DNA from: Periconia sp. R9002
Taxonomy: Eukaryota > Ascomycota > Dothideomycetes > Pleosporales > Periconiaceae
Reading direction: 5' to 3'
DNA: 64,000 nucleotides
NCBI GenBank assembly: GCA_023627715.1
Contig: JAMAHW010000049.1
Location: 62,001 to 126,000 of the forward strand
The first letter of the stretch is position 1; every line of letters begins with the position of its first letter. Position numbers and translations under genes: made by a program. Under the pieces are notes generated by a model. It saw only the letters and a list, made by a program, of their open reading frames with translations. It had not been told where the DNA came from and did not search any database. Of this stretch, positions 1-64,000 are shown one piece after another.

Positions 1-1070
1 TTCGAACAAACACTACCTCTCTCCGTCTCATTCAATCAAACAAACACATACACTCTACCGTACAATCCAACACACCCACACGTCGTCAAGACATAGACAA
101 AAGCACCGCGGTGAACAAACAATTGGACAAAAACAAACAAAGATGTGTCAGATAAGAGTGAGGGAGTAACATATATGACTAATATACGTTAATATGCAGG
201 AAAACTACGTACAAACACTTCTGTTACTCCCGTCCCTCCATCCCATCCCATTCCCGTTCTGTCCCGTACCATCCCGTACCGAACCGAACCGTATCACACA
301 AAAAAAAAACAAATATAAACCAGGCAAGAAAACAGAACGTACCACCACGATACGACCCGCTCCCGCTGTCGGACCCGAGTTCCGGGCCGGGAAAGGGAAT
401 CTTAGTAAACAAACGAATAATCGAAGTAAAGGGGCATGGTGGTAGTGTGTCGGGCTGTTTTATGGTATAGACATTGATGTTCGGTTGAGTAGATCACAAC
501 AAGATCAAGCTGAGGTAGATAGATCAAGGGAGACGAGCGAACGATTAGACGACATTAATGATTATGTATATCGATATGCCAAAGGGTAAGTGGGAACTAA
601 GTCGTACTGCCATGTTCATAGATAGACGGGGAAAACGAGAGAGGGAACGAGTGACCTACCCATGCACACAAGACGAAACGACATTTCTACGTGCTGATAT
701 TTAGATGTATGTGGAGGGCATGTATTTACGTCGATACCAGATAGATAGACTTGCGATATTATCAAAACCACATACCTATCTTACTACATCTCCCTAAACA
801 TCAACACATCCCCACTACGACAACCGCTTACGCTCGCGGTATATATATTACCTCGTTACCGTGTATTTCTTTCTTCCACGGACGGGATACGGGATACGGG
901 TAGTCCAACACAACACAATCCCCGACCCTGCTGCGCGGTAAATCTCACATCTCACATCTTACCCGTAAGTTATGTGCTGTGATGGGTGTTTATGCCGGGG
1001 TTAAGTTGGTAGAAGAAGTTGTTTAGATAGGTATCAATTGATACATCCAGAACATTCCTCCTAACTTCGA

Positions 1071-1080
1071 CACACACACA

Positions 1081-1111
<31 letters not shown>

Positions 1112-1114
1112 GCG
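1071..1114. repeat. (CA)n-(CG)n compound dinucleotide repeat
   Basis: An uninterrupted CA run (1071-1097) passes directly into a CG run (to 1114). Alternating purine-pyrimidine tracts of this kind can adopt Z-DNA; that is general knowledge, not something shown here. Confidence 0.95.
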
Positions 1115-1493
1115 ATTGATTGCGTAACACGTACATGTATCTATCCGTTGACGCTCAAACGGACGGCTAGATACATACGGTTCTAGAGGAGCACGTTTGC
1201 GGTAGGGTAGATGGTACGTATAGGTTAGATAGATGGTGTGGGAGGTGTCAGGTGGGAGGGGGATTTGGTGGTTCATGTTCGCATCAACATGTGTAGAGGT
1301 TCTACAGCGGCATCTACACATGTACCTACCTGTTTTAACCGCGACTTGCATTTCGTGCTTCGTGTTCGCATCATGTACAGGGCCGGACGGTGCATACATG
1401 TACGCACGCGCTGTGTGTGAGCTGCCGTGCGTGCCACAAAAAGGAGATCAAGCCGGCAATCAACAGGACGGGAACACATCACATGACCAAACG

Positions 1494-1517
1494 GAAACGG
1501 AAACGGAAACGGGAACG
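1494..1517. repeat. GGAAAC hexanucleotide repeat
   Basis: About four tandem copies of GGAAAC, the last one imperfect. They create artificial Phe-Pro repeats in the minus-strand frames. Confidence 0.9.
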
Positions 1518-2045
1518 GCAAGATGCGAGGGGATGTTTTTTTTGGGTGGGTGAGAGCTTTCCAAATAAAAATGTTGGGACTCCAAAATCTTTTGTGTTGA
1601 ATAGTCATTGCATATTTGCATGCATGACCTTGCCTGCCTGCATCGTATTTAATTAACCAAAGAGCAAACCTTTGGAAGCGCCTTGTGTACGCAGCAACAA
1701 TAAGAAAAAGGCTCCACAGGAGTGGGTGAGCAAGCACCAACGTTTGATGCAATCCCGGAATCCAATATATACGCCGCCCGCTAAAAAAGCATGGGATATC
1801 ACAAACGACCAAACTCGCCTCTCCAAACGGGCCGGGTGCATCTCTTCGTAATCGTAGACCAAAATCATCGTCAATGGCAATGGATACAAGTCGTGTTTCG
1901 CGTATTCCAATCTTTGGAAAATGGTGCATCGTCGCTGACCGAACAGCTCTCTGAAAGGTTAAAAAGAAAGGAGAAAAAATGGGTAATAGGAACATGCAAA
2001 ACCCCAAGCTCATGCAGACATGCTGGGACGGAAAAGCGGGAGATT

Positions 2046-3497
2046 TCAAGCTTGTGTAGCTGTACGGCGCAGTGCAGACGGATGTCTGCTTGGTAGCGCG
2101 TTTGCCTTATTCCGCTGAAACACTTCATCAATCAAGCGCTTGGGGCCAATGTAATCAATGTGCATTTTGTTGCGGATCAGTGGAATGTGCAACTCTGTTG
2201 TGCTCTGTTTCGAGTGAAAGCGTCGCTTGATGCAATCATCCACCAGGGTGATGAGCCCAGTCGAAACTACGACGCTGCGGCATACATTAGTTGAGCCAGG
2301 CAGGAGCTATTGTTGTACTCACTCGGAAATATCACTGCTGGAGTTTAGAATTTCCTTGTCCGTGATGCGCATGTAGCAAGGCGGAATCCAGCCTCCCATG
2401 GCTGCCTCGGCTTCCGCCTGGCGATGAGTCAAGGGCCGGGGGCTGATATGGGCCAGGGGCGTGTTCTCGTCGTCCATGCGAACCAGGTAATAGGAAACCA
2501 CCTCGTGACCAGACGCCTTGTTGACGATTCGCTTCCACGAGTAATCGTGCCCCCAATACTCAAAGGCGTATCGCTTGTTGGCGTTGGCGCCCCTTCGCTT
2601 GACATCGATGTGAGCGTAGTTGGAATACTCGAGCTTGACGGTGTTGGTAGGCATCAGCGCACGCCCTTTTGAATAGCCTGCGGTCTTGGGGCGTGAGTCA
2701 TCGTCGTCGTCGTCTTGGTTTGCGGCGCTGTGTATCGACTGGTAGCCAGAATCCGATCGCTTGAGGCCAGCCGAAGTAGAAGGGCGCGTTTCGGGCTTGT
2801 GCATCATCAGGCCGGCGAGGGCGGTGCTGGCGCGTTGCAGTACAGGGCGCTTCTCGGAGGCTGGGGTCTTGTACTTGCGGATGGAGTGGCAGACCTCGCG
2901 GCCAGACTCTCTGCAGTAGCGTCGCAAGGAGAATTCGCGGGTGCGCAGATCGTGCATGCGCAAATGGAAGAGGATGTAATTTTGCTTGCTGCCACGGAAG
3001 TCGACCTGGGTCTCGACGCGCAGATTCATGTTGCCATCGATGGTGGAGTCGTCGTGGCGGATGGACAGGCGCTTTTCGGTGGGGAAGAGGTCTGCGAAAT
3101 CGCGAGCGGTCGTGGGGATGGCATCGTTCACGGGCGGTTCGTGGTGGTACTCTGGGACGTCGTACTCGGGGACGTCGTCGAAGTCGTCGGCCAGTTCTTC
3201 TTCGGAGGTGGATGCGTAGGTATCGACGGACGAACGAGCGGTGTGAGAATCCGACATGCGACGATCAAGACCGCGGACAGGCGCGTCGAAATAATTCTGG
3301 CCATGGCTCTCTACGCGACCCAGGCATGTCTCGTTGCGCGGTATCGAGGGACGGGGATGGTAGGCGCTGTATTCGGTGGGGACGGTGTCGTAAGATTGCT
3401 GGCTCCCGCTCCGGTTGGAGACTGAGGTGGTTTGACTGGAGGCGCGGTCCCATTGTACGGTTCGTGCCATGGTGGGTACAGCGGGAGCGCGGTCCAA
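2046..3497 (-). CDS. conserved fungal protein of unknown function, two exons
   Basis: Exon 1 is 3497-2323 and exon 2 is 2274-2046. A 48-nt intron (2322-2275) has donor GTGAGT, a branch-like CTCAAC/CTAAT and acceptor GCAG. Without splicing the frame stops at the donor; with it the reading frame continues for 76 more codons, giving about 467 residues. The N-terminal half is Ser/Thr/Asp-rich and probably disordered. Residues ~155-220 and ~290-385 look like a beta-rich globular domain (aromatic and basic strands such as YAFEYWGHDYSWKR). The new C-terminus, around LVDDCIKRR, is typical of a widespread Pezizomycotina family without assigned function. I recognise the family only by its general look and give no role. 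Start: the first ATG is used; an in-frame ATG nine codons later is equally possible. The spliced tail is the main addition over a single-exon reading. Confidence 0.8.
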
Positions 3498-6274
3498 TGG
3501 TTTTAGAAATGGGGTAAAGGAGGGATAATACGGGGATGTGGTGTAATGGTGTATGTGTGTAGTGTGGCCGAAGAACTGGCGAGAAAGTGGAGTGAGATGG
3601 GGTGGCAGCGGGACGTTGGAGACACGAAATGCACGACGGAGATATTATATAAGCAGGACGTATGTTGTGGACGTGTTGAAGTTATTGTCACGCAGAGAAG
3701 AGGGAAGAGAGAGGGAAAAGAAGAAGGGGAGGCGGTGACATTAGAGGAAAGAGGAGTAAGTGGAGGTGAAGGTTGGGGTGAGTGGGTGGGTGAGGTGAGG
3801 TCTCGTCTAAGCCTAACTACCCAGCGGGTAAGCAAAAAGAAAGCAGCCAGCCACAGGCAAAAACTTTTGGTGCGGCTGCCTCTGGACTGAAATGGCGATT
3901 AGATGCGATGCGAGGCGAGCGAGGCGATGGTCTTCACATCCATCGGCATCCCTTGCTTGTTGATCACACCCGATGACCGCTCTGGTGCGATCGTGTGCAG
4001 CCTCCAGCGCATCCCCAACGAATCATGGCTTCAGGTCCAACCCTCCATTACGCCGCAGTCTTTCTCCGACTCCAAGGGAGAAGAAGAAAAAATAAACGTT
4101 GATGCAGATGACGATTCTCTACTATCCAGATGTCTATCTGTATTGCTTTCGCAAGGCCATCTCGATGCCGGGAGGTCCTGGATAGTGAATGCTGTAGCAG
4201 CGGGAGATGGCGCTGCTGGTGTCCGCCTGCCGCGCTGATCCCCGGGCGTGGTCATGGCATCCCACGTGCGCCCGCCTTTTCTATTCTACCGTCCTCGTTG
4301 ATCCTTCTCTCTCCACCACGCACCACATCATCACCAGACCATCACCATCAAAACCCTCCACCTCTTACAATACTCTGCCAGCTTCCCCTTTCGACGTCAT
4401 CGCATATCCCCCAGAGTCATTTCTGTCACTCTGCTCACTGCCTGGCACTGGTTTACCTGTTGGGCCCGCCATTCCGTGTGCCTGCGTTGGCCCTTGGCCG
4501 CCCCACTCCCAAAACGATGAACAACTCACACATCCCCGTAGTCTACATATTGCCTCTACCAGAAACGTGGCACGCCGACCGATCCAGACATTTCCTCCTT
4601 CATTTCCCTGCTCCAGCTCCTCCATATCATCGCTCTCATCGTCATCGTCTCGTCAGCAGCAAACGTAAACAATCATTTCCCCCACTTTGTATACTTTTCC
4701 TACAGAGTTGCCAGGACAAAGTATACCTAGCTTTCCCAGACCTGCATGTTTTGCACTAGGGCTCCACCTTAGCTGCTTGGGTGGGAAAGGTACCTGCTCC
4801 ATCTAGACGACTATCTGGTAGCCTTGCGCTCGTGACCTCAACGTGCTCCGTGATGTGGACCACCATGATCCCAGTGACCTTTGAATAATGAATTCCATGG
4901 TTGACATTCACGCATAGTTTTGTTCCTCCATCCATCGCGGAGCAAATACTAAAGCTTTTTATTTTTGGGATTCCGCCCATTTCCAGCCAATCACAGTCGA
5001 GAACGTGGTACACTCACTCATTTGGAACAACAATGCACAATCAATCCTCCAACAACAGTCACCACCACCTCACAACACTTCTAAGCCATCTAGTCTCGTC
5101 TCCCTGGAGAGTCTGCCTTGTCACCTTTGCTTTTGGGTCGGGGCCCATCTCCGCTTCGTGATCGTGCGTTGTTCGTTCTACACATTCCACTTTCCCTCTA
5201 CCTTCACCCGCCTCACTGACCGATATTGCCCGCGCCTCGCGCTGCCACGACACTCTCGCTCATTCGACCAGCTCGTGGGGTCTCGTATGCCTCCCGTGCG
5301 CAGTCAGCATCCCTCCTCGCAACACGCTGCTGAGATGAGGGGTGGGGAAACCAGGGCTGTAGCAGCTATAGGCAGTCATTTACCATCACGTTTGCCTCGC
5401 TTGGGGTCGCCACGCCTTGCATATGCGCCGTCCGCCCTCTTCATTTTTCCGTTCTGCGTCATCTGCGAATGTTCCAGACGTACCGAGTGCGTGGAAGGGC
5501 GGAGGGGCCGCGAATAGGCTTGACATCCCGCGTGCATAGCCTGCTGCTAGGCGTTTCCCATATCGCGAATCGTTGAATGCGATTCTTCGATCGATTTCTG
5601 ATAGGTAGTGCAAAGGGTAGTGAATAAATGTGCAGGCAATTCTCGCCCCGTAGCATCCGCGTCCACAAGGCGGGCGTCCACAAGGCGGGCGAGCGAACAA
5701 ACCTAGATTGAAGAACAGACCAGAAGCGACACTGCTCAAGCAATCAAACTAACACCAAATACTTCCTTATTTCCTACAATCCAATACCTTAGACCAGCAC
5801 GTTTTACTTTTCATAATCACTCTCTCGACTCCGCCCTCCGTAGCCTCACTTTTCGCCATACTCCCCATCCATCCATCCTACACTCCATATCACATCCCTC
5901 CAATCTCACCACTCAGAACCCCTTCTTACACACAAAATTACCCAAAATCAATCCTCTCCGCTTCTCCCCCACCTCTCCCCCTCTCTCATTCAATTCTCCA
6001 ACACCTGATGAGATATGAAATAAAATAATGAATTGTCGCAGAGTAATCCAGCACCTGCTACACCTAACTCCCATCAAAAACAAGTCGTATATCGTCGCAA
6101 AGTATTGGATCAATACCTAGGTCCTATCCTCTCCTTCTCTTTCCTCCCCACAGGTTAAACCTTGTACACTTACCTCAACTATCCTATTTCATCCCCTCTC
6201 TACTATCTATCATCCATCCATCAATCAAACATACACACATAAACAACCTAACTACGTACGCATACTAACCTCCA

Positions 6275-6298
6275 CCCCCCCCCCCCCCCCCCCCCCCC
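6275..6298. repeat. poly-C tract (24 nt)
   Basis: Uninterrupted run of C. Its length may be unreliable in a sequenced assembly. Confidence 0.95.
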
Positions 6299-7271
6299 GT
6301 TCCCCTAGAAATATACATACCCACACCCCCCGCGTATCCCCCTACATCATCCTCAACCCACTAATACATTTCCGGCTTACTTAATTTACCACCCCCCCTC
6401 CCCCACACACGCAGCATGCATGCATGCATGCATTCAAGGGCACAGTGTTCATGTTATTCCATTGGACATGCTGCGTGGGCGGAAATAACAAGATGTGGGG
6501 AAGGAGTGGAGTGGAGTGAGTGTGGAGTGAGTGTGGGGTAGTAGAGAACCAATCGACCAGTGAGACAATCAATACTATTTCTTATCACTGGTTAGGGTCA
6601 TGAGCATCTGGTGTTTGGTTGCGTGGAGATGACGGATGGAGAAGGGGTGTGGTGTCTGTTTTATGGGAGTGGTTTGCGGTGCATGGGAATACTGCCCCAA
6701 AGTCAAGTAAGTATCGTAGTACATACGTACACGCTCTTCAAGGAAATGTAAATCTCTTTCCCCCATTTTTCTTTTTTCTTTTTTTTTTGGCGCTTTTGTC
6801 GTGTTTTATCGACTTAACCCGCCTGAGCGAGGCGTTTCCCCTCCCCCCTCTCCTGGAAATCCTCAACTGTATATACTTATATCACCTATGTATACCTTAA
6901 AAGCGTGTACGTACGTCTTCGTACATACGTATACATACGTATACATACCAATCAAAGACGCGGGTATGTAGGTACGTACATGTAGGGAGGAGGAATACGT
7001 CTCGTCTCATGTATTGATCTCTGTATTGTTATTTATGTAGCTGTCGGGAGTAAGTGTAAGATAGGAAGAGAGACGAAATGGATTTAAATATGGAATACTC
7101 TGGGATTAGAAAACGGGGATGTTGGCACTACGTTACCGCGTTTTGTATTTTCTTTTTCCTTTTTGGTGGTTTGGTTGGTTGGGTGGGGGTTATTTTAGGT
7201 CGGGTTTTACTGGGGGGTAGAAAAGTAGGTACGTATGGTTTAGATTGATAGTGGTGTTGATGTTTTTTCGA

Positions 7272-7273
<2 letters not shown>

Positions 7274-7327
<54 letters not shown>
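7274..7327. repeat. poly-T tract (54 nt)
   Basis: Uninterrupted run of T. Read on the minus strand it is a 54-nt poly-A. No coding remnant or target-site duplication beside it marks it as a retroposon tail, so I treat it as a homopolymer expansion. Confidence 0.95.
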
Positions 7328-7662
7328 CCAGAGGCAAGAGGCAAGTGTATGTTGAATACTTTGATAGTAGGACGATGTAGTTGGTTAGGGTTATTTAGGT
7401 ATTTGGTGTAGCGTTGTTCAAGCTTGATATGTCTTGGAAAGGGGATGTGTGAGGGGTTGGCGTACGCGGGAACTGACGACTACAAATAAATCCATTGGTG
7501 TGTGAATGGAGGGGATAGTGTTAAATATCGACTTGTCTTTTTTTCTTGATTGTTTCTGCGAGCGTATCAAGTTTGAAATTTATTAGAACAACCATGCAGC
7601 GTGTACGTCTGTCTTCGCCATTTCTTTCTTGCTTACGCAACACATCCCCACGTCCTCCAGAC

Positions 7663-8967
7663 CTACCCAAGAGTCTTGTTCAACCACGCAAACATGACCC
7701 TCGCTAATTCCTGCCCAGCACTCACATGGCAATGATACCCAGCGACCCCCGTAAACCTATGCAGCGTAGCCTTGTTCCCCAACGCCTCCGTGACAAGCTC
7801 TGCCTGCCCCTTGAACCAACCGTCGTACTCGCCCTCCGCTACAAACACAGGAATGTTGATTCTGTCAATAAACTCCTCAACTCGGTATTGCTGGACCTGT
7901 TTGAACATGTCAGAGGGAGAACGTGTGTTGAAAGCCCATAGTCCTTGGTCTATGCCCCAGGCGATTTCGGTTGTAACGTTTGCAGACTGTCGCAAGGAGA
8001 TTACTTCGCGGTCGAATTGCGTGTAGTTACCTGCGTTGAATATGGAAATGAGGGATGCTGGTAAGCCTTGGAAAAAGAGAGTTGAAAAATCCCACGTGCC
8101 GTCGATGAGAAGGAGAGCGGAAAGTCTAGGTTCGAAGGCGGCGGCGCGTGCAGCGAGATAGCCGCCCATCGAGTTGCCGAGAAGGGCAAGTTTGTTTGTG
8201 TCGACCACGTCCGACTTCATTTGCAAGAGATAGTCGACGACGGGGGTAAGTACAAGCTCCCATTCAGGGATGAAGCCGATACCTTGGTTTCGACGCACAG
8301 TGGGCTGCCCCGGACCCTCGTATGTGATGCAGTTCCACCCTCGCGCCAGGGCCGGTACGCAGTAAACGTGAAAAGAATCCTCCTGCGCAGCATCGAAGCC
8401 GTTGCCGACGATTAAAGTAGGCGCCTTTACCTGCTTTTCCTTCGATACGGCATACCAGATAGCTTCGACCGTGAAGTTTCCATTGGTAGCAGGAATTCGG
8501 ACGCGCTCACCCGGGATAGACATACCAGCGAGGCCCTTATCAAATGCTGCCGTTTGCTCCGCCCAGGTCTGAGGGATGCGTGGATCGCTTAGGTTCCCAA
8601 TGATGTAGTTCGCGGCTTTGCGGTAGTAGGTCGAAGCAGAGAACCATGTGTCCCGCACGTTGACAGCATCGTATGAGTTCTCGGGATCTTCGCCCTGTGC
8701 TTTGATTTCGTTGGCAAGTCTATAGAATTCCTGAGTGAAAGATTCTGTATCTCCAGCCTTGATATCCTTGGCAACGCCCAATAGAGGTGCAATGTCAGCC
8801 CCTCCAGCAATTGCAAGACCAAAAGGAGCCAGAAGATCGAAGTGCATGGTAGAATCTGAGCTCAGTTGCAGTATTGGTTGATTTTGCGTAGAGTTGTCTT
8901 TGGCTGCGAGACAGTTCAACACGGTAGCCGTGAGCGGCCATGCATATGCGAAAGTGGAGAATCTCAT
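7663..8967 (-). CDS. secreted alpha/beta hydrolase, FrsA/Ayg1-like
   Basis: A 434-residue single-exon gene. The N-terminus (residues 1-21) is a plausible signal peptide followed by Asn-X-Ser/Thr sites, so the product probably enters the secretory pathway. The fold is alpha/beta hydrolase: nucleophile elbow GNSMGG with Ser266, acid Asp382 in the AEGEYDGWF segment, and His412 or His414 in YHCH as the base. The long helical N-terminal cap region (residues ~60-150) and the overall length match the FrsA-like family. That family includes Ayg1-type polyketide-shortening hydrolases and 2,6-dihydroxypseudooxynicotine hydrolase, which cleave C-C bonds; this is family knowledge. Substrate is unknown. 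It is divergently paired, 453 bp apart, with a Zn-cluster regulator, which may control it. No polyketide synthase is visible nearby. Confidence 0.85.
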   Translation of the reverse strand: MRFSTFAYAWPLTATVLNCLAAKDNSTQNQPILQLSSDSTMHFDLLAPFGLAIAGGADIAPLLGVAKDIKAGDTESFTQEFYRLANEIKAQGEDPENSYDAVNVRDTWFSASTYYRKAANYIIGNLSDPRIPQTWAEQTAAFDKGLAGMSIPGERVRIPATNGNFTVEAIWYAVSKEKQVKAPTLIVGNGFDAAQEDSFHVYCVPALARGWNCITYEGPGQPTVRRNQGIGFIPEWELVLTPVVDYLLQMKSDVVDTNKLALLGNSMGGYLAARAAAFEPRLSALLLIDGTWDFSTLFFQGLPASLISIFNAGNYTQFDREVISLRQSANVTTEIAWGIDQGLWAFNTRSPSDMFKQVQQYRVEEFIDRINIPVFVAEGEYDGWFKGQAELVTEALGNKATLHRFTGVAGYHCHVSAGQELARVMFAWLNKTLG

Positions 8968-9420
8968 GGTATGAGAAGCAGAGAATGAAAACCCCTCGAA
9001 AAATTGTATGAATTAATGCTGAAGAAAAGATCGAAACACAGTCACCATCATAGATATTTATATTGAAATCGTTTGAACGTACCTATTTGCCGTGATGTAG
9101 AACACACTGGAGCTAGACCAGATTAGGTCCATGTTTTGCGAGAGTGACGATCGTAAAACTGCCCAAATGCTAATCATAAGGAGCAAGAATAGCTTGGCCT
9201 GATATAACTCGAATCCATCCACTATTTCCAATTCGTAGCAGGATGCTAGCTTGTTAGGGCTTAAGCGTCTCCATCGTCCACGACAATTATCTTGGCGGAC
9301 GCGTAATTCGTGACGATGCTGACAAGGCTCATTAAATGATCGCAAAAACGATCCTCTCTCAGATTTGACTCAATACTTTAGGATCGCAAAGGAAACCGAG
9401 ATGCGGCGCTATTTTCATCA
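8968..9420. promoter_or_regulatory. shared divergent promoter of hydrolase and Zn-cluster regulator
   Basis: A 453-bp region between two start codons facing away from each other, with room for both core promoters. No repeated CGG-N-CCG site was obvious by eye. Co-regulation is inferred from the arrangement only. Confidence 0.5.
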
Positions 9421-11052
9421 ATGGCTAACCGCGGGCGTTCCGGAGCTTGTATCACCTGCAAAGGACGAAGGATCAAATGCGACGAAGAGAAACCCAACTG
9501 CCAGCGGTGTCGACGTCATGGGCTCAGCTGCGAAGGGTACAAGACAAAATTGAAATTTCGAGAGCAAAACTACAAGTTCAGCGTAGCCAAGCGAGGCATT
9601 GATGTCGAGGCCGACGTTGGAGATCGGAAAATGGTTGTTGCAGTCCCGTCTTCACCGTCGGCACCTGATACGGCAGTCACGTTTCTCCTTCGGCACTATG
9701 CCGGATACGGTCGCAACTTGGAATCAGGTCGCGGCTTCTATGAGATCCTAAGCCCAGTGTATCGTTCACAGGCACCCAACTCTGCTCTCTCGCGCGCTGT
9801 CTCTGCCCTGGCCTCACTGGTATGCTCAATCTGGCAGTACGGCAGCATTGGCGCGAACGGGCGCAGACTTCCACGAGATCTGTACGTAGACGCCGTCGTT
9901 AGCCTCCGCAGATCAATCGCGGATTGTAATCAGGTCAACAAACCGGCAACATTGCTAGCTGTGCTGACTCTGCAATGGTTCGAGAATATCGTCGCCGTAT
10001 ACGGTCTTCGTCTTGCTGCCGGTATCCATCATGAAGGCGCAATTTCATTGCTCTCGTTGGCCGACTACGATCTGCCTGGCACTTTCATTGACACATACGC
10101 TCGAAAGTTCGTTCTTCACGTCGAAGTTTCGTCGGCACTGCGTCGGAAGAAACCGGTACAAAGCATGCTCAGCTCGTCTCTGAGAAGCAATGCTTGGATG
10201 GCCGCGCCCTTCAATCCAAGTATGGCTCTCGACAAGATCGGGGTCTATATTGCCGAGCTTCAGGCTTCCCATACAAGCTGTCTTAGAGGCATCGAAGAAT
10301 TGAGGGCGGAGGCCAAAAGGTTAGATACCCAGCTGCTGGCATGGGCACGAAGCCTACCTGCCCATTGGAAGCCCATCAGACTAACAAGGGGTCATGCATT
10401 TAATTCATCCATTCCGAGCTATAGAAACGAATGCGAAGTCTACGCATCGTGCCAAATTGCGAACATTTGGAACCTCTGGCGCCTCCACCGCCTTACACTC
10501 CTCAAGCTCACGTTATGCTCTCCTGTGCCAGCCGTGCACCCCGAACTACCAAACTCAGCCCAAAAACCTCTACTGGGCAAAAGCGAAGCTTTAAGCGAGT
10601 GTGAGGATGTCGCTCGAGGCATGATAGACTCCGTGTGTCGAAGCGTGCCTTTCTACCTAGGCAATCGAACCGCTCCCTTGAGCATGACCGATTTCGTCGA
10701 CCCAGAGCTCTCTTTTCCTAGCTGTGCAGAAGCCTTCCTAAAGAGCTACGACTGCGAAGATGACTATGATACTAGAATGCCATCAGACGAACACAGGCGC
10801 CATATCATCGCGCAAGGGCCATGGCACATCATGAGCCCGCTCAGCAGTCTGTTGACCTTGTTCTCAGAAACCGGAGTCATCGCAAGCTGGCTTGAACCAG
10901 GACAGCACAAGTGGATTGAATCGCAGTTCGTCCGCGTCCTGCGTATCTTGCATATCTCACCCCGCGTGGGACATGGCGATGAAAGCGACATGGTGGCAGA
11001 TTCTCTTGCAGGAGAAGTGAGGAAAGGGGGTATATTCATGAGCGGGCCGTAG
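9421..11052 (+). CDS. Zn(II)2Cys6 transcription factor
   Basis: 543 residues with no intron needed. Residues 10-37 form a canonical fungal binuclear zinc cluster with Cys10, Cys13, Cys20, Cys27, Cys30 and Cys37, and the basic stretch KGRRIKC between Cys13 and Cys20. The remainder resembles the Fungal_trans_2-type regulatory region found in many secondary-metabolism and catabolic regulators: helical, with a leucine-rich segment around residues 160-250 and a C-terminal helical part. Such proteins are nuclear and bind CGG-containing half sites. The start is fixed by the zinc cluster beginning only nine residues in. It is transcribed divergently from the secreted hydrolase at 7663-8967, so it is a candidate local regulator of that gene. 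Target genes are otherwise unknown. Confidence 0.92.
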   Translation: MANRGRSGACITCKGRRIKCDEEKPNCQRCRRHGLSCEGYKTKLKFREQNYKFSVAKRGIDVEADVGDRKMVVAVPSSPSAPDTAVTFLLRHYAGYGRNLESGRGFYEILSPVYRSQAPNSALSRAVSALASLVCSIWQYGSIGANGRRLPRDLYVDAVVSLRRSIADCNQVNKPATLLAVLTLQWFENIVAVYGLRLAAGIHHEGAISLLSLADYDLPGTFIDTYARKFVLHVEVSSALRRKKPVQSMLSSSLRSNAWMAAPFNPSMALDKIGVYIAELQASHTSCLRGIEELRAEAKRLDTQLLAWARSLPAHWKPIRLTRGHAFNSSIPSYRNECEVYASCQIANIWNLWRLHRLTLLKLTLCSPVPAVHPELPNSAQKPLLGKSEALSECEDVARGMIDSVCRSVPFYLGNRTAPLSMTDFVDPELSFPSCAEAFLKSYDCEDDYDTRMPSDEHRRHIIAQGPWHIMSPLSSLLTLFSETGVIASWLEPGQHKWIESQFVRVLRILHISPRVGHGDESDMVADSLAGEVRKGGIFMSGP

Positions 11053-14000
11053 GCATGGTTACCATGAAGAATTGTGTTGTAGATCTGACCACGGTTTTGA
11101 GATTGGCATAGTCTAGGTGCTAGATCATGACAGTTACGGTGGGATAGAAGGGGTGGGTAGATAGTGAAGCACTGTGATGGTTCTAATCGCGCTTGTTCAA
11201 ACTGTCTGCTTTTCCGTATGTATCTTACCATACTCTTGGATTGCAATGAATCTAATCTGTGATGGGGAACTCTACCTTTACAAGGCTATGAATGCCAGAA
11301 TGCTGGACCTGTGTCAAGGAAGAAGGGAGATCAAGCGAAGACAGTGATAGATCTACGGCACCTCATCATCATCATCACAATCGTTGAGGTGAGGTATATC
11401 GTAATGGCAATGATTCTGGCACCGAAGACCGCTCACATTTTTTTGGGAGCAACCCCTCTCCGCAGCTCAAAGCAACCAAGTCTATCGTGAGAAAGGGCGA
11501 AAAGAGTCAGCGGGAGCCCACCTCCCCCCAAACAAGGCATCAGTCACAACTACGAAACCTACACGATCCTCCCACCCCCCCTACTTTCCATGATGCCTAC
11601 ATCTCCCTCTTCCGGCCCCAGAAGTAAAATTACATCACCCACTCATCGCTCCACGTAATCGTCCCAACCCTTCCCCGCACGCAACAGAACTCAGCTCAGC
11701 TGCATCGACCCACTCTGCACCATCCCTCTCTCCCAGCTAGCCTCACTCCCAGCCTCTCTCTGCTCGCTTAGTGCTCGCGGAGAACCGAATGTCTCACCAG
11801 AGGAGAGAAAAAAAAGCCACCGGCGCTGGCATGGGCACCCAACGCGTTGCGTTGTAAACGGTGAAAGACATGACGGAAAAAACGGATCGGGAAACGTGCG
11901 GGCTGGGCCGATCTTTCAAGGTCTTACCACCTCCACGCGCGCCGCCGGCGCCGAAAGCGAGCTAGCGGAGGGCGGGAAAGTTAAACTACGGAAGAGGCAG
12001 GTGTGCTGGCATACATGGAGCGATGGGGTTTGCTGGGTGGGCGGGTAAGTGGTTGTGGTGGTGTTCTTCGTCACTCGTTGGTTGCCTCACCTTTGTCGAA
12101 ATGAGGTGGATACTACGTGGAGGATTGGCCCTGGGAGGATTTTGGGCGCCGCCGGCAGCAAGTGATGACAGGTGACAGAGATAAGAGCGGCCACAATCAT
12201 AGAGAAGCTAGAGATGGAGATGATCAGCACGAGCTTGGGAATGGTACAGGCCCATTCGGTTCTAGTTAGGACGGCTTGACCGGTGCGAAGGAGGGACGAA
12301 GTGAATGTGAAGGGGGCTGGGGAGTATGATCGTGCAGCGGGGGGTTCTGGGGGATTGTGGAAGAGGAGAGGATGTGACTAGGTGCATTGCAGCAGGTGCG
12401 ACAGCTTCGCTATACAGGTTTCTAACGATATCCGGGACAGACGCATCTGCGAGAAGGGAAATGACAAGGGAAGGGGTGTTTCGAGATATGCCGTTTATCT
12501 GAAGTTGAATCGAATGAACGGAGGACAACGCAGCTTCTTGGCTACGTAGCGCCCCCTTCCGCCTCCGGGGGCGTGTTTCGGCACTAGGCTAATAGTTCTC
12601 ACGCCAACATGTGTGCCTTCAGACGTAGATAGCGAATCATTTTGTGGTTGCTTTGGTGAAGTGCACTAGCCAGCTGAGCAAGTTGAAAGCAGGTAGCTGT
12701 TGTGTTCGACAATGCATTCACAATCCAATAACTCTTTACGCTTTGAGATATCCACACGGCAATGATTGGTTGGTGGACCAGGTAGAAGACTGTGATGTCC
12801 ACGCCAAAACAGTTACCGAACCTTGAGAAATGAGTGGACAACGGATCACTGCCGGCACGGTATCCACCTCTAACCGGGAAACTGCAAACTGGGCGGTTTA
12901 CGATCGACGAACGGGCCTATGATAATCGGCTGTGGCGTTGCTTAGTAGTTGTCCCTGGATGCAGTGCCGTGGGTACGCAACGTTATAGCGAGGGGTGTAA
13001 CTTGAGTAGTGCTTTCCCATTGTGTGTCGGGCTTAGCAGCAGAACGTTCAAGCCTCAAGGATTGGACTAGCCTAGAATTTGAGACAAACAGGAGTTGCAT
13101 GCTTTCCCAGAAAAGGGCATCGTGCTCCAAACAAGGCTTGTAGTTTGCATACTCTCTGGAAGCACGGACCAATGGTTCGTGGTCTGATTTGGGAGACGGT
13201 TCTACAAAGGCCGTATCGGTTATGCTCTGCACCGAGGATAAAGCTGGAAGGCTCTATGCAGGGTATACTTGTACTCCATTATACACCAGGGACCCATAAA
13301 TACTCCGAATGTAGAACGCGCATGTGTGTATCGTCCAGAAAATGAGGATCCGCGGCAGAGAGCGGTGTGCTTTGCATAGGCGCACTGAAAGGCGGTTTTG
13401 AAAATTCGCGTTGCATTCTCAGCAGGCATCTTTGAGAGGGTGAAGGATTTGGTGGGCAAGGCAACAGTCTCAGCTTCCAAGGACGTGCGGCGTCCGGGCG
13501 TTCCATGGTACGACGTGCGTGACGAACTGGCGCAAAAGATGGCTCGACTAGTATCGGCCACTCCGTCCAATGCGAACTACACGCTACCTTCGGGTGACTC
13601 GAGTTAGAACTATGGAAGGGATATGCATGCTGGTGAAGGAGAGAGAAACAGCATGCTCTCGACCTGAGTATCGGTAGGTTCTGGGTCCAGAGACAGTGGG
13701 TTTCCCGAGAGTAGATGTTGTCGATGCGCCAGCCAAATTGGCAGTCGCTAGTCGGACCATCATAGCAAAGACAGTAAGCAAGAATATGACTGACAGATGT
13801 TTTTTAGAATCCTGAGCTTTCTAGTGTGGGGTCAATGGTTCAACGGTTGCACCAAAATGCGATTGTGCTTGCGGGGGTTCGTTGATGTAAGTGGCAGGTT
13901 GTGCAGACAACCTATGCGGCGTCCATCAAAGTCTTCGTCATGACATATGCTATTGTTTTTAGCCACGGGTTTCGTAAATGATAATGAGTGGTTGTGGCTT

Positions 14001-17000
14001 GGGGACTCCACCCCACTACTCAGAAATGGGTCTTTGTCCAAGGTGACAGCTGCCAGTATTTGTCCATAGCAACAATAATCAATTCCCACGTTCTGCATCG
14101 TAGATCAAAAGAGGATGAATAGTAGGAGAGAATCTGTTGCGCTTGATTCCTGGGACGTCGCGGAGAGTAGAGAAGCGAATTCACGTATGAGACAAGGCTT
14201 TCTCGGGCCGGTTTGCCACTTAGCATTATCCGTTCGAGGCAAGCGACTGAGGAGGCAACACGGGAAGCAAACTAGCTCTGCTTTGAGAATATCAGGGATG
14301 TGATTCTTCACTCTCTTGCAGCTGGAAGAGAAGGAAAAAAGGGGGGATTAGGACAAATTCAAGAGCGGGCCGTACCGCTGCTCGCAGAAAATTGATTCTA
14401 GAGCCTGACCACGGCATCACGTCAGTATGGTGATTACGCATTGATGAAGGGCCGAGCTAGTCTAGTTGGTGTAACCGGGACAAACGGAAGCGGTCGGGCA
14501 ATACGGGTGAGGTGAGAGCTATTTGGGGTCGGCTGAGACAATTGATTTGACCCCGTAGTGGCTCCGGATTCCTCCCCTCTAGGCACATTGAACAATGATG
14601 CAGGTCGCCAGGAAACAAGAAAATTGATTGATAGCGCAAGATGTTTGGACGCCCCAACTTGGCTATCACTAGATTTGACGGGAGGCTGCAGGTTCGTACC
14701 CGGAGAGGTCGGATCATTTTGCAGTGCCACTTGCAGTGCAAGCTGAATATGATGAAGAAATGGACAGTGCTGGGCAGAGATTGTTGTCCTGTCTGCTGAA
14801 CACGCGCTCAGCCACCCGGTTGGCTTGGGCTTGGGGCAGCTGGCGTGCATGGACTCTTCGCCATGTTTTGGCAAGTGCTAGGCGAATTGTCAGTATTGAC
14901 TATTGAGAAGGTACAGATGTTTGACGCAGCCTTACCATGCTTCTCTTTGCAATCTCAAACAGATACCTGGGCGGAAGAACACGTCATGTGGCCGGGACGA
15001 TCTCATGGCAGCCGGCCTTGGGAGATCAAGGGCCATCATTGGGCCATGGTTATAATCGGTCACCGGACGGCGGTAAGGAATGCAAACAATGGCTGGGATT
15101 AAGGAAATGAAATGTCTTTCGGCCCTAGAAGTGATAGTGGTAGCGGCAACGTGCAAGGCACATGAGATATCGAAGGCTGCAATGAAACGTCAGAGCGTGA
15201 AGATGGTCAATGCTACATGCTTTGGTATGGATGCAAGGGAGACGCTTTCACGATAGGTAGGTTTTGGTGTTGAGGGCTGAAGCAACCTGTTCTGCACATG
15301 GACACTAGAGTCTATCATATCGTATCGGAAATGGGGGGTAAGTATGTAGGTAGGTAGGTGCAATCACGAGGACCCGCTACGGCCAGAAAAGGAAAGGCGC
15401 GGGAAACAGCAACTGCATTGTTTGGCCGCCCAACTCATGTGTGAGAATGCAGCGCAAAGCAAGATGGCCAGGAAAGCAAGGGAATCGGATTTTCACATTG
15501 GAACTTTGGTTGATCAGAGGCCCGGTTTCTCCATAGATGCTAACTATTGATGTATGCAAGCAATGCTTTGTTTACTTTACCAGCTGACCGACTGGTACTA
15601 GCGTGATTCATCATGCAGGTGGATGGTAGAATGACGCCTATCCGAAAGTGGCTTGGCGCATTCGCTAGCGCGGCCTTGTTCTTGACCTTCTCTTCACCTC
15701 CCTCTCCCCTCCCCCTGCTCCCCTACTCCCATACGCCGCCTACGCCCCCGGCACCGTCATGATCCATGCTTCCATTGTACAGCAAAGTGCATACGCTCTC
15801 CTTCTGCCTGGTCGCCTATCGCTTGACGCCTTTTCGTCCCTTCGCTCGCTGGTCCGCACTCTTCCCCACCAGTTGACTGGATGAGCTTAAGTGACCCCAT
15901 CCATTTTCAGAGTCTTGCGTAGTGAACCATCCTGTTGGGTCTCTCAAACGGAGCCCAAATGATGGTGCGGTGAGCACCCCCGCGGCACTCAAACGTGCCT
16001 ATCAATCACGCATCTATCGAGTGTGCGTGTGTATGTGTGAACGTTTTGCTTCTAACTCGAACAGCTGCGATGCAACCCTTTTTCTTACCTTAGAGGGAGA
16101 AGGATAACGGATACCCGCAGAAAAGAGTTGGATTGTGACGAAAGCCCCCGTATAGTGCGTTTTGCTCTCTCGCTCGCTCTCTCTGTGACAGGTAACGGCC
16201 AGGCGGATGCATCTCCATGACTTTTTGTTTCTTTTTTCTTGTCTTTTCAGCCATGATTTGCTTAGTTGCATCACTATCCCCGGTCTGTTGTTGCTTCTTT
16301 GTCCGATATCGTCCTTTGGCAACTTCCTTTTCCTGACCATGCAAGCTAGAAGGCTACTCTTTGACACATCCCATCGGCCCATGGTCTATCATCATTAGGC
16401 CTCCCAGTATCTCGCCCAACGGTTTGTTATTCTCTTTCCATGCTGGTAGATGAAACGTCAGATCCCAATCTGACGGGTGATGGGCAGTAGTGGCTCGGCC
16501 GCTATGGAGCGAGGTGTCGTGCCCAGTTCCTGCGTCTTGTGAGGGATCCAACCCTTGGTCACGATTGCCGTTGACCTGAGCCTAGTGCGGCTTCGGGGCC
16601 TAGCGGCAAGGAATGTCATGGGCTAGGCGCCTCTCTGGTACGCCTGAGCCACGGGGATGCAATTTCTCCCTCCCTGGCTTGGGAGACACAGACCGACCGA
16701 TTTGGGCAAGACTGAAGATTCGATGCTGCAAGCTGCCAATGCTACCGTGGTGCTCGAGAGCAGCCACGGTCTGAGCCGCCGCACGAGACTTGGAGACGTC
16801 TACAATAGGGGGCTGAGATGTTGATCCAGCAACCCGAAGAAGCTTTGAAGCAATAGCACGTTTGGTAGACACTGCTCCTTTCAGCTAAACCATCCGACGG
16901 CCATCACATCGCCACCCCTGTTCCATCCCATCTCCTCCTCTAGACCCTGGCCCGCTGTACCCTGTTTTCATCTGAAGCCATTGAGGATCGAAGTATGATG

Positions 17001-19369
17001 GTCCGTGGGGGGTGATAGTTTCTGCATTTCTTCCATTGTCAGGCCATTGATCGAAATCTCCGTTTGGCAGGAAACCTGAATTTCTGCTCTCCCACAGGTT
17101 CCTTCGCGTATCTATTGCCCAACGGTTCTCGGATCCTTGCCTGCTCTAGAGGCTGGAGAAACAAAGACTACGGCTCATTTGGAGCAGCTCTATTCGGTGC
17201 GGTACAACCCAAGGACTGGGGGGCGACCGTTTTGGATTGATGTAGAGTGCATAAATAATTTGCGTTTCCTTTGTATTTTGTGCAGACTAGGACCTCATTT
17301 GCTGCCTGTAAGTGTACGTGGACCGGGAGTCTGCAGCCCATCTGTAGTTGCATCTGCGCGCCATCCGGCCACGCATCCCCGCGTAAAGCCTGAGACGCCC
17401 GTTAGCTGACGCCATCCAAGACGGCCAGATCCAGAAAGAAGAAAAGACATTGCGTGAAAAGAAAAGGTGAGAGAGCGAGAGCAATGGTAGCCAAGCGGCT
17501 TGCAGGCTAACGATGCGGCAGCGCCAAGCGCAAGCGACAGAAGACGACGACGCTTTGGACGTTTGATTGCAGCCACGGCAGAGATTTTGGTTTGCAGCGG
17601 TACCCTGTACGTTTCAGAGCAAATGAAAGATGCAGAGAAGGGCGAAACTGACAGATGGCAGGCGAGTTGGGCATAGGTAGAATTGCGCTGACCTGACTGC
17701 ACTCACTGCCAGTAGCCTCACCGCCAACGCTTCCAGCACCGTAGCGTACTATTGAATACCGTACAGTACGATATAGTGTAGCTAGGCAGGGGAGCAGAAG
17801 CGAAGCGGCCACCAGAATCGGACAGATCAGATCGGCCGGCCAGGGCACACGCACACGCACAGACGCAGTCGAATCCCATTGCCAGTCTACCTAGACTAGT
17901 GCATACATTCAAAGTGGTAGTACTACTGCTACTATCTCAAGACTGCCCTTGTGTGGAGGCGGGAAGAAGCAAAGAGCACCAGGCGGCCCATTGATTGGCG
18001 AGCGCCTACGCCCACGCCCACGCCCACCACGATTGCCCTCCCCATCCCAGCGAACCTCTGAGACTGGAGTGACGTGCAGCCGCGACGACTCTTTGCAGAC
18101 GACCATCGCTTCTCTGCAATCCAAGTCGTCTGCTTCTAGTATATAGAGGCTGCAATTCCCTTTCTTTTCGTCCTTTTTTTCTTCTCTGTCAGTCTTTGGC
18201 GCCGCGTTTGGTTTCTACTTGGGTGTGTGATAGCAGCCAGCCCTCCAACACCCAATCACCCGCGCCGTCACTTGCTGGCACACCACCTTCCCCTACCCTG
18301 CTCTCCCCGCCCGCCCGAGGTGTCGGTGTAGATAGACTGAATACGTACATACAAAGGTACATACAGTCAAGGAGGAAACCGACCCTCACACGCAACGGCG
18401 CATTCTCCCACACTCAGCTACAACTACAGGCACAGCCCGCCTGCAGTTGTTAGCCTCTACATACTTTGTCCATATTTAATAACCACCCGCGCATACACCC
18501 ACTCCAACGCCTCACTACCCCGACAACACCACCACACCACTCCCTCACACCATCACCACCACCTGCCGGTCAACACCCCCGCACACCGGCAGAACAACAG
18601 AGAGATAGCCACGCGCAACGCGCCTCGCAAGCCCAGCGCCTGGCTTCTCCCCGACCCAACACCAAGGCGACGACCCAAGGTGCTGGATAAACGCTGCTGG
18701 CCTGTACATTGACGGTAGGCCAGGATTGCATCCTTCTCGCGCGCTCGTCCAAGCAGCATTGACGGATTCGCAGCCACCATCGCCAGCGAGCGGCAGCTAA
18801 CGAAGATCTCGCCCCTGTTCCTGCCTGGGCCTCTGCCGGTTAAACCACCCCGGAGGCGATTGATCTCCTTGAAACGAGCCAACGACCGGCAGCCCTTCTC
18901 CCCCTACGCCTATTCGAGCCTCCGCCCCCAGGCTCCCCCGACCCTCCAGCATTGGCATCGGTCCTGGACCATCAGCTTCGCTGGACGACGTGCCCCGGCT
19001 CCGAAAGTCGACTTGGTCGTTTTTTGGACAAGAACCCGAGTCCTCCTCGTTTGAATCTGCTCTCCGCGACTCCCAGCTACCCAGGCCCAGTCAGCGCTGC
19101 CCTTGGCCGAAAGCCAACGCAGTCAGACTGCTTGACGTAGTCTGCAGCACCGCGCCGCTCGGAGTTGCGAGCTAAGCAGAGTGAAGCGCGAGCCTCGCCT
19201 CCCCCTCTTTCACGGCCCAAGAAGAAGAAACCAAAAAGGTATCTCGGGCCAAGACGAGGGAGTGTGAACGAGGTGGAAAGGAGGATTTCTTGAAAGAATC
19301 ACCTCTCGTTGATTTTCCGTGGAAGTTGAAGCGGATTGCGCCCTGATTTGGCGCCCATAAACAAACAAA
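11053..19369. other. 8.3-kb interval without a supported gene; long upstream region of the VIB-1-like gene
   Basis: No frame here looks coding and I could not splice one. 11.4-11.8 kb and 15.6-15.9 kb are CT-rich, as promoters of filamentous fungi often are. 12.5-17.5 kb is unremarkable mixed sequence with no transposase or reverse-transcriptase motif. A TATATA-type box lies at about 18139 and is followed by a long pyrimidine-rich leader running to the ATG at 19370. The 5' untranslated region of the VIB-1-like gene could therefore be about 1.2 kb. Long upstream regions are common for fungal developmental and stress regulators. Confidence 0.5.
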
Positions 19370-20473
19370 ATGAACCAAGGTAAGTCGATGGTCAAAAGCC
19401 AGACTCAAGTTTTTTTTTTCTTTCTTTGCGCCGCTTCACTCCGCCCGCACAGCAGTCATGTATATGTATATACATGGCGCGCATGTGCATACACGTCCCC
19501 ATCTCATTCCTCGCACCGTGTACACCCACATGTACATGCACACATACGTACACATGCTTTTGGACTGTACCCCTCCCCCCGCCCAGCCACGCACCACACC
19601 CTCGCGCGGTCTTCTCCGCATTCCTGCCTCCAGCACACATTCCTGGGCGTGCACAGGCTGCGTGCTCGCCACTGGCTGTGTCGGTTCTTGTTGGGATTCT
19701 GCCATGTCTTTTTGACGTGTGTTTGGGTGAGGTTTGGGTCGTCCGATAAGAGCAACATGGCACCACCAGCTATCGTGTATTGTTCATGATGCAGGAGTGC
19801 ATGCGGTGCTTGCTTGCAGCTTGTGCTCCGGTTTGCTTGCTTGCTTGCTTGGTTGGTTGCTTGCTAGTTAGCTAGCTAGCTAGTTGGGTGGTTTGCTTGG
19901 GCGTCTCTCTCCCCTCCGCTTCCCCTCCTGGAACTGGGCCCGACTGCGGAGCCTTGTGCAACGTTGAAGGGACCCACGCGCCGGCGGGAGGTCGAGGCGG
20001 AGAGGGCACACGGGGGGCTTTTCTGGCCCGCGAGCGGCATCCACCCAGCGTCGGAGCACACACACACACACAGTCACTTGTTCGGGTGCACCATTTCCGT
20101 TTCTGTCCCACATGCACATTCCTGTTCACTGTGGTTGCTATGCTACTCCCCGCCGCTGCTCGTTCACAGATGGCTACGCCGCGTTTCGTTTTTTTTTGTT
20201 GCTTTCAGTTTCATTGGCTAACGCTGCCGACACACAGTGCTTCAATCGCCGCTGCCTCTGGGCTCAGACGACTCGTTTCTCCAAGAGCACGAGTGCGCCG
20301 AAGCCATTGGGCCCCATGCGCATCATCCGCAGCAGCACCATAGCTCCTTTGCAGGCGTTCCCGAGCTCAAGCGCGAAATATCGTCGCTCGGCGGCCACTC
20401 ACCGTCGGGCAGCCACATGTCTGCGATTGCTGCTGGCCGTTGTCCGTCCTCGTACCGTCCCGAGGCCTCGTAA

Positions 20474-20504
<31 letters not shown>

Positions 20505-22975
20505 TGTTCTGGGCTCTCTGGCTCTTTGGCTCTCTGCTCTGCTCCGCTAGCTCTGCTTAGCTCTGCGTTTCTCCGCTAGCTGTGCTCTGCTTTGGTGTTG
20601 CCTTGCCTTGCCTTGCCTTTGCCGCCCTGCTCCTTCCTCCTCTCCCTCCCTCCCTGACCCCTGCCCCTCGCCCTTGCCCTACCTACCCACACCTCCCCTA
20701 CCTCCCCTCCCCCCTGCCTTCCTTCCTTCCCTGCCTTGCCCTGACTTCCTTCCCTCTACCCCCTACCCCCCTGTCCCTCGACGCCTCGTAGCCTAGTCCT
20801 AGTGCTGTGGCACCCATGTCTGCTCTGCTCCGCTCTGCTCTGCTCCGCTCTGCTCTGCTGCTTCGCTCTGCTCTCTCTCTGCTTCTGCTTTGATGCTTGC
20901 TTGGGCTGGGCTTCATGGACGCAAACATTCTCTCCGCCCCTCGCACAGCTCGACCACCACGCCGGGCGTGTCACACTCATCACACGACTAGCCCCCAACC
21001 TCCCTCCTCTCTTCGTCATTCTCCTCCTCCATCCATTCATTTGCTGTGCCACCCTGCCCTGCCTACCCACCTACTTACCTGCCCACGCCCGCTGCCCTCC
21101 AAGTGACTGACCTCTCTTTCTCCATAGTTACCTTCACGCCGGCCCCGGCCCTCTTTCCACTTCCCCAAACTCTCATAACGGCCCCTTGATGAGCTTCCTA
21201 CCTCCCAACACACCTTCCTCACACTCCCCCTTTACCTTTTCCAATCATTCTCTGCCTCCTTCCAACACGACTTATTCCACCTTTACCACGGGATACGGCA
21301 ACCACCCCTTGTCGTCAAATCGCCCGCCGTCCATGATGTACGTCCAGGTTGCCTTTGTGGCGCATCTCCCTGCTACCTGTAGAACCCGCATCAATTTAAC
21401 TGCAAAATCCATTATGCATGACAGCTGACAGTTATACGTAGGACTGATTCTTCGTCGGCTATGCTGCCTCCGGCACGCTCCTCTGGCTTGGGTAATCCCG
21501 TGTCACCACCCCCCCTGGGCGCTTCGACCAGGGATACTTATGCAACCACATCACCATCTCTGCACCGAAACTCGTACCCTCTTTCTGCCCCCCACCACGC
21601 TGCTGGAGATTTGTCCCGCTACAACGACCACGAAACCCCCAGAGCGCAGCTGAACGCTCCCCTCCCGTTACTTACCTACCACTCCCCTCCGACCATGGCT
21701 TACACCCAAGCGGGAGCCGAAAACAACGGCCCGCCTTTCCATCCTCAGGAGGATAATCTCGAGCTCACCGTCGACTCCAGCAAGGTGAACGTCTTCCTCG
21801 AAGTCAAGATCGAAAAGGGCTTCTTCCTGACCGTGCTCGATCGGACTTGGACGTGCTACCGACGCAACTACTTTTCGGTAAACTCCTTCTTCACCCTGTC
21901 GCCCTGGCCTTCCAACGCCAGGCTCTATGCTGGTCGAGAAGGCAGCGGCAAGGCGCCTGAGCAGGTCCAGTCCTTCGCCATTTCGCTCGAGGCCGCCATC
22001 GACGGCCAAGGTGGCAAGTCGGTTGATCTTGTCCAACATACCCCAAAGCGAGACAAGGGCCCGCAGCTTCCTATGAAGAAGGAGCTCGTCGCACCCACTC
22101 CGCCAGGAAAATCCCACGATCATTCGAATTATTCGTACTCTAGTCACTCTCACCAAGCCAGCCATTTGCCTGGCCCGCTCCTTCCTCTCCAAAATCAAGT
22201 CTTAGACCAAGACGCCGCGCATCCGTACTCGCCGGCTTCTCACAACGGCAAGGACAAGTGCCAGCATCTTTTCGAGCGCATCCAGTTCAAGTACGCCACC
22301 GCAAATAACGGCAAACGTCGCGCGCAACAACAATATTATCACTTGATCCTCGTACTGTGGGCCAACGTACAGGGCCCCAGAGATCTTCAGCCAAAATGGG
22401 TCAAGATTTGCTCACGCATCTCCCACCCCGTCGTGGTGCGGGGAAGGTCTCCAAGTCACTACAAGGACGAGGGGCCCCACAATGCAAACACTTCGCGGGG
22501 AACCGGCAGCGGTGGCATGGGCGGCGCAGGCTACCACCTCGGCCCCAGCCCTGGAGCACCCTTTGGGCATCGCAACGGTCTTTCTGGCGGTGGTGCATCG
22601 GCCGGAATGAGCAATAGCATGTACAGAGGCGGTACAGCTTATTCCGCATACTCGCTGGATCCCAGTCCAGTTGCCAGCGACTCGACGAGTTCGTCCAGCA
22701 CCATGAGCGGAGGCCCAATCGACGGACTCGGTGATCACCAAATGGTGGACGGCGAGGACGTCAAACTCGTCGGCGCCCATCACGATTATCAGTACTATCC
22801 CTCCCCCATTTTCGAGGCTGGCCCACCCAAGCTCGAGCCACTCGACCGCCGAGTGAAGGAGGAGTACTCGACCGCTACCCCCATGAATCCTACCTGGGCG
22901 TTGGGAGGGTGCGGTCGGTTCCAGGGCATGGAAACAAGTCGTGGCTATTATCCTGACATGCACGCGGGATTCTAA
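19370..22975 (+). CDS. vib-1: NDT80/PhoG-family transcription factor, VIB-1/XprG-like, four exons
   Basis: Exons are 19370-19379, 20238-20469, 21128-21337 and 21442-22975, giving 661 residues. Introns are 858, 658 and 104 nt with donors GTAAGT, GTAAGT and GTACGT. The first acceptor follows a CTAAC branch site and the last a CTGAC. All phases agree: Val4 spans exons 1 and 2, a Ser spans 2 and 3, a Met spans 3 and 4. Residues ~257-490 form the NDT80/PhoG DNA-binding domain, including FLTVLDRTWTCYRRNYFSVN and a later IQFKYATANNGKRRAQQQ segment. The flanks are Ser/Pro/Gly/His-rich and disordered. The family includes Neurospora VIB-1 (heterokaryon incompatibility, carbon sensing, secreted enzymes) and Aspergillus XprG (protease control, starvation death), so a nuclear regulator is expected. 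The 10-nt first coding exon and two long, low-complexity introns are unusual. The symbol is by family resemblance. Confidence 0.88.
19831..19890. repeat. TTGC/TAGC tetranucleotide repeats in intron 1
   Basis: Tandem TTGC copies run into TAGC copies inside the first intron of the VIB-1-like gene. Confidence 0.85.
20482..20505. repeat. (CT)n tract in intron 2
   Basis: A CT dinucleotide run just after the intron 2 donor. Further CTCTGCTCCG-like repeats follow to about 20890, all within the 658-nt intron. Confidence 0.85.
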
Positions 22976-24828
22976 TTCCGACAAAAGCTCAGTGGAGCGA
23001 TGCAACAGGGCAGACTGCTCTGTATGCCGACGGTCGTCTATAAATATCTCCGAGCAACTCGAACCGATTACGCGTCGAAGGTCGACAGCGGTCCTCTTGG
23101 CCGTGATTGTGTCTGCACATCTGGCAATGTCAGCGCTTCGAAGCGGACCGTCTTAACGAATATTTCCTTGTCCTCTTGTTTTCATATGCGTTTCCTTTTC
23201 ATGTCTTGTCTTGTCTTGTTTCCAGCATAACTATCTACAGTATATTTAATCATGCACCACATCATTGCTCGGCATCTGGTCATGGCCATATGACTTGCAA
23301 AGCACGACCATCACGTTTCATCATGTCTCAATATCCTACATTTCTTTGTTTTCCTTGTTTTCCTTGTTCTCTCTTGTTTGTTCTTCCTCTTTGCGTTTCT
23401 GGTCCCACGACTGGGATTTTGTTGGAGTCAACTTTGGGCATGCGGCATACGGCTGGGACATTGTGCAATGGGATTGCTTGTGCATGCTATGGCACGGAGT
23501 ATATTGGGTACAAAAAAAGTGGATTCTTGGGAATATCTGGGCACAAAACACTTTCTTCCGTGTCCTATTGGAAAAGGGCGGTTTTGGCTACTGTCTAGGC
23601 CGGAGCTGAGGCGCACTGGGCCAAGGGGATCTGGGTTTTGTATGAACAAATGGGCAGGTTTTTACGGGCAACGGACGGCCTATGATTACATCTTTGGGTT
23701 TCTCCCAGCCGACGGATATGTATAGATGGAGTCTTTTTTTTTTCTTTTGGTACATTTTGAAAGACGGGTGGGTAAGTCAGGGTGGTTGATGAACATGTAC
23801 GATAATAACCACCACCCCCTTCAGCTAGGGGTGGCCCACGGAACCCGAACAAAGATACAAAAAAACGAACCAGTTCACGACAGCATAGTATTAGCGGGAT
23901 GTCCCTTTTGTATAATGAATCAACTTGTCTTTTTATATCCCCGTCGGGGAAAAATCAAGTCCCATTTGCGATTGTTCTTTTCAAGTATAGGATATGTTAT
24001 GGATGGCGGTGGTTTTAATGTTTGCGAAGGGTCTTGGAAGGGTGGGCTTAGCTCCCGTGGGGAATCGGGAAGTTGTTCCGCTGACGTGACGAGACTAGCC
24101 TACCCGTCCGTCACCTTCACCCTTTTTGGATCTGATTTTTGTGAAGAGCGGGCGCGGGGAGTGCTTGTTGTAGAGTATTTATCTGACTGATGCATGGGGA
24201 TGTAAGTCGTAGAGAGAAAGGGGAGACTACGGATGCAGAGACGCAGTTTATTTTATTTTATTTTTTTCAAGAAAGAAAGAAAGAAAAAAGGACACGTCGA
24301 ATGTCAAGAGTCGTAGTCTTTTGAACGAAATTAGTTACTCTAAACATCTACCTACCTACTTCATCGTATACGTTTATTAGTCCAGCGAAAAGGAAACTAC
24401 GATATACAATGCCAGACTACCTGTTAAAGATTAATAATGGTGTTTGCGAGTAATTACTTGCATCGCAATTATTCTAGAAAAACGAAACGAAACGTTTGAA
24501 ACAATTTGCCCCCAAAAACAGAAAAGCGAGCGAAAGCGGATCCAGACGGCCGGGCGCGGTGCGGCACGGGCAAAAAAGATGGCGGGCTGCGACCCCCCCG
24601 GGTCCTCTTCGCCAAAACTCTCGTGTGTGTGGGCGCGCCGCGGGATGTTTTGGCTAGCTAAGCTACTAGCCCACACCACCCACCACAGCAACCTTCAACA
24701 AGGAGAACGAACAACGACTTCTGTTCATTACATACATACAACTCGTCACCACACACGCACCCATACACGCACCCACACGCACGCGCCCTCACATCCGCTC
24801 GGCCGCACGCGCGCGCGAGCGAGCCACA
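22976..24828. other. intergenic: 3' flank of VIB-1-like gene and SRP receptor promoter
   Basis: No gene is supported. 22976-23250 is probably 3' untranslated sequence. 23.3-24.2 kb has several overlapping open frames of about 100-160 codons with no domain or codon bias that persuades me. 24240-24290 holds TTTTA and GAAA repeats, and 24690-24828 is a CA-rich leader directly before the next ATG. Confidence 0.5.
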
Positions 24829-25710
24829 ATGCCGTGGTACGATGAAGACAGCTGGTTGACAGCGGCCTTCGCGCCTAAGCTGTCTGCTATCATAATTTCC
24901 TGCCTGGTGGCACTCCTCGTGCCCATCTTACTACATCACTTTGTCTACCGCCGAGCCGCTGCATCTACAACCCAACCTACCTTCTTACTCGTTGGGCCGA
25001 TGGGCGCGGGCAAGACATCCTTCCTCACCCTAACAGAACGCAACACCGTCGCCCAAACCCACACCTCCACCACCCCCCTCACCGTCGAAGCCACGCTCCC
25101 CTCATCCTACACGCCCGCCTCGTCCGCCTTCCGCTCCCCAGGCGACCCAGCCTTCGAGCGCGCGCGCCGCTTCCTCCTCACCGACACCCCCGGCCACGGC
25201 AAACTACGCCGCTTCGCGACCGCGCTCCTGGCCAATCCCGCCAACGTGCGCGGTGTCATCTTCGTCGTTGACGCTGCGCTCGTGGCGGAGGAACCGGGGC
25301 TTAATGCCGCGGCGGAATATCTACATGATGTGTTGCTCGCGTTGCAGAAACGCTCGTCCTCGGCTTCAGGCAAGGGGATTAAAGATATTCCCCTCCTCAT
25401 CGCCGCCAACAAACTCGACCTCTTCACCGCGCTCCCGCCCCACCTCGTCAGACTCCAACTCGAAAAAGCTGTCAACGAGGTACGCAAGAGCAGGGCTAAG
25501 GGGCTCAGGAATTCCTCCACTGTTAACACCGAAGGCGATGACGGGTTAGAAGAGGAAAAGGAGTGGTTGGGTGAAGGCGGGGAGGGCGATTTTTCGTTCG
25601 CGCATATGGAGGAGGTGGGGACGAGGGTGGAGGTGTTGGGGGGCAATCTTGTGGGGGGGAAAGGGCCGGATGTGAAGGCGTGGTTGGGGTGGGTTGCTGA
25701 GTTGTTATAG
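24829..25710 (+). CDS. SRP102: signal recognition particle receptor subunit beta
   Basis: 293 residues, one exon. A single N-terminal membrane anchor (residues ~18-40) is followed by a small GTPase domain: P-loop GPMGAGKT (56-63), DTPGHGK switch II (from Asp119), and NKLD guanine-specificity motif (194-197). This order, anchor then Arf/Sar-like GTPase, is that of SRPRB. SRPRB sits in the endoplasmic reticulum membrane and holds the SRP receptor alpha subunit so ribosome-nascent chain complexes can be docked at the translocon. An acidic Glu/Gly-rich insert (residues ~230-260) near the C-terminus is lineage-specific in look. The gene is a housekeeping neighbour unrelated to the arrays. The symbol follows the yeast orthologue. 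Confidence 0.93.
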   Translation: MPWYDEDSWLTAAFAPKLSAIIISCLVALLVPILLHHFVYRRAAASTTQPTFLLVGPMGAGKTSFLTLTERNTVAQTHTSTTPLTVEATLPSSYTPASSAFRSPGDPAFERARRFLLTDTPGHGKLRRFATALLANPANVRGVIFVVDAALVAEEPGLNAAAEYLHDVLLALQKRSSSASGKGIKDIPLLIAANKLDLFTALPPHLVRLQLEKAVNEVRKSRAKGLRNSSTVNTEGDDGLEEEKEWLGEGGEGDFSFAHMEEVGTRVEVLGGNLVGGKGPDVKAWLGWVAELL

Positions 25711-27347
25711 GATGGAGAATGAGGTAGGGGAAGGTAGCGTGTTGGTGTGGGGAGGCTTGTTTGTTTTTGGCAATGCAATCACTACATTTGCAGAAAATGT
25801 TAAATTTTTTTTTATTGTTTGAGCAACGTACTCCGTGAACTTCCCCCTCCTTCCCTATTCACACCTTTTCCGCCTCACATACATACAAATACAGAAAGCA
25901 AACCCGCATATCTAAACACAGTACCCCCCATTTCCCTTCCTCGTATTCTTGCCTTCCCTTCTGTTCCCGCGTGTTCGGTATCCCGCTCTTCCCCCGTACG
26001 TAGCGTGAGTTAATTCGGTTTTCTCGGGATTGGGGTTCGTATCGTTGTTCGTATTCCCTCCCGATATTGAATACGAGGGCTGAGCAAAGTAACCAGAATC
26101 ACAGAAACGCATGCACGTAAGATCGCTCGCTCCGGGTATTAATATCACCACCCGCTTTCGTTCACCGGTACATGTATGCTAGATACCTGGTAAGCAAGCA
26201 ACCCCCATACATCTATACATGTACCCCTGGATAGCGCAGTATGCATCCCTTCTTATCCTACCTAGCTCGCTCCTACCTCTACTTTTTTACGAAAGATTCT
26301 GATATAGGCTGGGTTAGGGGCGGCTGAAAACTTTTCCTTGAGCTTTTTCTGGTGTTACGTACGTACGTACGTACCTACCTGCCTCTGCCCCTTTCCTCAC
26401 TAGAAGAAGAAGCGTGGGAAAAGAAGTACCCAAAAACCCTTTCGAAAAACATATGTGTGGAAAAGGGAGAAAGATTATACATGTGTTAAGTAGATTTACG
26501 TGGGTACATAAAGCCCCGTTGTATCGAATCTACCCCTGAGGCCGTTTCTCTTATGCATCGGACTGTTATTGACGGGTTGTTGAGAATGATGCTGAAGAGG
26601 GGTGTGTAGGCGATGAAAGGAGGGTTGTTTGTGAATAGGGTCAGGGGTTATGTTATGTACTAGTCGTATGTACGTTTCTGGCTATCTACGTCCCGCTCAC
26701 CACTCCCTCCGACTTCCTTTCCTTATTGTAAGGGGAGGGAGAGGGTGTTGATGGGGGGAGAATTCCTGTATACCGAGCGAGATGTTCGTAGTGGGAGAGA
26801 AGGTGTGCGTGGGGTTGGATGGATGGGAGGGGGGTTTGGGGAGACGGGGGTGGTGGGGGTGGTTGTTGGATGAATGGGAGGTTTGGGGGATAGGTGGTGA
26901 TAGGTAGTAGGTAGGTGTTTGTTTGACATATGTACGTATATCGAGTGAACGATTGACGCACGTTATAGGGCTGAGCCGATCGACCCCAACGCGGGTTAGC
27001 GCGGGGGAAAAATCGCGGCTACCAGCGGCTGGTTCCAGATGCTTTTTTCCCACCTTGGAAGGGTTTAAGGTTTCCAACGGCGAGACCCGGTCAGAGGATA
27101 TGATCACGACATGATGTGACTTTTTTTCGTTTCTTCTTCTTTTTTTATTTAAAGACTTTGACTCTTCCACTCCTTGTTTGACCCCTTGCTTGCGAGAGAA
27201 AAAAACTGCTACAGCCCCACTCCACGACGAAAGAAAGAAAGAAAACTGCCCCACTTCAAAAGTCCGTCGTTTACAACATTTGAAAGTGCGAGCTCTTTTC
27301 CTCCTTCACACCGCAACATTCCTATCACTCCGTGAATTCTGTACGAG
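25711..27347. other. intergenic with CBS promoter
   Basis: No gene is seen. It contains an ACGT repeat (about 26355-26374), CT/GA-rich stretches and, from about 27120 to 27340, a TTTC-rich then GAAA/CT-rich leader directly upstream of the cystathionine beta-synthase start. Confidence 0.5.
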
Positions 27348-29124
27348 ATGTCGACCAAAACGCGCCCCGCGATCCCCCCCGTCGTCATGGACTCCATCAC
27401 CCAGCAGATCGGCAACACGCCGCTGGTGCGCCTCAACAAGATCCCCCAGTCCCTCGGCATCGAGGCGACCGTGTACGCCAAGCTCGAAATGTTCAACGCC
27501 GGAGGGAGCGTCAAGGATCGCATTGCGCTGCGCATGGTCGAGGCCGCCGAAGCATCGGGTCGCATCAAGCCCGGCGACACCCTGATTGAGCCCACGAGCG
27601 GGAACACGGGGATCGGACTCGCGCTCGTGGGCGCCGTGAAGGGGTATAAAGTTGTGATCACGCTACCGGAGAAGATGAGCCCGGAGAAGGTCGCTGTGCT
27701 CAAGGCGTTGGGCGCTGAGGTTGTCAGAACGCCGACGAGCGCCGCGTGGGATTCCCCCGAGAGCCACATTGGTGTAGCGAGACGCCTTGTTAAGGAACTG
27801 CCCAACGCGCACATCTTGGATCAGTACACCAACGAGAACAACCCCCTGGCTCACGAGCTCGGCACCGCAGAGGAGATCTGGACACAGACGGACGGAAAAG
27901 TGACGTGTTTGGTAGCCGGCGCGGGGACTGGCGGGACAGTAACGGGAATCGCAAAGGGGCTGCACAAGCACAAGAAAGATGTCAAGATCATAGCGGCGGA
28001 TCCCAAGGGGAGCATTCTCGCACTTCCAGAGCAATTGAACGATGAGGGTAGAAACGAAGGGTACAAAGTCGAAGGCATCGGGTACGACTTCATCCCGGAC
28101 GTGCTGGAGCAAAAGGTCGTAGACAAATGGTACAAAACCGACGACCGCACCGCATTCCAATACGCAAGGCGCTTAATCGCCGAAGAAGGCATCCTCTGCG
28201 GCGGGTCAAGCGGCAGCGCAATGGACGCAGCCGTCAAAGCCATCAAAGAGCTCAACCTCGGGAAAGACGACGTCGTCGTCGTAGTCTGTCCAGACAGCAT
28301 CCGGAGCTACCTCAGCAAAGTAAGCCCCNNNNNNNNNNTCGTTGGTTTCCTTCCCCCCCCCCGCCCCCCCACCCCCAACCCCACCCCCCCCCCCCCCCCC
28401 CCCCCCCCTCAGCCTCCTCCCTCCCCACCCCAACTAACCCATCCTACAGTTCGTCGACGACGACTGGCTCGCAGCCAACGACCTCCTCCCCCCTCCCACC
28501 TCCCTCACATCCACCCCCGCCCCCCGCACATCACGTTCCGACTCCCTCTCCCTCGCGAAAGACACCTTCCACAACGCCACCATCGCCGACCTCCGCCTCA
28601 AACCCGTCACCACCATCCCCTCCACCTCCCCCTGCTCCGAAGCCATAGAAACCATGCGCGAAAAGGGCTTCGATCAACTCCCCGTCTCCTCGTACTCCCC
28701 TTCCACGGGTAAAGCTCGTCTCGTCGGGCTCGTTACGCTGGGGAACCTCCTCTCGTATATTGCGTCCGGGCGCGCTACTAGTAAAACACCCGTTGAGGCT
28801 GTGATGTTCGATTTTATGAAACTCAACGAAGTTGTGACCGATTTGGGTCGCTTGCACATCGACACAGACGGCGGTGATGCCGTCGCTAATTCCGAGGGGA
28901 AGAATAAGAAGAAGAAGCATAGGAAGGAGTTTGTCGAAATCACGCGACAGACGAAGTTGTCTGATTTGAACAAGTTTTTTGAGTGGAATTCTGCGGCTGT
29001 GGTGACGGAGCGCGCTGGAGAAGATGGGAAGGGGGAATTGAGGGCTGTGGCGGTGGTTACGAAGGTGGATTTGTTGACGTGGATGGTGCGGGTGGGGAAG
29101 GTTGGTGGGGAGGGGGGGTCGTAG
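27348..29124 (+). CDS. CYS4: cystathionine beta-synthase
   Basis: Exons 27348-28319 and 28450-29124 give 548 residues. The intron (28320-28449) has donor GTAAGC and acceptor CTACAG and contains the N gap. The enzyme condenses serine and homocysteine to cystathionine with pyridoxal phosphate, the first step of reverse transsulfuration in the cytosol. Visible motifs are the PLP lysine in GGSVKDR (Lys56), the phosphate-binding SGNTG loop (84-88) and a glycine-rich [10 protein letters not shown] (about 190-200). There is no N-terminal haem domain, as in other fungi. After residue ~324 comes a linker, then a pair of CBS (Bateman) repeats: the first around residues 365-430, the second at the C-terminus, with a Lys-rich insert between them. 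An alternative start is Met14. The stop lies only about 215 bp before the first array unit. Confidence 0.95.
28329..28338. other. assembly gap inside CBS intron
   Basis: Ten N bases lie inside the CBS intron, followed by C-rich sequence with a 25-nt poly-C run (28384-28408). The true intron length is unknown. The open frame that reads through the gap is an artefact. Confidence 0.97.
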
Positions 29125-29455
29125 AGAGTCCGTCTCATTTGTGCTGTGTTTTTTTCTAGAGCTAGACTTTTGTTGGGGTTTTTTTTTTGGAGGGGATGCG
29201 GATTTTTAGAGAAAATAGATATCTATCACGTTATGGCAGATATATTTCGAGGTTTTGAAGCCATTCATATAGAGGAAATGAATTAGTCGACGGGGACTTC
29301 AACGTCCCCCCTCCCCTCTTCCCTAACTTCCCTACGCCGTTCGGTTCATGGATGTATGTGTGGTTTCGAAATACGAGGAGGTTTTCTCATGTTTTTCTCA
29401 TGGTGTTTGTTTTTGAAGGGGTTTGGAACTGTGTGTGTTTGGGGGCGGTGGTGGT

Positions 29456-29474
29456 GATGGTGATTAGCACCGTC
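29456..29474 (+). other. stem-loop, first unit
   Basis: Arms GATGGTG and CACCGTC pair over 7 bp (one U-G), loop ATTAG. It lies upstream of the first TATA box, showing the array begins with a truncated unit. Confidence 0.75.
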
Positions 29475-29718
29475 CTGAGGTCGTCGTCGTCACCAAATAT
29501 CGTGTATAGGGACTATGTAATGTAGGGGAGGGGAGGAAAAGGGGTATAAATACCTCCCTTTTTGCCGCGTGTCTAGTTCTTTACACAATTTATTTCTTCC
29601 TTCCTTCTAATTAAAGCCTATAATCAGAATCACTTCATAGGTCTGCTGTTCTGTTCTGTTCTATTCTACCCTTTGTTACTAGGTTTAGTTTTTAAAATAG
29701 AGTGTGTATGTACATATT

Positions 29719-29752
29719 GACGGTGGTGGTGATGAACAGCACCGTCGTCGTC
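29719..29752 (+). other. stem-loop, 13 bp
   Basis: Arms GACGGTGGTGGTG and CACCGTCGTCGTC pair at all 13 positions if G-U is allowed (four wobble pairs), 8-nt loop. The complementary strand would carry A-C mismatches at the wobble positions, so the plus strand is the likely RNA. Confidence 0.8.
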
Positions 29753-30926
29753 GTCGTGTATGTAGTAAATATAGTGAATGTAGATTAGGTAAGGTGTTCT
29801 AGTAGCGTAGTTGGGTGGTATAAATACCCCTTCTCCTTCTCTGGGTCTTGTTCTTTACACTTTGTTTCTTCTTCTTCTTAGGTATAATATATGCTAATGT
29901 TGAAGTATGGTGTGCTTGTTGTGTGGATTCAAATGAGAATTACGAAAAATGTATGTTCTCTGTTCGTGGGGGTTTTTTAGGAGGGGGATAGTAGGGTGCA
30001 TGTATATGTGTGTTTGGGGATCGTGATGATAATGAACAGCATCGTCCCGAAATCGTCGTTGTTTTCGTCGCCAGATCACTTGTTGGTGTATGACGATTAT
30101 ATAAGGAAGCGTAGGTAAGGAAAGGGGGTATAAATACCCCCTTCCTGCCCTCCCTTTTCTTCTTTTTTCCTTACACGCTTATTGCTTCTTTCTTCTTTTA
30201 GTTAAAATTCTAATATGAAGACTAGAATGGTGTGGTGTGCTGTTCTGTCCTTTGTTTCTTCTTTTAGGGATGCGTGTGTATGTATATGTTGGTAGTAGTG
30301 ATGAACAGCATCGTCGTCGTCGTCGTCTTCGTCGTCGTCAAATATCGTGTAGATGTATAAGCTTAGGTAAGGTGCTCGGTAAGAAGCCGTGTAAGGGGGT
30401 GGGTTGTTGGGTATAAATACACCCTTCTTCTTCCCCTCTCTTGCTCTTCACGCTTTGTTTCTTCCTTCTCCCTTTTTATACACATCACATATGGAAAGAG
30501 AAAGCTGTGTTGTGTGGTTCCCAGTTTTGTGGGTGTAAATCAGCACTGTAGGTTTGTCACAGGCCATGCTTTTTGCTTTTGAAAGTTCTTAGGGGGTTGT
30601 ATGTACATGAATGTATTTGACGGTGGTAGTAATAGTGGTGATGATTAGTATCATCATCGTCAAATATCGTCGCCGGGTCATCGCTGTGCTGTGTGTGGAT
30701 CTTGTAAGGAAGCGTAGGGGGGTATAATACTCCCCCTCTTCTGCGGCCATCTATTCTACTTCTCTACACTTTGTTTCTTTCTCTTCTAATTTATAGAAGA
30801 TGCATTGGACATCGATGCTGTGTGGTTCGTGGTTTTGTGGTTTGAATTGGTCCTAAGCAAGATTCATGGTTTTTGTTTGGGATTTTTGAAACCCCATGTG
30901 TAATCGGTGATGACGGTAGTGATGAT

Positions 30927-30948
30927 AATGACGATGGGAATCGTCGTT
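30927..30948 (+). other. stem-loop, 9 bp
   Basis: Arms AATGACGAT and ATCGTCGTT, loop GGGA. One U-G pair; the C-G pair replaces an A-U or G-C pair found at equivalent places in neighbours, a compensatory difference. Confidence 0.8.
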
Positions 30949-31161
30949 GCATGATGTTTCACGTGTAGGTGAGTTGTGGATTATGTAATATATGGGGGTA
31001 TAAATACCCCCTTTTTTCTCCTTTCTTTTCTTGTTCCTTACATTTTGTTTCTTTTTTCATGTTAGTTATAAAAATGACGTTTCCAGATATCAAATGCTGT
31101 GCTTGTTGTGCTCTTCTGTGATTTTTAGTTGTGTAATTGTGTGGTTTTGTGATTTAGATAG

Positions 31162-31186
31162 GACGGTGGTGATGATTACCGCCGTC
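31162..31186 (+). other. stem-loop, 8 bp
   Basis: Arms GACGGTGG and CCGCCGTC, loop of 9 nt, all pairs formed with one wobble. The arm sequence differs from the GAT/ATC pattern of neighbouring units but complementarity is kept. Confidence 0.75.
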
Positions 31187-33691
31187 GCGAGGTCTCATCG
31201 CCCGATATGAGAAGTCTGAGTAGGGTTAGCGTAGCTGTGTGCTTGGGTATAAATACCCCTTCTTTTCTCGCTTCTATTATCCTTCACACTCTGTTTCTTT
31301 TTCTTATTTATAGAATTAGAACACCTCCGATGTATGCGTTGCATGCTGTGTTTTGTGCTTTCGAATCAATACCGCACTTTTCTATGGTTCTTCGTTTCGG
31401 TGTTTTCGAAGTCGTAAATATACATTAATCCCTATTCAAAAAATATACAAAGATGCATTCATGCTCTGTTGTGTGGTTCGTGGTTTCGAATCAGCATTTC
31501 ATGGTTCTTCGTTTCGAGGGTTTTGGAAACGTGTACATGTGTTTGGCGGTGATGATGATGATGATGATAGGTATCGTTATTGCTGGATATCACACATATA
31601 GGTAGATGAGTGGGTAGGTGGGTTTAAATACCCCCTTCCTGCACTCCTTTCTTTTTCACGCACTTTGCTTCTTTCTTCTTATCATATTTAAAATCCTTTG
31701 ATGGTATGGATATGGTGTGCTTGTTGTGTGCTTCGTGTATTTGAATAACGTCTCAGACACACTTATATTCCTTTTTAGACTTTGGAAATGCGTATGTACG
31801 TGTGTTTGGCGGTGGTGGTTAACGGTAGAGACGGTGATTATCATCGTCCTAAGGTCGTCGCCATTGTTGCCAAATATTGTGTAGGTAGGTGCTGATAGGG
31901 GTGCATTATGTAAGAGATTGAGGTATAAATACCTCCTTCTTTCTCGGTTCTCTTGTTTTACACCTTTACTCTTTTTTCTTATTATTTTTAAAAACTTTAT
32001 ACACCTATAGCGTGCTGTTCTGTTCTGTTCTGTTCTTTTATGTGCTATTATGTAGTTCGTAGTTTTGAACTATATCTATCTTATGGTTCTTCGTTTTAGA
32101 TATTATAATAGTGATAATTAGCACTGTCCTGTCGTAGTCGTCGTCGTTGTATAGGTAGGTGTTAAATCTGTGTATGTGTGGATTATGTAAGGAGTTAAGG
32201 TATAAAAACTTGTCTTTTTACGTACTTTTTTTGTTCTTTAAACTTTGTTTGTTTCTTCCTATATATAAAATCCTATTGCAGAATACATGCTGTGCTTGTT
32301 GTATACTCCGTGAATTTAAATTATATCTAGGAAGCGCTTATGTTCCTTTGTTTCGAAGCACCCAAGGGTATAGAAGGGTGGTGTGTTTAACGGTAGTGAT
32401 TAACGGTAGTGGTGATAATTAGAACCGTCGCCATCGTCGCCAAATATCTTATAGGTGTATGTGAGGGATTGAGGTATAAATACCCCCTTTTTTCTCGCTT
32501 CTGCGGTTCTTGTTCTTCACACTTTATTTCTTTCCTTTTTTTTCAAGTTAAACGTACGTCTATCAAGAGTGATGGTGTACTGTTCTGTGGTTGTGTCGTT
32601 CGTAGATTCGAAACGGCATTGTGCCCACTTCATGGCTTTTCGTTTTAGGATTTTTGGGAGAAGTTGTATGGGGTCTACAGGTGTATTTGGCGATGATGGT
32701 AGCAATGACAAGGTGGCAGTGGTGATGATTAGCCTCGTCATCGCCCGATATAAGTGATCTGCCTATGGATTAGGTAACAAAGCGCAGGTGGGTGGGAATA
32801 AATACCTCCTTCTCTCTTTGCCTCTGTGATTCTTCACACTTTGTTTCTTCTTCTGATTTATAGCCACAATGCGGCATTTCATCGCGTTATGTTGTTCTGT
32901 GGTTTTGAACTGGCAGTGTTTTTGTGGCATATTCCTTTGCTTTGGAGGCTTTTAAAGGGTGTACGTGTATACATATATGTGTGTATATTTAACAGCGGTC
33001 GACGATGATAATAGTGAGTATCGTCATCGCCAGGTTCATATCGTAGCTAGGTAGGTGTTAGGTATATGAGCATTATGTAAAGCTCCGTGTAAGGGGGAGG
33101 GTGGGTAGACATAAATACCCCCTCTTTCCTGCCTTCTACTCCCCTTTTTTCTTCACACACTTTGTTTCTTTCTTTTAGTTATAGAATTTCGACGGGGCAA
33201 TAAGATGGTGTTGTGTGCTTCGTGGCTTCGAATCGTCACTCCGTAAATCTCATGCTCCCTTGTTTTGGGGGGTTTGGAAGGGTGTACGTGTGTCATTGAT
33301 GTATACATGTCTGTATATTTAACGGCGGTGGACAATGATGACGATATCCGGCATCCTCATCGCCAGGTACATATCGTAGGTAGCTAGGTATGTAGGTGCT
33401 GGGTAAGCGCTGTGCTGCATATAGATTATGTAAGGAGTCGTAGATGGGTATGTATAAATATTCCCTTTTTCCTACCTTCTACTCTTCTGTCTTCTCTACA
33501 CTTTATTTTTGGTGCCTTCTTCCTTTATTTTCAAAAGTTACGATACAAAAATTGTATGTGCGGTGCTGTTCTGTGGTTGTATAATTTCGAATGTGCACTA
33601 TATTGTCCTGATGGTTTTTTCGTTTTGGGATTTTGTTTTTAGGATTTTTGGAAACATGTGTGTCTACGTGTTTGACGGCGGTGACGGCAGT

Positions 33692-33713
33692 GGTGATGAT
33701 GAGTATCGTCATC
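33692..33713 (+). other. stem-loop, 9 bp
   Basis: Arms GGTGATGAT and ATCGTCATC, loop GAGT. Two wobble pairs on the plus strand. Followed directly by the conserved CCAAATATC block. Confidence 0.8.
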
Positions 33714-36149
33714 TCCAAATATCCTAGGTACATAGGTAGGTGTTGCGTATATGAGGATTATGTAAGAAGCCGTAGGGTCAGTAGTATCATGTAAGTAGTT
33801 GGGTATAAATACAGCCGTCGTCCCCCTTCTCTGGTTCTTCACAAACTTTCTCTCTTTCTTTTCAGCTACAAAACAAGGCGACAGCGAAATGGTGTGTTTG
33901 TTGTGTCGTTGGTGGGTTTGAACTAGATGCAGGTATTTCATAGTTCTTTGTTTTGGATGTGATGGAAGTGGTGGTGGTGATTAGCATCATCGTCGCTCGA
34001 TACGAGGTGTCTGCGCGTAAGGAGTTGGGTATAAATACCCCCTCTTTTCCTTCCTTCTTCTCCCCCTTCTTCCTCCCTACACTTGTTTTCCCTTCTTTCT
34101 TCCTATTTTCAAACAATGAGAAACCCAATGTCACCAATGTCATGCTGCTCTGTTCTGTTCTGTTTTGTTAAGTGGTTCGTGTTTTCGAGTCCGCATTGAG
34201 AGTGTATCATGGTTCTTTCCGAGGGTTCTGCAATCCAGGTGTATGCGGCGGTGACGGTGATTGGCATCATCATTGCTAGGCATCGTAGATAGCTAGGTGC
34301 TGGGTGGGCCCGCACGTTGAAGGAAGTGGGCATAAATGCCCCCTCCTTCTCCCACTCCTTCTCTTATTCACACACTTTCTTCTTCCTTCTTCCTTCTAAA
34401 TTTCGAATTCTTGCAGCCTATGCCCTGCTGTTGTGTGCTTTGTGGGTAGTCTGAGAATCGGCATTGAGAGTGTATCATGGTCCTTTCGGAGACTTCTGGA
34501 ATTCATGTGTATGCAGCGGTGACTTTGATGACGGTGGTGACGATGATTAGCGTCGTTATTGCTAATATTACACGTGTAGGTGAGTGGTGAATGTGTTTGG
34601 ATCATATAAGAAGCTGTAGGTAAGGAAAGGGGTATAAACACTCTATTTTTTCCCCTATTCTCTTGTTCTTCACAGTTGTTCTTCCTATCTCCTAAAATTT
34701 GGTTTCAAGGTTGTGATTTGCACTCCTATGTGGTTTGTGGTTCGTGAGTGGTGGCAGTGTAGCGTCAAATCGGCACTGTCCATCATTCTCTGTTTTCGAG
34801 GGTTTTGAGAGAGATAGCGTACATATTTGACGGTAATGGTGATGATGTGTATCGTTATTACGATGTAGATATGTCATGTATATGCTAGGTTCAAATGCTG
34901 CTGTTTGTGGATTAGGTAAGACACAGTGTAAGGGGGAGGGTTTATAAATACCCTCTCTTCTTTCCTCTCTCCTTCTACTTTCTTTTTTACACTTCGTTTC
35001 TTCTTTTATTTTCCAAAATGTGAGTAAGTAAAGCTGGATGCTGTGCTTGTTGTGTGGTTCATGGTTTTCGAGTCGCACTGTGTCTACTCATGGTTCTTCG
35101 TTTTAGATGTGATGGTGGTGGTGGTGATGATGATGAGTAGCACCGTCGTTGGTGGGTATTACACGTGTAGGTCAGTTGTTCAGGTAGATGAGTGGGTGGG
35201 TCAGGAAAAGAGGTATAAATACCCCCTTCTTCCTTCCTTCTCTTCTTCTTTTCTTTTACACACTCGCCGTCCTGCTTTTTATTTCTTTTATTTTCTAAAA
35301 ACAAACGAAACTATGGCCCATGCTGTGTTGTGTGGTTCGTGATTTTCAATCAGCACGCATGTATTTCATGTTTCTTTGTTTCGGGGGGTCTGGGGGTGGT
35401 GATGATCAGCATTATTGTTGCTGCATATTACACACGCAGGGAGCAGATTTATTAGACATATCTTGTACGTGAATTGCGTAATCAGCCGTAGATAGGTAGG
35501 TATAAATACCCCTTTCCTTTCCTGCCTTCTCTTCTTCTTTGCTCTACACACTCACGCTTTTATTAGTTTAGTCCAAAAACATTGTAATCGTATCCATGCT
35601 ATGTTGCGTGGTTCGTGGCTTTAGATTGATATTGATTGCGTCTGCCTCATGTTCATTTTTTCGAGGTTTTCGAGGTCGTTTACATGTATGTGTACGTGTA
35701 TGTGTGTATTTCGTGACCACGGTAGTGATAGGAATGATGATGGTGGCGACGATGATGATATTTGGCGTCACTATTGCTAGGTATCGTAGGTAGACATGTC
35801 TTGGCTAGGTGCTAGGCCCTTGGTGCTCTTTCAAACCGTGGGTGCTTCAATCATGTAATGCAGGTCGGCGGGGGGTTGGCAGATGGGTATAAATACTCCT
35901 TCTTCTCTCCTCTACCATTTCTCACACACGTTTTCTTCTTTCTTCTTATTTTCTAAACACAACACATATCAATTCCATGCTGTCCTGTGTGATTCGTGGC
36001 TTCAAATTGTCACTGTGGGTGTCTCATAGTTCTTTGTACTAGAGGGGTTTGAAATATGTACGTGTGTGTTTGACAGCGGTGCTGGTGGTGGTGGTGACTA
36101 GCATCATCAAATATCATGTAGGTGTTGGGCAAGCGCTGTACTACTTGGG

Positions 36150-39100
36150 AATTATGTAAGAAATCGGTTAGAAATAACCCCCTTCTTTTCCCCTTCTCTT
36201 GTTCTTTTTTTCAGCGATTTCTAAATTGTACAAGACATTCGCCATGCCGTCCTGTGTGGCGTGATGTCTATCGACGTCATGTTTCTTAGTCTGGAGTTTT
36301 TGGAAACGTATATATATTCGGTTGTGGTGATGATATTTAGCATCGTCATAACCCAACATTCTATATACTAGGTACTTTATTCAGGTGGGTATGCGTAAAT
36401 AGGTTGAATACCCATTTTTTCCACCAATTCCTTGTTTTACACATTCGTCCGTTTTTTCAGCGATTTTCAAAATCCTAAAGGGGCCTGAAATGTCGTGCTG
36501 TGTGGTTTGTTGTCCATTCACGTCATGTTGCTACGTTCATGGTTTTTGAGAACATATATATATTACGCAGGAAGGACGACGAAGATGGTAGTGAAGATAG
36601 TATTTACCATCATCATCGTTAGTATTGTAGGTAGGTGCTGGCTAGGCCAGTACATGTGTTAATTATATAAGGAAGAGGGTATAAATACCTCCCTCTTTCT
36701 CCCTTCTCTTTTTGTTCACCTTAGTTCTTGTTTTTTCTCCGATTCATAAAAGATCTGGTATTTTTCGACATGTGCTTCGTTGTCCACTAAGTTTATGTTA
36801 CTACGTTTAGGCGTTTTGGGAATGTGTATGCAGATAACAATAGAATAACGATGATAATGATGATAATATTTACCATTATTATTGTTTGATAGTGTGGGTA
36901 GTTGCTCGTTCACGCTGTGTGTACGTGGATTATGCAAGCCAGCGGGTATAAATATCCCTTTCTTCTGCCCTTCTCTTCTTCTTTACACTCTGCTGTTATT
37001 TATTATTTTATTCTTATAAAACCAGATTTATAGAACTATATGATTCTCGTGGGTTGCGGATTGTGGTTAATAGGCTAACTAGTTCATGTTTCTCTATTTC
37101 GAAATTTTCGAAAACGTTTATAGGGGTTTGGGGTTAAGATTGTAACAATGTTAATGATAGTGGTGGTAAGATTTATCATCGCTGAAATTCCAAGTATATG
37201 TTGGAATTATTGATCACTATATTTTGGGCACACACGTGTGTGTAGATTAGGTAAGAAACAGTAGGTGGATGGGTATAAGTACTCCTTCTTTCTCCCCCTT
37301 TTACTCTTTTCTCCTTCTTTACACACTTACAGTTTTAGCTTTCTTTTCTTTCTCATAATATCCGCACTGGCCTTTCAACGTTGTTGTGTTGTTTGGGGTA
37401 GTTTAGTATATGTATAGTTGATACTTAAGTTTATTGCGTCGAGGTTTTTAGAATTACATGTGTAGTCAGCAGTGATGATGATGATTATCGTGGTCGTCGT
37501 TGATACGTACGGTACAAATGGGCTCCTTTAGGCTGTATTATGTAAGAAGCCATGTGGTAGTACGTAGGTAGAGAAGTATAAATACCTCCTCTTTCCCCTT
37601 CTCTTTGTTTTCTCCCTTTACGCATTTATCGTCTTCCTTTTTCTCTTCATATCTAAATCTCGCCGGTTCGCTCACAATGGTGTGCTACTGTGTAGCGTGT
37701 GATCGTACCTACGTCATAATGTTTTTGATATGAGAGATGAAATCCGATGTGTATTTTTTAGCAATGATGATGGTAATGATTAACTTCACTGGATATTGTT
37801 AGTATATAGCGTACGTATACACTAGGTAGGGAGTCTGTTGCGGACACGTGCGTGTGTGAATTAGGTAAGGAAGAGTAGGTAGATGTGTATAAATACCCGC
37901 TTCTTTTGTCGTAACTCCGGTTTACTCCTTTGTACTTTACTTTCTTCATTCTGTTTAAATCAACCTGTAACTCTTGGATGCTGTGCTGTTCTGCGGCGGA
38001 GTGATGTTGTACTCCAGGCTTAAGGCATCGTTCTATGTGATTGTAAATAACAGCAGTAATAATTACTACTATCTCACCAAATATCATATATTTACTGCAT
38101 TTCGGCGCCTATATATGATTTTACACACGCACGTGTGTGGCGTAGTTGAGGAATCCGGGGATAAATACTTTCTCGACTTATTTCTCCCTTCTCCTCTTCT
38201 TCTTCTCTTTCCTTACACAATTGCGGGTTTGCTTTCTCTTTCTCATTATAAAAAAGACAAGAAAACTTCGTGATGCTGTGCCGCGATCAATGCAGAAAAA
38301 GTATCAATTGATGTTTTCGTGGAGTGTGGGTTCTGGTTTGTAAGCCACATAGTTCATGTGGTTTCTTATAGAAGTGTTGGAAACGTGTACGTGGGTGATG
38401 ATGGCGATGATAGTGTTTAGCGTCGTTATTGCTAGATGATATAGGGAAGTGCTGAGTCAATGCTGTATGTAGAGTCGATAATATAGGCGTAGATAATTAG
38501 ACTGATATATGTACGCCCCCCTCTTCCTTACACCTCCTTCTCTCTCTCTATGGAATTGCGAGTTTGCTTCTTCTTTTAATTTCTACAAAAAATCGCTAGA
38601 ATTTCATGTCATGTGTGCTCTGCGTTTTGTAGTTGTATAGGAGAGGAGCTTACATTGCATGTACTTCATGGTTTTTTTTTGGTTGTATGTGACGATGGTG
38701 ATGATGGTGGTGATACGTCTTACCATCGCGCCAGTGTTGAATATGTAGCTGCACGTATGTGTATTAGCTAAGTAAGGCGTAGGTATTTTGATGAGTATAA
38801 TCACACCCTCTCCTCTTTCTTCTTCTCTACACACTAAACCGTCTTTTTATCCTGTAAAACAATAGGTGACAAACGAATGGCTGCTGTGTTATTGGTTTCG
38901 AATTGGCATTGCATGTGTTTCATGTTTCTCTGTTTTACGTACTTTTGAATTGTGTACATTTGTGTATTTCGTCGTGGTGACGATAGCGATGACGGTATTT
39001 GGCATCGTAATCGTCAGTTATTTTAGGCATGCCGCAGGTAGGTGCTGTATGTGGATCAAATATTGTAGGTGTAGGTAGGGTATAAATACCACCTTCTTCT

Positions 39101-42100
39101 GTGGTAGTAATTCTTCTTCTTCTCCCTTACACCTACTTTTCCTTATTAACATTCTTTTAGAAACAAGCGGCATGAGTATATATGCTGTGCTGCTGTGCGG
39201 TTTGTAGTAGTTTCTACTTCATGGTTCCTCGCTTTGGCGTTTTCGAATACTTATACGTAAATGTGTTCAGTAGTGGTGATGATGGCGATCATTGTCTCTA
39301 GCATGTGTACCAAGTAACGGCTTCAAAAGCACGCGTGTGTATTAGTTAAAAAATCTAGATAGCGCACGTAAGTAAATATGTATAAATATCCCTCTTTTTC
39401 TCTTCTTCTTCTTCTTCACACATATTATTTTTCCAAGATTTCCTAAAATGTCAGCCATATATCTCCATGCTGTGTGGTTTGTGGTTCGTGGTGAGTAGTC
39501 GTATAAGATGAAAGCGCATACCTCATGGTTCTTTGCTTCGAGATTTTCGAAATTGTTCATGTATTTGTCGGTAGTGATAATCTTCATTGGTGATCCAATA
39601 TAGAGTGGCGCCTGTTGCGACTCGCACATATGTTGATTAGGTAAGGAGAGCATAGGTATAGCGTAGGTAAGAGGGACATATATACATTCATTTTCCTACC
39701 TTCTGCTTCTTTTCTTCTCGCACAGTTCCTTTCATTGCTGTTTTCCAAGATTTTAAAGCTACTCCCATGGCTAATGTATGAGTAGGTGTGTTGTGGCTGT
39801 CTGTCTGGAGGGTTTCAAAATCCTACATATCATCAATGTGCATATTGAACGTTACTGATGCAAGTGTTTATCATCGTGCCGATATTGAATATGTAGCTGC
39901 ACGTGGGTTCGATAACAATAGTCTAGTGGATTGGTCGTTGTTAGTATAAGTACTTCCCTTTCTCTCCTTCTCTTCATCCTTTGCTTTACACCTTATATCT
40001 CTATGTAAAGTTTTCATCACCGCCACCCCATGCGTTGCTGTGTGGTTCGTAGTTGTATAAGACATCACCCTCAGGTTTTTGGAATCGTTTCTTTATTCGG
40101 TGCTGATCATCATCATTGTCATCGCCAGATATTATATGTGAACATGTAGGTATATACTCAGTACCTAATTGACCGTGTATGGATTATACAAGAAGAACGT
40201 TGGACACGGGTATAAATCCTTCGTGCATTTGCCCTCCTTCTCTTACCTCTTACCTTTTGCATTTGTGTTTTCTTCTTGTTTTCTAAAATTAGAATACCTA
40301 AAAGTTCATGTGCTGTGCTTATCCGTGGTTTCTCGAGGAGTAGCGGTTTAGGTTCGGTACGTACATGTTTTCTTCTTTTGGAAATGTATATGTAGGCAAC
40401 GATGGTGATGATGATGATTTTGATGATGATGGAATTGATCGCTATCGTCATCGCTTGATATTGTGCACATGTGACTGGGCTTTGTACTAATATACAACCG
40501 GAGTGCGTAGGCGTCTGTGAATATAAATACTCCCCCTGTTTCTCCTTTCTCTTCTTCTTCACTACATATTGTTTTTGCACTTCCTGGCTGATTTTAAATC
40601 CAATTTGTAGACGTGTATGGCGCGTTGCTGCTTGGTTTGTTTGTGCTGCGTGGTTTGATAGTCGAAGATGTTGATTGGGACTCTCGTGCATGTTTTCTTT
40701 TTTTTTTCGATTAGGAGTCCGACTTCGCAGTGATGACTACCGCCATCATCGCCCGTCTTCGCGTGGATACGTAAGGAGGGCGCAGGATGGTAGTGCGGGG
40801 GTATAAATACCTCCCTGTTTGTCTCTTCTATTCATTTCTACACACGTTGCTCCTATTATTGCTTTGAATTCTCAGAAAAGAACACGTCCATGAATGGATA
40901 TGTGGTGCTCGCTCTCTTCCTGTTTCTAAAATTATAAATACCTCATCTGCGCATGTTGTGCGGTCTGTGGTACCCCACTCGAGATTTTCGAAATACGATG
41001 TACTCTTTCGTGGTAAGTTTCATCATCACTGTAGATATATGGTAATACAGCGTGCGTACATGGATTAGGTAAGAAAGGCGCATGCGTGGGCAGGTATAAA
41101 AACCACCCCTCTCCCTCCTTGTTCTTTTGTTCTTCGCAACTGCTCTTATTTCTTTGCCTACAACCACCACCACCATATCACCATGTCCGGCATGCGGTGA
41201 AGTAATGATTTTTAGCGGATTCGAGATCATTCTATGTACTTTTTGGCGACGAGTGCCATCATCATCGCCATAGACAGTAGTAATGCTGCTACCCATCACT
41301 ATCATTGCTATGTGGCTTTTCTACGCCAGCCCGTACGCAAAAAAAATCAAGTATAAATATTTCCCCTTCTTCATCTACCGCTGGTCGCCTTCTTCACAAA
41401 CTCGTACACCGATTTACTTACTATATCTAAAAACCCCTAAGTACGACTACGATGGCTGTGAAGTGGAGTGGTAGTTGAGGATGGAGCCTATGTTCATGTT
41501 TTGCTCTTTTTGTTTTGAGTTTCCAAATCTAGTGATAATGGTGATTATATTCGCCGTTATTGAAACAAACATTAATAGCAGCAGTAGTATTGGCGTCGCC
41601 CTTTCAGGCCGTGCACAAGGGAAGTAGGTGGATATAAATACTTCTTCCTCCCCTCCTTTCTCTTCTTCTTCTCCACACGCTCTTGCAGTATTTTTCTTTC
41701 TATTTCTAAAACAGCAAGTAACAGATTAATGCTGTGCTGAGTGGTTTGGTGTGCAGCCTTATTGTAGTAGCGTACGTACGTACGTTTATGTGCATGTATA
41801 TATCTAGAAGATTTAGGGTTTTTTTAATGCTGAGTGGCATTATTATAGCCCAAACAGAACACAATCTAGGGTAGGAAATGCGATGGCATAAATGGAAGGC
41901 TGCTTTCCTATGTGCAATTATGTTTTCAGTGAATAGTGGTGACGACAATCATCGCCATATTGGGTGCTATGTAGGTACGTACGTGCACTGATTAGGGCAT
42001 AAATGCGTGGACATATGTAGCAGCTCTTCGTTTCCTTTCCTTTCTTTGTACACGCGCAAATAGTTCACTTCTTTTTTGCTCTTAAAAAAAGAGTGTGTAT

Positions 42101-43115
42101 CTATGCTGTTTTCTTTGTACTGTATCCATAAGGATGCTTATCTGTGTTTCTCGTTTTTGATCGACTTGGGCTTTGGTGTTTCAGCTAGCAAGTAATGTGA
42201 TAATGAAGATGGTTATTATCGCTCTTTTACGTCAATTGGCGGTAGGTATATATAACGCCCTTATTCTGTCGTTTGCATTCTTTTTTACAATCATGCAGTT
42301 GCCTTTTTTTCTTTAAACTCAGCACATCTCCACTTGACGCTTTGCTGTTTGGCAAGTGTTTATAGTGCATGTAGACATCTTCAACGTTGATTCCGAGGTC
42401 CCCTTTCACAACTCGCAGTGATGCCGATGATGATTATCATTCATTCATTATAAACCACCTTTTCGGACTATGTGTAACGCAGCTAGGCGGGTATAAATTT
42501 CTCCTATTTCTGCTTCCCTTCCACTTCCTCTACGTCCACATGTGCCTTTTTTTCTTCCATTCTCTAAAATTGACAGCCACTGAATTGGATGTTCTGTGTT
42601 GCTTTCACAGATTACGTATGTCTGGGAGAACTAAAAGCTCCGTGACATTCACGTCATGTTTGCTGGTTCCTAATTTTTAGTTTCGAAAAAATGATATTGT
42701 GTCAGTAGGATGAATGGTGGTAATGATATTCATCGCCACAAAAATGTAAGATTTAATAGTGTTGGTAGTAGCGGTGCCGTTGGAGGCCGTGCGTGTAAGC
42801 AGGTGGGTAGGTATAAATAGCACCTATCTCTACTTTCGTGATCTTTGCACATTTGCGATTGTTTCTTGTCGTTCTATCTCAAAACTAAAAAAAGCGCGTG
42901 ATCATGCGGTCCTGCGTGGTTTGTAGTGTTTGCAGTGAAAGGAGTTTACATACCGAGATGTTTTCATGTAGCATTAATACCAATAATGATGACGATGATT
43001 AGCTACGGTGATACTTACAAGGAGAACTTGTTTCGAAGCTGTTACCTCTCTTGTTAGCCTAGGTGTTGCCACATTGTTTCCAGGGACCACCGCGTGGAGG
43101 TATAAGTAGGATCTT
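36150..43115 (+). repeat. array 1, part B: more diverged units
   Basis: 25 units in the same orientation. TATA or its degenerate remnant: 36169 (poor), 36405 (poor), 36680, 36947, 37274, 37577, 37888, 38160, 38506 (poor), 38796, 39081, 39381, 39678, 39945, 40211, 40522, 40802, 41095, 41352, 41633, 41998, 42247, 42492, 42812, 43101. About half keep an exact TATAAATA; others read TATAAGTA, TATAATCA, TATAAAAA, CATAAATG or TATAAATC. The TGCTGTG block and GTGGTTxGTxGT are still recognisable in most. Stem-loops are shorter on average but persist, for instance a 12-bp stem at 36856-36886. Several units (CACGTG at about 37233, 37845 and 38130) carry that element 25-45 bp before the TATA box. I see no long conserved reading frame. 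Confidence 0.85.
36856..36886 (+). other. stem-loop, 12 bp, AT-rich version
   Basis: Arms AATGATGATAAT and ATTATTATTGTT pair at all 12 positions (three wobbles), loop ATTTACC. Almost every 3'-arm base differs from the CATCGTC form of other units, yet pairing is retained. Confidence 0.8.
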
Positions 43116-43975
43116 AGTCCCCATTGTTTCTTTAAGCTGAGAAAAAAGCAGCAGCTCTTAATAGAGAAGCTTTAGCAAAAAAAAAGCGCTTATCTATTTA
43201 TTTATTAAAAGAAAAAGAGCAAAACAAAGCGCTGCATAATCGCAACAACACCGCTATAACAACGATACTCCTGGTTCCTCTTCAACAAGCGTAGAGAGCT
43301 CGCGCTTCGACTCTATGGCCGGCAAAAGTCAGGTTGACTGACATCACGCTGTCTCTCCGCAGTCTTTTGATAAGGGGAGCATCTAGTTCCCATTTAACTC
43401 CTTCAGTTTTATGCATTGCATTTGATCCTCACAGATTATCACTACCCTGGGTATCGACACCTTCAGTTTTATATTTTAAAGATGAGATGGAGGGACCAGG
43501 GCTGATTGAAGGTACTACGAGTACCAACCTTCACCATCCTCATCCGACCCGTTTGACAGACTCAAACTCCGACGGTCCTCGTCTTTACTGGCCCAAGCAT
43601 CCTCAAGGACATGTTAAGCCCACGAATTAGGATTATCATCATCGTCATAATCGTCGTCATCCACCCATTCCGCCACACCTACCATCGCCCAGATATGTTG
43701 TAAATGCCAAAAGAGCTCAAGTAGAGCAACGTCTGGAAATGGATGAAAGTGACAGCAACCATCTTCATCATCATCATGATACTTGTTTCCGCTCAGACAA
43801 CCCATAGCTACCCATATCCTATTTACAAAGTCAGCTTAACACACCCAGGGCTTCTACAATTACCTAACAACTTCTTAAGATATTACTACACGTAGTGTCT
43901 TGATAACGAACGGACGACTTTGTACCTAGAGTTTAAAACACACGTATTGGATTTTTGGGACAAGGGGACCGGGGC
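43110..43975. other. interruption of array 1, possible mobile-element or gene remnant
   Basis: The 300-bp rhythm stops for about 890 bp. The left part (43140-43290) is A-rich with an AGCGCTT near 43187 and an inverse AAAGCGCT near 43225, unlike the array. A 60-bp segment is bounded by a 13-bp direct repeat (CCTTCAGTTTTAT at 43400 and 43460). An open frame ending at 43630 has a coding-like look (acidic, then Pro/His-rich, ending in a Trp-Pro-Lys segment) but no family I recognise. Array units resume with TATAAATG at 43989. The segment may be an insertion, or a remnant of a gene that the array grew around. Confidence 0.45.
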
Positions 43976-46690
43976 GGTAAGTGAGCGTTATAAATGCATA
44001 CCAATACTTCTTCTTTCTTCTGTTCTTCCTCACGCATACATGCATTCAATTTTTACCAAAAACTCAAGGAAGAATGACTATGCGGTTGGGTTCGGTATTA
44101 GTCTAAACTAGGTGTAGGTGTAATTCGTGGTGTACATGAAACGTCTTTTCATCTGTTTTTAGGAATGTTCATGTAATTCATTTTTAAGATATGCTGGTGA
44201 TCTTCATCATCGTATTGCTTTCGAACGTAGGACGCACGTGCTGATACTAAGAAGGGCTAGCTGACTATACAGGCAGACAGATAAGTATAAATATCGCTCT
44301 CCTTCTCCTTCTTCACTTCTCTTCACGCCGATGCATTTTGCTGCATTTTGCTGCATTTTATCTGTTTTTTAACCCATAATTCGACTGCTACATGGAATTT
44401 GGTTCGGGGCGTTTAGATGGCGCATAATTCGAGAAGTAGCGATGATGATCAGCATTGTCATTATCATTTTCCTAATAGTTGTCCTTTCGGTCCATGCGCA
44501 CGTGTTTGAGTAAGAAAGTGTTTCGGCGGATATAAATACGACCCTCTTGCCCTAACTTTTCAAATCCACGCATTTGGGAGTTTTGATGGCTTCCTCTTGA
44601 CTTCTACTTCTTAAATCGTTAGCGTAACAACTGCATGCTGTGCGGCGTTGGCACTGCGTTCGGCACGTACGTACATGTGTTGATGTTTCGAATTGGCAGC
44701 AGCGGTACTACCGGTCACGGTAACGATGATGACGATGATTATCAACATCAGCACCATCATTATCACGGTAGAGCTGTGCTGGACATCACGTGCTATCGTG
44801 GTAGGGGGTGGGTCGGTGGGTATAAATACCACCATTTGACCCTCTTTCCTTTCCTTCTCTTCTTCTTTACACATATTCCCTATTCATATCCCTGATTTCT
44901 TATGTCTAAAAGCGGCATGGGAAGATCGCCATGTGGTGAGGTGGATTAAGTGGTGGCATAGCATAGAAACGTCTCTGTCTCTCATTTACCCATGAGTTGG
45001 GTTTTAATAACTACTAGCGACGGCGATAAATATCATCATCATCATTATATTGATTCCTTTTCGGCTAGATGTCTCCGACTAGCGGGTCGGAAGGTGGGTA
45101 TAAATACTCCGTTTCTTGAGTCTTTTGCTCTCCTTCTTCCACACGCGGTAGAAAGAAGGAGGATAGGGGTAGGACTTTCATTTCAAAAACGGGACAGCTC
45201 ATTTTCATGTAGTGTGCGGCGTGTGATATCTGTTGTGCTTGAATGGGACATGTACGAACGAGTGTATGCTCGTGCGTACATGTTTCCGACATTGATTTCG
45301 ATTACTTGTGGTGATGATGATGATGATGATGATGATGTTTGAGATCCGTGCCTTGGAGCAATATCGGGTATAAATACCACTACCTTTCTTTCTTTCCCCT
45401 CTACACTTTGGTGCTTTCACGTTCTTATCTTCTAAAAAGTACAAGAAATATATGACATGAGTTGTCTTGTTCCGAGCGTGGCTACTGCCCAGCGGCACTT
45501 CTGTCGTCAATGGAGTGTCGGCGCATCATGATAAATGCGGTTTTGTACAATTTGTCTTTTCTTTAATTGATACTTTGTGTGCATGTAGGTGCCTACAAAG
45601 GAGAGAGATGATAGAACGAAAAATCTTTGTGTACGTGACGCGGGTCAATTTCGGGCGCGCATTTACGTTATTCATGATATGGTGATGATGATGAAGTTGA
45701 TTCTCAACATCATTTCATTAGCATACTACACATCTTAGTAATGAGGGAGAAGTATAAATATACTTCTGCTCTCAGTTTTTTGCTTTCCTCAAACTCGCGA
45801 ATATCCATTCCTACAAAATCTATTACGCAAAGTATCATGCGCGGGAAGTCTTTATCCAGACCATGAATGAGGCAACTGTGCCACGTGGTCCATATCGGCA
45901 GCATTGATGGCGACGATCAGCATCGTAAACCTGTTTTAGTTCACCCACAGAAAGTATAAATACACTCCACCTCTACCTCCTCCTCCACACTTTCCCTACG
46001 CTTCATAGGATACGATATGATGATTTTCTCTTAAAAGTCGTCGGTATCAAAGCATATGCTTTTTGGTTTTTGGTGTTGGGTTGACTCTGTGTGAGTTCAT
46101 GTACGCATGTTTTCGATTTCGAACCTTCGAAGGAGGGTAGCAATGATAATGATGAGAAGAATCATCTTCATCATCATCATCATCGAATTCTAACAACCGT
46201 ACGTTTTCTATGGCTCTGACTCAGCTAGATTGTGTATAAATACTACGCTTTCTTGACTTTCTTTTCTTCTTCCTCACAGGTACGGGGATGGGTGTGGGTG
46301 AGGGATAGGGTAGCTCTTCTTCTGTTAAATGGGTTAAGAGACACCCTATGTTTTGCTGTTGTGGTTCGGATGTTATCAGTATCGGCTTTCGCAATGAGTG
46401 ATAGTGTGAATCATCATCATCCTCCTCCTCATCATCGTGAGTTCACTCCGATCGTAGGAGTGAAGGGTATAAATACAACCCGCATCTCGTTCTTTCCTCT
46501 CTTCTTCTTCTTCTTTACACTTTGCGCATATGCGTATTATACTAAAAACCACAAAATTCGACGAGCATGTTGTGCTTGTGCTTGTTCTGAATTTAAAAAC
46601 TTCGGCGTACATGCATGTTCATGATATTGTTTTAAGTAGTTCGCCCAAGCAGTAGCGATGATAATTATCACCACCATCAAGTAGCCGTGT
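43975..46690 (+). repeat. array 1, part C: last ten units
   Basis: TATA positions: 43989, 44286, 44531, 44821, 45099, 45369, 45753, 45955, 46235, 46468; nine of the ten are exact TATAAATA. Spacing is shorter (200-385 bp). GAT/ATC tracts persist (45307-45332 is nearly pure GAT), but several look like trinucleotide runs rather than balanced stems. The last hairpin-like GATGATAATTATCACC is near 46660, after which the unit landmarks disappear. Confidence 0.85.
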
Positions 46691-47059
46691 GTCTGTGCAC
46701 TTTAGAGCCAAACTGCTGTAGCTGTATTGGGTTTGAGGATGTGAAGCGGGTGGAATTGCGAGGCGTAAGCTGGAGCTGGTGGAGCGCATGCAGCCCGGAA
46801 TTTGAAGGCTGAGGGTTGTGTTGTTCAGCCTATACTACTACGACTAGATGCTATTTAAGTACGTAATTTTCACTTTGGGTAAGCTATATGATACATGTTT
46901 GAGGTTTCTAGTGTGCCCTACACGTCCTACAAGCCTAAATAACTCCATTGGAATCTAAGCAGCAAAACCACGGCATGTAAATTGTGCTCAAGAGTAGGGA
47001 TTAAACACTGATAATTAAACTAGATACAACGTATCAAACAACCTCCCAGCTTATCACAT
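46691..47059. other. junction between array 1 and reductase gene
   Basis: No gene and no array landmark. It is the 3' flank of the minus-strand reductase. Confidence 0.6.
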
Positions 47060-48158
47060 TCACTGTTTTGCCAGAACGTCCGTGATAGGTTTAATACTCT
47101 CCTCCAACCCCGTCCATCCATGTCCATCAATCCTCTTCAACAACTCCTCCGCTCTACCGTTCGCAATAACACTCTTGTCCCTTCCAAGTCCCTCAAAATC
47201 AGCAACGAAGCTCTTGTCAGGATACATCTGGCGGAACAGAGCCAGGAAATCATTCCAGTTGAACGGTTTCGCAAACGTGAACAACCTCTCGCTCTTCACG
47301 TCTTCGTACACCAGTGCAGCGACGTGAACGGCAGCATTATCATCCACGTTGATGTAGTACTGTGGGGGGTTATCTTTCAGATCTGCTTCGCCTTCGCCTG
47401 AGAATCCGCCCCACAGCGCTTTGACCCAGCCCGTGGTCGAGGGGAATCCTTGGTGCTCGACGGAAAGAATTTCGCCAAGATTGGCATTCGGGAGAACGGT
47501 GTTGAGCGTGATGCCGGTCTTGTCGTTGCGGATGAACTCCCATGCAGCTTGTTCACCTTGCGTCTTGCTTGCGGAGTATACGTTCAGTTTACGCTCCACG
47601 CCTTCGTATGGAGGTGGTGCCCATGCAGCTTTGACAGCGTCCTCATTCCAAGTCTTCTCGTCCATCGTGAAGACTTTGTTGGGGATTGGGTTGGAAGCGG
47701 CCGTAGAAGAGGAGGTGAGCACAAATCTCTTTACGCCGGCTTTCGCGGCTGATTTCAGTGCGTTCTTGGTACCTTCCACTACGGTGGGGACGGCGACGTT
47801 GGGATCATGGAGTTGCATGACGGGTGTCGCGGTGTGGATGAAACCGGCAACACCTTGAGCGGCCTCGTCGAAAGCGCCTTCGGTAGCCATATCGGGGACT
47901 TCGACCAGCTCGACAGAGCCTTTTCCGTATTGCGACTCGAAGTAATCGATGAGCCAGGAGGAGCGTTGAATGTTCCGCACCGTGCCTCGGACCTTGGTAA
48001 TGTTAGCGTATGCACAGAGGAGGGAGATTAAAACTCACCTTGTATCCGTTTCTCAATAACTGCTTGACAACATGGCTGGCGATGAAGCCATTTGCGCCAG
48101 AGACAAGCACACGTGACCCCTGCGGGATAGCTAAATTGTCCGATGCGGTGACAGTCAT
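47060..48158 (-). CDS. NAD(P)-dependent extended SDR reductase (aldehyde/dihydroflavonol-reductase-like)
   Basis: Exon 1 is 48158-48039, intron 48038-47993 (46 nt, donor GTGAGT, branch CTAAC, acceptor AAG), exon 2 47992-47060; 350 residues. The Rossmann dinucleotide-binding motif GANGFIA is at residues 21-27 and is followed across the splice junction by GYKVRGTVRN, the usual beta2 region whose Arg favours NADP. Catalytic Tyr179 and Lys183 lie in NVYSASK. The family (GRE2/ketoreductase/dihydroflavonol reductase group) reduces aldehydes and ketones in the cytosol. Substrate cannot be told. An in-frame upstream ATG at 48224 would add 22 residues; I prefer 48158 because the Rossmann strand starts about 15 residues later, as usual. 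The AAG acceptor is less common but is the only one that joins the two halves of the motif. Confidence 0.9.
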
Positions 48159-49460
48159 TTTGAGAGGAGAAGATTGCGATATTCCAGAGGAAATGTTTAG
48201 ATTTAAGATCTGTGAGCTTGCCAAATGCCGCCTGTTCCTTGGTGCATTGCGAACGACGGTGCGATCACCGCTTTTTTATACATGCATACCCAAGTAGGTA
48301 GTTTGCAAAGTAAATCCAGGCAGCTGTTTTCCCCCGCATCGTGATGTCACTGTTCCAGCATGCCCAGAGTGAATAAGCGATGGTAAGCGCATCAACTGTG
48401 CAGTTTGTATACAACAACAAAAACTAAGCGAATCACACCATGGCCCTTGCAGCAGAATAACCTTGTCGCAATAGCTATAACCCACCAATCACTACTTTCC
48501 TGTAGACTGTAAAAAGGAAAAATGCTCGAAATAATGCGCAATAGGAAATACCGAGATTAAAGCGAATTAAGTGAAAAACCGGATACGAGTGTCTTGGCCA
48601 TGCTGTCAGCTCTTGGCCAATTACTTGCATGTAGGGTGGCGTTCTTTTCAGCTCATGGATAGCACTTGAGCACATAGCAAATATGACTGTGGCAACTATC
48701 GTGAGCTCGAATAAGGAAATGGGCACATCGAGAAGATGCAATATGCGTTCATCATGCATGCATACCAATGGGTCAAATGCATGTGATGCCACTTTTTAGC
48801 GTGAAGTAACAGTGATGAATGTAGTTGTCGGGTATCAGTGCAGAATTCATGGAAAGTTGAAAAATAGTCATTGCAAAGCATAGATTAATTGCGGAAGCGA
48901 TACCGGCAGAGCTCGCAATACTTTCCTTGGCCAGGACGGCAACACGGGTAAATTTGGCGTACAGAATTCATGAGATTCACATACCCTTCCTCCACTTTCC
49001 TCTTTTTCTCATTGTCGCATATATGTCTCTTGACCTAAAGAAGATCTTAGGAGCAATCAATTCCACTACGAGGGGCTGTACAGCATTTTCAATCACCTCC
49101 ATGAAAGAGCTTATCATTCTCGAGCATTAAACAGAGTAATTTGATAAGTAAAGCCCGAGATCAGAGACCACCATTTCAAGACAAGTTTGGGGATGAGATT
49201 TCAGTCTTTCTCTAATAGCTAGTTAGGTGAGTAAAGAGTTTGCAAAGCGGGCGACGGTCTTTAGTATATACAACTGCTAGATAATTCTATGTTTCCAGGA
49301 AAACTTCGTTTACGTAAATCAAGAAAATTGACAACTAAGGATATTTGATCAGAAGTATTGAAATTTCCAGCAGATGACACTATATGAACCTCCGTATATG
49401 TTGTGTTGCAATAAGATCATTGACTATCTAGCGCTTCCCAGTCATACAGAGCACGCGATA
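48159..49460. other. 1.3-kb intergenic, no gene seen
   Basis: AT-rich mixed sequence with only short open frames. There are no array units here, although arrays lie on both sides of this gene cluster. Confidence 0.55.
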
Positions 49461-51197
49461 TTAGTAGCGAGCCTGTCCTGCAGAGGCCATGCGCTCCGCC
49501 GCCGCTGCCATGTCGGCTTCGGTTGGTCGTTGTATAATCATGAGGTATAGCACATCCTGTCGTATCCATGTCAGCACGCTAGCATTGTGCAGGAACGTGT
49601 GGATCTCGTTCAGATGGAGCCATGTCGATTCCACTTACATCCTGGAAAAGCTTCTTAGCCCCGGCTACCAATGATAGCGGGCCGATGCCGCTACCACCGA
49701 TGCCACCCTGACCACGTCCGGCGAGTCCAGTGCCACCTCGACCACCACTGGTCAGTTCCATCCGGCCACCTTGATGTGAAGAATCCCCTCCTCTTCCTCC
49801 GAACACGTCCTCTCTACCTCTTCCCATTCTATCCATTCTGCCTCTTCCCAACCCCAGTACCCCTTCGCGGCCCCGGAGACCACCCCGCATAGCAGATGTC
49901 GAGTCAGCGTTGCCGAATTGCCTGCCAAAGCGTCCCTGGATGAAGCTGAGATTCGTTAGTCAAGGTGCATGTCAAAAAGTTATGGTAGTGGTACTCACCC
50001 CCCGGTCAACAAGGCAATGGGATCGCCACTGCTAGCGGGGTGGTTGGGGTCTGCATATCTCGATGAGAAGCTCTCCTTGCCGGTAGCATTAGCGAGGGCG
50101 CTATCCGGGTTCTCGCCAGCCCACTTTGCACGGGCTCTCTTGTCCATGTATTCGGAAACGAATTTGCCACTTCGCTTAATGGCAGCCTGCTTTTCATCGG
50201 GCAGCTCGTCAAGAGCAGGGAAGACGAGAGGCGCGGTTTGCGGCCATTCAAACGACGTTGCACCGCTGGAGCTCTCAAACCGATGGCGTGACTTTGAGGC
50301 ATCGGATGCTTTGGCAATGGACGACTGCATGTCAAACTCGGCCGTGGTTAGCATGTCTTTCTGGTTGGGCTTCCAGGTCATAATTAGGGCGACGAGGCCT
50401 CGGGGGGCAAAGAAGTCTTGATTGACGTGATCGAGGAAGCTGTTGGTCTTTGAGCGGCTGTGGAGCTCGCTGGCTGCGTCGGCCACCTTTTTGACGGCGA
50501 TGGATATCATGATCGTGAATGGCTCGGGGACCGCCTGCCCAGCGAAGGCGGCTAAATTGATGGCCTGGATCCAGGGGCTAGGGGCAAGCGATTTGTTGAG
50601 TTTGTCGAGGAAGTCGAGAAAGGTCGCTTGGTCAATGCCTACGTGTTCGAGGAGAGGCGAGTAGGCGCGGACAAAACCCTTCGTGCGAGACTCTGGGCGT
50701 CGCTGGGTGATGACCACGGGCAGAGGGAGCTGGGTGGCCGAGTATACTGGGGCTTGGGCATGGGCGATGACGAATGAATGGGCAAGGTCAGCGACTTGAT
50801 CGTCGGTAGTGGCAGTTGGTTTGTGTTCAGGCTCGGATAGTTGATCTTGGGCTTCATCGAGTTCCCAGACGGCCTCGTCCATCTGCTGGGACAAGTGGGC
50901 GTCCTGTTGCAAGTTGTGCCTCTCCTGTGCTTGTGTTGTTGTGTCATTGTCGTTATTATCACCCTCATCTTCCGGCGGCTGCGTTTGAGAAGCCTTTTTT
51001 TCCTTGCGGTGCTGGTAAGTCTCCGAGGCAAGACCGATGCCAGCAGCAAGGCCTCGCACAAGGAGGCCGACGGGGCCGCCGGCAGGAGGTTGGCGGCGGC
51101 CAGTGTTATCACGTTGCATACGGTTCATTGGGGAGTTCGGGTGAAGAGGGATAGAGGGAATGGGGAAAGAAGAGGGGGTAATGTTGGATATGTGCAT
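49461..51197 (-). CDS. conserved fungal protein with Gly/Arg-rich segment, three exons
   Basis: Exons 51197-49999, 49945-49639 and 49556-49461 give 533 residues. Introns of 53 nt (branch CTAAC, acceptor CTCAG) and 82 nt (donor GTAAGT, acceptor CGACAG) keep frame exactly. Residues ~30-60 carry GGPVGLLVRGLAAGIGLASE, a short apolar, Gly-rich segment. Then come an acidic Gln/Asp-rich disordered stretch and a globular core at residues ~165-285 with a PWIQAIN motif. The second exon adds an RGG-like Gly/Arg-rich tract (about residues 415-485), and the C-terminus is short and helical around VLYLMIIQRP. Proteins of this layout are widespread in Pezizomycotina and usually unnamed; I know no function. 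A start at the internal Met24 (51128) is possible. It is divergent to the DUF7702-like gene. Confidence 0.82.
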
Positions 51198-51476
51198 GTA
51201 GGGCTGCTGCGGACGAGATGAAGATAGTGCATCTCGATCAGGCCTGAGATGCGATTGGCTGGGGGCCGGGGGCCAACCCTAACCCGGGAGAGCCATGACC
51301 CAAGCCCTCGGGTCCGCCAATACCAAATAGCCCCGGTTGGCCTCGTGCCTATTTAGGACAGTATTGCGATAGGTACATGCCGATACAAGCTTGATTAATG
51401 CTTGTTTGCCTTTCCAGATCTTCCTATATCTACCTTGTCCGCCGCCGAGACTGTAGCAGCACAAACATCCACAATC
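51198..51476. promoter_or_regulatory. divergent promoter between the Gly/Arg-rich protein gene and the DUF7702-like gene
   Basis: 279 bp between the two outermost start codons, the only room for both core promoters. No specific element recognised. Confidence 0.45.
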
Positions 51477-52478
51477 ATGACGCCCCATACGGCTGTCGGC
51501 ATTGCTACACTCGTCTTCTACGCCCCCATCACTCTCTTCGCCCAGTATAACGGTTTTCGCTGTTGGAAATATGGCCCTCGTATATCCTGTTATATGATCA
51601 TGGTCTTTACGCTTAGTATGTCCGGTCTCCTTTCTCTTCTCTGACAACCTCGTGCCATGCTGACTGCCCACTACAGTACGACTCGCCGGCGGCGCCTTGC
51701 TCGTATCTGTCGAAAAGGACTTGAGCACTGACAACGCTGGGATGATCAAGGCTACCTACATCCTCATCAATCTGGGTATCGTGCCCCTGCTCGCCGCCTA
51801 TGACGGGTTTTTGGCCCTCATGTACACTGCTCCTTCTCCATCGATTGGCTTGCATCTTTTACTGAATCCTCTACACTAGATCAAAAGAAAACTTTCCGAG
51901 GGCAGCCCTCCTTCGACTTCTCCACCGCGCCTGCGCTTGTCTCATTCTGGTCTCTACCGCCCTGCTCATCGTAGCCGGAACTATGACAGGGAAAGTCAAC
52001 CAGGCCTCCTTGCAGTCTGCCCTTTACAAAGTCGGTTACTTTGTCTTTCTCGCCGTCTTCGTTTTAGCCATTCTGTTGAGTCTGAGGATGACTCTGTTCT
52101 ACAGTAACCAAGTCAGGTCCGATCATCTCACCGTAGGTCCCGCGTTTTTGCCCCACATCACAACCCACTCACGCTGACCACCCCCAGATTGTGACCTGGC
52201 TCCTTTTAGCCTCGCCTTTCCTCGCCTTGCGCACAGTGTACGGCATACTCGGCATTTTCGAGGCCACAGGCGCTAACATGTTCACCTCGATGTGGAGCTC
52301 CCTGTTTGGCTCGGCTACGGCTTTTGCTCTCATGGCGCTTTTGCCAGAGTACATCATCGTGTGCATCTACATACTCATCCTACGCTTTAGGGTCAAGTCC
52401 TGCAAAGAGACGGAGCTTTTTCACAGCGAGGGTCGTAACGCCGGTAGCTACGCAATGGGGCGCCATGGAAGAGGCTAG
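51477..52478 (+). CDS. DUF7702-like seven-helix membrane protein, four exons
   Basis: Exons 51477-51615, 51677-51821, 51880-52132 and 52188-52478 give 275 residues. Introns of 61, 58 and 55 nt (donors GTATGT, GTACAC, GTAGGT; acceptors CTACAG, ACTAG, CCCAG) preserve frame throughout. The opening HTAVGIATLVFYAPI, apolar segments at intervals of about 30-40 residues, and ASPFLALRTVYGIL followed by the final two helices are the pattern I associate with the fungal DUF7702 family. This predicts a plasma- or endomembrane protein with about seven helices and a short cytosolic tail. Function is unknown for the family. An upstream in-frame ATG at 51402 could add 25 residues. It lies just before array 2, about 160 bp from the first array landmark. 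Confidence 0.85.
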
Positions 52479-52639
52479 TTACGATGATGACGGGAGAAAT
52501 GTAGGCGCCTGCAGAGCTTCATTCATTGTATTGGATCAGCGCATGACATGGAAATTCGAGGCAAAGCCGAATGATAGTAGATATATGTATTTTGAGCTGG
52601 GTTTTGTCTATTTAGATCAATTACAGATCAGCTGTATTA

Positions 52640-55380
52640 CTATTAGATCATGTTTCAATAAGAAAATACATGTGGATTTTTGTATTGCTTTCCGCGTAAA
52701 CAATAATGCTGATATGCATCATCATCATCATCATCATCGTCGTCGTCAGGTACACATGTGAACACACCAGATAACCAAATATAAATACCCATTGCCGTCC
52801 CCGTATCCTCCCTTCTTCTCTTCACATGTACATTGTGCAACGCAAAATCTCGTTGTTAAAAAAAGGACATAGCACCATCCAATGTTCCCGGCCCGTACTG
52901 CGGGGTCACACTCTCTAAACACATGATTTTTTTCGAAAGTAGAACGTATTCAGCGATGCTCCTCATCATCATTATCATTATCACATGTGCTCAGGCATCA
53001 GTAGTATCATGTACACACGTGAGCATACCAAATGATGAGGTATAAATACCACCTTCTTCCCTTCCTTCCTTTGCTCTTTACATCCTGTGGGACCTGATAA
53101 CATTAATCTAAAAAATGGAAGGAGTGATGCTATGTTGGCGGTTTGTTTTGTGGTGCCACACTCTTGAAACAGATGATTTTTTTTTTCGAAACTACATGTA
53201 TTCGGCGATGCTCATTATCATCATTACCATACAGGCATCGTCGTAACGCACCCACAAAAGTATCCCAAATAATCAGATATAAATACCCACGTCTCTCCCC
53301 TTCCTCCTCCTCTTCTCTTCACAAATTAAGAGAGCTAATAACATTTATTCAGAAACAACAAGACAGACTCGCTCATGCTGCTTCTCTGTGTGGCGGTGCC
53401 ACCCTATCCACACACATGATTATTTTTTTCAAATCTATTCTTTTCGAAACTCAATATATCTAATGATGTATCTCATCACCACTATTATCATCAACACCAC
53501 GCACCCGTGTGATCCCACCCAGCTACCTACATACATAGGTCCTTACCAAGCACAAGTATAAATACCTCCCTCTTTCCCTCCTTCTTTTCTCTTTCTTCAC
53601 AAATTGGGGGAGGTGATAATATTGATCAAAAAAATGGGCAACAAGCAACAATGTTCCTGGTCTGGGTGTGGTGCCACCGTATACAAATACATGATTCTTT
53701 TTCGAAACTATCCAATGCTGCACCTCATCATCTTCATCATCATCACCATCACCACTACGGTCCCACGTGATGTACCTAGCTCCTAAGCACCTGTGGACGA
53801 GTATAAATACCTCCTTCTTTCCCTCCTTCCTCCCCTTCTTTTTTACATACTGTGGTAGCTAATAATATGATTTTAGTTATCTTTTAAAAATGTAAAGATA
53901 CGCATGATGGTTGCTGGCCTAGTTTCTAGTACTTACCTCATCCACATACATGATTCTTTTCGCAACTACATACCTGTAGATATTCAGCGATAATTCTCCT
54001 CCTCATCATCACCACCAACACCACGTAAACACATGACCTGACTAATCCCCTAACGTTGGAAGCACGAGTATAAATACCTCTGTCTTTGCCTCCTTCCTCT
54101 TCTTCCTTCTTTATATATTCTGGGGGCTTATAATATTACATGATTTGAGTTATGTTTTTAAAAACGAACTGTGGAAAGCTATCATGGTTGTTGCTGGTCT
54201 GTCTCGTGCTACTACAATATGTATTCACACGATTCCATGATGTTTTTGAATCGATTCAACGCTGTAACTCATCATCATCACCACTATGTATAACCGCCAC
54301 GTATAACCGCCACGTATCTACGTGATTTCAGCTAGCTACCTACCTCCCTCCTAAGCAGGAATATAAATACCGTCCTTTCCCCCTCCCTCTCTTGTCTTCT
54401 TTACAGGAAGTGAGGGAGTTGGTAAAAATAAAAAAAAACAATCAGTAGTTCGACGAATGATCGTTTGCGTGGCTCGTCCTCTAGTGCCATCCTGTTCTAT
54501 CCGCACCCGCGATTTCTATGATTCTTTTGAAACAATTTAATGCTGCACATCACCATCATTATCACCACCGTCGATGATCCATCAAGTCATCAACATGTAC
54601 ACACGTGATCTCACCCACGTCCCTCTTAAGTAAGAGTATGAAACATCGCAGAGTATTGCTAAGCCAGAGTATAAATACACTTGTCTCTCCTCTTCTCTCC
54701 TTTCCTTACATATCCCGGGATTTAATCATATTTTTCTTAAAAAATTGCCTAAGCGTCGGAGTGATGTTCTGGCTCCGTTCTGCACTGTTACACTAACCCC
54801 ACGCACAATCCATGATTTCTTTTTGAAACCTATCTAATGCTGTATCTCAACACCATCATACCTGATCATAATCCTCATCATTCATGAACATATACACATG
54901 TGACCCAAACTAGCCACATACATACCAAGGGCGAGTATAAATATGCCCCTCTTTCCCCCCTTTCTTCCCTTTTCTTCTTCACAAAGTGAAAGAGCTGGTA
55001 AAAAACCCTAAAAAACGCACTTCTGAACCTGAATGTGCCTGGTCTGTTTCGTGTGCTACACTATCCCCGCCCACGATTCCATGATTTCTTTTTCGAAACC
55101 TATCTAATGCTGTACCTCATCATCACCACCATCACAAGATCATCATTATCACCACTACGCACTCTCGCTTCCAGGTGGCATACCCGCCTCCCTCCCAAAC
55201 ACGCACGAGAGTATGAGTTTGATGTTGATCCTCACAGAGTAACTACCCTGGGTGTCGACACATGGTGGGGGCACACTGGGTAAATGTCCTTGGCCGGGAC
55301 GGGCACACAGGCAACTACGCACGAGAGTATAAATACCCACCTCCCCTCCTTCTCTTCTTCTTCACACACATCTGGATATC
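52640..55380 (+). repeat. array 2, part A: subfamily with one-sided ATC tract
   Basis: Ten units, TATA at 52780, 53041, 53278, 53557, 53802, 54069, 54362, 54670, 54936 and 55328, every one an exact TATAAATA. The order is TATA, CT tract, CTTCAC or TTTACA, a purine stretch with AATAxxATT, then GGTCTGxxTxGTGCTAC, CATGATTxTTTTTCGAAAC, ATGCTG, a run of CATCATCATCACCAC, TACACACGTGA and the next TATA. The CATGATT-TTTTTCGA block is the counterpart of CATGGTTCTTCGTTTCGA in array 1. The GAT-rich 5' arm of the hairpin is missing in most units while the ATC-rich side remains, so this subfamily seems to have lost or reshaped the stem. Period 240-390 bp. Confidence 0.88.
55201..55330. mobile_element. small insertion with 14-bp direct repeats inside a TATA box
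   Basis: ACGCACGAGAGTAT occurs at 55201-55214 and again at 55317-55330. The second copy runs into AAATACC to complete the unit's TATA box; the first is followed by unrelated sequence. The intervening ~102 bp contain a core (55225-55261) that closely matches 43422-43460 in the array 1 interruption, both including CTACCCTGGGTRTCGACAC. Direct repeats plus a shared core suggest a short non-autonomous element or slippage-mediated copying. It has no coding capacity and no clear terminal inverted repeats. Confidence 0.5.
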
Positions 55381-57974
55381 TTTGCCACCAATAACTCAAC
55401 CATAAACCCTTTCATGGTTCCGCGCCGGGCTGTGTCGTTGTTTCCGCATACATACATAGACGTCGGCGTCGTGTTTTTGGTGTTTGAATGGTGGTGGTGA
55501 TCGTCATTAATACCATCGATGTACACACGTGCTCACCCATCTCTCTCCTAACAATCACCTATAAATACCCTTCCCTTCCTTTGTTCCCCCTTTCTCCTTC
55601 ACGCACGTTTGGATATTTAGAGTACGAATAAAAATAACTGACGGAAAGGCAATAGTTTCGACGGTTATGCGCTGGATTGGCTTGTGTCGCGGTTTTGGCA
55701 TACATGTACGTGAGCGTCTTGATTTTCGAAAGTTCGAAGTGGTATTGGTGATGATTGTCATCTTCAGTCGTTTGAAATCAATGATATGTAGATACGTGCT
55801 CTCACCCACCTATCTCTCAAGCAGCCCAAGTATAATACCCACCTCTTTTCCCTCTTTTATCCTTCTTCTTTACACATCAATATCTGGATATCTTTGATAC
55901 TAAAACAGAAGTGAGAAGACCTCGATAGCTCTGTGCTGGGCTGTGGCGCCGTTTTCGCGTACATACATGGACGTCTTGTTTTTGAGAGTTTAAACAGTGG
56001 TGGTGGCGATGATCACCACCACACCCCTACAACCTAGCCCATCTCCCAAACATGCACGGGTATAAATTCCCACCTCTTCTTTCTTTCCCCTCTCCTTTCT
56101 TCTTTACATACATCTATATTTGTTTTAGTAGGAATAAGAGATCGCAGTTCGCAAATACCATGTTTCTGTGCAGGGTTGTGTCCGGTCAGTGTTTCCGTGT
56201 ACATGTACATAGGCCTTATGTTTTTTAAGAGTTTTGGACGGTGCTGATCAGTATCATCGTCGGTCGTTTGTATTACAGCATCGTCATTAATATATGCACA
56301 CGTGATATACACATCTCCTTCCTAACTAAGAAGGAATATAAATACCTCCTTCTTTTCCTCCCTTTCTTACTTCTTCTTCACATCGCGGCTGTATAGCTTT
56401 AGTACATATGAAAACAACTTATAAAAATGCAATGATTAACGCGATCATACGCTGGGTTAGTTTGTGTCGATGTTTTTACATACATGTACGTGAGTCTTGA
56501 ATTTTTTGAGATTTTAAGCAGTGGCGGTGATTGTTATCATCGTTGATCGTTTATATGAAACTATTGAGAGTCATCAACAGCAATTGATATTCACATGTGA
56601 CCCACCCCAGCTACTCACCAGTGCAAGCACGTTGACGAGTATAAATAACTCCTTCTTTCCCCCCTTCTCCTTTTTCTTCTTTACACACATCTAAGTATCT
56701 TTGGTACAAATAAACGCACGCTCCCAAGTCGTTATGGTTCCGCGCTGCGTGGCTATTTCCCACGTACATATACGTGATCAGCTTGTTTTCTTTTCGAGGG
56801 TTTGAAGTGGTGGTGGTGATGATAATCGGTATTGTCAGTGGTCTGTATTAAAACATTAATCGCCATTGATATATAGATACTTAATCCCGCCTATCTCCCT
56901 CCTACATAGCTAGGTATCTGTAAGCAGGGGTATAAATCCCTACCTCTCCCTCCTTCCTCCTTTCTCCCTCTTCTTTACACACTAGATATCCAGATATCTA
57001 TATTACGAGTAAAAATAGATTAAGGAGCTATTTGATGGTTGGCGCTGGGTTGTATGTGATTGATGTTTCTGTGTACATGTACGTCGGCATTGGGTTGTTA
57101 GGAGGTTGAATAGTAGTGGCGATGGTCGTTATTGTCTGTGGTTTGTATCAAAAAATTGATCGTTATTGAATTGTAGACATGTGATCCCCATTATCTACTA
57201 AGCAAATATAAGTATAAATACCTCCTTCTTTCACCCCTTCACCTTTTTTCTTTACATACCAGACAACTGGATATCTTTAGTACGAATAAAAGAATTGTTC
57301 TGGCAAATTGATGGTTCTGCGCGGGGTTGTTTAGCTATTTTCGCATACATGTACGTGAGTGTTGTATTTTTGAGAAGGTATGAAAGGTAGTAGTAATGGT
57401 GGTGATGATGCTTGTTATTGATGGTTGTTCATATCAAAACATTGATTGCACATGTGATCCAGATGTCGTTACTAACATGTACCCACAACACTTAACCCAG
57501 CTTACCTGTGCAAGCACATTGACGAGTATGACTACCTCCTTCTTTCCCCTTCCCTCCTTCTCCTTTCTTCTTTACACGCGGCTGTATAGCTTTGGTACTG
57601 ATAAAAAGCCACATGAAAGCAAATCAATGGATCTGCGGTGGGTTGTGTCGTTATTATCCGCGTACATGGATATCGACGTTGTGTTTTAGGAGGTTGGATA
57701 GTGATGATGACGACGATTATCGTTGGTGGTTTGTATCTGATCGTCATCAATATATACACACGTGCTCTCACCCATCTCCCTCCTAAGAAGGAATATAAAT
57801 ACCCCCTTCTTTCCCTCCTTCTCTCTCTTTTCTTCTTTACACGCGGCTGTATAGCTTTAGTACGAATTAAAAAATTGTCCGTGATCTCCTCAATGGTTCT
57901 GCGCTTGGTTGTGTCGCTGCTTTCGCATACATAACTACATGTACGTGAGTGTTGTATTTTCTAAGAGCTTTAAA

Positions 57975-58007
57975 TGGTGGTGGTGGTGATTATCATCATT
58001 ACCACCA
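57975..58007 (+). other. stem-loop, 15 bp, array 2
   Basis: Arms at 57975-57989 (TGG repeats then TGA) and 57993-58007 (TCATCATTACCACCA) pair at all 15 positions, three of them G-U, with a 3-nt loop. This is the longest perfect stem I found. Confidence 0.85.
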
Positions 58008-58242
58008 CTACCCATCAAGTCATCAACATGTACACACATGAAGTCACCCATATCCCTCCTAAGTGGGAATATAAATATCTCCTTCTTTCTATCATCCTCC
58101 TTTCTTCTTTACACGCGGCTGCTTAGCTTTAGGACAAATAAAAAGCTATACTTATTTGGGAGTATGGTTCTGGGCTGGGTTGTGTCGCTGTTTTCGAAGA
58201 CATTTACGCCGATGTTGTGTTTTATCGCCAGTCTGAACCGTC

Positions 58243-58274
58243 GTGGTGGTGATGATTATCATCGTCATTATCAC
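58243..58274 (+). other. stem-loop, 14 bp, array 2
   Basis: Arms GTGGTGGTGATGAT and ATCGTCATTATCAC pair at all 14 positions with several G-U, loop TATC. It occupies the same place in its unit as the hairpins of array 1. Confidence 0.85.
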
Positions 58275-58739
58275 TACCATCCATCAAGTCATCAAGATGT
58301 ACACATGTGACCTAGCCTAGCCCATTGCCTGGCCAAGCACCAGTATAAATACCACCCTCTTTCCCTCCTTCTCTCTCCTTTCTTCTTCACACATTAATAT
58401 CTGGATATCTTTAGTACCAATAAAGAAAGACGTACAACGCCATATGGTTCTGCGCTCTGTCCGGTTGGTGTTTTTCGCATACATAAACGTTGACGTTGTG
58501 TTTTTGGGGTTCTAAATGGTGGTGGTGGTGATGATGATGATGATTATCACCGCGAAGCAACGTCTACACCCACTGTACCAACACCGTAAGCATAAACAGG
58601 CATTTTAGATGAAGGAACGCTGTATGGAGTTCCTTTCTTCGGACGTTGAGAACGGAGGTTTCGGTGTGTGCATGTAGATGCGAATGTAGAGGGGTAGGTA
58701 TGATGGATACAGAGGATCATGGTACGTTTGAAGTTTGCC

Positions 58740-58860
58740 GTGTGATACCTAAATAAAAGAAAAGTTTCATGAGGTGGATAGCTTTTGAGTTTTAAGTTCT
58801 TGAAACGATGGTGATGATCCACTTCTGCATCATCATCGCGCGGAACCAACATCACGTCTA
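58740..58860 (+). repeat. degenerate terminal unit of array 2
   Basis: TTTCATGAGG, a TTTTGAGTTTT block and a GATGGTGATGAT arm opposite ATCATCATCGC repeat the unit order, but no TATA box precedes them. This marks the right edge of the array. Confidence 0.55.
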
Positions 58861-59199
58861 GTGGCATTGCACGAGTATGTGCTTGCAGGGTAGAGGGAGG
58901 TACATGAACGGGTGTCTTCACCTACCCCACACTTTTTTTTTTTCACGCGCGCACTCGCGATGATGGGGAGAAATCACGAAATAGTTGAGGCATTGCTTCA
59001 TGTTCTTTCTGATCCATTGCCTACATAACTTGAACCTTCCGAAATCCACTCCTGACGTGAAGTGGAACATGTCTCAGTGGTTCACACGTCTTGTTTGTGG
59101 GGCTAGCTGAGTGAAAACAAACTTCACCAAATCATCATGCCATGCCAAAAAACCTATAGCAAACCTCCACGATGTAGCCCCATGCGCAATCTAGCAAAC
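58861..59199. other. right flank of array 2
   Basis: No gene or array landmark. An open minus-strand frame overlapping the terminal unit (58547-58921) is not convincing as a gene. Confidence 0.5.
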
Positions 59200-60417
59200 C
59201 TAGAACATGTTGGAACCATTGTCAACGATATCCTGGAACTCCTTGCGGCGGCTGCGAGCTAGACGCTTCTCAGGAGCGATGTCGCCAGAGCCGATGAAGT
59301 CGTACGTGAACTCGAGTTTGACTCCCAGATCAAAGAATCCGTCCAAGCATTCAGAAAGGACGGACTGACCCTCCACATCCTCAGCATCGACAGTGTCATG
59401 CCAGTACACCTTGACCTCTTTCAGATAGGGTGCCTGTCTCAGAATCGCCAACACCTTACCGATTCGTATAGTGCGAAAGAAAGGAAACATGCTAGTGATG
59501 GTTTCGTCTTTTTGTGCACGGAGCCACGTGGTATCCCAGACTATGATGATTTTTGCCTCGGTCATGGTCGTGAGGATAGAGGATGATGCGTCAGCGATTT
59601 CGTCCAAGACTACCTCGAAAAAGCTGGTATGGCGGAAACTTGCCGTGACATCGATCGCGAGCCCGGAAGCGCCAAGCCAAGTTTCCACTTCCTCCTTGAG
59701 ATGCTTGTTGATAGAGAGTAGTGCTGGCGGAGGCGGCACTTTGGTGACCTGGATGAACTTGGGCACGTGACGCCACTTGGTATGAGGTACGATAATGTCT
59801 CGGCCCTCGTCCTCCTCTTCCTCATCGTCGTCCTCAGCATCTCCTCCTTCCTCTTGCTCATTGTCCTCATCATCATCTTGTACCTCTTCGTTGTCATCCT
59901 CTACTTCCATTTCGTCCTCTTCACTGTCGTCCTCTGCTTCCATTTCGTCCCCCTCGTTGTCAGCCTCTAGCTCCATCTCTTCCTCTTCGTTGTCATGGTC
60001 GTCGGCGATAGGGGGCTGTACGTCATGCGCATAGTATACGGCATGTGGGACAGGTTTCCAAGGATAAGCCGCCACGTATTCAGCGATCTGCGCCTCGACA
60101 TCCTTGCGTTCAAGCCACTGCCTCAGAAGGTACTTCGCCTTGAATCCGCGAGCGCAGTACAGCTCGAAGATACGGTAGCGAAGCTCGAGTGGGAGTTCCA
60201 TCAGGAAGCTGCGATCGTTGGCCGCGGCATCGTTGATTGCAGTGGTGGACTTTTGGTGGAGTGGGAGTTCCATCAGGAAGCCGCGATCGTTGGCCGCGGC
60301 ATCGGTGACTGCAGTAGTGGATTTTGGGGAACATTCAACGACGAGTGAGCTTGGCGATCCGGCCCTGGAAGAGTTGAGTAAGTTTCCCATGGCGCCGCAA
60401 GGCCAACGCGGTGGCAC
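59200..60417 (-). CDS. F-box-like protein with long acidic tract and internal duplication
   Basis: 405 residues, no intron required. Residues ~72-90 (LPLELRYRIFELYC) look like the core of an F-box, the Skp1-binding motif of SCF ubiquitin-ligase adaptors. Just before it, about 24 residues (KSTTA...FLMELPL) occur twice in tandem, matching a 72-bp DNA duplication at 60187-60330, so the first Leu-Pro-Leu is a broken F-box copy. Residues ~150-210 are almost pure Asp/Glu. The C-terminal 200 residues (from TKWRHVPKFIQVTKVPPPPALL) resemble the substrate side of many fungal F-box-like proteins, with no named domain. The acidic tract could be an interaction or nuclear-localising region; that is inference. 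A start at Met10 is possible. Target unknown. Confidence 0.75.
   Translation of the reverse strand: MPPRWPCGAMGNLLNSSRAGSPSSLVVECSPKSTTAVTDAAANDRGFLMELPLHQKSTTAINDAAANDRSFLMELPLELRYRIFELYCARGFKAKYLLRQWLERKDVEAQIAEYVAAYPWKPVPHAVYYAHDVQPPIADDHDNEEEEMELEADNEGDEMEAEDDSEEDEMEVEDDNEEVQDDDEDNEQEEGGDAEDDDEEEEDEGRDIIVPHTKWRHVPKFIQVTKVPPPPALLSINKHLKEEVETWLGASGLAIDVTASFRHTSFFEVVLDEIADASSSILTTMTEAKIIIVWDTTWLRAQKDETITSMFPFFRTIRIGKVLAILRQAPYLKEVKVYWHDTVDAEDVEGQSVLSECLDGFFDLGVKLEFTYDFIGSGDIAPEKRLARSRRKEFQDIVDNGSNMF
60187..60330 (-). repeat. 72-bp in-frame tandem duplication
   Basis: Two near-identical 72-bp copies, 24 codons each, within the F-box-like gene. The low divergence points to a recent event. Confidence 0.85.
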
Positions 60418-61349
60418 GCTACACTGTAGAGACGTCAGTGGGTAGGTTTGGAAGTAGGATTAGAGGGGAAGGTACATGAAAATTTGGTAAGCGTGAGGTT
60501 CAGAATGGTTGCCTGCTGGCGTGCTGGTTGGTGGTAGAAGTAGCCCTGTTGGTGGGGGTTGAGGGTTGAAGGCGCGGGGTGGAAGTAGGTGGAAGAAGGT
60601 AGGTTGCCTAAAAGGTAAGAGAGTAAGGCGCGTTACCAACGGGCTGGGTGGTTGCGCCCTGTCACGTGTTAAGATATCCCTCACTCACCAAACGGGCCAG
60701 TGAAAACACTTTTTGTAAAGCAGTCGCTTACTTAAACGGATTCTTAAGTATGTGCCAATATTGTAGGTTAAACAATAATGTATTTCACAAGAACACTACA
60801 CTGGTATTTTAATTACTCTAGGAAGACTCTCATCTCAAGAACAAACGTCCTCAAAGAGTTGTATGCATGTGTGGTGTCGTATCAGGCACCTACCTGCACT
60901 CGATATGCGACAGGGGTTGTATTTACTAACCGACTTCGGTTAGCTGATCTTACTTTTGCAGCAAGTACGAACGAAACCCACCATCACGGCTGGAAAGGCT
61001 GAAAGTATGTTGCGCATAAATGAGTAAGCGGTAGTAATAAGAGAAACAATTGATCCAATATGTCTACATTTGCTGCATCGACGGAAAAGACTCCGACGCC
61101 TGGTCAGCATGTATCACGTACAACGAATCGATGTGCGATCGCACAACATCGTACCTAAGACCCATAAATCAGGCAACGGAAACCTTGCTTACGCCCCGGA
61201 AAACACCATTTATAGCATGGTGAACAGACAGTTTTACTCTATCAATTTGTCAGCTCACGATGTGCTACCTTGTATTTAATGTCTTTGAATCGCCTTGAAT
61301 TCCTACACCAAGCACGACAAGCCTGATAGATACTCCTCACCAAGACAAC
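60418..61349. other. intergenic, no gene seen
   Basis: Divergent promoter region between the F-box-like gene and the FAXC-like gene. Only short open frames. Confidence 0.55.
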
Positions 61350-62132
61350 ATGACTACCCAACAAGCCCACCAACTCATACTATTTCGCGGCATAGACGAT
61401 GCCGGCGAGTTTACATGGTCTCCCTTCGTCGCCAAACTTGAATGCCGCTTGCGCATCTCCAAAGCGCCCTACACGCGCGAAATCGGATCGGCTTTGAACG
61501 GGCCAAGGAAGAAGATCCCCTATCTCGACTTGAAAACCCCAGACGGAGAAACCATCCAACTCTCCGACTCGACCTGGATAACCAAGGACCTGATCAAGAG
61601 AGGGATTCTCCCCGACCTCAACGCCCATCTGAGCCCTACCCAAAACGCCGTGGATATAGCGGTTCGCGCAATGCTGGAAGAGAAGCTGTTCTTCCTTCAA
61701 TCGTACGAGCGCTGGATCGTGAATTTTGAAATCTTCCGGGACAAAATCTTTGCTTCTATACCGTTTCCCCAGCGCAACGTGGTGGGCGAAAACGCGAAGG
61801 AAAACATCGTTCGCAAGCTGGACCTCCAAGGCGTAGGCCGCTACACGTACGCCGAGATACGGGAATTGATTGCGGAGATTTGGATAGCGATTGATGCGCT
61901 GCTGCAAGAATCAAAAGCCAAGGCAGGGCCGGGAGAGTGCTTTTGGTTGCTGGGGGGATCGGAGCCATCGGAGGCTGATGCGACGGTGTTTGGGTTTTCG
62001 GTCAGCTCGCAGCGGTGTAAGGCAGGTCCTGAGAGTATGGAATTGGTAAGGACGAAGTATCCCGTTGTTTTGGAGTATGCCCGTCGCATCCAGGAGAAAT
62101 ATTTCAAGGACTATGCGCCGTTTGATGCGTAA
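61350..62132 (+). CDS. FAXC/metaxin-type glutathione S-transferase-like protein
   Basis: 260 residues, one exon. The N-terminal ~85 residues form a thioredoxin-like fold with WSPFVAKLECRLR in place of a classical GST active site, then KKIPYLDL (cis-Pro loop) and LSDSTWITKDL, the pattern of failed-axon-connections (FAXC) and metaxin-like GSTs. The C-terminal half is helical and ends in the conserved GSEPSEADATVFGF motif of GST C-terminal domains. In fungi such genes are common and often stress- or detoxification-associated. Whether this one conjugates glutathione is not known; the Cys in KLEC is a possible redox residue. The start is fixed by the short N-terminus before the first beta strand. 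Confidence 0.85.
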   Translation: MTTQQAHQLILFRGIDDAGEFTWSPFVAKLECRLRISKAPYTREIGSALNGPRKKIPYLDLKTPDGETIQLSDSTWITKDLIKRGILPDLNAHLSPTQNAVDIAVRAMLEEKLFFLQSYERWIVNFEIFRDKIFASIPFPQRNVVGENAKENIVRKLDLQGVGRYTYAEIRELIAEIWIAIDALLQESKAKAGPGECFWLLGGSEPSEADATVFGFSVSSQRCKAGPESMELVRTKYPVVLEYARRIQEKYFKDYAPFDA

Positions 62133-62381
62133 ATCGGCCGCACGTTGGATTGGTTAAACGATGCATGTTGCCTGATTTTCGTCAGTCAATATAGAAATAG
62201 AATTAGTTCACCAAAGTGTTTATCACCGAAAATCTCAATTTCACCCCTTTGGCAAGTCACCCATACACAACTCCCTTTCCCTTGGCGAGACGTTCCTGTG
62301 CATTTAAAACTCACTTCATCACGATGCACAACTGCATCTCACCTACCTCCGTAACTTCCCATCAACCATCACCCAACAACA

Positions 62382-62931
62382 ATGAATCTTCGCTTTGCCT
62401 TCCTCGTTATCTCCACGCCACTCGTCTCCGCCTGGACGAACATGCTGTCTCCTCGGAGAGACGCAGCCCCAGCCAACATGTCCATCTCTACAAACGCCAC
62501 ATCTCCCACGGAACTTCCCCTTACCCCCGCCCCCGTCCCTGTGAACGGATCCGCAACAACCGACGTCTTGTATTCGAACAACACCGTCAATGTCGCTGCC
62601 ACCGATGCCAACGACGTGCAGACCACCGATGCCGGCCGGTGCGACAAGAAATGCGCCGACGATTGGATGAAGTGCGTTCAGGTGAGTAAACCAGCTCTTG
62701 CAGCTCCTTCCAAGGGATCCCAAATGCATCCCTCGTCAGATCGCTATCGGAAACTAATATTCGGTAGCATAGGTGCTGGGCGTATGAGTGGGGATGCCCC
62801 AAGGTCTGCATGTACACCATTTGCGAGGTTGGACCTAATGTAAGTTCTCTGAAACCGAAGAGTTGAATGGAAGGGTGAGTTTTGGTGCCAATAAGTTTCA
62901 TAGGAGTGCGGTGGGTGCCAGTGGTGTTAGA
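62382..62931 (+). CDS. small secreted cysteine-rich protein, three exons
   Basis: Exons 62382-62681, 62768-62839 and 62905-62931 give 132 residues. Introns of 86 nt (GTGAGT...CTAAT...GTAG) and 65 nt (GTAAGT...CATAG) keep frame; the last exon is only nine codons including the stop. Residues 1-18 are a clear signal peptide. The middle is Thr/Ala/Pro-rich with several N-glycosylation sites. The C-terminal ~47 residues hold ten cysteines, with WAYEWGCPKVCMYTICEVGPN across exon 2 and ECGGCQWC at the end, implying up to five disulfides. Without splicing the cysteine-rich tail is invisible. This layout is that of many fungal secreted effectors or surface proteins; no family is recognised and no activity is claimed. 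An alternative acceptor 5 nt downstream breaks the frame. Confidence 0.82.
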
Positions 62932-64000
62932 TATACCGTTAATCGGGGGTCGGCGAACTTTGGTGTTGCAACCGGATACACCGAGGAACTGATTGCATTG
63001 CGGATGGTGTGAGATGTCAGGCTTTCGGAATTTGCGACATCGAGGCCAGAAAATCTATCAGCTTAGGTTACACCCTGCCGTTCATGTATATGTAGGTATG
63101 GACCCTAGATGTTCTTGATAGGATATTTCATAAACGCAATCAAACCGAGCGACTGAACATGTTCCCCACTGGACATCCGTTCTTACTTGTATACGCTGGA
63201 CTGTATGTCTGGAAGTTGTCGACGAGCCTTGTCCGTGATCAATCCTCAGATAATCAAAAGGAAGTTGTCAGGATTAGTAATTCATGATTATGGAATGCGG
63301 AGAAGGGGAAGAACGCATATGCTGGAATATACCCGCGCCGTGACCCAGCGTACACATACAAGCACCCACCTGTTCTCCCCACAGCAAACGTCCGAGCACC
63401 ACTTGGATGCGAGAAAAGCGAGCAATCGACCTTTTTGTACATACGTGCGTACGCAAATCATCATCAGGCTCGGACAGGAAGGCGATGGATTTCCATGTGG
63501 CCCGAGCGAGTGGCATGACATCAAAGCTACATGCTTGGCACCCCGCTAGAAACAAAAAAAACAGGCCGGGGGCGGGCCAACTGGGGTATGCGGGGATCCC
63601 AAACCCCATCATCATCACAAATTTCACACCGTCACGCCTCCATGCCTCCAAACTCGCCGACCTTCCACCCGTGCCGTTTTTCATCCTCTTTCTTCATGCC
63701 GCAGAAAATATCACAATTGCAACAATCGCACGTAAACACGCACAGAAGTGTCGATCGTGCTTCTCTCGATTCTGATACATCTGGCATTCCCCCAGTCACA
63801 TTCGCTAACACCGATCGAATTCCTTGTCAAACCGTTGCGTTCGTTCGCCAAGTGGGCGGATTTCCCCGGTCAGCATGGCAATTCAGCCGCTGACGTCCGC
63901 GTGTTCCTCGTTGTGGGGAGACCCCATGTCCCGGTCTTTTACCCTCCCGCTTTTCCGCCTTCTTTGTTTGCAAACGTCCGCGGATCAGGTCCATGGGACG
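62932..64000. other. terminal interval without a supported gene
   Basis: Several overlapping open frames of about 100-130 codons occur from 63190 to 63900 on both strands. None has a domain or convincing start, so I call none. Confidence 0.5.

Follow-up and report, generated by a model that had tools for sequence, protein, structure and literature searches.

A fixed-length, variable segment recurs in same-strand module arrays of a Periconia genome

Introduction

What do the units of a long, same-strand array of TATA boxes in fungal nuclear DNA have in common, and what might such an array produce? The array lies in a 64,000-nucleotide stretch of Periconia sp. R9002 DNA (hereafter the window), in which the original prediction described about 78 tiny transcription units, all on the plus strand and each with its own TATA box. 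Among the matches listed in the literature searched, we found no description of arrays of this design in fungi, in line with the earlier statement that no such fungal family is known.

Results

A same-strand array of promoter-bearing units

Counting as a unit each matrix match accompanied by a CT tract, our promoter scan of the window gave 76 matches on the + strand, 73 of them within 29545-58344. The array and its strand are therefore as predicted, with 73 units instead of about 78. These units, of ~280 bp, form two + strand blocks at 29.5-46.7 and 52.7-58.6 kb. In block 1 (29340..46700, 52 promoter units), TATA boxes start at 29545, 29819, 30129, 30412, 30723, 30999, 31248, 31623, 31924, 32201, 32475, 32797, 33110, 33453, 33804, 34030, 34331, 34633, 34943, 35214, 35501, 35888, 36169, 36680, 36947, 37274, 37577, 37888, 38160, 38796, 39081, 39381, 39945, 40211, 40522, 40802, 41095, 41352, 41633, 42247, 42492, 42812, 43989, 44286, 44531, 44821, 45099, 45369, 45753, 45955, 46235 and 46468. 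In block 2 (52700..58580, 21 promoter units), they start at 52780, 53041, 53278, 53557, 53802, 54069, 54362, 54670, 54936, 55328, 55560, 55831, 56061, 56337, 56640, 56931, 57213, 57527, 57794, 58070 and 58344. Of the 72 TATA-to-TATA gaps, 64 measure 230-392 bp. One gap, of 6.3 kb, spans the interruption between the blocks (46700..52600), which carries two protein genes on the - strand, opposite to the array: a reductase-like gene (47060-48034) and a conserved gene of unknown kind (49995-51278).

The box TATAAATA occurs 56 times in the window against 1.54 expected (maximum of 5 in 100 shuffles), and between 29545 and 58351 it is found 53 times on the + strand and once on the - strand, bearing out a recurrence far above chance. 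On the - strand, the matrix scan gave nine matches with a top score of 14.4, compared with 28.2 on the + strand, and at least seven of the nine are the reverse of nearly palindromic + strand boxes. Scores below 14 are also seen in several + strand units. Most units keep the predicted order of TATA box, CT tract and a TTTACAC-like putative start site ((C/T)ACAC). A TTTCGA block is found too, in variable form. With Tandem Repeats Finder, no array of ~280 bp emerges in the window, and mean column identity across the 73 unit heads is 28%. The near-identical tandem copies of satellite DNA are absent, in line with the view that this is no ordinary satellite.

The hairpin fared less well. Its mean best stem score exceeds that of shuffles (8.46 versus 6.83), but only 20 of 73 units reach a score of at least 9 (11 of 219 shuffles), and by eye one arm is absent in many units at 52.8-55.2 kb. 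As a core element we rejected it: G-T versus A-C pairs number 186 to 98 over all best stems (112 to 53 in strong stems), and because shuffled stems give 451 to 190, there is no sign of selection on RNA pairing.

A module with a segment of fixed length and free sequence

The shared core is neither the hairpin nor the promoter, but a module consisting of an A-run, 17-19 unconserved bases (the spacer), an ATG and a G/T-rich stretch. In one example unit, all on the + strand, the TATAAATA box (58070..58077) is followed by a CT tract ending in the start-like site TTTACAC (58078..58114), the A-run that forms the left frame of the module (58140..58144), a 19-nt variable segment (58145..58163), the ATG and G/T-rich stretch that form its right frame (58164..58189), a TTTTCGAA block (58191..58198) and an imperfect hairpin (58242..58281). 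This spacer has no second copy in its own genome at up to two mismatches. Both the fixed-length segment and the clusters elsewhere in the genome had been missed in the earlier reading.

A strict finder placed 36 spacers on the + strand of block 1 (29372..46566) against two antisense: 29372-29388 (which precedes the first TATA), 29890-29906, 29934-29952, 30208-30226, 30799-30814, 31075-31093, 31324-31342, 31444-31460, 31694-31711, 32271-32286, 32553-32571, 32614-32631, 32870-32888, 33187-33204, 33537-33555, 33874-33888, 35019-35037, 35302-35319, 35580-35595, 36473-36489, 37022-37039, 37658-37676, 38593-38610, 38860-38876, 39449-39466, 40010-40029, 40932-40952, 41712-41728, 42570-42588, 44063-44079, 44616-44634, 44912-44930, 45190-45206, 46037-46055, 46330-46347 and 46549-46566. 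Block 2 (53116..58163) has 10 on the + strand against one antisense: 53116-53131, 53635-53650, 54165-54183, 55016-55032, 57016-57034, 57292-57310, 57377-57395, 57608-57626, 57875-57892 and 58145-58163. The interruption has none on the + strand and one on the - strand.

In the 43 Mb genome that contains the window, we read more than 10 loci of the same design but diverged sequence. Each cluster has one orientation, shared by modules and promoters; the loci were found via promoter patterns, and the link between promoter and module rests partly on that choice. At two of them, C1 and C21, a single promoter stands ahead of dozens of modules ~55 nt apart. The predicted maintenance of many short promoter-bearing units thus stands in part: the core promoter is kept on one strand while the rest diverges, and the architecture recurs elsewhere, but a promoter per unit is not general. 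Judged from the DNA, a uniform satellite would account for the conserved promoter and recurring architecture less well than would short units whose transcription is maintained. By eye, C21 modules look more degenerate with distance from the promoter, which is not so at C1; we make no claim from this.

Some loci depart from the pattern. At four (L022, L024, L025 and L028), promoter-like matches occur, yet neither strand has more than one module. The promoter scan of L034 gave two matches on each strand, and that of L035 one match opposite to the module strand, another scan giving one on the module strand. At C1:1158 kb (L031), the finder gives one module, with additional ones seen by eye only. 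Across the whole genome, a strict module pattern has four matches (control, one) and a looser one 28 (control, six), which include several simple TG repeats that lie outside arrays. A similarity search with C21 array DNA, scored on one candidate contig of its own genome, matched only C21 itself.

Across the loci read, the finder gave 311 sense-strand modules against 15 antisense, with spacers of 17-19 nt in 261 of the 311 and nearly all of them unique; the finder itself favours a length of 18. Dropping the G/T condition, AAAA ends 17-19 nt before an ATG 306 times on the sense strand and 69 times on the antisense, and seven other three-base distances counted in the same way give 26-72 on the sense strand. 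Among 240 G/T-rich ATGs, A-run-to-ATG distances of 17, 18, 19 and 20 account for 25, 42, 54 and 13 cases, and no other distance between 3 and 60 is represented more than 10 times. Again free of the G/T condition, the G/T fraction after ATGs with AAAA 17-19 nt upstream is 0.750, compared with 0.582 for other sense ATGs. In modules called by the finder, the G/T richness of the right flank is partly built in, and just past the scored stretch the fraction is 0.595.

Spacers differ even where their surroundings are related. In 105 module pairs with homologous flanks (79% identity on the left, 84% on the right), spacer identity is 0.517, against 0.516 in random pairs, and reaches 0.8 in none. An earlier flank comparison, which included one overlapping parse, gave 0.521 versus 0.516 over 164 pairs. 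When seven 19-nt blocks were compared in 17 pairs selected on their flanks, the spacer alone lacked excess identity (z of -0.1, others 4.7-10.5). A leave-one-out control, which free end gaps and low-complexity matches confound, gave little or no excess identity for blocks on the right-hand side of the spacer too. As a set, the spacers are as diverse as shuffled ones, except for one pair sharing 15 positions. A counter-case is the top-scoring duplicated pair, outside the finder set, which shares 17 of 19 spacer letters.

Candidate RNA classes, targets and partners

Several known classes were tried and rejected. A miRNA-type precursor is not indicated, the longest run of complement to a spacer being 5.81 in its own transcript and 5.79 in another (150 modules). 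For box C/D snoRNAs, which have box D (CTGA) next to the guide and box C (TGATGA) ahead of it, two of 311 modules carry CTGA in the 10 nt that follow the spacer and two of 311 carry TGATGA in the 30 nt that precede it. As coding or antisense-coding fragments the spacers fit less well than as intergenic DNA. Rfam gave no matches in the window and 11 loci, and no tRNAs were found in the window. Predicted unpaired probability of the spacers is 0.402 in native context and 0.406 when swapped (120 modules), slightly below that of the flanks (0.455). Were the RNA to start at positions -19 and -18, there would be no 5′ U preference (T of 0.28-0.32).

No target was found in the sequences searched. Second copies in the genome were not found beyond chance for the three of 311 spacers searched, and all 311 spacers against 149 kb of non-array DNA gave one 15-nt match, the reversed control being otherwise alike with a longest match of 13. 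Scanning IMG/VR with the promoter pattern yielded no matches. The genome encodes five Argonaute loci; a TnpB/Fanzor-type protein, searched through the single domain PF07282 (TnpB/Cas12-type), gave no matches in it.

Discussion

We tentatively favour a reading of the arrays as Pol II precursors of modular guide-like or small RNAs. Pol II would transcribe the loci into non-coding RNAs composed of modules, each an A-run, a variable 17-19-nt segment and an AUG with a G/U-rich stretch; function would reside in the variable segment, which would be excised or used in place as a guide or small RNA, and its partner most plausibly one of the five Argonautes. Transcription, processing, target base-pairing and Argonaute loading are steps that we infer. 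Pointing this way are the sense excess at 17-19 nt, the peak in A-run-to-ATG distance, the 311 to 15 strand bias, the random-level spacers between homologous flanks in both pair tests, the shared orientation of promoter and module, and the Argonaute loci themselves. Against it stand the lack of a target match in the sequences searched, of a 5′ U preference and of a precursor hairpin, spacers that are not more open than their surroundings, and the duplicated pair that keeps its spacer.

Neutral drift in an unconstrained gap also predicts much of the same pattern, and the main rival, possible though doubtful, is a two-part protein-binding site on RNA or DNA. Its contacts would be the A-run and the ATG with its G/T-rich stretch, and the spacer, needing length only, would drift without carrying information. 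Fixed length with random sequence follows directly, and the duplicate retaining 17 of 19 letters, the closer fit of spacer 3-mers to intergenic than to coding DNA and the apparent lack of selection on spacers to be either paired or open agree with it. Yet flank blocks up to ~60 nt away keep excess identity while spacers sit at the random level, in pairs chosen on those flanks; moreover, a promoter-oriented module and a G/T-rich right part of no fixed order point to RNA contacts more than to DNA ones.

It is unlikely that the arrays are the decaying, functionless remains of an old minisatellite family that duplication had spread, with conservation as residual similarity. Tandem units with divergent neighbours, visible duplications of one to several units and the degeneracy of promoter-distal C21 modules, as judged by eye, would suit it. 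However, the TATA box, CT tract and start-like site are retained in several clusters as the rest drifts, and uniform decay would not erase letters yet spare length.

It is improbable that the arrays act as DNA, as clusters of binding sites forming an enhancer, decoy or chromatin element with transcripts as by-products. A TTASTAA-like element, resembling a Yap1-type bZIP site, does lie 21-47 bp upstream of the TATA in C60 (9/12), C15 (12/17), C22 (7/13) and C12 (6/13), with no mirror-control matches in any, but it is at control level in the window (2/73, mirror 2), C1a (3/11, mirror 3) and C3 (2/11, mirror 1). Dozens of modules per single promoter at C1 and C21 also speak against this account, which leaves the module unexplained. 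That each ATG starts a short peptide is hardly credible: the distance from the start-like site to the ATG is fairly constant, and 37 of the 45 window spacers having an upstream TATA start 65-96 bp after it, but T and G alternate in the right flank with a period of two rather than three, modules are irregularly spaced and their distances are not multiples of three, and by eye in-frame stops interrupt several units.

CRISPR arrays of bacteria and archaea alternate conserved repeats with unique spacers of near-constant length; Cas proteins accompany them, and their spacers match invading nucleic acids. The loci described here likewise combine a conserved frame, unique spacers of near-constant length and a single orientation, with a promoter at one end at some loci. 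They differ in being fungal nuclear DNA with 17-19-nt spacers, in the separate promoters of most window units and in having no match to PF07282, the sole Cas-type domain searched; near-identical direct repeats are absent, as the frames share an A-run, ATG and G/T content while their letters vary. A quite unlikely extension of the favoured reading is a eukaryotic nuclear repeat-spacer system convergent on CRISPR, in which Pol II arrays acquire or rewrite spacers faster than frames diverge. The spacers would then form a changing store of RNA guides directed at viruses, transposons or rival nuclei, for use by the resident Argonautes or by some unknown effector.

Other comparisons are partial. Fungal microRNA-like RNA loci share the setting of a fungus with Argonautes and possibly Argonaute-sized RNAs; their mature strand lies in a stem of the precursor, but no hairpin here pairs a spacer with its own predicted transcript. 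Type I piRNA (21U-RNA) genes of C. elegans are monocistronic, carry the GTTTC Ruby motif and yield a capped precursor of 28 nt (PMC6436959); they too are many tiny clustered loci, each with its own upstream motif, and Pol II would be the polymerase here as well. The arrays differ in their TATA/CT promoters, in spacer starts that show no U preference and, at some loci, in the sharing of one promoter by several modules. A promoter for each candidate small RNA is found in most window units but not in the C1 and C21 arrays. Bacillus tandem repeats are constrained more in size (52 or 20-21 nt) than in sequence, and their transcription into small RNAs is discussed (PMC8161180); constant size with variable sequence is common to both, the Bacillus case being bacterial.

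Some 300 modules at more than 10 loci of one fungal genome seem to be undescribed in the literature searched, even if the slot proves to be a mere gap in a binding site. A slot that keeps its length while its sequence is free, that recurs hundreds of times and that in many units has its own predicted promoter, has the look of guide systems. If the slots are guides, this fungus would keep a large set of RNA specificities, to our knowledge unlike known fungal RNAi loci, and a eukaryotic CRISPR-like bank would become a testable question.

Promoter units in the window

We counted 56 copies of TATAAATA in the window, where 1.54 would be expected. A matrix scan combined with a CT tract identified 73 units, all on the plus strand and split between a block at 29.5-46.7 kb and another at 52.7-58.6 kb, bearing out the original prediction of recurring same-strand TATA units. 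Past the TATA box come the CT tract and then, mostly at 30-60 bp, a TTTACAC/TTCACAC-like site, an arrangement that we take to resemble the Pol II core promoter and start site of filamentous fungi. TATA boxes follow one another at 230-392 bp in 64 of 72 gaps. Across the 73 aligned unit heads mean column identity is 28%, the nearly invariant columns being seven of the TATA box plus a C and an A; divergence among the units is such that Tandem Repeats Finder detects no array of them in the window. Rfam and ARAGORN gave zero matches there.

One window protein has its best named relatives in Curvularia (82%), Parastagonospora (77%) and other Pleosporales. Between the blocks, a conserved protein without a Pfam match (49995-51278, minus strand) has relatives in Pleosporales, Apiospora and Xylaria. 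A PALP-domain gene of the cysteine or cystathionine synthase type is broken at 28330-28410 by four unread codons and a C-rich run (28353-28408), probably an assembly gap. A run of 54 T lies at 7274-7327.

Related arrays in the same genome

Additional loci of this design are present elsewhere in the one genome searched (42.9 Mb, 267 contigs). Searching it for TATAWAWA-N22-50-TCTTYACAC gave 58 matches, compared with 2 for the reversed control, and 51 of the 58 fall in clusters on contigs C1 (1308-1313 kb), C3, C12, C15, C22, C49 (which carries the window, at 62001-126000) and C60. Array loci were located via their promoters, and our counts cover the loci read, a part of all arrays: C1 at 1307-1313, 1335-1355 and 1158 kb, C12 at 169-180 kb, C22 at 235-241 kb, C21 at 392-397 kb and, on the plus strand, 264 kb, C33 at 304-306 kb (minus strand), C60 at 147-152 kb, C15 at 399-406 kb, and C3 at 72-81 and 54 kb. 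In multi-promoter clusters, promoter-like matches lie nearly all on a single strand (17 versus 0, 14 versus 0 and 13 versus 1 at loci L030, L018 and L015).

Within 21-47 bp upstream of TATA, a TTASTAA-like element precedes 9/12 promoters in C60, 12/17 in C15, 7/13 in C22, 6/13 in C12 and 3/9 in C1b (at -27 to -29), with a mirror control of 0 in each. In C1a and C3 its frequency matches or nearly matches the control, and in the window it is at control level (2/73 promoters, mirror 2). Where other clusters have TTASTAA, many block 2 promoters (52740-58330) are seen by eye to follow a ACACGTGA/CACATGTGA-like sequence.

A module with a spacer of constrained length

When 434 ATG sites with G/T-rich sequence after them are pooled, A peaks sharply at -23 to -20 (up to 0.62), positions -18 to -2 show no conservation, C is weakly favoured at -1, and T and G alternate 3′ of the ATG. 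We refer to this A-run, unconserved spacer, ATG and G/T-rich stretch as a module. With no G/T condition, AAAA ends 17-19 nt upstream of 306 sense versus 69 antisense ATGs, and seven other three-base distances give 26-72; G/T content is 0.750 after the ATGs so spaced versus 0.582 after other sense ATGs. A count without length preference, made before 240 G/T-rich ATGs, placed the A-run 17, 18 and 19 nt away in 25, 42 and 54 cases and at any other distance in at most 13. A module finder, slightly biased to 18-nt spacers and with the G/T-rich right flank partly built in, returned 311 sense and 15 antisense modules, 261 of the 311 with spacers of 17-19 nt; eleven other 9-10 kb stretches held 0-4 per strand. 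Window spacers with an upstream TATA start 65-96 bp after it in 37 of 45 cases. A second, weaker slot may lie 19 nt after T(C/T)GAA, a distance seen in 7 cases where no other exceeds 4.

The prediction of one TATA per unit holds for most units in C49, C12, C60 and C22, but not at C21 and C1. In C21 a single promoter stands ahead of 31 modules within 5.2 kb, and in C1 a single promoter at 1345114 precedes 63 modules by strict count (5 antisense) or 82 by relaxed count (11 antisense), with 41 of 81 module gaps at 45-64 nt. Inside these two arrays (L012, L036) there were 0 further promoter-like matches. C15 (34 modules, 17 promoters) and C3 (25 modules, 12 promoters) have about two modules per promoter. 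Elsewhere, locus L021 (C3:828-838 kb) carries 12 modules and locus L035 (C106:46-47 kb) carries 7, in each case on a single strand with 0 on the opposite one; locus L022 (C206:1-9000) has a good promoter match and 0 modules by the finder.

Spacers diverge where their flanks align

From 221 modules we drew 105 pairs with BLAST-significant left and right flanks. Mean flank identity is 79% and 84%, an excess partly built in because pairs were selected on flanks; the spacer was not a selection criterion, and its identity is 51.7% versus 51.6% in random pairs under the same alignment, with 0/105 pairs at 80% or more. In a 299-module set (109 pairs at E 0.05, 17 at E 1e-5) spacers were again at random level, and of seven 19-nt blocks compared the spacer alone lacked excess identity. 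Spacer pool diversity equals that of shuffled spacers, except for one pair sharing 15 positions. Judged by these alignments, spacers do not follow their frames. A counter-example comes from C22, where the duplicated pair with the top score retains 17/19 spacer letters; one of its copies has no A-run, and the finder missed it as a pair. Spacers can thus be inherited, and are afterwards lost or replaced more quickly than other parts.

Guide or ruler

Constrained length with free sequence is one of two things: information, as in a guide, or a ruler that sets the gap between two contacts. Nothing alike appeared among the matches listed from open PMC papers. The ruler is a somewhat doubtful explanation; several observations speak for it. 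Three of the 311 spacers were searched genome-wide and no target was found; all 311 against 149 kb of non-array DNA gave nothing clear (one 15-nt match, longest in control 13). Spacers lack pairing in cis and a 5′ U, and the C22 pair kept its spacer. The balance shifts slightly from guide to ruler because spacers are not predicted to be more open than their flanks, and because part of the G/T richness of the flank comes from the finder's own scoring. CRISPR-like adaptive acquisition, another account of such diverse spacers, seems improbable.

Five Argonaute (Piwi domain) loci were found by position in this genome, on C6, C15, C59, C161 and C1; the C1 locus consists of two adjacent pieces, one with an internal stop. 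These loci, the hundreds of module copies, the match between module orientation and strong promoters, and spacer diversity at the random limit while neighbouring sequence is still alignable favour a guide, a reading that we hold tentatively. The spacer would then act as information, as a guide or small RNA.
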